This document shows, one piece after another, positions 1-26,952 of a stretch of 26,952 nt of DNA. The notes under the pieces are model-generated. The model was given only the letters and a program-made list of their open reading frames with translations. It was not told where the DNA came from and searched no databases. The stretch is taken from positions 1 to 26,952 of IMG/VR virus record IMGVR_UViG_3300035170_000021; one strand, 5' to 3'. Positions within the stretch are counted from its first letter, which is position 1. Each line of letters opens with the position of its first letter. A program made the position numbers and the translations under genes. The DNA is from a virus.

Positions 1-397
1 CCCTTGCGGCTCCCACGTCCTTAAATAACGAGTGCATATTATGCAGTTGAGTTACTCGTCCGCTAGTGGGCAAGTTGCGCGGTGAACCACCCACCGGCAG
101 CCGGCGGCGTCCGTCCCATCGACCGACCCGGCCCTCCCTGACCGGCCGCAGCACGTTGCACGTCACGCAGCCTGCCCTCAGGTTCCTGAGGTCGGTGAAC
201 TCAGCCCACGTCATGCCGGGATGCACGGGCAGGACGTGGTCGACCACCGTCGCCTCGTTGCGACAGCCCTCGGTGATCCGGCAGTCATGGCCGTCACGAG
301 CGAAGACGTGCTGCCTTCGCTTCATCCACTGGTTGCGCTTGTACCAGCAGCCCTTGCCGATGGCGCAGCCAGGGCACAGGCACGACGATCGCCTCAT
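1..397 (-). CDS. HNH endonuclease (3' end beyond window)
   Basis: The ATG at 397 overlaps the stop of the glycosyltransferase gene (ATGA), and the frame stays open to the window edge, giving 132 visible residues. Near the N-terminus a C-x-C-x2-C cluster (C6, C8, C11) may bind zinc. The HNH core follows: a CRITEGC segment, then VVDHVLPVHPG with the catalytic-type DH pair, then LRNLQAGCVTCNVLR, which carries the conserved N and the C-x2-C-N zinc/fold motif. HNH proteins of this type in HK97-like phages usually sit next to the terminase genes and help DNA packaging; others are mobile nicking enzymes. It ends the left-hand operon. The last 20 codons run through an unusually AT-rich patch, so the true C-terminus is uncertain. 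Confidence 0.85.
   Translation of the reverse strand, partial: MRRSSCLCPGCAIGKGCWYKRNQWMKRRQHVFARDGHDCRITEGCRNEATVVDHVLPVHPGMTWAEFTDLRNLRAGCVTCNVLRPVREGRVGRWDGRRRLPVGGSPRNLPTSGRVTQLHNMHSLFKDVGAAR
28..59. repeat. AT-rich nested inverted repeats
   Basis: ACGAGT at 28-33 is mirrored by ACTCGT at 54-59, and between them TGCATA-T-TATGCA (33-45) is a perfect palindrome. The surrounding 45 bases are strikingly AT-rich for this window. The HNH frame crosses the patch without a stop. It could be a terminator-like or protein-binding site, or an end/packaging region. No function can be assigned from sequence alone. Confidence 0.5.
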
Positions 398-1578
398 GCC
401 ACTTCCTCGACGCCGTGGATACCGCGCTTCGCCAGGCCGTCGAGCCATTGCACGGCCTGGGGGTCGGTCACTTCGACCTCACCCTGCTTGAAGTGGTAGA
501 CGGTGCCATCGAGGTAGCGGAGGTCACGGTCAGCACGGTACTTCGCTGACACCCTCGGCCTGACCTTGCGCTTGATGGCCTCTTCGTAGAGTTCGAGCAG
601 CTTCGCAAGGGCAGGCTTCTCGTCATGGTGCCTGCGGACGTGGGCAAGGCCGCGCTCGGCGTACTCTGCCCTTGCATCGGCCGACACGACGAGACGCTCG
701 ATGACCTCCGACAGCGTCCGCTCCTTCGCCTCGGCGAACGGCAGCTGCCCCCAGAAGCCTTCCATCGCGTTCAGCGTCCAGTTGTCGGCCCCGGCGATGA
801 CCGGCACTCCCATGCCCCACGCCTCGATGGAGTTGCAGCCGTAGCCGAACATCAGCTGGTCGTAGACGATGTCGGCCTTCGCCTTCTCGACGAGCGTCTC
901 GGCGTTCGTCCGTCCCTCGACGACCACGAGGTCGATCGGATACCGCTTCGCCAGGTCCCTGACGACGTCGATGAAGAGGTCCGTGTGCTTCAGCTTCCGG
1001 TTGGTCGGGGCGTGGACGATGCGGATGCGGCCATCCGGCTCGCGGCGGTTGGCCTTGCCGATCGCCTGAAGCTCGTCGATGTCGTAGGCGCTCGGCAACC
1101 AGCGCAGGACGTCAGGAGCAGGCTTCATCAGGTCGACCGTGCTGACGGCCTGGGCCATCCTGAACTGCCGAGCCCGCTTCAGCATGTGTTCGCTGGTCGT
1201 GCGAAAGAGGCTGCCGTGGTGGTGCAGCAGAACCGGCTTCCTCTGGATCGCCCGCAGCCGGTTCATCGCGGCAAAGGAGTTGTTCAGGTGGACGACGTCC
1301 GCCCGCTCGATCAACTGCGCGATCTCCGGTTCGGTCCGGTCGTTCCACTCGATGTCGGCCGGGAACTGGAAGTACTCCGAGGCCCGGTGAGCCGACCGGA
1401 TGCGGAGGTCGCCGTACTTCTCGGCTGCCAGCTGAAGCCGCACCACGACGCCGGCAGGATCGGCGTTGCCGATGGCGAACGAGCGGATCACTTCGTCGCC
1501 GTGCTTTCGCGCAGCCTGGACGAACCGGGCGTTCTGCCCGTTCGTGTCGAGTCCGCGGCTGACGATGACGGCATCCAC
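394..1578 (-). CDS. GT-B type glycosyltransferase with C-terminal phage domain
   Basis: A 394-residue protein starting at a GTG directly after the preceding stop (TGA-GTG), with GGGG about six bases upstream. The C-terminal half has the usual GT4/GT-B nucleotide-sugar site pattern: VHAPTNRKLKHTD near residue 190, then MFGYGCNSIEAWGMGVPVIA near residues 242-261, where the E of SIEA is the likely sugar-nucleotide ligand. The N-terminal half includes VVHLNNSF and VLLHHHGS, typical of the acceptor domain. Residues 354-394 (YHFKQGEVEVTDPQAVQWL) look like a short phage-specific domain appended to the enzyme. The substrate is unknown; phage glycosyltransferases modify phage DNA, virion proteins or host surface glycans. 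The family call is firm, the role is inferred. Confidence 0.8.
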   Translation of the reverse strand: MDAVIVSRGLDTNGQNARFVQAARKHGDEVIRSFAIGNADPAGVVVRLQLAAEKYGDLRIRSAHRASEYFQFPADIEWNDRTEPEIAQLIERADVVHLNNSFAAMNRLRAIQRKPVLLHHHGSLFRTTSEHMLKRARQFRMAQAVSTVDLMKPAPDVLRWLPSAYDIDELQAIGKANRREPDGRIRIVHAPTNRKLKHTDLFIDVVRDLAKRYPIDLVVVEGRTNAETLVEKAKADIVYDQLMFGYGCNSIEAWGMGVPVIAGADNWTLNAMEGFWGQLPFAEAKERTLSEVIERLVVSADARAEYAERGLAHVRRHHDEKPALAKLLELYEEAIKRKVRPRVSAKYRADRDLRYLDGTVYHFKQGEVEVTDPQAVQWLDGLAKRGIHGVEEVA

Positions 1579-1962
1579 TCAGACCCCGGCAGCCTTTCGG
1601 ATCGCGTCGTAGCTGCAGCCGGCGAAGCAGTACAGCAGCAGCCTCCCGTCCGGCGTCGTCGCCCATGACAGCGTCTTCTTCCGGCCGTCGCCGTGAGCAG
1701 GACACGGCACGCGGCCCTTGTAGTCGGCCGGGTTGATGCCGAGGGCTGCAAGGATGTCGGCCGACTGCGGCTGCGCCGGACGCGGCGTGGCCGACGGCCA
1801 GAACTCCGGGGCGTACTCGGCCAGCAGATGGGCAGCCCGATCCTGCGACATCGGCTTCGCCGCATCCCGTTCGCCGACAGGGTCCGTCATCGCCAGCCTC
1901 GCTCGCTCCCAGATGACCGCTCGGTAGGCGTTCGGATCATTCAGGCGGGGCAGCTTCAGCAT
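1579..1962 (-). CDS. Primase-type zinc-binding domain protein
   Basis: A 127-residue protein. The chosen ATG at 1962 has GGAGGG about nine bases upstream; an in-frame start at 2004 lies inside the upstream gene and lacks such a site. The C-terminal part carries VPCPAHGDGRKKTLSW followed by LLLYCFAGCSYDAI: Cys87, His90, Cys112 and Cys116 form the CHC2-type zinc ribbon found at the N-terminus of DnaG-type and phage primases, where it reads single-stranded template. No TOPRIM catalytic domain follows; the frame stops right after the zinc ribbon and the glycosyltransferase begins. It is either a stand-alone primase zinc module working with a separate catalytic protein, or a remnant. The gene overlaps the upstream winged-helix gene by 26 bases. 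Confidence 0.7.
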   Translation of the reverse strand: MLKLPRLNDPNAYRAVIWERARLAMTDPVGERDAAKPMSQDRAAHLLAEYAPEFWPSATPRPAQPQSADILAALGINPADYKGRVPCPAHGDGRKKTLSWATTPDGRLLLYCFAGCSYDAIRKAAGV

Positions 1963-2539
1963 AGTGAGCCTCCCTCCAGGCCATGTAATCCGTAAAACTT
2001 GCATCCAGAGTACGTAGTGTCTTCTTAAGCTCTACAGCATCCTTCCTGTATGTCTCTTCTCTGGATGCAACATTTCGCCGCTGAACGTGGAGACGGGCTT
2101 TTCCGGCCAGTTCCCTGATCTTGATGCGGGCCTGCGTGACGTAGTCGGAGAACCGATCCCAGCCCCTCCGATGGACCGTGATGCCTCCCTTCCGGCCCCG
2201 GCGGACCTCGATGGCGTACATCGCCCAGCCCTGGAGCTTGTTGATGGTCCGGCTGACGGTCGACACGGTGCAGCCGGCCTCGGCCGCGATGTCCGACATC
2301 TTCGCCGTCGGGTCGGTACTCATCGCGATCCGGTGGATGATGGCGTAGACGCGGGCCTGCTTGACGCTGACCCACCGGCTGATGCCTTCGCCGTCGGTGA
2401 CGTCGCGATGGGGCTCGCGGCTGTACCGCTGGAAGCAGCGGAGGCTGGCGGCGGCCGGGTTGCTGAGTCCCATGAACGGGCTTTCGGGACGCTCATAGGC
2501 GTCCGCGTCGGCCATCGCCATGTAGGCGGAATGGACCAC
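1937..2539 (-). CDS. Winged helix-turn-helix DNA-binding protein
   Basis: A 200-residue protein read from a GTG at 2539, supported by GGGAG eight bases upstream; an ATG at 2521 has no clear ribosome site. Residues near 65-110 contain QARVYAIIHRIAM, then MSDIAAEAGCTVSTVSRTI, a clear helix-turn-helix with its recognition helix, followed by a wing-like EVRRGRKGGITV. The C-terminal 70 residues are rich in Arg, Lys and Glu and probably helical. In actinophage-like genomes such proteins are regulators or replication-associated factors; its position just before the primase-type zinc domain suggests a replication role, which is inference. It overlaps the previous stop by one base. Confidence 0.75.
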   Translation of the reverse strand: MVHSAYMAMADADAYERPESPFMGLSNPAAASLRCFQRYSREPHRDVTDGEGISRWVSVKQARVYAIIHRIAMSTDPTAKMSDIAAEAGCTVSTVSRTINKLQGWAMYAIEVRRGRKGGITVHRRGWDRFSDYVTQARIKIRELAGKARLHVQRRNVASREETYRKDAVELKKTLRTLDASFTDYMAWREAHYAEAAPPE

Positions 2540-2877
2540 TATGCGACTCCCTCTCTCACGGGCTGACAGCCTCGTGCGTGTCGTGTCCAGGCGTCATAGC
2601 CGACGCTCACCGGCTGCTTGCAGATCCCGCAGCTGACGATGGCCTGCGTCGGCTCGCCGATCTTGCGGAGTGAGGCCCGGTATCGTTCCAGCCCCTCGGC
2701 CGTGTCCCGTGCCTCGGCGACGAATGACGTGTCGGTCGCCTCTCGCGACAGCCTCGGCTTCGGTGCCCACTCCGGGCAGTCATGCTCCCGGATGTCGTTG
2801 ACGATCTCCTTCGTGAAGTTGTCGACCCGGCTGAAGCTGACGCCAGGGAGCCCGCAGTAGGGACAGGGGTCGCGCAT
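2539..2877 (-). CDS. Small zinc-finger protein of unknown function
   Basis: A 112-residue protein; the ATG at 2877 overlaps the upstream stop (TGATG), the same coupling used by its neighbours. It begins MRDPCPYCGLPG and later contains ECPEW-like and SCGICKQPV...HARGC segments, so there are two C-x2-C knuckles (near residues 5-8 and 85-88) with a downstream H/C pair. This suggests one or two zinc-binding sites. No family could be named. Its place between small membrane proteins and a DNA-binding protein does not settle a function. Confidence 0.65.
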   Translation of the reverse strand: MRDPCPYCGLPGVSFSRVDNFTKEIVNDIREHDCPEWAPKPRLSREATDTSFVAEARDTAEGLERYRASLRKIGEPTQAIVSCGICKQPVSVGYDAWTRHARGCQPVREGVA

Positions 2878-2948
2878 CAGCGTCTGATCACGAGGATCAG
2901 CACGCCGACGGCGATCAGGATCAGGAGCAGGAGTTCGAGCATGCTCAT
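2877..2948 (-). CDS. 23-residue single-pass membrane peptide
   Basis: ATG at 2948, stop TGA at 2877-2879. After MSMLE the peptide is an almost unbroken run of Leu, Ile, Val, Ala and Gly ending in Arg-Arg: one transmembrane segment with a positively charged end. It starts in an ATGA overlap with the upstream membrane-protein gene and ends in a TGATG overlap with the zinc-finger gene, so both edges look translationally coupled. The coupling and strong hydrophobicity argue for a real gene despite its size. A role in lysis (pinholin/antiholin-like) is possible but unproven. Confidence 0.6.
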   Translation of the reverse strand: MSMLELLLLILIAVGVLILVIRR

Positions 2949-3178
2949 CCGCTGTAGTCCTCCGGGAGTCCGAGACGCTGCTGGACGAGCTTGTGGGCGT
3001 TGCCCTGCTCACGGATGTCGCCGACGGCCCCGAATGCCACCAGTCCCCAGTAGGCGCCGCTGAGGCAGCCCAGGACGGTCACGACGGCGAGCCGCTCGCC
3101 GGCTGCCCAGATCATGACGGCCAGCGACACGCCGACGGCGGTCATCGCGATGAGATACCACCACTCGCGGGAGTTCAT
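2945..3178 (-). CDS. Small membrane protein, two transmembrane segments
   Basis: A 77-residue protein starting at the ATG that overlaps the holin-like gene's stop (ATGA at 3175-3178). Residues roughly 7-27 (WYLIAMTAVGVSLAVMIW) and 33-52 (VVTVLGCLSGAYWGLVAFGA) are hydrophobic; the last 25 residues are charged and soluble. No family is recognised. It lies in the run of small membrane proteins next to the putative lysin, so a lysis-accessory role is reasonable inference. Confidence 0.65.
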   Translation of the reverse strand: MNSREWWYLIAMTAVGVSLAVMIWAAGERLAVVTVLGCLSGAYWGLVAFGAVGDIREQGNAHKLVQQRLGLPEDYSG

Positions 3179-3429
3179 GACGTCGCCCACTTCAGGACGG
3201 CACGGTAGCCCGCGTGGATGGCTGCGCCGGCCACGGCGAACGCGGCGATCTGCGGCGTGTCGACGACCGATTGCAGGCCCGTGATGTTGACCGTCGCCAG
3301 GGCAGCTGCCGCGCTGATGAGGAAGTCGGCGACGAAGTCCTTCAGGACCTTCGAGCCGGTGAACTTGCTGATGCCGGTGCCGTCGGTCAGGGCATTGCCG
3401 ACCCCGCCTGCGTTGCTCGGACCACTCAT
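3175..3429 (-). CDS. Putative holin
   Basis: An 84-residue protein with an ATGA-overlapped start at 3429. The first 30 residues are Gly/Ser/Thr-rich and soluble. Two hydrophobic stretches follow, near residues 31-50 (FVADFLISAAAALATVNITG) and 60-80 (IAAFAVAGAAIHAGYRAVLK). The size, two segments and the AGAAIHAGYRAVLKWA end resemble holins of high-GC phages, which open the inner membrane so that the endolysin can reach peptidoglycan. It is encoded two genes downstream of the peptidase/SH3 protein in the same operon. Other two-segment membrane proteins nearby could also be the holin. Confidence 0.6.
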   Translation of the reverse strand: MSGPSNAGGVGNALTDGTGISKFTGSKVLKDFVADFLISAAAALATVNITGLQSVVDTPQIAAFAVAGAAIHAGYRAVLKWATS

Positions 3430-3581
3430 GCGTCCTCCTCCTCCTCTGGTGTCGGCAGCGGTCCGTCGGGGTCGGGGACCTTCCCGCCTGGCGACGGGGC
3501 GTTCGCTGCCTCGGGGTCCTTGCCGCCCGCGGGCGGGTCAGCCTCGTCGGGCTGGTCGTCGAAGTACGTCGTGTCGGTCAT
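3426..3581 (-). CDS. Acidic proline-rich 51-residue protein
   Basis: ATG at 3581 in an ATGA overlap with the lysin gene; the stop overlaps the holin start. The protein is rich in Asp, Glu, Pro and Gly (ADPPAGGKDPEAANAP, TPEEEEDA) with no predicted fold or membrane segment. Only its coupling to both neighbours supports it. Function unknown. Confidence 0.55.
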   Translation of the reverse strand: MTDTTYFDDQPDEADPPAGGKDPEAANAPSPGGKVPDPDGPLPTPEEEEDA

Positions 3582-4399
3582 ACGAGGTTGGCCCTCACGT
3601 ACTTGTTCGGCTGGAACCACTTGCCGACGTTCGCCGTGTGCGATCCGTCGGCCTTGCTCACGATCTGATACCACCACTCGCCAGCGTCCTTCGAGCGGTC
3701 GCAGATGTAGGTTGCCAGGGCCACGGCACCGGCCTTCGCGCCGTTCGGCTTGTCGTAGAGGTCGACATGCCCCGTGATCGTGACGCGGTATCGCGTGACG
3801 CCGAGCAGCGGCCGGATGGCCGTGATCCCGACGAACAGGTCGCCCGCGCTGCGGCCGTTGCGGATCGCCAGGGCTTCCGCTGCCTTCCGGTTGCCCGACT
3901 GCGGCAGCCATCGAGGGCCGGTGCCGAGCGAGTCGAAGATGAGGACCTCGCTATCGGTGCTGCGGAAGGCGTCGAGCCCGAGGGCGTGGTCGAAGGCGTG
4001 TGGCGTCTGAAGCGGATACGGATAGCTGGCGTAGTCGACGGCGAAAGCGACGTGCCGCCGCTGGCGAGCCGCGTAGATGCAGTCGTCCCAGCTGAAGCCG
4101 CGCGGCGTCCAGAGCGTCTGCCCGAAGTGGCGATGCCAGGCGTCCTGGACGTCATCGACCCCGATGCCGCCATCGAAGTCGGACTGCCAGTTGCGGATGC
4201 CGGCGGGCCCGGTCGTCGTCCGGCCGCTGGTATGGGCATCGAGCGCGACCGCTCCTTCTGCCGCCATGCAGTTCTCGGCATCGAAGTCGTGGCCGTTCAC
4301 GACGTTGTTCCACGGCGTCGTCTTGAAATAGCGATCCCGCGTCTCGTCGTAGTCGAGCCGATAGAACTGGTTGATCGGTGCTGGTCGATGGAAGCTCAC
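3578..4399 (-). CDS. C39-like cysteine peptidase with SH3 tail, putative endolysin
   Basis: A 273-residue protein. Residues about 40-190 have a C39/papain-like layout: Cys44 in AENCMAAEG, His138 in HAFDHALGLD, and Asp156 in IFDSLG, a plausible Cys-His-Asp triad. Residues about 204-273 (ITGHVDLYDKPNGAKAG ... KWFQPNKYVRANLV) look like an SH3-type wall-binding or bacterial SH3 domain. In phages this architecture usually cleaves peptidoglycan cross-links or virion/host proteins. The neighbouring small membrane proteins and double-psi barrel gene support an endolysin role, but peptidase specificity cannot be read from sequence. Start and stop both overlap neighbours by four bases. Confidence 0.7.
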   Translation of the reverse strand: MSFHRPAPINQFYRLDYDETRDRYFKTTPWNNVVNGHDFDAENCMAAEGAVALDAHTSGRTTTGPAGIRNWQSDFDGGIGVDDVQDAWHRHFGQTLWTPRGFSWDDCIYAARQRRHVAFAVDYASYPYPLQTPHAFDHALGLDAFRSTDSEVLIFDSLGTGPRWLPQSGNRKAAEALAIRNGRSAGDLFVGITAIRPLLGVTRYRVTITGHVDLYDKPNGAKAGAVALATYICDRSKDAGEWWYQIVSKADGSHTANVGKWFQPNKYVRANLV

Positions 4400-4587
4400 G
4401 GTGTCACCTTCGGCGGGCAGACGACCAGTTCGAGGAACTCGACGCGGGCCTTCAGGTCGTCGATCTGCTTCTGCTGGTCCTTGATGGTGTTCCCGAGAAC
4501 GGACTGGATCGTGCCCGCCAGCTGGCCGGCGCGGGTGTTGATCTCCGTCGTGAGGCGGCTGTCGACCTGGCTGACGGTCCTAGCCAT
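4396..4587 (-). CDS. Small coiled-coil protein
   Basis: A 63-residue protein; the ATG at 4587 lies eight bases inside the end of the upstream membrane-protein gene, and the stop overlaps the lysin start (ATGA). Residues 5-58 are helical with heptad-like spacing (TIQSVLGNTIKDQQKQIDDL then KARVEFLELVV), so it is likely an oligomeric coiled coil. It resembles small accessory proteins found beside phage lysis genes, but no named family is claimed. Confidence 0.6.
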   Translation of the reverse strand: MARTVSQVDSRLTTEINTRAGQLAGTIQSVLGNTIKDQQKQIDDLKARVEFLELVVCPPKVTP

Positions 4588-4882
4588 CAGTGCGCGGCGT
4601 CCAGAGGGCGAGCAAGGCTGCGACCGCCGAGAAGGCGCCCCATGCGAGGCCCGCGAAGAACCGCCGGCCGTAGATGTCGCCCAACGGGATCACGACGACG
4701 AGGATGCTCATCAGCGACGCCAGCCCCGCGATCAGCAGGGCGACTGCCACCAGAAGCTCGCGGATGCTCCTCCGGTCCCGGTGCCGTCTCCACTGCCAGT
4801 ACCGCCGGCTGAAGACGACTCCCAGGAGCGCGACGGTGCCGATCCCCCAGGTGAGCGAGACGACGATCGTGCCGGTGTCCAT
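4580..4882 (-). CDS. Membrane protein, about three transmembrane segments
   Basis: A 100-residue protein. Hydrophobic stretches lie near residues 5-25 (TIVVSLTWGIGTVALLGVVF), 44-67 (LLVAVALLIAGLASLMSILVVV) and 76-93 (FAGLAWGAFSAVAALLAL), separated by an Arg-rich loop (RRYWQWRRHRDRRSIR). The topology is compatible with a holin of class I, but no signature decides this. It follows the upstream gene after three bases. Confidence 0.6.
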   Translation of the reverse strand: MDTGTIVVSLTWGIGTVALLGVVFSRRYWQWRRHRDRRSIRELLVAVALLIAGLASLMSILVVVIPLGDIYGRRFFAGLAWGAFSAVAALLALWTPRTDG

Positions 4883-4885
4883 CAG

Positions 4886-5092
4886 TCATCGGAGCAGGCG
4901 CTTCCCGGCTTCCACGCCGAGGAAGAGGAGCGCCGTGCCGAGGATGAGGCCGAGTTGGATGCTGTCGACGCTGAACGTCGGCGAGAGGACGTCGGCGATG
5001 TAGAGGATGAAGACAAGTAGGAGTAGACCGAGGCCCGCGGCGGTCCGGGCGTTCGTGTACGGCGCATCGCCGCCGCCATCACTGCCAGCCAC
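4886..5092 (-). CDS. Small two-segment membrane protein, holin-like
   Basis: A 68-residue protein from a GTG at 5092, overlapping the upstream gene by 14 bases. After a Gly/Asp-rich N-terminus there are two hydrophobic segments, near residues 18-36 (AAGLGLLLLVFILYIADVL) and 44-62 (IQLGLILGTALLFLGVEAG), ending in basic KRLLR. Size and topology fit a class II holin. This operon encodes several candidates, so the assignment between them is open. Confidence 0.55.
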   Translation of the reverse strand: MAGSDGGGDAPYTNARTAAGLGLLLLVFILYIADVLSPTFSVDSIQLGLILGTALLFLGVEAGKRLLR

Positions 5093-5192
5093 GGCCGCGG
5101 CGATCGACGAGCCACGGGATCACGTAGTGGTCAAGCACGAAGTACACCGGAAGTGCCAGGGCCATACCCAACCAGAACCCGTCCGCATTCAT
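5079..5192 (-). CDS. 37-residue membrane peptide
   Basis: ATG at 5192. The sequence starts MNADGFWLGMALALPVYFVL, a single hydrophobic segment, then DHYVIPWLVDRRGRGWQ with a basic tail. It overlaps the next gene by 14 bases, and its ATG overlaps the TGA of the short reading frame before it. Real translation is plausible from hydrophobicity and packing; function unknown. Confidence 0.5.
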   Translation of the reverse strand: MNADGFWLGMALALPVYFVLDHYVIPWLVDRRGRGWQ

Positions 5193-5257
5193 GATCCGCC
5201 GCGCGCCGCGGTCATGTGGGCGTTCACAAGGTCTGACGGTACGCCGTCGGGTGTCAC
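5189..5257 (-). CDS. Possible 22-residue linking peptide
   Basis: A GTG at 5257 overlaps the stop of the double-psi barrel gene (GTGA), and the TGA at 5189-5191 overlaps the ATG of the next membrane peptide. The peptide (VTPDGVPSDLVNAHMTAARG...) has no recognisable feature. Overlaps at both ends, as in neighbouring genes, are the only support. It may simply be a coupling bridge or chance. Confidence 0.25.
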   Translation of the reverse strand: MTPDGVPSDLVNAHMTAARGGS

Positions 5258-5652
5258 GGCGCAATACCAACCGTGTCCGTCGGCGGCAGCTGCGGCGAGT
5301 CGCCCCAGGTGACCGTGACCCGGACCAGCCCGCGAGAGAGCGGCGTCCCGGTGGCCCGGAAGGCTGCCGGCGAGAGGTCGATGACCCGCTTCGGGCAGGC
5401 GCACCAGTCGGTCAGGCGCACGGTGACGCAGGACGACGCGCAGACCTGGACTGTCCTCCCGCGCCAGTGACCGACCCGCAGCGCCGGACCGGCTGCGGCG
5501 TAGATGCCGGGTCCGTTGTCGTACCAGCTTGCGATGCCCGTCCGCTGCTCCGCGGCGATCGGCGGCACCAGCCCCTCGATCGGCTGCGTGTCGGCCACCG
5601 TGACGTTCAGCAGCATCGTGATCGCCATGCAGGCGGCTGCGAGGACGGTCAC
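5254..5652 (-). CDS. Secreted RlpA-like double-psi beta-barrel protein
   Basis: A 132-residue protein from a GTG at 5652 with AAGGGG a few bases upstream. The first 20 residues (MTVLAAACMAITMLLNVTVA) are signal-peptide-like. The rest matches the RlpA/expansin-type double-psi barrel: GIASWYDNGPG at 39-49, VRLTDWCACPKRVIDLS at 78-94, and AF...LSRGLVRVTVTW. Asp82 occupies the position of the catalytic Asp in this fold, and four Cys (C71, C75, C84, C86) could form disulfides. RlpA-type proteins bind or cleave denuded peptidoglycan strands. As first gene of the lysis-like operon it may assist wall breakdown; activity is inferred. It is divergent from the plus-strand regulator operon. Confidence 0.7.
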   Translation of the reverse strand: MTVLAAACMAITMLLNVTVADTQPIEGLVPPIAAEQRTGIASWYDNGPGIYAAAGPALRVGHWRGRTVQVCASSCVTVRLTDWCACPKRVIDLSPAAFRATGTPLSRGLVRVTVTWGDSPQLPPTDTVGIAP

Positions 5653-5661
5653 GATTGCCCC

Positions 5662-5690
5662 TTGACAACGTAGGCGGGAGCGTTTACGTT
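5662..5690 (+). promoter_or_regulatory. Promoter of regulator operon A with AACGTA inverted repeat
   Basis: TTGACA (5662-5667), 17-base spacer, TACGTT (5685-5690). AACGTA (5667-5672) and TACGTT (5685-5690) are exact inverted copies, so a dimeric repressor could cover both promoter elements. The start codon at 5718 lies 27 bases past the -10 and has its own ribosome site. The minus-strand RlpA-like gene begins 10 bases upstream of the -35, so the same site may control both directions. Confidence 0.65.
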
Positions 5691-5717
5691 ATCAGCACAC
5701 CACCGAAGGAGAACGAG

Positions 5718-5951
5718 ATGGCAGTCACCAAGCAGCAGCTCGCGGAGCGCAAGGACCGCAAGGTCAAGACGTTCGTTCGCTGGTCGGGTCAGCCGGCCGA
5801 CTCGAGCCTCGAGCGACCGCTCTACGTCGTCAAGGATCTCTTCGATCGCGAGGGGTTTGCCGACTACATCGACGCTGGACGGGTTGCGATCGGCCCCGAT
5901 GACATCGGCATCGCGTGGGGCGTCAGCCTCGACGACATCTCGCTGGACTGA
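5718..5951 (+). CDS. Small protein, first gene of regulator operon A
   Basis: A 77-residue protein beginning MAVTKQQLAERKDRKVKTF, with GAAGGAG-N7-ATG as ribosome site; a longer TTG frame upstream overlaps the promoter and is rejected. The N-terminus is basic and helical. The C-terminal half is acidic (DAGRVAIGPDDIGIAWGVSL then DDISLD). No family is recognised. It is one of few plus-strand genes, sits behind a strong promoter and is followed after three bases by a helix-turn-helix gene, so it may be a regulator or an effector controlled by that protein. Confidence 0.7.
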   Translation: MAVTKQQLAERKDRKVKTFVRWSGQPADSSLERPLYVVKDLFDREGFADYIDAGRVAIGPDDIGIAWGVSLDDISLD

Positions 5952-5954
5952 CCG

Positions 5955-6125
5955 ATGACCGTCACCGAAGCCGCTGCCCGATTGGGGGTGGCGGCTTCCA
6001 CGTTGCGTGTCCAGATCGGCAAGGGAAAGCTCCGCAGCACGAAGCGCGGACGGGATCACTGGATCACCGAGGCCGAGGTCGAACGCTACCGGACGGAGTC
6101 GAAGGGCAAGCATCAGCCTTCGTAG
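5955..6125 (+). CDS. Small MerR/excisionase-type HTH protein (paralogue A)
   Basis: A 56-residue protein: MTVTEAAARLGVAASTLRVQ begins a classic HTH_17/excisionase-like fold, with the recognition helix at ASTLRVQIGKGKL, then the wing KRGRDHWIT and the closing helix EAEVERYRTE. It binds DNA and most likely regulates its own operon. It is paralogous to the genes at 10282-10446 and 23820-23978; by my ungapped count it matches the 10282 protein at 29 of the first 50 positions. Its 3' end overlaps the convergent methyltransferase gene by 13 bases, with no terminator seen between them. Confidence 0.8.
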   Translation: MTVTEAAARLGVAASTLRVQIGKGKLRSTKRGRDHWITEAEVERYRTESKGKHQPS

Positions 6126-7033
6126 TCCTCCATCAGCCGTCGCCCGATGTACTCGACGACTTGCGGAACGACCGCGTTGCCGAGGGACCTAAGTCGGTCC
6201 ACCCGAGCGGGAACCCCATGAGCCACTCGACCCACGTCGGGTTCAGTTGACCAGTTGCCAGCATCGATTCCCGCGTGGAGACTCGTCCAGCCTCCCGCAG
6301 GATCACCGTCGAGAGGCTCTCCTCCACACCCTTCATGCCCTTCGTCCGATCCTGCCAGCCTTGACGGGCCTCGGATGCCTGCGGCGTAGGCCACGATCCA
6401 GACCCGGTAACGGAGGTGCGGGGCACCAACGGCCGCCGCGGGAATGCTCTCCCACTCCGCGTCATACCCGAGGGTGGCCAGGTCTCCGAGAACGGCTCCC
6501 ATCCCGCCTCCCACAAGGAGGCCTGGGACATTCTCCACGAGGACGAAGCGGGGTCGTAGCTCGCGAATGGCTCGGGCGAACTCGGGCCATAGCCAACGAT
6601 CGTCATCCATTCCCCCGCGCTTGCCTGCGACGGAGAACGGCTGGCAAGGAAAGCCGCCGGCGAGGAGATCGACGGGCTCGACGCCAGACCAGTCCACCAG
6701 TCCGATGTCTCCATATCGGGGAACATCAGGCCAGTGCTTGGCGAGGACTCGCTGGCAGAAGGGGTCCCATTCGACCTGGAAGCGGCAGTCCCATCCGGCT
6801 CGCTCAAGGCCGAGGTTCGCCTCGGTCAAGCGCCGTTCAGCGGCCCGCGTCATCCGACTGCCATACGGCGGCACCTTGCCGATGGCGTAGTTGAGTGCGT
6901 TCGCTGCGTCCTCCACCCGTGCCCGCGCCTCCTGTTCGGCGCGGAGGGCGGCGAGGAGATCGCGGACGTCGCAACTGCGCTTGAAGCAGTAGGCATGTCG
7001 CGCCTCGATCGCTGCCAGCTCGTCGGGCGTCAT
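6113..7033 (-). CDS. C5-cytosine methyltransferase lacking motif I, fused to a foreign N-terminus
   Basis: A 306-residue protein with an ATGA start at 7033. Residues 75-306 are a DNA (cytosine-5) methyltransferase: LERAGWDCRFQVEWDPFCQ, motif IV GGFPCQPFSVAGKRGG with catalytic Cys130, motif VI ENVPGLL (167-173), motif VIII GAPHLRYRVWIV, a short target-recognition stretch, motif IX VDRLRSLGN and motif X AVVPQVVEYIG. The SAM-binding motif I (F-x-G-x-G), which should precede LERAGW, is absent. Residues 1-73 (MTPDELAAIEARHAY..., LLAALRAEQEARARVE) look instead like a separate small phage helical protein. The gene appears to be an in-frame deletion fusion and is probably catalytically dead. Residues about 76-299 are also covered by a second open frame. 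Confidence 0.8.
   Translation of the reverse strand: MTPDELAAIEARHAYCFKRSCDVRDLLAALRAEQEARARVEDAANALNYAIGKVPPYGSRMTRAAERRLTEANLGLERAGWDCRFQVEWDPFCQRVLAKHWPDVPRYGDIGLVDWSGVEPVDLLAGGFPCQPFSVAGKRGGMDDDRWLWPEFARAIRELRPRFVLVENVPGLLVGGGMGAVLGDLATLGYDAEWESIPAAAVGAPHLRYRVWIVAYAAGIRGPSRLAGSDEGHEGCGGEPLDGDPAGGWTSLHAGIDAGNWSTEPDVGRVAHGVPARVDRLRSLGNAVVPQVVEYIGRRLMEDYEG
6133..6807 (-). CDS. Overprinted frame resembling a widespread phage protein family
   Basis: A 224-codon frame on the same strand as the methyltransferase but in a different phase, lying wholly inside it. It is not random-looking: SPAAFLASRSPSQASAGE, FASYDPASSSWRMSQASL, FSETWPPSGMTRSG, SGSWPTPQASE and LNPTWVEWLMGFPLGWTDL match, from memory, the ordered motifs of a common family of phage hypothetical proteins. 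Either that family arises by overprinting of methyltransferase genes, or it is a conserved shadow of them. No convincing ribosome site was found for its start. Listed because the motif order is striking; expression is uncertain. Confidence 0.3.
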   Translation of the reverse strand: MSEPDGTAASRSNGTPSASESSPSTGLMFPDMETSDWWTGLASSPSISSPAAFLASRSPSQASAGEWMTIVGYGPSSPEPFASYDPASSSWRMSQASLWEAGWEPFSETWPPSGMTRSGRAFPRRPLVPRTSVTGSGSWPTPQASEARQGWQDRTKGMKGVEESLSTVILREAGRVSTRESMLATGQLNPTWVEWLMGFPLGWTDLGPSATRSFRKSSSTSGDG

Positions 7034-7398
7034 CGCTGGCTGGCTGCCCATAGTGCCCTTCCTGCGAGCGTGATGGCTCGCCCGTCGTCAACCATGTCCG
7101 TCGTCACTCGGATGACGAGCCATCCCCCGATGGCGGCCTCGTCGTACTTCAGGCAGTCGGCCTCGAAGCCGCTGCCGCGGAGATGCCGCCCGTTCGACCA
7201 GCTGCCACCTTCGATCTCCACGGCCACCTTCCACTGCGGCCAGGCGAAGTCGAAGCGCCACTTGCGGCTTGCGTCGAAGCGGTGTTCCCGCTGCCATTCG
7301 GGGTAGCGCAGCTGGCGTAGGTGCGTCTCGAACGCTCGTTCGCCGTCGGAGCCCTGCTCCTGCATGAAGCCTGCCGGCGTCAGCGGGTCGACGTTCAC
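7030..7398 (-). CDS. Small PD-(D/E)XK nuclease
   Basis: A 122-residue protein from a GTG at 7398 (GTGA overlap with the preceding nuclease gene). The core reads WRFDFAWPQWKVAVEIEGG: Asp50 and the E61-x-E63 pair fit a PD-(D/E)XK active site, followed by SNGRHLRGSGFEADCLKYDE and GWLVIRVTTDMV, the usual second half of DUF559/Vsr-like and phage resolvase-like nucleases. A conserved Glu near residue 20 (GERAFETHL) is also typical. It probably cleaves branched or mismatched DNA. Its neighbours, a RecB/Cas4-like nuclease and a methyltransferase, agree with a role in DNA metabolism. Confidence 0.75.
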   Translation of the reverse strand: MNVDPLTPAGFMQEQGSDGERAFETHLRQLRYPEWQREHRFDASRKWRFDFAWPQWKVAVEIEGGSWSNGRHLRGSGFEADCLKYDEAAIGGWLVIRVTTDMVDDGRAITLAGRALWAASQR

Positions 7399-8237
7399 GC
7401 GTGCCCCTTCCGGCTGCCGAGGGCTGCTGCCATCACGTCATCATGCTCCAGCGTCCACGTCGCGAAGGCCAGCAGGCCGCGGAAGGCCGTCCACGCTTCC
7501 CGGTCACCCCGGACGCTGACGAACTCCCATCCGTCGTCGGCGAGATGGAGGATCGCCATGCCCGACACCTGGCGCAGCAGCCGGGTGCGGATGTCGTCCA
7601 CGACGTCGTCGGTGCCCGCGAACTCGGCCATCGTGTAGGCCATCAGCTGGAGGACATGCTCGGAGTAGATGCCGTTGCCCGTCTTCAGGTCGACCGTCCA
7701 GAGGCTGCCGTCCGGGAACCGGCCGATGAAGTCGACCGTTCCCGCGTAGCCCGCGGTCAGGTTGAACACCTGGAACTCGGTGGCGAGGATGTCGCAGCCG
7801 CTGGCGTCGAGCCAATGGCGGAACTGCCTGAGCCTCGGCTGTACGGCAGGCTCCGCGTCCTCGATTGCGAAGCCTGCCGCAGCTGCATCATGGACCGCCG
7901 TGCCGAGCTTCGCTGCCGCATCGCGCTCCTCGGTGGCCGCTGCCCGCAACCACTTGCGCGTCTCGGCGATCCGGTTCTTCTCGGTGACGCGCTCCCGCTT
8001 CCGTGCCTCGCGGGTCATCATCGCCGTCATCGTCTCGAACTCGTCGGTCGCACGCTGGACCACCTTCGAGACTTGATGCGTCGCCAGCTTGTGGGGCATG
8101 CCGGCCATCCGCCGGACGGTCGTCACGGACGGCAGCATCCGGCCCTGCCAGGCGTAGAAGCGCATCCCCGTCTCGGGATCGGTCCTCGCGTTCGGCGGAC
8201 CGGAGTCGGTGCCGATGGTGAATGCCGGTGCGGTCAT
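7395..8237 (-). CDS. RecB/Cas4-like PD-(D/E)XK exonuclease
   Basis: A 280-residue protein; the ATG at 8237 follows GAGG at seven bases. The active-site layout is clear: GTAVHD with His116, an upstream-strand Glu154 in ATEFQV, GTVDFIG with Asp169, TVDLKTG with Asp183 and Lys185, and the QLMAY motif (Gln197, Tyr201). This is the H-D-(D/E)xK-QxxxY signature of RecB, AddB and Cas4-family nucleases. Phage members process DNA ends for recombination or replication. The preceding gene encodes an ssDNA-binding-like protein, so the two probably form an exonuclease/annealing or protection pair. Confidence 0.8.
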   Translation of the reverse strand: MTAPAFTIGTDSGPPNARTDPETGMRFYAWQGRMLPSVTTVRRMAGMPHKLATHQVSKVVQRATDEFETMTAMMTREARKRERVTEKNRIAETRKWLRAAATEERDAAAKLGTAVHDAAAAGFAIEDAEPAVQPRLRQFRHWLDASGCDILATEFQVFNLTAGYAGTVDFIGRFPDGSLWTVDLKTGNGIYSEHVLQLMAYTMAEFAGTDDVVDDIRTRLLRQVSGMAILHLADDGWEFVSVRGDREAWTAFRGLLAFATWTLEHDDVMAAALGSRKGHA

Positions 8238-8259
8238 GTAGTGCCTCGGGGGGAGAGCA

Positions 8260-8291
8260 GGCGGGACGACGAGCCCAAGTGTCGTCCCGCC
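8260..8291 (-). promoter_or_regulatory. GC-rich hairpin between two recombination genes
   Basis: GGCGGGACGAC (8260-8270) and GTCGTCCCGCC (8281-8291) are perfect inverted copies with a 10-base loop. The hairpin lies in the 70-base gap after the ssDNA-binding-like gene and before the nuclease start at 8237. No U-run follows on the transcribed strand, so a standard intrinsic terminator is unlikely. It may stabilise or process the upstream mRNA and lower nuclease expression relative to the binding protein. Confidence 0.6.
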
Positions 8292-8307
8292 CGTCTCGCG
8301 GGAAGTG

Positions 8308-8823
8308 CTACAAGGGCAGCTGGTCGACTTCCTCGTCGACCTGGTCGCGGATGGGCCGCGAGGCCGGTGCGACCGGGGCCGGCGAGCCCTTCGGCGTGAC
8401 CGCCGCTCCCGTGGACTCGGCAACCTTCTTGCTCAGGCCGCTGATCGGCATGGCCGAGAAGCTGACGATGTCGCTGTACCCGGACTCCTGGCGCTGGACG
8501 GTCCCGAGGACCATGCGGCCGATGAGGTCCTTGAAGTCCAGCTTATCGCCGTACTTCGGGGCTCTGCCGCCGAGCAGGGCGGTGAGCAGCGGGAACATCT
8601 TCGACCGCGGCCCCGTCTTCGTGCTGGTCCCGCAGCGAAGCTCGGTGCCGTCGTCCATGTGAAAGACCCAGTCCCAGAAGTAGACATCCTCATCCTTGAC
8701 GGGGTCATGCCATTTGCGCGGTACATCGGGTTGGTCGGGATCGCCCACGATCGCCGACAGCTGGAGCGGATAGACGCCGTCCTCGATGTTCGGACCGGAT
8801 GCGCTGATCTCGATGCTTGGCAT
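8308..8823 (-). CDS. ssDNA-binding-like recombination protein
   Basis: A 171-residue protein. The N-terminal 110 residues look like an OB-fold phage protein of the DUF669/single-strand-binding type: an opening MPSIEIS...EDGVYPLQLSAI, YFWDWVFHMDDGTELRC, TSTKTGPRSKMFPLLTALLG and FKDLIGRMVLGTVQ. A Pro/Ala/Ser linker (about 140-160) leads to an acidic tail, DQVDEEVDQLPL, as in SSBs that recruit partner enzymes. It precedes a RecB/Cas4-like nuclease, a pairing common in phages. The family assignment is by pattern resemblance, so binding of ssDNA is inferred. Confidence 0.6.
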   Translation of the reverse strand: MPSIEISASGPNIEDGVYPLQLSAIVGDPDQPDVPRKWHDPVKDEDVYFWDWVFHMDDGTELRCGTSTKTGPRSKMFPLLTALLGGRAPKYGDKLDFKDLIGRMVLGTVQRQESGYSDIVSFSAMPISGLSKKVAESTGAAVTPKGSPAPVAPASRPIRDQVDEEVDQLPL

Positions 8824-8825
8824 TC

Positions 8826-9134
8826 CTACTTCTCCGTTCTGCGTTCTGCGTTTGTGCTTGCCTTCGGTTCGATCGGATGCTCCTCCACGTAGCGGATATG
8901 GGTGCGAAGTCGCTGGACGTCGCTGACGGAATGCTCGTAGTCGTGCTGGCAGGCGTTGTAGTTGGCCCGATAGTGGCGGATGTCGGCCTCGGGCAGCCGC
9001 TGCTTCTCGGCCGCGTCCAGCAGCTGCCGAGCAGCCCGCATGTCGCCCAGAGCCTCGGTGCGCCAGGCGTCCGCCCGCTCCAGCTGCCGGATGAGGCTGG
9101 CGATCCGCTCGTCGGTCACTGGTTCTTCAGGCAT
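8826..9134 (-). CDS. Helical protein of unknown function
   Basis: A 102-residue protein; the ATG at 9134 lies 19 bases inside the end of the previous small gene. The sequence is predicted helical and charged: ERIASLIRQLERADAWRTEA, ALGDMRAARQLLDAAEKQRL and DYEHSVSDVQRLRTHIRYVE, consistent with a coiled-coil hairpin. It ends two bases before the ssDNA-binding-like gene. No family is recognised. Confidence 0.6.
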   Translation of the reverse strand: MPEEPVTDERIASLIRQLERADAWRTEALGDMRAARQLLDAAEKQRLPEADIRHYRANYNACQHDYEHSVSDVQRLRTHIRYVEEHPIEPKASTNAERRTEK

Positions 9135-9280
9135 GCCCTGCACCTCGGCCAATCCGGCCGGTCGTAGCGGATCGGCTTGACGTAGACGCGGCAGACAGCC
9201 TGCCCGCGGGGATTGTCCATCACGACGAGATGCTGCTGGTTGTCGTAGCCGGATCGCCAGCCGAGGTCGATCCTCAGCAT
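9116..9280 (-). CDS. 54-residue protein with C-terminal cysteine pair
   Basis: ATG at 9280 preceded by AGGGGG about seven bases upstream, which lies inside the 3' arm of a strong hairpin. The protein (MLRIDLGWRSGYDNQQHLVV, then VKPIRYDRPDWPRCRACLKN) has Cys30 and a C-x2-C pair near the end that could bind metal. Too short to assign. Its leader is unusually structured, which suggests that its translation, and that of the overlapping downstream gene, is regulated. Confidence 0.6.
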   Translation of the reverse strand: MLRIDLGWRSGYDNQQHLVVMDNPRGQAVCRVYVKPIRYDRPDWPRCRACLKNQ

Positions 9281-9282
9281 GT

Positions 9283-9406
9283 CGCGCCCCCTGCCAGCCG
9301 GGGGGAAGGTCCGGCAGGGGGCGCGGAGGAGACGTCCAGCTGGTCCCGCCTGGACGCCTCGGGCAGCCGCTGGCAGCGGGCACTACACCGGCCAGCGACT
9401 GCCCGA
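9283..9406 (-). ncRNA. Structured mRNA leader of three hairpins
   Basis: Transcribed right to left, this gap forms three successive stems. First, CTCGGGCAG/CTGCCCGAG plus CGCTGG/CCAGCG (9357-9406). Second, CGTCCAG/CTGGACG (9332-9355). Third, GCGCCCCCTGCC (9284-9295) with GGCAGGGGGCGC (9312-9323), extendable by one C-G pair. The last stem includes the ribosome-binding site of the gene at 9280, which would be hidden when it folds. The order and density of perfect stems exceed what the high GC alone would lead me to expect. It could be a cis-regulatory element or a small RNA; no known riboswitch class is recognised. Confidence 0.5.
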
Positions 9407-9419
9407 GGGGTCATGACAG

Positions 9420-9647
9420 TCACTTCGTCGTCTTCCCGTTCGACAGGAGCAGCGGAATCTCGGGGGTCGTTCCGGCCATCTTGGCGTAGTCCATCTGAAG
9501 CTTCACGATCCGCAGCATCGAGGCCGTGCTATTGACGATGGCGTTCGCGACGGCCGGCGTAGCCTCGCCTGCCTGGAGTCGGCGGATGTTCTCGCCCATG
9601 ACTTCGAGGAGATCGGCTGCGGTGACAGGTGCGATATTCGTGGTCAT
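9420..9647 (-). CDS. Conserved-looking small phage protein
   Basis: A 75-residue protein in an ATGA overlap with the upstream gene. Its body, MGENIRRLQAGEATPAVANA then SMLRIVKLQMDYAKMAGTTP and EIPLL, resembles a common phage family of small helical proteins ending in L-EYAK-x-G-TP-IP. Function is not known to me. It lies between small unknown genes and the structured leader. Confidence 0.65.
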   Translation of the reverse strand: MTTNIAPVTAADLLEVMGENIRRLQAGEATPAVANAIVNSTASMLRIVKLQMDYAKMAGTTPEIPLLLSNGKTTK

Positions 9648-9982
9648 CTGGCAGTGCCCTTTCGTGGGTGGTTCGTGTGATTGCCGATACCGAGCATCCG
9701 GCGCGTGTCCTTGATCAGACGCGCAACCGTCAGCATCTCGGGTGGGAGACTCGCCATCCGGATCGCCTGCCCGTCGATGTGGATTGCCTCGCCCCGACCT
9801 GAGCGACGATACGCAAGCTGGTATTCGCTGAGATGCTCCCTGACGCCTGGCCTGAGATACCAGCGGGCGAAGTTCGCAGCCGACTTCTCGGGGTCGTACC
9901 GATCGCGCCTACGCCGCAGGATGTCCTCTCGGTTCGCCGCATACCACTCGCGCTGTCTGCGCCGCCGTTCCTCCTGCGTCAT
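9644..9982 (-). CDS. Basic protein with HNH-associated N-terminal pattern
   Basis: A 112-residue protein; ATG at 9982 overlaps the upstream stop (ATGA). The start, MTQEERRRRQREWYAANRED followed by ILRRRRDRYDPEK, is very Arg-rich and resembles the leading segment of some phage HNH endonucleases, but no HNH core follows. The middle (FARWYLRPGVREHLSEYQLA) and end (EMLTVARLIKDTRRMLGIG) look helical. It may be a nucleic-acid-binding protein or a remnant. Function unassigned. Confidence 0.6.
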   Translation of the reverse strand: MTQEERRRRQREWYAANREDILRRRRDRYDPEKSAANFARWYLRPGVREHLSEYQLAYRRSGRGEAIHIDGQAIRMASLPPEMLTVARLIKDTRRMLGIGNHTNHPRKGTAR

Positions 9983-10182
9983 GCTGCGTACCTGTTCTGC
10001 ACCGGCAGGCGCTTCTCGGCGGCACGCTGCACCCACTCGGGCGTATCGACGGGGACGAACGTCATCCCGAGAGCCTCGTAGCGCGGCAGGCAGTCGGGGC
10101 AGATGCGGTAGACGAGCCGACCGCGATCGCCGACCAGCCGGTACGACTTCGAGCCCTCGGGACAGCGGCCCTGTGGATGCAT
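9979..10182 (-). CDS. Small cysteine-containing protein
   Basis: A 67-residue protein with a strong AGGGGGG ribosome site six bases before the ATG at 10182. Cys7 (GRCPEG) and Cys28/Cys31 (RICPDCLPRYEALG) could form a zinc knuckle. The rest (VDTPEWVQRAAEKRL) is helical. It ends in an ATGA overlap. No family recognised. Confidence 0.6.
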   Translation of the reverse strand: MHPQGRCPEGSKSYRLVGDRGRLVYRICPDCLPRYEALGMTFVPVDTPEWVQRAAEKRLPVQNRYAA

Positions 10183-10192
10183 CAGAACCCCC

Positions 10193-10285
10193 CTACCACT
10201 TCACGATCATCGCGAAGAAGATGAGCCCGCCGACGATCAGCCAGAAGCCTTCGGCCAGGACCCGCCGCCACGGCTCGTTGCTCAT
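10193..10285 (-). CDS. 30-residue membrane peptide
   Basis: ATG at 10285 in an ATGA overlap with the HTH gene; TAG at 10193-10195. MSNEPWRRVLAEGFWLIVGG is followed by LIFFAMIVKW, one transmembrane segment with a basic N-terminal side. The gene-coupled start and hydrophobic composition support it. Function unknown. Confidence 0.55.
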   Translation of the reverse strand: MSNEPWRRVLAEGFWLIVGGLIFFAMIVKW

Positions 10286-10446
10286 GACGCAGCCCTCAGG
10301 CTCTCGCGGCGATACCGCTCGACCTCGGAATAGTCGACGAACCAGTCCCGGCCGCGCTTCTCGGCCCGCAGCTTGCCCTTGCGAATCTGATGGCGAAGCG
10401 TGGATGGTGCGAGCCCGAGGAGTCGGGCGACGTCGGCGAGTGGCAT
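10282..10446 (-). CDS. Small MerR/excisionase-type HTH protein (paralogue B)
   Basis: A 54-residue protein: MPLADVARLLGLAPSTLRHQ, then IRKGKLRAEKRGRDWFVDYS and EVERYRRESLRAAS. The layout is the HTH_17/excisionase fold, with recognition helix APSTLRHQI and wing KRGRDWFVD. Start and stop both sit in ATGA overlaps, so it is translationally coupled to the 61-residue gene before it. Paralogous to the proteins at 5955-6125 and 23820-23978, aligning without gaps over 50 residues. As second gene behind the promoter at 10665-10638 it may regulate the whole early-type operon running down to 6113. Confidence 0.8.
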   Translation of the reverse strand: MPLADVARLLGLAPSTLRHQIRKGKLRAEKRGRDWFVDYSEVERYRRESLRAAS

Positions 10447-10631
10447 CAGCGGTTGCAGAACGTATGGCTGCCACTGCCGCAGTTCCAGCAGGCTCGACCC
10501 TCGATGATGAGGTCGATCGTTCGCTGCGAATGGCCGCGGGCAACGAATGCGTCAGTCAGGTTCTTCCGGCGCATGATCGCCCAGAAGTCCTTCGCGGCCT
10601 TGTCGACGCGGGCGTTCGGCGTTGTGTTCAT
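10446..10631 (-). CDS. 61-residue protein, first gene of operon B
   Basis: ATG at 10631, with no ribosome-binding site; the promoter places transcription start on this ATG. MNTTPNARVDKAAKDFWAIM is followed by RRKNLTDAFVARGHSQRTID and LIIEGRACWNCGSGSHTFC. Residues 10-45 look like a small helical DNA-binding-like domain, and the C-terminal C-x2-C...H-x2-C pattern could bind zinc. No family named. It opens the operon that also encodes HTH paralogue B and the recombination genes. Confidence 0.65.
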   Translation of the reverse strand: MNTTPNARVDKAAKDFWAIMRRKNLTDAFVARGHSQRTIDLIIEGRACWNCGSGSHTFCNR

Positions 10632-10665
10632 ACACGCACTCTACACCGTGCGCGTACGTTGTCAA
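10632..10665 (-). promoter_or_regulatory. Leaderless promoter of operon B
   Basis: On the minus strand TTGACA (10665-10660), a 16-base spacer and TAGAGT (10643-10638). With the usual six-base gap the transcript starts at 10631, the A of the ATG. The first 11 bases, TTGACAACGTA, are identical to the operon A promoter at 5662-5672. A GCGCAC/GTGCGT near-inverted repeat overlaps the spacer and -10. It lies directly after the last tail-spike gene and so separates the structural operon from the early-type one. Confidence 0.65.
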
Positions 10666-10673
10666 CCCCGTAC

Positions 10674-11774
10674 CTATGGGGTGTTGCCGCCGCCGTTGGT
10701 CAGGTTGGTGTTTGTCCACGGTCCGCTGCCAAGCGCCAGCGTGCCACACGAGCCGTGGCCGTTGCTGTTCTTGACGCTGCCGCTGATCGTCTGCCCCGTT
10801 GGGCTGTCGATCGTGGCATCGCAGCTGGTCCCGGACCACCCGTCGATATCCACACCCGATCCACTGTTGCCGTAGATCAATGCCCATCGGTGGAGGTTCG
10901 TGACGGTCCAGTTGTGCGCGATATGTCCCGCACCCTGCGGTTCGCCGAACTTCTGCAAGCCGTTGACGTGGCGCGAAGTCCCGGTGACGTTCCAGCCGCT
11001 GGTCGTGATGTTCGTCCCGGCGTGGCCGCTGCCCGTCTTGGTGTAGACGGCATGCGACTGGTTGTACTGTCCTGAGCCGTTGTCCACGCCGTCGAAGTTG
11101 GTAACGATGATGTTGTTGACGGCGATGTGATCGACCCACCCGGTGTACAGCAGCCCGAACGACCCCAGGGAGTAGCCGTCGAGCGTGATCGTGCCGCCGT
11201 TGGCCGTGCCGTCGATCGTGATGTAGTCCGTGACGACGACCGGCGTGCCGGGTCCGGCGTCCGCGTTGATGTTGAAGACGGGGCTCTGTGCCGTCCCGCC
11301 GCCGACGCCGTTCAGGGTCACGGCAGCGCCTGGGGCCGTCGTCACCAGCAGCGGCGAGCCGGACCCGCGGGTGCAGTTCTTCAGGACGAGATGGAAGTTC
11401 GGATATGTGCCGGCCGCGATCTCGATGCGCCGGATGGAGGTGTTCGACATCATCGCCGCCAGCGCAACTGCCGTAGATGGCCCGGTGCCGGGGAACGGGG
11501 TTGCCGTGCCGCTTCCGCCGCTGGTGACCGTCTCGGGGAACGTGTCGACTGATGTCCACGTCCCCGCGATGTATTGCTCCCAGTCGATCGTCGAGGTTCC
11601 CGGCGTGCTGCCTAGCTGGATGGTCGTCTCGAAGGCCGTGTCGGCGCAGGCAGCCCACACGACGACGCCGTCGAGCTTCAGCCGGTTCTTGGCATCGCTG
11701 CCGCCCGTGCCGACGACATCGACGTACTGGTCGACGGCCTGGCTGGCCGGTGTTGCGGTGACGACGGCAACCAT
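10674..11774 (-). CDS. Beta-helix tail spike / receptor-binding protein
   Basis: A 366-residue protein with AGGGAG upstream of the ATG at 11774. After an N-terminal beta domain (1-95) it has the repeating short-strand pattern of right-handed parallel beta-helix proteins: IRRIEIAAGTYPNFHLVLKN, DYITIDGTANGGTITLDGYS, DHIAVNNIIVTNFDGVDNGS, TNITTSGWNVTGTSRHVNGL, AHNWTVTNLHRWALIYGNSG. Phage proteins of this fold bind or cut surface polysaccharide. It is the last gene of the tail module, the usual place for adhesins. Enzymatic activity cannot be read. Confidence 0.75.
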   Translation of the reverse strand: MVAVVTATPASQAVDQYVDVVGTGGSDAKNRLKLDGVVVWAACADTAFETTIQLGSTPGTSTIDWEQYIAGTWTSVDTFPETVTSGGSGTATPFPGTGPSTAVALAAMMSNTSIRRIEIAAGTYPNFHLVLKNCTRGSGSPLLVTTAPGAAVTLNGVGGGTAQSPVFNINADAGPGTPVVVTDYITIDGTANGGTITLDGYSLGSFGLLYTGWVDHIAVNNIIVTNFDGVDNGSGQYNQSHAVYTKTGSGHAGTNITTSGWNVTGTSRHVNGLQKFGEPQGAGHIAHNWTVTNLHRWALIYGNSGSGVDIDGWSGTSCDATIDSPTGQTISGSVKNSNGHGSCGTLALGSGPWTNTNLTNGGGNTP

Positions 11775-11783
11775 GTCTTCTCC

Positions 11784-12857
11784 CTAGACGTCGACTTGCA
11801 TGTAGTCCGCCCATACGCGGACGTTGTAGGCCGTGGACGGGAGATACAGGATGCCGAACACCAGCTGGCTGACGGTCACGGAGTCGGCCCGCGTGGAGAA
11901 TGTCTTGTCCCACGCCCGACCGGATCGGCTGACGTAGCCCGTCCAGGTGCCCGATACGCGCTTCAGGCGCATCCAGTAGTCGCCGTTCGAGTCGCTGCTG
12001 ACGAGGCCGTACCCGCCCCAGTTGTCGGAGTTGGCGGCATATCCGTACGTCGTGATGCTCGCGAGGTAGCAGTTCGTGTCGGAGTAAGCCGTGATGCCGA
12101 CCCCGGTGCCGCTGGAGTTCAGAGCCGCGATGCCGATCATGATCGACGAGCCGGGGTTCCCGTGGACGCCGAACCCGCCCACCGTGAAGTCGAGGTCGGT
12201 GTTCGAATGAGCGACCGACAGGCCGCCCATCTGCCCGCTCATCATCATCTCGCACGATGAACCCGGCCAGTTCTGCGCCCCCTGCGTGAGGACGTCGCCG
12301 GTCACGAAGGTCCCGGACGTCGAGTAGGCCGAGAAGGCTCCGTCGAGCGAAGCCCCTGCGAAGTCGTACGTCGGCGTCCCCGGCTTCAGCGGAGGCCATT
12401 GAACCGTGAGCCCGCCGCCGCCCCCGGCCGGTGCGTTCCACGTCCCGTCGGCTCGCAGGAAGTTCGTCGTGCCGCCGCCGAGCTTCGGCAGCAGCCCGTG
12501 GTGGCCGGTCGTCGCGTCGGCCGTGGTGTTGTCGACGCTGACGTCGAGGTCCGCCGGGACGACCGCGGACCAGCCGCTGACATCCGTCCCGTCGGCGTGC
12601 AGCAGGCCGGTGCCGACAGCCTGGCGGGCGGTGACGTTCGACGAGTTCCGCTTGATCATGTCGCCGCGGGTCGTCATCGGGTCGGCGAGGCCGCTCGGCG
12701 TATACGGCCGGACGGTTCCGGACGAGTCGACGGTGCAGAGGACGTGGTCCGACGACCGCACGAACAACCGCTCGTGACTGGCAGCCGGGGACGTCGGCGT
12801 CGACCCCTGCTCGGTGAAGAGGAGACTCGGGGAGTCGTTGTCGCTGAACTTCGTCAC
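11784..12857 (-). CDS. Tail fibre protein with lectin-like C-terminus
   Basis: A 357-residue protein from a GTG at 12857 with AGGAGG five bases upstream. Residues 1-150 are fibre-like: HVLCTVDSSGTVRPYTP, TRGDMIKRNSSNVTARQAVG, and GGGTTNFLRADGTWNAPAG, a motif typical of phage fibre shafts. A Gly-rich hinge follows. Residues about 165-357 form a beta-rich domain (SLDGAFSAYSTSGTFVTGDV, DYWMRLKRVSGTWTGYVSRS) resembling concanavalin/laminin-G-like folds that bind glycans. Probably part of the host-recognition apparatus. Confidence 0.75.
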   Translation of the reverse strand: MTKFSDNDSPSLLFTEQGSTPTSPAASHERLFVRSSDHVLCTVDSSGTVRPYTPSGLADPMTTRGDMIKRNSSNVTARQAVGTGLLHADGTDVSGWSAVVPADLDVSVDNTTADATTGHHGLLPKLGGGTTNFLRADGTWNAPAGGGGGLTVQWPPLKPGTPTYDFAGASLDGAFSAYSTSGTFVTGDVLTQGAQNWPGSSCEMMMSGQMGGLSVAHSNTDLDFTVGGFGVHGNPGSSIMIGIAALNSSGTGVGITAYSDTNCYLASITTYGYAANSDNWGGYGLVSSDSNGDYWMRLKRVSGTWTGYVSRSGRAWDKTFSTRADSVTVSQLVFGILYLPSTAYNVRVWADYMQVDV

Positions 12858-12866
12858 CGATGCCTC

Positions 12867-13661
12867 CTAGATGTCAGCGTAGACGAGGTCATCCTGGGCC
12901 TCGTTCTGGATGATGTCCGCGAACACCAGCGGCGTCGAGGGCGTGTCGGAGATGATCAGCGGGCCCACGCCGACGCCGGTCGTCTGCAAGGGATGGCGGT
13001 GATCCTCCCGCGAACTCGGCAGGGCCGTCCCGACGACGCCGGTCCCCGAGTTCGAGAGCGGAGTCGCGCTCGTCAGGGCAGGCATGCCGTGCTTGTGATC
13101 CCGGCGGCTGGCAACGGCAGCCGCGCCCGTCGCCGCGCTGTCGCCGAGTGCCTGCGTCACTGGCACCGTGGCGTCGAAGGCGACGATCGTCGAGTCGCTG
13201 CGGATGACGGTGGCGGCTGCGCCGGCCGTGGCTGCCGTGCCGAGGACGATGGCCGGTGTCGCGAACGACAGCGTCGTGGACGGGGCCAGCTGCGTGAACG
13301 TCAGGGCCGTCGTGCCGATCGTGGGGGCGCTGGTGTTTGTGTTCTGCCAGAGGGTGGCCGCTGCTGCCGTGCCTTCCCTGACGCGCACGAGGTAGCCGAA
13401 GTTCGGGTCATCGGTCGACTCGTCGTAGTCGCGGACCGGCGTCACGCCGACGACGTAGATGCCGTTTTCAGCCCCGGCCGTCTGGTTCTTCACCAGCACG
13501 CGGTCGTCGGTGGCGAGGGTCACGCCGTCGAGGGTGTCGCCGTTGTTCAGGGCCGTCGCGATGACGATGTTGGCCGTCGTCGCAGCACGAACCGACTCCA
13601 GCAGCGGCCCCTTCCGATGGAAGTGCGGCTTGTGGCGTTCGGTGATCGGGGGAGCAGCCAT
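12867..13661 (-). CDS. Tail fibre protein with DHxH motifs
   Basis: A 264-residue protein. Residues 25-75 hold a widespread fibre module (VRAATTANIVIATALNNGDT, LATDDRVLVKNQTAGAENGI). The C-terminal half has two HxH sites, ASRRDHKHGMPAL and SSREDHRHPLQ, like the metal-binding His pairs that trimerise phage fibres. The start directly follows the tail-tip gene with no spacing; no cleavage or enzymatic signature is seen. Role: adhesin or fibre shaft. Confidence 0.75.
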   Translation of the reverse strand: MAAPPITERHKPHFHRKGPLLESVRAATTANIVIATALNNGDTLDGVTLATDDRVLVKNQTAGAENGIYVVGVTPVRDYDESTDDPNFGYLVRVREGTAAAATLWQNTNTSAPTIGTTALTFTQLAPSTTLSFATPAIVLGTAATAGAAATVIRSDSTIVAFDATVPVTQALGDSAATGAAAVASRRDHKHGMPALTSATPLSNSGTGVVGTALPSSREDHRHPLQTTGVGVGPLIISDTPSTPLVFADIIQNEAQDDLVYADI

Positions 13662-15716
13662 CTACCGGCCCTGGTACTTCACGGTAACCGTCTCGTCGGC
13701 GTCGATCTTCCAGAGCAGGTGGAAGTCGCCGCAGAGGCCGTCGTCCTCGACGTAGCTGGCCGGCGAGATCAGCACGCCGTCCACCTTCACCAGCAGACTC
13801 CGGTCGGCGTACGGGTGGGCCGTGGTGCCGGTGCTGACGCCGTTGACGGTCGTCATCGTGACGACCTCCCAGGGCACGTCCTGCCCCGGCTGCGGCGGGT
13901 TGCTGACGGTGTCGGCATGCAGGACGATGATCTGCCCGCCCCAGTCGAACGCCCCGCTGCTGATCGGCTCGTGGAACGTCGCCGTTGCAGTGAAGCTGCC
14001 CGCGCTGGCAGCCTGATAGTGGGCATAGAGCCAGCCCGGATGGCCCGACCCGCCCGAGCCGTGTCCGTCCTCCGTGCCGGTGTCGGCCGACCAGTACCAG
14101 CCGTCGAGGATGATCCCCGAGTCGAAGACGCCGCCGTCCGTGGCGAGGAACATAAAGAGGGCGATGTCGCCAGCTGCCATCGCGACGGCAGGCAGGCTGA
14201 ACGTCTGGGTTGGGGCTCCCGACCCCGAGCCATTCGCCTTCGCGCTCGTGCTGATCGACAGGCCGGGGGACGTCTCCCACCAGCCGCCGGCCGAGTCGAT
14301 GCCGATCATCCCGACGAACGACTGGGCATCGCCGGACGCGATCTCCTTGCCGATGAACGCCATCTGATCGGGCGTCACGGTCTGGATGCCCTCGGGGCTC
14401 GTGGTGTAGCTCGCGGGGATCAGCCCCGACACGACGGTGCCGCGTGTCTCGATGCCGAGCCAGAGGCCGTCGCCGTTCTGGATCGGGTTCGGCATGGTCG
14501 GGTTGCCGGTCGTCCAGTCGCCCTGGATGATCGTGCCGGGGGTCGGGGGCGGATGCGGGAAGCCGCCGGTCGGCCCGCCGCCTTCGCTGGCCCCGCGGAT
14601 CGCGTCGTTGCTCAGTTCGTACGTCACGACGTAGTTCTCGTTCGTGATGTACTGCTGAACCTGTCGGGCGATGACCCGGACGTACGTGAAGTCGCCGTAG
14701 CCTTCGAGATCGAGATGGGTGAACTTCACGGCCACGCGGGAGCCGACGTCGATGAAGCCGACCTTCGCCGCCGGGATGATGACGGTCACGGTCAGGGTGT
14801 CGCGCTCGATGCCACCCTTCGCCAAAATGCCCCCGTCCATCGTCCGCATCGTGGCCTCTTCGCCGACGCGGTCGTTGTCCCACGCGAAGCCGCGGTTGCC
14901 GAGGTCCAGCCCGCCGGTCGCTGCCGCGCTGAAGTAGTCGTTGTAGGTGTCGACGTTGCCGTCGAGAACCACGCCGTTCCGATAGGTCCCGCGAACGAGG
15001 CTCGTCATGTCCGAGGGGTCACGGTGCAGCTGGCCGTCGATGAACGGCAGCAGGCACGTATCCGACTGGTCCGCCAGGTCGTTGCTGATCGACATGCTGG
15101 ACGTCAGGACGGTGCTGGTCGGGAAGTCGTAGAACAGGCCGAGCGCCCCGTCGGGCTGGTTGATGTAGACGAAGTAGATGCGGCCGAGGGCCGGCGCGAG
15201 GCTGTCGAGGACGTCGCGAGCGTACTGGCCGCGGTAATCGGCGTCCTGGAACGGCCGCGGCGATGAGCGGTCGACGAGGCCGAGGTCGACGACGAGCCCG
15301 TCGAGCCCGCCGGGGTCGGCTGCTCCGAGCATCCAGTTGATCCGCCGGATGTCCGTCTCGGGGTCGCGCTTGGCGTCCGGGTTCGTGAACAGGCGGAAGG
15401 CGAGGGCGTCGTTGGGGTCGACGAGGTTGGTGTCGATGTAGCGACCGATCCCGCTCTTGTATGCCAGCCCCTGGCCCGCCTGCCGGACGTACTGCCGATC
15501 CATGATCCAGCCACGGAAGAGGATCGGCGCCTCGACGCAGCTGTCCTCTTCGACGATGACTTCCATCCAGCCGCGGACCAGCAGCGTACCGATCGGGTCG
15601 TCGAACACAATCCCGCCGAAGCCGACGCTGCCGTCGGCGTGCGTGGTCAGGCCGAGGTCGTTCAGCCGGATGTTGTGGGCGTGGTCGTCGCCCGCCAGGT
15701 AGGCGAGCAGGGTCAT
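13662..15716 (-). CDS. Large tail-tip protein (Dit/Tal-like) with C-terminal beta domain
   Basis: A 684-residue protein whose ATG overlaps the tape-measure stop (ATGA). Residues 1-385 resemble siphophage distal-tail/tail-associated proteins: DLGLTTHADGSVGFGGIVF, LLVRGWMEVIVEEDSC, long beta-rich body, RVIARQVQQYITNENYVVTY. A Pro/Gly linker (GGFPHPPPTPGT, about 385-400) leads to a 280-residue beta-rich domain (WLYAHYQAASAGSFTATATF, FDWGGQIIVLHADT) that may be a carbohydrate-binding or fibre-docking domain. Position right after the tape measure gene supports the tail-tip role. Confidence 0.75.
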   Translation of the reverse strand: MTLLAYLAGDDHAHNIRLNDLGLTTHADGSVGFGGIVFDDPIGTLLVRGWMEVIVEEDSCVEAPILFRGWIMDRQYVRQAGQGLAYKSGIGRYIDTNLVDPNDALAFRLFTNPDAKRDPETDIRRINWMLGAADPGGLDGLVVDLGLVDRSSPRPFQDADYRGQYARDVLDSLAPALGRIYFVYINQPDGALGLFYDFPTSTVLTSSMSISNDLADQSDTCLLPFIDGQLHRDPSDMTSLVRGTYRNGVVLDGNVDTYNDYFSAAATGGLDLGNRGFAWDNDRVGEEATMRTMDGGILAKGGIERDTLTVTVIIPAAKVGFIDVGSRVAVKFTHLDLEGYGDFTYVRVIARQVQQYITNENYVVTYELSNDAIRGASEGGGPTGGFPHPPPTPGTIIQGDWTTGNPTMPNPIQNGDGLWLGIETRGTVVSGLIPASYTTSPEGIQTVTPDQMAFIGKEIASGDAQSFVGMIGIDSAGGWWETSPGLSISTSAKANGSGSGAPTQTFSLPAVAMAAGDIALFMFLATDGGVFDSGIILDGWYWSADTGTEDGHGSGGSGHPGWLYAHYQAASAGSFTATATFHEPISSGAFDWGGQIIVLHADTVSNPPQPGQDVPWEVVTMTTVNGVSTGTTAHPYADRSLLVKVDGVLISPASYVEDDGLCGDFHLLWKIDADETVTVKYQGR

Positions 15717-17809
15717 GGCTTCTTGCCGCGGGTCGCGCTCTGGTACGTCTTCTGCGAGTTCAGGAGCGAGCGCAGGGAGAACGTCACGGCGTTCTCGACG
15801 GTCACGGCAACCTGTTGCGCTTTGACAGCTGCCGTCGTCCGGTCGGAGGCTGCGACTTGCTGGCCGCTGGCCGTGTCGACGCTCGCCTGGATGACGCTCG
15901 CGGCATGCGGCAGGCCGTGGTCCCGAAGGTCGGCCTGGATGCGCTTAATACTCTTGGTATCGGCCTGCGTGATCTTGCCGTCGTTGATGAGCTTCTGCGC
16001 CTTGTCGATCTGCTTCTGGGCGTACTCGCGGCCGGGAATCTTCGCCTGCACCTTGGCGAGTGCCGTCTTGATGTCGGCTCGGAGCTTCGGGTCGCTCGTC
16101 TTCTTCAGCAGCGCCCGGAGGCCCGCGACGGTGTCCTTCGTCCCGGCGACGGAGCCCTTGTGCAGCCCGTTGATCTGCCGATCAGCTTCCTTCACGGCCG
16201 CGACGATCTGCTTCGCCGTCTTCGCGTTGCGGAGTTCGGCAAGCATGAGCCCGAAGCCGTTCTTCGCGATGGCGACGAGCCGGCTCAGGAGCCCTCCGAT
16301 CGCGCCGGCAATCCCCGGCGTGCCCTTCTCCCGCCCGCCGCGATCCAGCAGCGGTGTGTTCAGGCCGGGACTCCCTGCGTTCTGCGCTGCCCGAGCGGCG
16401 AGGATGCGCGTCTGCGACTCCGACATGCCCTGCCCGCCTGGTCCCTTCAGCCAGTCCGGCAACGCGCTCGCGAACGCCTGGCCGATCGGGACGGCAGCAG
16501 CGATGATGCCAGCGGCGAGGAACGTGGCAGGCAGGAGACTGAACGCCTTCGCGAGCAGGCCTGCCTCGGAAGCGCCAGCGGCTCCCGCCGCTCCCCCGAT
16601 GCCGCCTGTCACGTCCGAGACGAACAGCGGTGTAGCCGGCGAGCTACCGCGGAGCAGCCCGAGCTTCTGCCCGACGAAGTCGGCGATGCCGCCACCGATA
16701 TTCGTCACCAGCCCGCCCGTGAGCTTGTTGACGGCGAACGCCCCGACGGCAATCTGCTGGACCCAATCGGGCAGCGACGAGAACAGGCTGACGGCCGACT
16801 TCACGAGGAACAGGGTTGCCTCCGCGGCCTTCTGCACCAGCGGAGCGGCAGCCTTCGCGGTGTCGAACAGGTTCCCGACGATCTTCGCGCCCTGCTCGAT
16901 GTTGGCGTCCGAGAACAGGTTGGCGATCGCATCCCCGAACGCCTTCACGGCCGGCTGGTTGGACTTGATGGCCGCGTTGATCCTGACGAAGATTTTCGCC
17001 ACTCCCGGCAGGGCAGCCTCGCCGAGCGTCGTGATGAGATCGTCGAAGTTGGCCTTCAGGGTGCGGACCTGGTTGGCGAGGCCCGTGCTGGTCCGCGCGA
17101 AGTCGCCCTGGGCCGTCTTGCTCTGCTGGAAGATGAGCGCATATGCAGCCTGCGCCTTGATCGCAGGCGTAACGGCTTCCTTCGTCGTCTTGATCAGCCC
17201 GAGCCGGAACGCCTCCTGCTTGATCTGCGCCTGGTCGATGTTGATGCCCAGTTCCTTCAGGGGCCGGAACTGGCCGGTCAGGCCGGACTGGAGCTTCTCC
17301 AGGGCGACACTCGGGTCGATGTTGTTGAAGCTGGCCAGGTCGGCCGCGAGCTTGACGAGCGCGATCGACATGTCGGCCGACCGCTTCTGGGCGAAGCCCA
17401 TCGACACGAACAGGTTCCCGAACGTGGCAGCTGCCGAGTCGGCAGCGTTCTCCGAGAGGCCCATTGCCGCGGCAGCCGACTTGCCGAAGGCGTCAATCTT
17501 GGCCCGTTGCGCGCCGAAGACGACCCCGACCTTCTGAAGCGTCTCGTTCAGGTCCGAGGCGTTCTTGATCGCCTTCGCGAAGACGCCGGCCGACAGGACG
17601 CCGATGCTCACCACGGCCGTCGCGATGAGCTTCGCGGCGTTCTGCAAGCCGTGGCCGATCTGCTGGCCGGCCCGATAGGAGCGCGACTGCGTCTGATCGA
17701 GCTTCTTGTCGAGACTGTTCAGCGACTTCTCGGCGTTCGCGACTTCCTTGCTGAAGAGGTTCTTCAGTTCGAGGGACGCGATGAGCTTGGCCGTCTCCGC
17801 GACTGCCAC
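15713..17809 (-). CDS. Tape measure protein
   Basis: A 698-residue protein from a GTG at 17809, one base beyond the stop of the frameshifted chaperone. The N-terminus is helical and coiled (LNSLDKKLDQTQSRSYRAG), then an Ala-rich hydrophobic segment near 60-82. The body LNETLQKVGVVFGAQRAKID, FGNLFVSMGFAQKRSADMSI, LQSGLTGQFRPLKELGINID is the well-known tape-measure core. A second hydrophobic segment lies near 420-450 and the C-terminus is helical again. It sets tail length and is ejected during infection. About 2.1 kb suggests a relatively short flexible tail. Confidence 0.9.
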   Translation of the reverse strand: MAVAETAKLIASLELKNLFSKEVANAEKSLNSLDKKLDQTQSRSYRAGQQIGHGLQNAAKLIATAVVSIGVLSAGVFAKAIKNASDLNETLQKVGVVFGAQRAKIDAFGKSAAAAMGLSENAADSAAATFGNLFVSMGFAQKRSADMSIALVKLAADLASFNNIDPSVALEKLQSGLTGQFRPLKELGINIDQAQIKQEAFRLGLIKTTKEAVTPAIKAQAAYALIFQQSKTAQGDFARTSTGLANQVRTLKANFDDLITTLGEAALPGVAKIFVRINAAIKSNQPAVKAFGDAIANLFSDANIEQGAKIVGNLFDTAKAAAPLVQKAAEATLFLVKSAVSLFSSLPDWVQQIAVGAFAVNKLTGGLVTNIGGGIADFVGQKLGLLRGSSPATPLFVSDVTGGIGGAAGAAGASEAGLLAKAFSLLPATFLAAGIIAAAVPIGQAFASALPDWLKGPGGQGMSESQTRILAARAAQNAGSPGLNTPLLDRGGREKGTPGIAGAIGGLLSRLVAIAKNGFGLMLAELRNAKTAKQIVAAVKEADRQINGLHKGSVAGTKDTVAGLRALLKKTSDPKLRADIKTALAKVQAKIPGREYAQKQIDKAQKLINDGKITQADTKSIKRIQADLRDHGLPHAASVIQASVDTASGQQVAASDRTTAAVKAQQVAVTVENAVTFSLRSLLNSQKTYQSATRGKKP

Positions 17810-18070
17810 CTATCCGACCGCCTTCCTGAGTTGCTGCACGCTGGCGTCCTCTTCGGCTCCCTGGCGTCGGACTATGCGGCCGACTCCGAGTTCGGCGACA
17901 AGCTGGAGTCGCCAACGAGCGAGAGCGAAGTCGTCTCGGTGCCGACCGTCGGGGAAGCAGTAGTCGAGGACCGCTTCGACGGCGTCCGGTGCCTTATTGA
18001 TGGCCCAGTCTCCTGAGATGTCGACTCGGTCGTCGGCGAAGGCTGCGAGGACCTCGACCCCCGCGCCAGC
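17810..18070 (-). CDS. Frameshift extension of the tail chaperone (T part of G-T)
   Basis: Read in the -1 frame after the slippery site, this adds 86 residues to codons 1-118, giving a G-T product of 204 residues that spans 18423-17810. It is clearly gene-like: GAGVEVLAAFADDRVDISGD, WAINKAPDAVEAVLDYCFPD, RHRDDFALARWRLQLVAELG, ending LRKAVG. No good independent start is seen, so expression by -1 shifting is the simplest reading. G-T proteins bridge the tail protein and tape measure during assembly. The TAG at 17812-17810 directly abuts the tape-measure GTG. Confidence 0.8.
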   Translation of the reverse strand, partial: AGAGVEVLAAFADDRVDISGDWAINKAPDAVEAVLDYCFPDGRHRDDFALARWRLQLVAELGVGRIVRRQGAEEDASVQQLRKAVG

Positions 18071-18423
18071 AAAGGGAGCATCACGGCCTCTCGGTAGAGG
18101 TCGTCGACCACGTCCGCGATGTCGGTGGCGAGGTCGATGTCCGACAGGATCAGCCTGGAGATCGCATCCTGCGACACCGGCACCGGCTGGTTCTTCGCGT
18201 CGACGAGCGACCAGGACGCAATGCCGTAGCGGATGAACCGCTCCGTCAGGATGGCGAGGATGTCTGCCATGTCGATCTCGCCACCTTCACCGGCCTCCAG
18301 GGCGAGGGCGTTGCGGATGGCGATGGAGGAGCGGAAGTCCATTCGCTCCTTCAGGGTGACGGTGTCGTGGTCGTGGCGCTGCTCCCCCGAAGGCTTCGGG
18401 GGGCAGATGCACTTGATGTCCAT
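17872..18423 (-). CDS. Tail assembly chaperone (G protein)
   Basis: A 183-residue product from the ATG at 18423 (TGATG overlap with the major tail gene). Residues 1-118 are protein-like: MDFRSSIAIRNALALEAGEG, MADILAILTERFIRYGIASW, ISRLILSDIDLATDIADVVD. Its position between the major tail and tape-measure genes is that of lambda G-type chaperones. After codon 118 the frame becomes Ser/Thr/Pro-rich and unstructured, because the same DNA encodes the frameshifted T-like extension. Ribosomes that do not shift would make this form. Confidence 0.8.
   Translation of the reverse strand: MDIKCICPPKPSGEQRHDHDTVTLKERMDFRSSIAIRNALALEAGEGGEIDMADILAILTERFIRYGIASWSLVDAKNQPVPVSQDAISRLILSDIDLATDIADVVDDLYREAVMLPLLARGSRSSQPSPTTESTSQETGPSIRHRTPSKRSSTTASPTVGTETTSLSLVGDSSLSPNSESAA
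18070..18076 (-). promoter_or_regulatory. Programmed -1 frameshift heptamer CCCTTTG
   Basis: On the minus strand the zero-frame codons CCT-TTG (117 and 118) sit in C-CCT-TTG, an X-XXY-YYZ heptamer. Slipping one base back leads straight into the protein-like T frame. Tail chaperone genes of siphophages use such sites, so position and frame agree with known biology. Confidence 0.8.
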
Positions 18424-19499
18424 CAGCTGACGGGCTCGCCCAGCTGCGACTCGCGAAGCTGGCACGTCACGATGCTCTCGAAGAAGCCCGCGTAGCTCGG
18501 GAGGTAGTAGGCGTTCGCCGTCAGCGTGACGGTCGTATTGCCGCCGCTCTCGCCGTCGTCGCGCGTGTAGTACCACGCCGGCATGCTGATCTGCCAACTG
18601 AACGGCGTCGTCGCACCGACGAACGGGACGGCCGTGAAGATGAGCCGGATGAACCGCGCCACCGCGTCCTCGGAGTACCACGCATCGGCCTCGGAGCCGG
18701 TGCCGACGGTGTCGCTCGTCTTGGCGAGCGTCAGGGCCAGGACGACCTCGTAGCCGGCCACGCCGTACTCGTTGATATCGAAGCTCTGGGTGGCGTTCGC
18801 GAACCTCTTCTGGTCGACGGTCCGCGTGATCGTCAGCGTGAAGTTGTGGAGGGCGTCGACAATCTGACCGGCACCGATCCCGGCGACGTCGTCCGCGATG
18901 AAGAGGCCCATGTCCTTCAGGTAGACATAGGTCGGCGTCGTGTCGACGAACAGGTCCGGCGTCGGCACGGTGCCGTCGACCGGGAAGTCCGTGCTGCCCG
19001 TCGAGGAGCCCGAGGCGAAGCGCCAGGTCGACGAGACGGAGCAGACGCCGAGGCCATCGGGCCCGGTGATCGTCAGGCTTTCGAGGATGCCGTCGCCCAG
19101 CTGGAACCAGTCGGTGAGAACGTCATCGCCGAACTCGTACGTGAAGACGTCCGGCTCGTCGAGGGGGTCGACCGGCGAGGGCTTGTGCGTCCACACGCGG
19201 CCCGTGCTGGCGACGGTTGCCGGGGACTCCTGCCCGCCGAACAACGCGCACATGAGCAGGGGGAGGGAGTCGTAGTCGAGGGCCGGCATCGTGAGCGGTG
19301 CCGTGATGTTCGACGGGCCGAGGTACGGGGGAACCGTCTTGACGATGGAGCCGGTATCGACGTCGGGGTCCGTCTTGGCGAGGTCGACGACCGGGACGCC
19401 GGACATCGGATAGGCGCGGGTGGCGGCGACCTTCGTCCCCATCGTGGCCTGACGGCCGAACTGATGCTTCCGCGCTCGCGTGAAGCCCTGGACTGGCAT
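18423..19499 (-). CDS. Major tail protein
   Basis: A 358-residue protein, with GGAGAGGAG before the ATG at 19499. It begins MPVQGFTRARKHQFGRQATM, the usual start of high-GC siphophage tail-tube proteins, and continues with beta-rich sequence (YLGPSNITAPLTMPALDYDS, VWTHKPSPVDPLDEPDVFTY, FTLTITRTVDQKRFANATQS, ITGPDGLGVCSVSSTWRFAS). It polymerises into the tail tube. It sits before the chaperones and tape measure. A 114-base gap upstream and a strong ribosome site are consistent with high expression. Confidence 0.85.
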   Translation of the reverse strand: MPVQGFTRARKHQFGRQATMGTKVAATRAYPMSGVPVVDLAKTDPDVDTGSIVKTVPPYLGPSNITAPLTMPALDYDSLPLLMCALFGGQESPATVASTGRVWTHKPSPVDPLDEPDVFTYEFGDDVLTDWFQLGDGILESLTITGPDGLGVCSVSSTWRFASGSSTGSTDFPVDGTVPTPDLFVDTTPTYVYLKDMGLFIADDVAGIGAGQIVDALHNFTLTITRTVDQKRFANATQSFDINEYGVAGYEVVLALTLAKTSDTVGTGSEADAWYSEDAVARFIRLIFTAVPFVGATTPFSWQISMPAWYYTRDDGESGGNTTVTLTANAYYLPSYAGFFESIVTCQLRESQLGEPVS

Positions 19500-19613
19500 C
19501 TCGGGTTCTCCTCTCCTAAGTGATACGCCTACGGACCGGCGCGGGTCATGAACCCTGCGTATTCGGTTGTACGAATCAATCGCCCTGTTTTCAGCGACAA
19601 GCGATTCCTATCG
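19500..19613 (-). other. Gap upstream of the major tail gene
   Basis: The 114 bases between the tail-terminator stop and the major tail start hold no gene. A modest AT-rich patch with ATTCG/CGAAT (19561-19576) forms a 5-bp stem. I see no convincing -35/-10 pair and no terminator, but a weak promoter for the tail protein is possible. Confidence 0.4.
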
Positions 19614-20066
19614 TTAGTAGCCGCCGGCAAACCCCCCGATGGTGAAGATCGACGAGAAGAAGACCTCTCCGCTGGCGATCCAGTCGGGAGCGAACTCGGG
19701 GTCGTCCTCGATCCGGCGTGGTTCGAGGACCGTGGAGCCGAACGCCTCGTGCGGACGCTCCCACGTCCAGTCGATGAACTGGTCGACGAAGGTGTCGCGT
19801 TGCGTCACGGCTTCCTTCGAGTCGAAGAGCCCCCACACGATGCGGATGTCGACCTCGACGATCCGCTGCCGGAAGGGGCTGAAGGTGTTCCCCTCGCCGA
19901 TCGTCTCGCGCAGCCGGTCGATGTAGGCATGGGGCGGCTTCAGCGTCCGCGGCCGGCCCTCGTAGACGCTCAGGTCGTAGGAGACGTCCTGCGCGTAGTC
20001 GCGCAGCATCTGACACGACGCCTGGCGCATGTACGTCTCGAACGGGATGCGGGTCGTCGTCGGCAT
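19614..20066 (-). CDS. Tail terminator / tail completion protein
   Basis: A 150-residue protein starting one base after the preceding stop. Features such as RIPFETYMRQASCQMLRDYA, SPFRQRIVEVDIRIVWGLFD, DTFVDQFIDWTWERPHEAF and the C-terminal IFTIGGFAGGY fit the size and beta-alpha pattern of siphophage tail terminator proteins, which cap the tail tube. Its place between the HK97 gp10-like gene and the major tail gene is the expected one. Sequence-level family identity is only approximate. Confidence 0.65.
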   Translation of the reverse strand: MPTTTRIPFETYMRQASCQMLRDYAQDVSYDLSVYEGRPRTLKPPHAYIDRLRETIGEGNTFSPFRQRIVEVDIRIVWGLFDSKEAVTQRDTFVDQFIDWTWERPHEAFGSTVLEPRRIEDDPEFAPDWIASGEVFFSSIFTIGGFAGGY

Positions 20067-20067
20067 C

Positions 20068-20481
20068 TCAGGCGCCGTTGTTCCAGAGCCGGACGACCTC
20101 TGTCGCCATCGGGCTCTCTTTCAGGGCAGCGACCGCGGCTTTCTGCTTCAGGCCGCTGCCCTTCGTCGCCCGCTTGTGGACCTTCGGTGCGAACATCGTC
20201 CTGCCCTTGACCTGGAACTTCAGAGCCCGGTTGTGGGCGACTTCGTCGTGGGCTCGCGTCCCGGCATCGAGGAAGTTGACGACCTCGGAGCCGAGAATCT
20301 GCGCGTCCGTCGCCGTCACCCTGCCGACCTTCACGGAGTCGGCCGTCTTGCCGGTCCGGCGCTTGATCCGCCGCCGCGTCTCCTTCACGTCGGCATCGGC
20401 CCACTTCTTCGCAACGGCAAGCGGCGTCTGCTTGATTGCGTGCAGGCGCGAGGACAGCTGCTGCTTGCCGGCGAGGCTCAC
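20068..20481 (-). CDS. HK97 gp10-like neck/tail completion protein
   Basis: A 137-residue basic protein. The N-terminus is helical (LAVAKKWADADVKETRRRIK), then VNFLDAGTRAHDEVAHNRAL and FQVKGRTMFAPKVHKRATKG follow the D-x-GT-xxH ... ALKF ... G-xxxFA order of the HK97 gp10 family, which joins head and tail. Overlaps the upstream gene by four bases. Its neighbours are the other connector genes. Confidence 0.8.
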   Translation of the reverse strand: MSLAGKQQLSSRLHAIKQTPLAVAKKWADADVKETRRRIKRRTGKTADSVKVGRVTATDAQILGSEVVNFLDAGTRAHDEVAHNRALKFQVKGRTMFAPKVHKRATKGSGLKQKAAVAALKESPMATEVVRLWNNGA

Positions 20482-20684
20482 TTCGTCAGGTCGACCTTCT
20501 CGTCGCCGACCGGCGACAGGACGACGTCGGTCGCAGCTGCCTCCGTCGTGCTGATGGCGTTCTGCGTCGTCACGTCGCCATCGGCCTTGCTGCCCTTGCG
20601 GCGCTTGACGGGCTTCGCCGCGGCGGCAGCCTCTGCCTTCGCGGCCTGGCGTGCGGTGACTGCTGCGCGTGTCTTGTCGCTCAT
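20478..20684 (-). CDS. Small Ala/Lys-rich protein in neck module
   Basis: A 68-residue protein with ATGA overlaps at both ends (20684 and 20478). The N-terminal half is Ala/Lys/Arg-rich and helical (ARQAAKAEAAAAAKPVKRRK); the rest is Ser/Thr-rich and probably disordered, ending VGDEKVDLTK. It may be a minor structural or chaperone-like protein; no family is known to me. Confidence 0.6.
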   Translation of the reverse strand: MSDKTRAAVTARQAAKAEAAAAAKPVKRRKGSKADGDVTTQNAISTTEAAATDVVLSPVGDEKVDLTK

Positions 20685-20980
20685 GTGTCCGTCATCAACC
20701 TCAGGCTTCCGTGCTTGGTGTTGCCGCCGTTCGTGACCGTCACCCGCAGCTGTCCGTAGCAGGCCACCGGACCCCCCGGCTGCCAGAACGCATCGGCCGA
20801 CAGTTCGCCGAACTCGTGAAGCGTCACGTCCTGGACCGCGTCTTCGAGCAGGACGTCGAGCGAGGCGAAGTCCATGTCCCCGAGGTCCAGCATCACGGCG
20901 TTGATGAGGCCGAAGAACGGCCGCTGGTAGGAGAAGCTCCCGTCCACGTCGGTGTCGATGAGGATGGTCCTGCTGCTCAC
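20681..20980 (-). CDS. Head-tail stopper-position protein
   Basis: A 99-residue protein, beta-rich: RTILIDTDVDGSFSYQRPFF, LINAVMLDLGDMDFASLDVL, YGQLRVTVTNGGNTKHGSLR. It overlaps the adaptor gene before it (ATGA) and the Ala/Lys-rich gene after it. Its order after the adaptor is where head-closure/stopper proteins usually occur; no signature confirms it. Confidence 0.55.
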   Translation of the reverse strand: MSSRTILIDTDVDGSFSYQRPFFGLINAVMLDLGDMDFASLDVLLEDAVQDVTLHEFGELSADAFWQPGGPVACYGQLRVTVTNGGNTKHGSLRLMTDT

Positions 20981-21267
20981 CCGATGCCGAACCTTCGGCG
21001 GTGCCCACTGAGGTTGGCCCGGTAGGCCGGGTCCTGGTCAAGCAGGGCAACCGGGGACGTCGGACGTTCGCTCATCATCTCGGCCATCCGAAGGGCCGCT
21101 TGCGCGAGCATGTCGTCGGGCTCGTCGACGAGGTCGTCCCAGAGCCCGACGTCACGCTTGACCTTGCCGATGGCGGCTGACCGAACGCGGTCGACTGTCG
21201 TGTCCCAGTCATCGGTGTCGATGTTCAGGACTTGCTTCAGTTCGTCCGAGGTCGGCCAGTCGGCCAT
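20977..21267 (-). CDS. Head-tail adaptor (connector) protein
   Basis: A 96-residue helical protein: MADWPTSDELKQVLNIDTDD, TVDRVRSAAIGKVKRDVGLW, DDMLAQAALRMAEMMSERPT. The pattern of an N-terminal TSDEL-VLNI segment, a K-V motif helix and a long Ala/Arg helix matches HK97 gp6-like adaptors, which form the ring below the portal. AAGGGA upstream of the ATG is provided by the end of the preceding tiny gene. Confidence 0.7.
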   Translation of the reverse strand: MADWPTSDELKQVLNIDTDDWDTTVDRVRSAAIGKVKRDVGLWDDLVDEPDDMLAQAALRMAEMMSERPTSPVALLDQDPAYRANLSGHRRRFGIG

Positions 21268-21270
21268 CTG

Positions 21271-21351
21271 CTACTTCCCTTTGGGTGGCGGTCCTTTCGG
21301 ACCCTTCGGCTGAGGGAGCATTCCCTTCTTCGAGAACTTGCCGCTCGCCAT
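21271..21351 (-). CDS. 26-residue lysine/proline-rich protein
   Basis: MASGKFSKKGMLPQPKGPKG followed by PPPKGK and TAG. It lies after another Lys-rich mini-gene in the same position relative to capsid and connector. The last 15 bases (CCCAAAGGGAAGTAG) are identical to the end of that gene and supply the AAGGGA ribosome site of the next gene. Likely real by composition and repeat structure; function unknown, perhaps capsid-associated. Confidence 0.5.
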   Translation of the reverse strand: MASGKFSKKGMLPQPKGPKGPPPKGK

Positions 21352-21359
21352 GCTGCTAC

Positions 21360-21461
21360 CTACTTCCCTTTGGGCTTGCTGGCCGGCTTCGCACCGACCC
21401 GCCCGCCGCCCTTCTTGAACTGGAACTTCTGGAGGGCGGCGGGAAGTGCCTTCTTCGCCAT
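21360..21461 (-). CDS. 33-residue lysine-rich protein
   Basis: MAKKALPAALQKFQFKKGGG then RVGAKPASKPKGK. It starts four bases after the capsid stop. Small basic proteins of this kind occur directly after capsid genes in some phages of high-GC hosts. It shares its final 15 bases with the next mini-gene, suggesting duplication or selection for the ribosome site carried there. Confidence 0.5.
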   Translation of the reverse strand: MAKKALPAALQKFQFKKGGGRVGAKPASKPKGK

Positions 21462-21465
21462 CGAC

Positions 21466-23124
21466 TTACGAGGCGACGTTGTACGCCGTGAACGCGGCCG
21501 GATACCACGGGGCCGGCCAGAGCATGCCGACCAGGGCGACGTCCCGACCCGCGTGGGCCGCGTTGTCGACCTGGAGGGTGTACGTGCCGTCCTCGGCCCA
21601 CGCGAAGCCGGACGAAGGCCCGACGAGCGCGTACGCGCCGTGTGCGTCGAGGATCGGGACGTGGACCGCCCGCAGCCCCGAGATGTTGCCCGAGACACCG
21701 CCCGCGACAGTCGCGTCAAGCTGGATGTTCGAGTAGAGCGGCTGGTTCGTGGTCGTCGCCTTCGCGTCGATGAACTCGCCGACGGCCTTCGTCGACAGCC
21801 AGAGCGTGTCGGGCCCACGCCGGATGGCGTCGAACGCGGCGACGTAGGCGTCACCCAGCTGGAGGTCGGCCGGGTCCATCGGGCTCGCGTTGCCGATGCC
21901 GCCCATCGCGTCGAGCAGGGCCGTGATCGCCTCGTCTTCCGAGACGCGGGCGTACTGCTCGGCCAGGAGTTCGACCCACAGGGAGAGGAACTCGGGGCTT
22001 GACCGCTTGATCAGCTGGATCGAGAGGTCACCGGCCCCGGCGATGCTCACCATGTCGAACTCGGTCGTGCCGATGAGCGTCTTGGTGCTGGCGACTTCCT
22101 GCTTCTCGGTGTTCTGGACACCGACCTCAGGCCGCTGGTTGATCACCGGCACGATGAGCTTCGTGCCGCTCGAAGGAGTCGGCAGCCGGCGGGTCGTCGT
22201 CAGGAACGGACGGCTCGGGTCGATGACGCCGATGAGTTCCGTCAGGTAGGCAGGCGGGACCATGCCGACGTTGTCCGTCGTGATGACGTCGTCGAGCGTC
22301 CGCATCTGCGCGTCCGGGATGCGCTCGCCGGTCATCAGCCGGGTTGCCAGCTTCAGCCATTCGCCCTTGCTGATGCTGACCTTCGGGTCCTCGGATGCTC
22401 CGGGGATCACGATGTCGGCTCGGGCGTCCTCCTCCAGTCGCTCGAACCGGGCCGCGAACTTCTCTTCGAGGCTCGCGAGGGCAGTCGCTTCCCTCTCGGC
22501 ACTCGCCGTGATCGCCGACAGGATCGCTGCCGCATCGACGTTGACGCCCGCCACGGGCTCGACGTTCTCGCCCATGTGGGCCTCTCCTTCTGGTAGCGAG
22601 CGCACTGCAAGGACCGTCGCCTGCTCGCCGTAGGCGGGTCTGTAGGTGAGGGCTGCCCCGGTGGCAGCTGCCTTCGTGATGCGGTCGACCGACCGCCCGC
22701 CGCGGCGGACCTTCTGCACGGTGTTCTTCGCGGCGACCGTCTCGACGGAGACTCCCCGGATCACCCGGTCTTCGGCCAGGGCGATGATCTCGTCACCGGC
22801 CTGCGTGCGGGCAACCTTGAACGTGGCGTATGCCCCATCAGGCTGCTCCCAGATGCGGTTCGAACGCCCCTGGGGCCGACGTGTCGGCACGATGTCGCCG
22901 TTCTGGCCCACGCCCATCGCGACGTCGTGCTCGAGCCCTTGCAGGAGCAGGGAGTCGGGCGACATGTGTTCGAAGGAGCCCGGTGCGTACTCCTCCAGGC
23001 CCGATCGCGTGCTGATCGTCTTGTCGAACGGGACCAGCCGTACGTCGATCTCGCGCTTCTGAGCGGATCGGACGGTAACGACGTCCTCGTCTTCGAACTC
23101 GATCTGCTCTGGATCGTCGCTCAT
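21466..23124 (-). CDS. Prohead protease-major capsid fusion protein
   Basis: A 552-residue protein; the ATG at 23124 has GGAGG eight bases upstream, better than in-frame starts at 23139 or GTG 23205. Residues 20-170 are the HK97 U35 prohead protease: REIDVRLVPFDKTISTRSG, LLLQGLEHDVAMG with likely catalytic His66, and VIRGVSVETVA with Ser126. Residues about 197-236 (AILSAITASAEREATALASL, EEKFAARFERLEE) form a coiled-coil scaffold/delta region. Residues about 245-552 are the HK97-fold capsid (LKLATRLMTGERIPDAQ, VPPAYLTELIGVIDPSRPFL, SPEFLSLWVELLAEQYARVS, WLSTKAVGEFIDAKAT, AHAGRDVALVGMLWPAP). Fused forms are known in phages. An internal ribosome site could yield capsid without protease. Confidence 0.9.
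   Translation of the reverse strand: MSDDPEQIEFEDEDVVTVRSAQKREIDVRLVPFDKTISTRSGLEEYAPGSFEHMSPDSLLLQGLEHDVAMGVGQNGDIVPTRRPQGRSNRIWEQPDGAYATFKVARTQAGDEIIALAEDRVIRGVSVETVAAKNTVQKVRRGGRSVDRITKAAATGAALTYRPAYGEQATVLAVRSLPEGEAHMGENVEPVAGVNVDAAAILSAITASAEREATALASLEEKFAARFERLEEDARADIVIPGASEDPKVSISKGEWLKLATRLMTGERIPDAQMRTLDDVITTDNVGMVPPAYLTELIGVIDPSRPFLTTTRRLPTPSSGTKLIVPVINQRPEVGVQNTEKQEVASTKTLIGTTEFDMVSIAGAGDLSIQLIKRSSPEFLSLWVELLAEQYARVSEDEAITALLDAMGGIGNASPMDPADLQLGDAYVAAFDAIRRGPDTLWLSTKAVGEFIDAKATTTNQPLYSNIQLDATVAGGVSGNISGLRAVHVPILDAHGAYALVGPSSGFAWAEDGTYTLQVDNAAHAGRDVALVGMLWPAPWYPAAFTAYNVAS
22573..22589 (-). promoter_or_regulatory. Internal ribosome-binding site and start within the capsid fusion
   Basis: On the minus strand AAGGAG (22589-22584) is followed after eight bases by an in-frame ATG (22575-22573), codon 184 of the fusion, at the exact junction of protease and scaffold domains. 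Initiation here would give a 369-residue scaffold-capsid protein (22575-21466). This would solve the need for many capsid subunits per protease, as lambda does with nested C/Nu3. Confidence 0.6.
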
Positions 23125-23233
23125 GAAGAGAGCCTCCATCAACCCTGCCTTCGCGGACTGTTCCGCAGGGGTGGAGGCCGACGAACCGGCTGGCGACGCG
23201 CGCACGATGCCGGTGGATATGCGATTAACGCGG

Positions 23234-23263
23234 ATTATTGGCGCGGCCGGTGTCAGATGTCAA
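23234..23263 (-). promoter_or_regulatory. Promoter upstream of the capsid operon
   Basis: Minus-strand TTGACA (23263-23258), 18-base spacer, AATAAT (23239-23234). The predicted start near 23227 leaves a leader of about 100 bases before the capsid ATG at 23124. It is divergent from the plus-strand promoter at 23293 and allows capsid and tail genes to be transcribed independently of terminase and portal. Confidence 0.6.
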
Positions 23264-23264
23264 T

Positions 23265-23278
23265 ATCACCCGGGTGAT
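23265..23278. promoter_or_regulatory. Palindromic operator candidate
   Basis: ATCACCCGGGTGAT is a perfect 14-bp palindrome. It sits between the two divergent -35 elements (23258-23263 minus, 23293-23298 plus), one base from the capsid -35. A dimeric repressor bound here could control both promoters. Confidence 0.6.
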
Positions 23279-23279
23279 C

Positions 23280-23321
23280 TCTACGCTAGACCTTGACATC
23301 CTCTCTACTGTGGCGTAGATT
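23280..23321 (+). promoter_or_regulatory. Leaderless promoter of regulator operon C
   Basis: TTGACA (23293-23298), 17-base spacer, TAGATT (23316-23321). Six bases later is the ATG at 23328, so transcription should begin on the start codon. TCTACGC (23280-23286) and GCGTAGA (23313-23319) are exact inverted copies flanking the -35 and overlapping the -10, another possible operator. Confidence 0.65.
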
Positions 23322-23327
23322 AGTCGC

Positions 23328-23501
23328 ATGGGAACCCCCACCAACCCCACCAACGGGACGAAGGTCCCGGAGCGCTGCGCTCATCGCAGCGACCTCGGCC
23401 TCGGCTGCGCTCGCAGCCAGGGCCACGCGGGAGCCCATTGGCTCACCGCCACCCCGGAGGCCGCACGGGCGGACCTCCACCGGCAGGGCATCCGGGCCTA
23501 G
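23328..23501 (+). CDS. 57-residue zinc-binding-like protein, first gene of operon C
   Basis: ATG at 23328, without a ribosome site and apparently leaderless. MGTPTNPTNGTKVPERCAHR is followed by SDLGLGCARSQGHAGAHW, i.e. C-x-H ... C-x5-GH-x2-AHW. This Cys/His arrangement is common in short proteins of actinobacteria and their phages and probably binds zinc. The frame ends at TAG 23499-23501. Function unknown; it lies on the strand opposite to the head genes. Confidence 0.65.
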   Translation: MGTPTNPTNGTKVPERCAHRSDLGLGCARSQGHAGAHWLTATPEAARADLHRQGIRA

Positions 23502-23532
23502 CCCGGAGCCCTCTCGGCAAGGAGAACGCGCG

Positions 23533-23823
23533 ATGACGACCAAGAACGAACGCGGACTGCACATCGACCCGGAGACGGGCGCAACGGTTTACACCCCGAA
23601 GGAGCGAACGATGACGACGAGTGACTTCATCATCATCGCGCAGGAGATGTCAGCAGCCTTCCGCAAGTACGCCGAGTCGGCTGACAACCTGACCGCGATG
23701 GAGGAGTTCCCAGGACAGTTCGCTAACGCGATCTCCGGTCAGCGACAGATGGCCCACGAGTGTTCGCTGATCGCCCGGAAGGCTCGTGAGGCAGCTGGCC
23801 TGCCAGCCCCGGTATTCGAGTGA
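23533..23823 (+). CDS. 96-residue helical protein of operon C
   Basis: ATG at 23533 with AAGGAG upstream. A second in-frame ATG at 23611 also has a strong site (GAAGGAG-N6), so two forms may be made: 96 residues or 70 residues starting MTTSDFIIIAQEMSAAFRKY. Both starts read MTT after a near-identical leader, which suggests a small duplication. The body (EFPGQFANAISGQRQMAHEC, SLIARKAREAAGLP) is helical and not recognised. It is followed by the HTH gene in a GTGA overlap. Confidence 0.65.
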   Translation: MTTKNERGLHIDPETGATVYTPKERTMTTSDFIIIAQEMSAAFRKYAESADNLTAMEEFPGQFANAISGQRQMAHECSLIARKAREAAGLPAPVFE

Positions 23824-23978
23824 CGCTGAAGGAAGCCGCAGCGGTCCTGGGCCTGACCCCGGACACGCTGCGGCAGCAGATCAAGAACGGAGCCCTCCGG
23901 GCCCGCAAGTTCGGGCGGGACTGGATGGTCGACCCGGCAGAGGTCGACCGGTACGCGAAGGAGAACCGCCGCCCTTAG
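23820..23978 (+). CDS. Small MerR/excisionase-type HTH protein (paralogue C)
   Basis: A 52-residue protein from a GTG in a GTGA overlap. VTLKEAAAVLGLTPDTLRQQ, then IKNGALRARKFGRDWMVDPA and EVDRYAKENRRP: HTH_17/excisionase fold with recognition helix TPDTLRQQI and wing KFGRDWMVD. It aligns without gaps to the proteins at 5955-6125 and 10282-10446. It probably regulates the adjacent divergent promoters. Its 3' end overlaps the convergent portal gene by four bases. Confidence 0.8.
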   Translation: MTLKEAAAVLGLTPDTLRQQIKNGALRARKFGRDWMVDPAEVDRYAKENRRP

Positions 23979-25453
23979 GCCGTGGCCTCTGTCAACCCGA
24001 CGTGGCGCTTCTCGCGCGGGCAGTACGTCCACGAGCCGTCGAGCAGCTTGTTGCAGCGGCGCAGAACCTTGTTGACGAGGATCGTCTCATGGCAGCGCGT
24101 CTCGGCGGACCGGGCCTGCACCGGCAGGATGCTGACCTGGGCCTGTGGCGGGCTGAACGGGGCCGGTGCGTTGTCGGTGTCGCCGGGGGCGAGCCCCTCG
24201 AACGCCTGCGCCTGCTCGGGAGTCAGGATGCCGGCGCCGATCCCGACGGCATAGGCGTCGTAGCGGTCCTTCGTGTCGGCCAGCGTCAGGGCATCGGTGT
24301 CGAACCGGGCCACGAAGGCTCGCGGGATCATGTCCGACATCGCCTCCTCGATGGGCCGAAGATAGTTCGGCCTCAGGCAGCGGCGCAGGAAGTCGTCGTA
24401 GATGGTCGACAGGTTCTGGTACGTCAGGCTGCTCCCGCGCTGGACGTATTCGAGCAGCTGGCCGGGGATGTTGAACATCTGCGCCGTCGTGCCGGCCTGG
24501 TGGAGTCGGGCATCGAGCATCTGCGCCCCGCTGGCGCTGAACGTCGGGAAGTCGATGCTCTCGACGCGGGGGTCGACGACCCGCGGCCGGTTGTTGCCCT
24601 TCGCAGACCAGGCATCGGCGAACCGCTCGGCCTCCGTCTCGGCGGTCGGATCGCTCGGGTCGTCGTCGAGAATCTCGGCCGAGTGGATGATCGGTGCCGT
24701 GGTCGCGCCGCCATCGGCGTAGAAGTTGGCAGCCCAGTTCTCGGCCTCCACCGAGACGCTGACGGAGGCACCGCAAAGCTGCAACGGGCCGATGCCGCGG
24801 AGGCTGCTGCCATCTCGGATGTACGTCAGCTGGCGCATGTCCTCGTTCGGCATCGTCACCTGGCGAGCGACCCCGATGCCGCTCCAGACGATCTTCGGAC
24901 GAAGGAGGTTCTGGATGTTCTGCGTCACCATGATCTGCTCGGGCGGGATGTTCAGGATCGCGATGGCGTTGCCGTCGGCGTCACGCTTCGCGATCCACCA
25001 CCACGCCTCGCCGCGGGTGGCGAGGTTGTACGCCGTGTCGCGATAGAACTCGCCCGGTGAGCGGAACGGGTTGGGATCGGGACGGATGATCACGCGAGGG
25101 CGGTCCTCGGGCAGGACTTCGACCTCGTTCTTCAGGGCTCGCATGCTCATGCTGCCGACCGTATGGCTGATGAGCGTCACGGCCCCGAGGATGGACGGCA
25201 CGCCGAGGGCATCTCGGAGGCCGGCCGGATGCCAGGGGCGGTCGGCGACACCCTGCAACGAGAGGATTTGCGCGTCGAGGGCCGGGAAGTCGTGGAAGGG
25301 GTCGATCGCCCGCGTCTCGACGCGCTCGGCAGCCTCCCCCGCGAGCCGGTGGGCCCGCTCCTCCATCGCGTTGCGCGTTCGGAGGTCCCAGAGGGTCGGC
25401 TTGCGCTCCTCCATCGGCCGGAAGCCGCGCTTGATCTCGTCGAAGAAGCTCAT
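23975..25453 (-). CDS. HK97-type portal protein with zinc-finger-like tail
   Basis: A 492-residue protein overlapping the terminase stop by four bases. Typical portal segments are ALGVPSILGAVTLISHTVGS, RPDPNPFRSPGEFYRDTAYN, LATRGEAWWWIAKRDADGNA, GIGPLQLCGASVSVSVEAEN, FNIPGQLLEYVQRGSSLTYQ and LRPIEEAMSDMIPRAFVARF. It forms the dodecameric DNA gate. The last 40 residues are unusual: Cys454, Cys467, Cys478 and His484 (RRCNKLLDGSWTYCPREKRH) resemble a Com-type zinc finger. The antisense operon C lies between it and the capsid gene. Confidence 0.9.
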   Translation of the reverse strand: MSFFDEIKRGFRPMEERKPTLWDLRTRNAMEERAHRLAGEAAERVETRAIDPFHDFPALDAQILSLQGVADRPWHPAGLRDALGVPSILGAVTLISHTVGSMSMRALKNEVEVLPEDRPRVIIRPDPNPFRSPGEFYRDTAYNLATRGEAWWWIAKRDADGNAIAILNIPPEQIMVTQNIQNLLRPKIVWSGIGVARQVTMPNEDMRQLTYIRDGSSLRGIGPLQLCGASVSVSVEAENWAANFYADGGATTAPIIHSAEILDDDPSDPTAETEAERFADAWSAKGNNRPRVVDPRVESIDFPTFSASGAQMLDARLHQAGTTAQMFNIPGQLLEYVQRGSSLTYQNLSTIYDDFLRRCLRPNYLRPIEEAMSDMIPRAFVARFDTDALTLADTKDRYDAYAVGIGAGILTPEQAQAFEGLAPGDTDNAPAPFSPPQAQVSILPVQARSAETRCHETILVNKVLRRCNKLLDGSWTYCPREKRHVGLTEATA

Positions 25454-26880
25454 CGGACCGCCAACCTTCCCTCAGACTGAGGCAGTGATGCCATGTATAC
25501 CGCACGGATCGCGGCCAGTGCGGCCGGGATCGGGTGATCGTCCTTCGACCTGACGGCCTCGTACGTCCCGTCGTGGTCCTGCTTGCGGACCGTCCACGTC
25601 AGGTCATCGGTCACGGCGTCGCAGTTCGACCACACGAGCCCGCCGGCAGCGACGAGCCTGGCGAACTCGGCACTCGCGGCCTTCGCCCTGCCGCCGCCGA
25701 AAGAGACGCCCTTCTCCTTCCTGACGTACTTCATCAGCTGCGAGTCCTCGACCTCGTATCCGACCTTCGCGTTGTGGCGCAGGGCGAGCAGCTTCAGCAG
25801 TTCGCCGACGGTGTCGGTGTCGACGGGATCGCCGACGACGTTCTCGACCAGCTGGAGGGCGATCCTGCGGTCGGCACGGCGCCAGGCGATCGCGATGGCT
25901 GCCCGTCGGCCGTCGGGATCGAGGGAGACGGCGAGGCTCGGCCGGACCGGCTGGCCGGTGGCACCGCGGGCCTCCACCCACGCCACGTCGGCGACGAGCC
26001 GGTCGGAGGTCGTCCGCACCCACCGGCAGAGATGCTCCGTCTCGAAGATCGCGAGCTTGCCGCGGGCCTTGTACGTCTGGAAGTTGAACTCCAGGTTCTC
26101 CATCGCCGTCGGATCGTGGCCGATGGCCGGGTTCGCCTCCAGCCAGCCCTCGACGTCGTCGACCGCGCGGTCGGGAGCGGCACTCCATTCGAGGTAGGCG
26201 AGGGAGGGATCGACGCCGGCACTCGCCCGAATGGAGTTCAGGACGACCGACGTGTCCTCCCCGGCGTTGCTCAGGTAGACCATCTGCGGACGCCTCGACG
26301 CCTGGAGCGTCGGCGTGGCCGCGGCGATGAAGTCGTCGTCCTCCATCTCGCGTAGCTCGTCGATGATCACGAGGTCACGGCTCGGGCCTCGGGCACCGCC
26401 ACGGCTCGGGGCGACGATGGAGTAGATGCCGCCGTTCGCGAGCCTGATCTCCTCGGTGCCGTTGGCGAACCGCGGCTTCACGATCCGCCCGCCACGGCGG
26501 GCAAGCTGACCCGAGTACTTGCCCTCGATGATCTCGGCGACCTGGCCGAAGATTTCGCGGGGCAGGACGCGGTCCTGCGCCGTGTGCATGATCCGGTCGC
26601 CGGCCAGCAGCCTGCTGACGATCAGCGGCACCAGCAGGGTCGTCTTGCCGGACTGCCGAGCGACCACGATCGCGACGTGGCGATATAGCCAGGAGTCGCC
26701 GCGGCCCTTCGCCGTCAGGTAGCGGGCTGCCGTCTTCTGCCAGGGATAGAGGTCGATGCCGACGTCGTGGGCCGTCTGCACGAACTGGTCGATCTCGGTT
26801 CTCGCCGGGGTTGGCGGGGCCAGCCGGGGTAGCTCCCGGCCGACTTGCAGCTTCTGGCTATTCGCTGCGAATACCGCCAT
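25450..26880 (-). CDS. terL: Terminase large subunit
   Basis: A 476-residue protein. ATPase domain: adenine-binding LYPWQK (44-49), Walker A ARQSGKTT (74-81), Walker B LVIIDE (160-165) with catalytic Glu165, coupling motif YLSNAGE (182-188). Nuclease domain: VSLDPDG with Asp301, a middle acidic patch in KVGYEVEDSQL, and SKDDHPIPAALAAIRAVY with Asp447/448. It packages DNA into proheads and cuts it. Length and motifs are complete. The ATG at 26880 has only a weak AGGG site upstream, so translation may be coupled to the gene beyond the window. Confidence 0.92.
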   Translation of the reverse strand: MAVFAANSQKLQVGRELPRLAPPTPARTEIDQFVQTAHDVGIDLYPWQKTAARYLTAKGRGDSWLYRHVAIVVARQSGKTTLLVPLIVSRLLAGDRIMHTAQDRVLPREIFGQVAEIIEGKYSGQLARRGGRIVKPRFANGTEEIRLANGGIYSIVAPSRGGARGPSRDLVIIDELREMEDDDFIAAATPTLQASRRPQMVYLSNAGEDTSVVLNSIRASAGVDPSLAYLEWSAAPDRAVDDVEGWLEANPAIGHDPTAMENLEFNFQTYKARGKLAIFETEHLCRWVRTTSDRLVADVAWVEARGATGQPVRPSLAVSLDPDGRRAAIAIAWRRADRRIALQLVENVVGDPVDTDTVGELLKLLALRHNAKVGYEVEDSQLMKYVRKEKGVSFGGGRAKAASAEFARLVAAGGLVWSNCDAVTDDLTWTVRKQDHDGTYEAVRSKDDHPIPAALAAIRAVYMASLPQSEGRLAVR

Positions 26881-26909
26881 ATCCAGCCCTGTTTCGTGCG
26901 AATATCGCA
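26859..26909. repeat. Iterated inverted repeats at the terminase start
   Basis: TATTCGC-T-GCGAATA (26859-26873) is a perfect palindrome inside the first terL codons. TTCGTGCGAATA (26893-26904) repeats most of it 32 bases away, and TGCGA-ATA-TCGCA (26897-26909) is a second hairpin. Near the terminase this could be a packaging or small-terminase recognition site, or an mRNA control element. Confidence 0.45.
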
Positions 26910-26952
26910 GGCTTCAGGGAAGCCCTGCTCGGGGAGGGGTAGATTCCCAGGC
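26881..26952 (-). other. Upstream edge of terL, gene content undecided
   Basis: The last 72 bases are open in more than one minus-strand frame. One frame ends at TGA 26914-26916; another runs into terL and ends at TAG 26858-26860. The visible piece is too short to identify a small terminase. An imperfect GCAGG-CTTC/GAAG-CCCTGC hairpin (26908-26929) is also present. Confidence 0.3.

Follow-up and report, generated by a model that had tools for sequence, protein, structure and literature searches.

In acr-aca operons a strong sigma70-type promoter precedes small, variable and unrelated genes, and the gene of a small helix-turn-helix (HTH) protein stands last. The core promoter carries an inverted repeat (IR1), sometimes joined by a second one (IR2) up- or downstream (PMC9410906), and the regulators recombine with different cargo (PMC9410906, PMC9765179). 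Repression of acr is critical for the replication of JBD30 and of Listeria phages (PMC9410906), and the regulators Aca1-10 have the Pfam types HTH_24, DUF1870, HTH_3/XRE, KORA/HTH_23, HTH_28 and HTH_31 (PMC9410906 Table 1). AcrVA1 homologues in IMG/VR adjoin HTH_17 or HTH_XRE proteins (PMC6739104). This brief mention is the only one that a literature search found of HTH_17-type regulators in operons of the moron or acr kind.

The window analysed here, an IMG/VR record of 26,952 bases, contains three units, A, B and C, with the same order of elements; the IR1/IR2 pattern is seen for their family as a whole. They are best explained, with a probability of about 0.7, as self-contained, autorepressed accessory (moron-like) cassettes working like acr-aca operons. 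As with Aca, the small HTH protein (<150 residues) is encoded last in a same-strand operon of small genes. Unlike the Aca proteins, the regulators are of the HTH_17/MerR-type winged HTH, a type absent from the published Aca1-10 table, and the cargo holds no known Acr by Pfam, PADLOC, NCBIfam and PHROG matches; as no Acr neighbour is recognised and the Pfam type lies outside Aca1-10, the cassettes are not classed as Aca. With phage morons they share the character of extra transcription units with their own promoters, opposite to the flanking late genes, but they bring in addition a dedicated putative repressor and operator.

The three mini-regulators are A2 (5955..6125, plus strand, 56 residues), whose 3′ end is convergent with a C5 methyltransferase gene, B2 (10282..10446, minus strand, 54 residues), which is coupled on both sides, and C3 (23820..23978, plus strand, 52 residues, GTG start), which lies antisense in the portal/capsid gap. 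No further copies are present in the record. An earlier note on this DNA had given the same positions and strands and had reported a gap-free alignment of three HTH_17 proteins, each coupled to small unrelated genes upstream. All of this is confirmed. The ungapped pairwise identities are 56% (A-B), 48% (A-C) and 56% (C-B), and the HTH_17 (PF12728) scores of A2, B2 and C3 (35.2, 39.1 and 45.2 bits; E-values 1.5e-8, 9.4e-10 and 1.1e-11) all exceed the gathering cut-off of 27. The gap between the A1 stop and the A2 start is 3 nt, B1 and B2 overlap by 1 nt (TGATG), and C2 and C3 overlap by 4 nt (GTGA).

Structure modelling predicts a winged HTH fold for the mini-HTH proteins (pLDDT 90), with RdfS, Pukovnik Xis and BldC as the nearest structural neighbours (E 0.02-0.05). 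By Pfam and NCBIfam matches and by predicted fold the proteins resemble the HTH_17/BldC-Xis winged-HTH family; they differ from it as stand-alone cassette regulators of 52-56 residues, with no integrase found and with inverted instead of direct repeats. BldC binds direct repeats, which counts against the preferred reading. The NCBI domain name 'excisionase family' raises the question whether the three act as excisionases or as recombination directionality factors, as might be read from their matches to TIGR01764 (NCBIfam) and to PHROG excisionase profiles and from the neighbourhood of Xis and RdfS in fold space. Such a role would make three copies pointless, and the putative operators sit inside promoters; it was rejected because no partner integrase turned up in a scan that covered the large genes of the window apart from three tail genes, and only some of its small ORFs, and it is regarded as highly improbable. 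Mad1, a component of the MADS defence system, has a PADLOC profile that B2 matches along its entire length (E 5.9e-11); further MADS components were not found among the window genes scanned.

The genes enclosed between promoter and regulator are small. Cargo A1 (5718..5951, plus strand) is a 77-residue orphan ORF with a Shine-Dalgarno sequence and without a match in Pfam, PHROGs (longer frame), PADLOC or NCBIfam; it shows 45% identity over 73 residues to the cargo preceding the mini-HTH gene of locus L069. Cargo B1 (10446..10631, minus strand, 61 residues) has a C-terminal CWNCGSGSHTFCNR motif that recurs in the cargo of L051. The small genes described earlier for the C operon are present, with the description corrected to two upstream ORFs: C1 (23328..23501, plus strand), a 57-residue orphan with no family match, and C2 (23533..23823, plus strand), a 96-residue orphan with a Shine-Dalgarno sequence, for which PADLOC and NCBIfam, and with a longer frame Pfam and PHROG, yield nothing. 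A search of IMG/VR with A1 and C2 revealed no close relatives.

Exact TTGACA combined with a TA-type -10 occurs only three times in the window on both strands, once before each cassette, which bears out the strong sigma70-like promoters of the earlier note. Promoter A (5662..5690, plus strand) reads directly as TTGACA-17-TACGTT and promoter B (10638..10665, minus strand) as TTGACA-16-TAGAGT; promoter C (23293-23321, plus strand, within an element at 23279..23321) has TTGACA at 23293, a spacer of 17 and TAGATT at 23316. A slightly different consensus adds one more strong site in the 27 kb, the capsid promoter that diverges from C. The putative operators are AACGTAGGCG-GGAG-CGTTTACGTT at 5667-5690 for A, the arms TACGCGCAC/GTGCGTGTA at 10656-10631 for B, and for C a core repeat CTACTGTGGCGTAG at 23305-23318 with an upstream site CTCTACGCTAG at 23279-23289, 5′ of the -35. 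Inverted repeats in the promoters, likewise claimed before, hold across the family; taken singly, those of A, B and C are non-significant against shuffled sequence (p = 0.33, 0.41 and 0.10), and the small shuffle p-values obtained for the A and B arms are discounted because these arms were chosen by eye. The repeats in the window become convincing only through comparison with relatives. Operator A falls into a class with those of L059 and L033, B with those of L024, L019 and L013, and C with those of L051, L050, L053 and L009, and the three are closer to these operators of other phages than to one another. Given these differences, each regulator would control mainly its own cassette.

Profile searches of metagenomic phages yielded 61 non-redundant mini-HTH loci, most of them with a coupled small ORF upstream and 40 with a TTGACA-type promoter within 900 bp. 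The layout of TTGACA promoter, -35/-10 inverted repeat, variable small cargo and mini-HTH gene in last position recurs in about 60 related loci. Examples of the spacer repeat are CTACGCTAGCGTAG (L065) and ATCTACGC-A-GCGTAGAT (L038), and some loci have a second TACGCTAG 5′ of the -35, as in cassette C. The mean spacer inverted-repeat score of the 40 loci is 5.34, compared with 3.62 ± 0.13 after shuffling, and cassette promoters score higher than other TTGACA promoters of the same phages (Mann-Whitney p 1e-4), several of the top 'other' promoters themselves belonging to cassettes, either at more than 900 bp upstream or with XRE as the partner. A TACGC half-site is present in 17 of the 40 loci (0.7 expected). 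Loci with similar HTH proteins also tend to have similar operators (Mantel r 0.52, p 0.0005; r 0.37 for pairs less than 75% identical), a covariation for which joint travel by descent, and not binding, could account in part. Outside this set, tblastn with B2 and a consensus found no relative in the 50,697 phage records of INPHARED, and tblastn with the consensus found none in 72,556 plasmids. A scan of genome contigs with C3 alone gave no match; with the three-protein alignment as query, five weak relatives appeared in metagenome-assembled genomes of several phyla.

The main coding strand of the window is the minus strand, which runs from TerL (26880) through the portal, capsid and tail genes and the early region to the left end. 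The record seems to be a near-complete circular genome, as the genes at its ends (394-1578 at the left, TerL at the right) have neighbouring homologues in matching order in L041; no repeat was recorded at its ends. Clear transcription units on the plus strand are limited to cassettes A (5662-6125) and C (23293-23978), which would represent antisense insertions in the lysis and head regions; a scan for intrinsic terminators 3′ of A2 and C3 found none. A position antisense to both neighbours is seen in 18 of 46 loci with genes called on both sides by our own rough gene caller, and on the HTH tree antisense and co-oriented loci cluster no more than expected by chance.

This arrangement bears on the central proposal of the earlier note, a duplicated repressor set that partitions the genome into units for lysis, early and head/tail genes. 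In its full form, the three proteins would cross-regulate their promoters, together with the capsid promoter, and jointly time the expression of these units. The early region is indeed headed by B, TTGACAACGTA occurs in both operators A and B, of which it is the sole common sequence, and in relatives (G032/L054 and L030) a single HTH protein is paired with two promoters that share an operator. However, promoters A and C are oriented away from the genes for lysis and head, or antisense to them, and so are unable to drive these units, and no shared regulon is visible, because the operators belong to different classes and operator C has no second occurrence in the window. For A and C a global switch was rejected on promoter orientation and the lack of further operators. 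Nor do multi-copy sets recur in relatives: of 48 whole records searched, 45 gave a match, each with one full-length copy (45/45), although records may be fragments, and a partial, weak extra match in G016 is the sole exception. The closest long relative (TerL 74%, 24 kb; L041/L042) has no HTH_17 copy. One copy or none evidently suffices, a result that the earlier note itself had named as refuting its proposal. Paralogous mini-regulators, predicted to bind DNA and closing small operons, are thus retained from that note, while the genome-dividing set is not, and a joint switch is considered improbable.

What survives of the switch idea is found at C. The capsid promoter (23234..23263, minus strand, TTGACA-18-AATAAT) faces the capsid gene and diverges from promoter C at a distance of 29 bp, with the upstream operator-like site of C between the two. 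Divergent promoters of the CI/Cro type are absent at A and B, and C shows this divergent pair with one operator-like site. On comparative evidence the capsid promoter is native to the phage group, as it also occurs in relatives without a cassette: in nine of them (L098-L106) the portal/capsid interval contains the capsid promoter and no HTH gene. C therefore looks like an insert placed between the 3′ end of the portal gene and the native capsid promoter. L043, L009 and L050 each have one antisense cassette at the same position. Antisense RNA running from cassette C into the portal gene could have an effect of its own. A structured and conserved capsid leader RNA was found as a by-product; the window is without a match in Rfam.

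Cassette B (10665-10282) is co-oriented with its surroundings and lies where the tail genes end and the early genes, including the exonuclease and methyltransferase, begin, so that it does stand first in the early region, as earlier described. The early region downstream (6113..10285, minus strand) comprises small ORFs, a PD-(D/E)XK exonuclease, a PHROG 503 protein and the C5 methyltransferase; a terminator scan found no minus-strand site from B2 to 6113, and the region is probably co-transcribed from promoter B. In L024, L013 and L019 a mini-HTH gene with its own promoter and B's operator class lies at a tail-or-lysis/early gene boundary. In L042 the syntenic promoter at B's spot consists of TTGACA with CTACGC-ACC-GCGTAG and is followed by a 65-residue cargo, to which a mini-HTH gene of HTH_31/XRE type is coupled (HTH_31 E 1.3e-5, slightly below the Pfam cut-off). 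Position and layout are therefore conserved at B and the regulator fold exchanged. Either different folds read the CTACGC-type repeat, or an HTH_17 protein is encoded in the unsequenced part of that genome. HTH_17 and XRE, the neighbours of AcrVA1 homologues (PMC6739104), are also the regulator types that replace each other here. In L024, L026, L013 and L019 the promoter directly adjoins the HTH gene with no cargo in between, and the early-regulator role may therefore predate the cassette role.

Across the loci the cargo consists mostly of orphan genes encoding 40-120 residues, placed between promoter and HTH gene, and is common to two loci in seven locus pairs only, among them A1/L069 and the B1 motif/L051. 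The coupled upstream ORF of L016 is a C5 methyltransferase by its motifs, and L030 has a second antisense cassette that lacks an HTH gene but has the same operator. The L065 cargo appears ParB-like by eye, with no match in Pfam, and CxxC motifs are frequent among the cargos. Small coupled two-gene operons with the HTH gene last and autoregulated-looking promoters are reminiscent of toxin-antitoxin modules, in which the first small gene would be toxic and the HTH gene its neutralising autorepressor; the mad1 and methyltransferase profile matches in PADLOC place HTH_17 regulators in defence loci. The cargo, however, turns over nearly completely and the HTH protein is conserved, which is not the pattern of co-evolving pairs; versions with the HTH gene only or with several cargo genes occur, and toxin families gave no match, which makes such modules improbable. 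The accessory-cassette reading leaves room for cargo that counteracts host defence; this is put forward tentatively, as searches of Pfam, PADLOC, NCBIfam and PHROG gave no anti-CRISPR or anti-defence match.

In the mechanism proposed for the cassettes, the consensus sigma70-type promoter would allow host RNA polymerase to transcribe the one or two small cargo genes immediately on infection. The 52-56 residue winged HTH protein encoded by the coupled last gene would accumulate, bind the inverted repeat between -35 and -10 (and, in C, the further copy upstream of the -35) and close the promoter. On sequence grounds, each of these tiny, presumably DNA-binding proteins most likely switches off the promoter of its own cassette in this way. 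At its late/early junction, B probably also sets early-gene transcription. As each operator in the window is closest to that of another phage, independent acquisition of the three copies is preferred, short of proof, to their duplication within the genome; the HTH tree (54 columns) groups none of the window copies in a supported set and does not separate the two.

More broadly, and only tentatively, the HTH_17 mini-proteins may constitute a large, undescribed Aca-like class that closes exchangeable cassettes in uncultivated high-GC phages, with orphan cargo serving mainly in counter-defence and with several cassettes stacked under insulated operators. If so, the combination of mini-HTH gene and operator would serve to search these phages for counter-defence genes, and the co-varying regulator-operator pairs would offer a tractable set for deciphering the code by which a DNA-binding protein of very small size recognises its sites. 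Stacked, insulated cassettes would also mean that a phage of 27 kb can house several independent, self-limiting units.

Ahead of the capsid start, on the minus strand of the window (23115-23182), lies a strongly conserved leader, which sequence comparison also reveals in L098-L106 (relatives without HTH between portal and capsid) and in the related loci L043, L009 and L050. The leader follows the pattern CCTCC...CCCTGC-GGA..TCC..GCAGGG..GGAGG, within which the Shine-Dalgarno of the capsid gene is paired, and two of its base pairs show compensatory changes (CG/AU/GC and UA/CG). Rfam gave no match anywhere in the window, including the leader, which is a candidate cis-regulatory RNA.

In L041, the closest relative, the portal-capsid spot held by cassette C in the window is occupied by ∼5 kb of extra genes (5653-10766), among them one for a large repetitive glycine/threonine/alanine-rich protein (8007-10451). 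The L041 gene order suggests that the two ends of the window (the gene at 394-1578 and TerL at 26880) are neighbours, and thus that the window may represent a near-complete, circularly permuted genome.

Upstream of the cassette -35, 10 of the 40 mini-HTH loci with a TTGACA-type promoter carry the DnaA-box-like element TGTGGATAA or a one-base variant, versus 0.07 expected. The element starts 25-26 bp ahead of TTGACA in nine loci (L008, L076, L025, L050, L009, L053, L012, L060 and L074) and lies 15 bp ahead in L033; it was not found at any of the window's three cassette promoters.

The phage of L158 (record G026) has, distinct from its HTH_17 cassette, divergent TTGACA promoters at about 17188 (-) and 17248 (+) with common ACTGTCA repeats, likely a classical repressor switch. 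L030 contains two antisense cassettes with near-identical promoter-operators; at the end of the first (1529-1809) stands a GC-rich hairpin followed by a T-rich tail, and only the second (4683-5156) includes a mini-HTH. A single regulator may serve both cassettes of this phage.

Follow-up and report, generated by a model that had tools for sequence, protein, structure and literature searches.

An antisense gene block between portal and capsid is one of a family of apparently self-regulated, portable cassettes of uncultured soil phages and adjoins a conserved capsid leader hairpin

Why should three small genes lie antisense inside a phage head operon, between portal and capsid? The question is raised by the IMG/VR virus record IMGVR_UViG_3300035170_000021, whose 26,952 bases (GC 0.67) were analysed as a whole and are called here the window; the record may be a fragment. 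The long genes of the window, encoding the terminase, the portal and a protease-capsid fusion, are held on the minus strand, and the three plus-strand open reading frames (ORFs) announced by the original prediction are indeed present between portal and protease-capsid (Table 1); they are referred to as the island. The answer that we favour, with a probability of about two in three, is that the island is an autonomous, self-regulated accessory cassette, the capsid being served by a separate promoter and by a leader that hides its Shine-Dalgarno (SD) sequence.

The gene layout first needs two corrections. The portal gene and the last island gene, which encodes a helix-turn-helix (HTH) protein, share four bases at their stop codons, and the capsid gene likely starts at the ATG at 23124, preceded by GGAGG at 23137-23133, rather than at the GTG at 23205. 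Elsewhere, the non-structural arm of the window holds a DNA methyltransferase gene (phrog_363, 6113-7051) and an exonuclease gene (phrog_298, 7395-8423).

Table 1. Positions of the features discussed, numbered from the first base of the window
Feature	Position	Strand	Evidence or remark
Terminase large subunit gene	25450..26880	-	
Portal gene	23975..25453	-	PF04860
Protease-major capsid fusion gene	21466..23124	-	phrog_2263
Cargo gene 1, 57 aa, Cys/His-containing	23328..23501	+	no family match
Cargo gene 2, 96 aa	23533..23823	+	no relative found; alternative start ATG at 23611
HTH_17 DNA-binding protein gene, 52 aa	23820..23978	+	PF12728; start overlaps stop of gene 2 (GTGA)
Tail-to-tail stop overlap, portal (TAA, minus) and HTH (TAG, plus)	23975..23978	both	also in L035
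Cassette promoter TTGACA-17-TAGATT	23293..23321	+	promoter scan; ATG 6 nt after -10
Capsid promoter TTGACA-18-AATAAT	23234..23263	-	promoter scan; counterparts in relatives
Perfect palindrome ATCACCCGGGTGAT between the two -35 boxes	23265..23278		length class not rarer than chance
Operator-like site CTACGCTAG upstream of cassette -35	23281..23289	+	sole copy in window; 0.07 expected
Operator-like inverted repeat CTACTGTGGCGTAG in promoter spacer	23305..23318	+	sole copy at no more than 1 mismatch; 1.73 expected
Capsid leader hairpin	23121..23180	-	SD GGAGG (23137-23133) in 3' arm
HTH cassette A (HTH 5955-6125)	5662..6125	+	antisense between minus-strand genes
HTH cassette B (HTH 10282-10446)	10282..10665	-	codirectional with neighbours

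The predicted arrangement of promoters at the island is borne out by our scans. A promoter of its own stands upstream of gene 1, back to back with a minus-strand capsid promoter; both are sigma-70-type, their -35 boxes are 29 bp apart, and both are recovered in a 1.5 kb scan for which shuffled sequences give an expectation of 0.1. Four sites of at least 9/12 occur in the whole window, namely these two divergent promoters and one before each of the other HTH cassettes. As first-order random sequence contains 3.9 such sites on average, their total is at chance level, and it is their placement, not their number, that carries the evidence. The palindrome was likewise discarded as evidence, three of that length being found over the window and 4.1 expected. 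The island ATG lies 6 nt past the -10 box and a leaderless mRNA is thus predicted; leaderless mRNAs are common in actinobacteria. The claim that no terminator separates portal and island also stands, as the 1.5 kb scanned gave one weak match only, inside the HTH gene, for 0.6 expected. Because no terminator was found there, transcription from the portal gene may continue through the island in antisense. No convincing terminator of the cassette itself was detected in the window either; by eye, a terminator-like hairpin follows the cassette of L109, one of the related contigs.

The capsid side of this divergent arrangement was examined in 23 capsid leaders, the near-duplicates L009, L014, L015 and L044 being left out. 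A promoter-like site of at least 8/12 (at least 9 in 16 cases) is present within 160 nt upstream in 22 of them, L050 having none over this distance. The mean score is 8.9 vs 1.9 in shuffled sequence, the absence of a site counting as zero. Shuffles score as high as the real site in 20% of cases for L039, 12% for L040 and 30% for L046. A short AAYYGAA-like motif follows the -10 box in most relatives (in the window at 23233-23215, as TTAATCGCATA). As the capsid promoter is kept in relatives devoid of the island, the island did not create the separate transcription of the capsid gene.

Downstream of this promoter, the leader measures about 100 nt in all; its hairpin, located just before the capsid start codon, usually begins 49-61 nt after the -10 box, and was not recognised in L047 or L052. 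In all 15 leaders folded singly, the SD falls in the 3' arm and is paired (z from -1.47 to -6.52). The hairpin of the window is modestly stable (z of -1.73 for 58 nt), its whole 118-nt leader being unremarkable (z of -0.89). When 11 leaders are aligned, 95.7% of the cells are paired and 6 of the 15 pairs are changed on both sides, including 5 of the 6 pairs of the upper stem; the covariation score is reached by none of 500 shuffles, and sliding the partners cuts pairing to 42-54%. This estimate is conservative, since MAFFT misplaces L042 and L045. A model-fitted alignment of 18 distinct matches, which is biased towards structure, has 7 of 15 pairs changed on both sides. With the covariance model, the capsid leader is the one strong match in the window, next to a weak one at the same place on the opposite strand; the model also recovers the L109 leader, which was absent from the build. 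A comparison of 36 gene starts in the window gives the capsid SD a pairing probability of 0.98, the highest of the nine starts with an SD of at least 5/6; the sole pairing value above it comes from the leaderless island gene, whose "SD" is promoter DNA. No Rfam family was matched, by the window up to E = 1 or by L004, L035, L045 and L049 at gathering. A second upstream hairpin (P1) is visible by eye in the leader. No report of this leader or of the cassette was found in our searches, which covered open-licence papers, and the word capsid does not occur in the accessible portion of PMC2864571.

Covariation shows a hairpin structure in the capsid leader, with the SD paired in a conserved helix, as in SD-sequestering leaders. 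We infer that translation of the capsid mRNA would be restrained as long as no factor opens the hairpin; as the promoter stands before the entire hairpin, the SD would have to be released in trans or co-translationally. The GC-rich stem and the T-rich stretch that follows it in the listed leaders could alternatively denote a transcription attenuator, or a 5' stem stabilising the mRNA, rather than a translational block. The T-runs are however short, the terminator scan did not call the hairpin, and the SD pairing itself is the constant element across stems of differing sequence; we therefore leave this alternative a modest, minority share of the probability.

The variability of the place in which the island is inserted was assessed on 28 junction records, comprising the window, 26 contigs with both genes and L109, in which the capsid side is represented by the leader; four near-identical pairs are among them, so that 24 remain. 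The second contig copies L033, L034, L036 and L048 were left out, as was L037, whose stretch holds no portal. Between the portal and capsid matches (end of the former to start of the latter), the distance varies from 151 to 4,210 bp across relatives, several of which have gaps of about 150-210 bp without any antisense promoter. Four of the 28 junctions (the window, L035, L040 with two, and L109) contain an antisense TTGACA promoter. The closest counterpart is L035, whose cassette ends in an HTH protein identical to that of the window at 35 of 51 residues (69%), has the same TTAG/CTAA overlap with the stop of the portal gene, and is driven by a promoter again divergent from the capsid promoter; the portals of L035 and the window are only 43% identical. 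Cassette promoters and small ORFs are also present in L040 and L109, HTH_17 being absent from both whole records. Other gaps contain nothing, a LuxR/GerE-type HTH gene (L004, L011, L015 and L016; GerE E-value of 2e-9 for L004) or, by eye, glycosyltransferase-like (L006, L049) or tail-fibre-like genes. The LuxR/GerE-type gene is codirectional (L004 2792-3130, L011 1787-2131, L015 2886-3230, L016 2914-3255) and overlaps the capsid promoter at its 3' end. In L109 and L040, repetitive collagen-like or tail-fibre-like genes stand alongside the antisense cassettes.

In the isolated phages inspected, portal and capsid are adjacent, in agreement with the statement of the original prediction that head genes are normally contiguous: they overlap by 4 nt in Snuffles and are 56 nt apart in Corgi, with no gene between, and in DmpstrDiver the portal overlaps with the capsid or protease. 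The statement that this is an unusual place for a regulator, on the other hand, fails within the virus group itself, in which the junction is a hot spot and antisense cassettes recur. This group is far from isolated phages, the best listed portal match having 26% identity and the capsid 31% identity over 30% of its length. A search for capsid relatives or prophages in a bacterial genome collection confirmed none of 143 pattern matches. We read the island as a moron-type accessory cassette that occupies a hot spot of variable insertions.

The proximity of the divergent -35 boxes, which are 29, 19 and 29 bp apart in the window, L035 and L040, respectively, suggests another possibility. The HTH protein, bound to a shared operator, could repress the cassette and activate or repress the capsid promoter, so that head synthesis would depend on the cassette state; CTACGCTAG and the perfect palindrome do lie between the two boxes in the window. 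Yet 24 of the 28 junctions are without an antisense cassette promoter while the capsid promoter persists in relatives, and the divergent promoters of L040 and L109 occur in records without HTH_17. A shared-operator switch appears unlikely to us on these grounds, and it is in this form that capsid expression might possibly be linked to a switch via the island, as originally proposed. More doubtful still is an extended version, in which the HTH protein would bind between the back-to-back promoters and time the capsid promoter, and a phage product, for instance the capsid protein or a cassette cargo, would open the SD hairpin. Transcription and translation would then both be gated, at a two-way control point recurring across related viruses and with an antisense, leaderless cassette that would be instantly translatable.

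Autonomy of the cassette, as in the reading that we favour, is also suggested by its recurrence. The record has two further HTH copies, at 5955 (+) and 10446 (-), which are 52% and 57% identical to the island HTH. The PF12728 (HTH_17) scores of the three are 45.2 bits for the island and 35.2 and 39.1 bits for the others, above the curated cut-off of 27. The same plan, i.e. an operator-like promoter, a usually leaderless start, small unrelated cargo genes and a terminal HTH gene, is found three times in the window and again in other soil viruses. Of 40 other viral records searched over their full length, 12 contain the HTH protein, most of these having originally been retrieved through the HTH itself. 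Fourteen distinct HTH loci were retained: the three of the window, L018, L019, L020, L021, L022, L023, L025, L035, L064, L115 and L116; L024, nearly the same as L023, was not counted apart, and the weaker HTH_17 matches L026-L032 were omitted. Thirteen of these loci have an upstream TTGACA and TAnnnT spaced by 16-18, the exception being L115, with no such promoter nearby. The ATG follows the -10 by 6 nt in nine of the 13 and by 7 nt in one, and small ORFs separate promoter and HTH gene in most of them, L023 being almost without cargo. A stop-start overlap of cargo and HTH genes appears in the ORF lists of six (the window island, L018, L019, L020, L021 and L022). By ORF inspection, the cassettes of L019 and L023/L024 are antisense beside a head-tail-connector-like gene. 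A DnaA-box-like GTGGATAACTT, located 14 nt before several cassette promoters, was rejected as a hallmark of the family, as it is common in unrelated AT-rich phages; in 58 viral stretches (L053-L109), many of them AT-rich and unrelated, it precedes a TTGACA promoter by 13-15 nt.

What could make such cassettes self-regulated is suggested by the sites around their promoters. Eleven copies of the octamer TACGCTAG lie within about 65 bp around 15 cassette promoters (12 loci), against none in the remaining ~117 kb of these loci, a contrast that is descriptive, the octamer having been chosen from the promoters in which it was counted. It is absent from cassettes A and B of the window and from L021, L035, L040 and L109, and one copy lies outside any cassette, in the gap of L049. 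Repeats like CTACTGTGGCGTAG occur in related cassettes; the L020 cassette has a direct repeat of TTACGCTAG, and L025 and the window spacer have inverted repeats. The simplest reading of these sites is that each HTH protein would bind its own promoter, and autoregulation of the cassette may be envisaged on that basis.

Small overlapping genes under a single promoter also recall toxin-antitoxin or defence systems, in which the HTH protein would be the autoregulating, antitoxin-like partner of the cargo, and PADLOC finds a weak match of the HTH protein to mad1 (E-value of 5e-5). A generic HTH is nevertheless sufficient to explain this match, the cargo differs between cassettes, and none of the cargo proteins scanned, from the window and other cassettes, matches a Pfam or PADLOC model. 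Such a function is accordingly quite improbable.

A role of the HTH protein as an excisionase, or recombination directionality factor, instead of a regulator was also considered. Its AlphaFold model (mean pLDDT of 89) is best matched by Foldseek to the Pukovnik Xis (TM 0.80) and RdfS (TM 0.74), with BldC at about 0.70-0.74, all E-values being above 0.01; its best PDB sequence match is Gp37 (entry 4j2n), and its best PHROG matches include excisionases. However, this fold is common to transcription regulators such as BldC and MerR proteins, and there are three divergent copies in this one genome, each ending its own promoter-driven cassette. Neither an integrase nor a known lysogeny repressor was matched among the window ORFs scanned, in a record that may be incomplete. 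An excisionase role is thus very improbable. In the bacterial genome collection, close HTH relatives amount to three weak MAG matches only.

The coding status of the island was evaluated with a codon model trained on six long window genes, by which all six frames of each ORF were scored. In each of the three genes, the annotated frame outscores the other five, which are all negative; its per-codon scores are +0.07, +0.26 and +0.40 for genes 1, 2 and 3. Their GC contents (0.75, 0.61 and 0.70, vs 0.68 for capsid and portal) do not clearly indicate a distinct composition. Although gene 1 scores weakly, and no relative was found for it or, in viral contigs, for gene 2, it is scarcely credible that the ORFs are spurious or a decayed insertion, the HTH gene being kept in other viruses and the best frame being on the plus strand. 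Decay is rejected in view of the antisense L035 counterpart, which is intact and in the same place, and not degraded as the original prediction had allowed for relatives.

Taken together, our results are compatible with the following scheme. A moron-type cassette would have entered a variable junction immediately behind the portal gene, in antisense orientation. A leaderless mRNA made from the sigma-70-type promoter of the cassette would encode two small cargo proteins and the 52-aa HTH_17 protein, translation of the latter being probably coupled to gene 2 through the stop-start overlap. The HTH protein would most likely bind TACGCTAG-type sites around its own -35 and -10 boxes and hold the cassette at a set level. 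The capsid would be served apart, by its conserved promoter and a leader of about 100 nt with a hairpin over the SD, and its synthesis would probably be translation-limited, with or without an adjacent cassette, as long as the hairpin stays closed. What appeared as an odd antisense block in a phage head operon is then one of an antisense cassette family, and its study has brought to light a conserved RNA leader of the gene for the major capsid protein. If this leader is a true translational gate, it could offer a direct handle on the pacing of the most abundant protein of a tailed DNA phage, which is usually ascribed to promoter timing alone.

Phage morons are accessory genes that carry a promoter of their own and are lodged between phage genes that would otherwise be neighbours. 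The island resembles them by its autonomous promoter, its variable cargo and its insertion at a junction that is contiguous in isolated phages and in relatives devoid of it. It differs from them by its own HTH gene and operator-like promoter, by the lack of a detected terminator in the window, and by belonging to a recurrent family of cassettes, several per genome and often antisense. We propose that uncultured soil phages share a family of such portable cassettes, apparently self-regulated, of which the island is a member.

The HTH protein shares its fold and short length with the small winged HTH excisionases Pukovnik Xis and RdfS but is encoded without an integrase nearby, in several copies, each on a promoter cassette. 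BldC of Streptomyces is described, in the accessible part of the source, as a MerR-like winged HTH protein without effector domain that binds direct repeats at promoters, its family binding head-to-tail at 9-bp direct repeats (PMC5859096). The cassette HTH similarly has no effector domain, and the TTACGCTAG repeat of L020 is a direct one; L025 and the window spacer differ by their inverted repeats, and the likeness to BldC is one of modelled fold only.

As for the capsid leader, ribosome-binding sites are sequestered in the leaders of the T4 genes e, soc, 49 and I-TevI, and the late promoter of gene e starts downstream of the 5' arm, inside the inhibitory helix, which frees the site, according to the available text (PMC3014915). 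Both have an SD within an RNA helix before a phage gene; in contrast to gene e, the sole capsid promoter found is upstream, so that every capsid transcript would include the whole hairpin. Finally, the SAS/ESAS of Cluster K mycobacteriophages are, in the portion of the article at hand, sequence repeats at translation starts, with 11-19 copies per genome and, for about half of the SAS, inverted repeats upstream (PMC3203893). The capsid leader is, like them, a conserved phage element at a translation start, but it is one structure per genome, in which the sequence changes and the pairing is kept.
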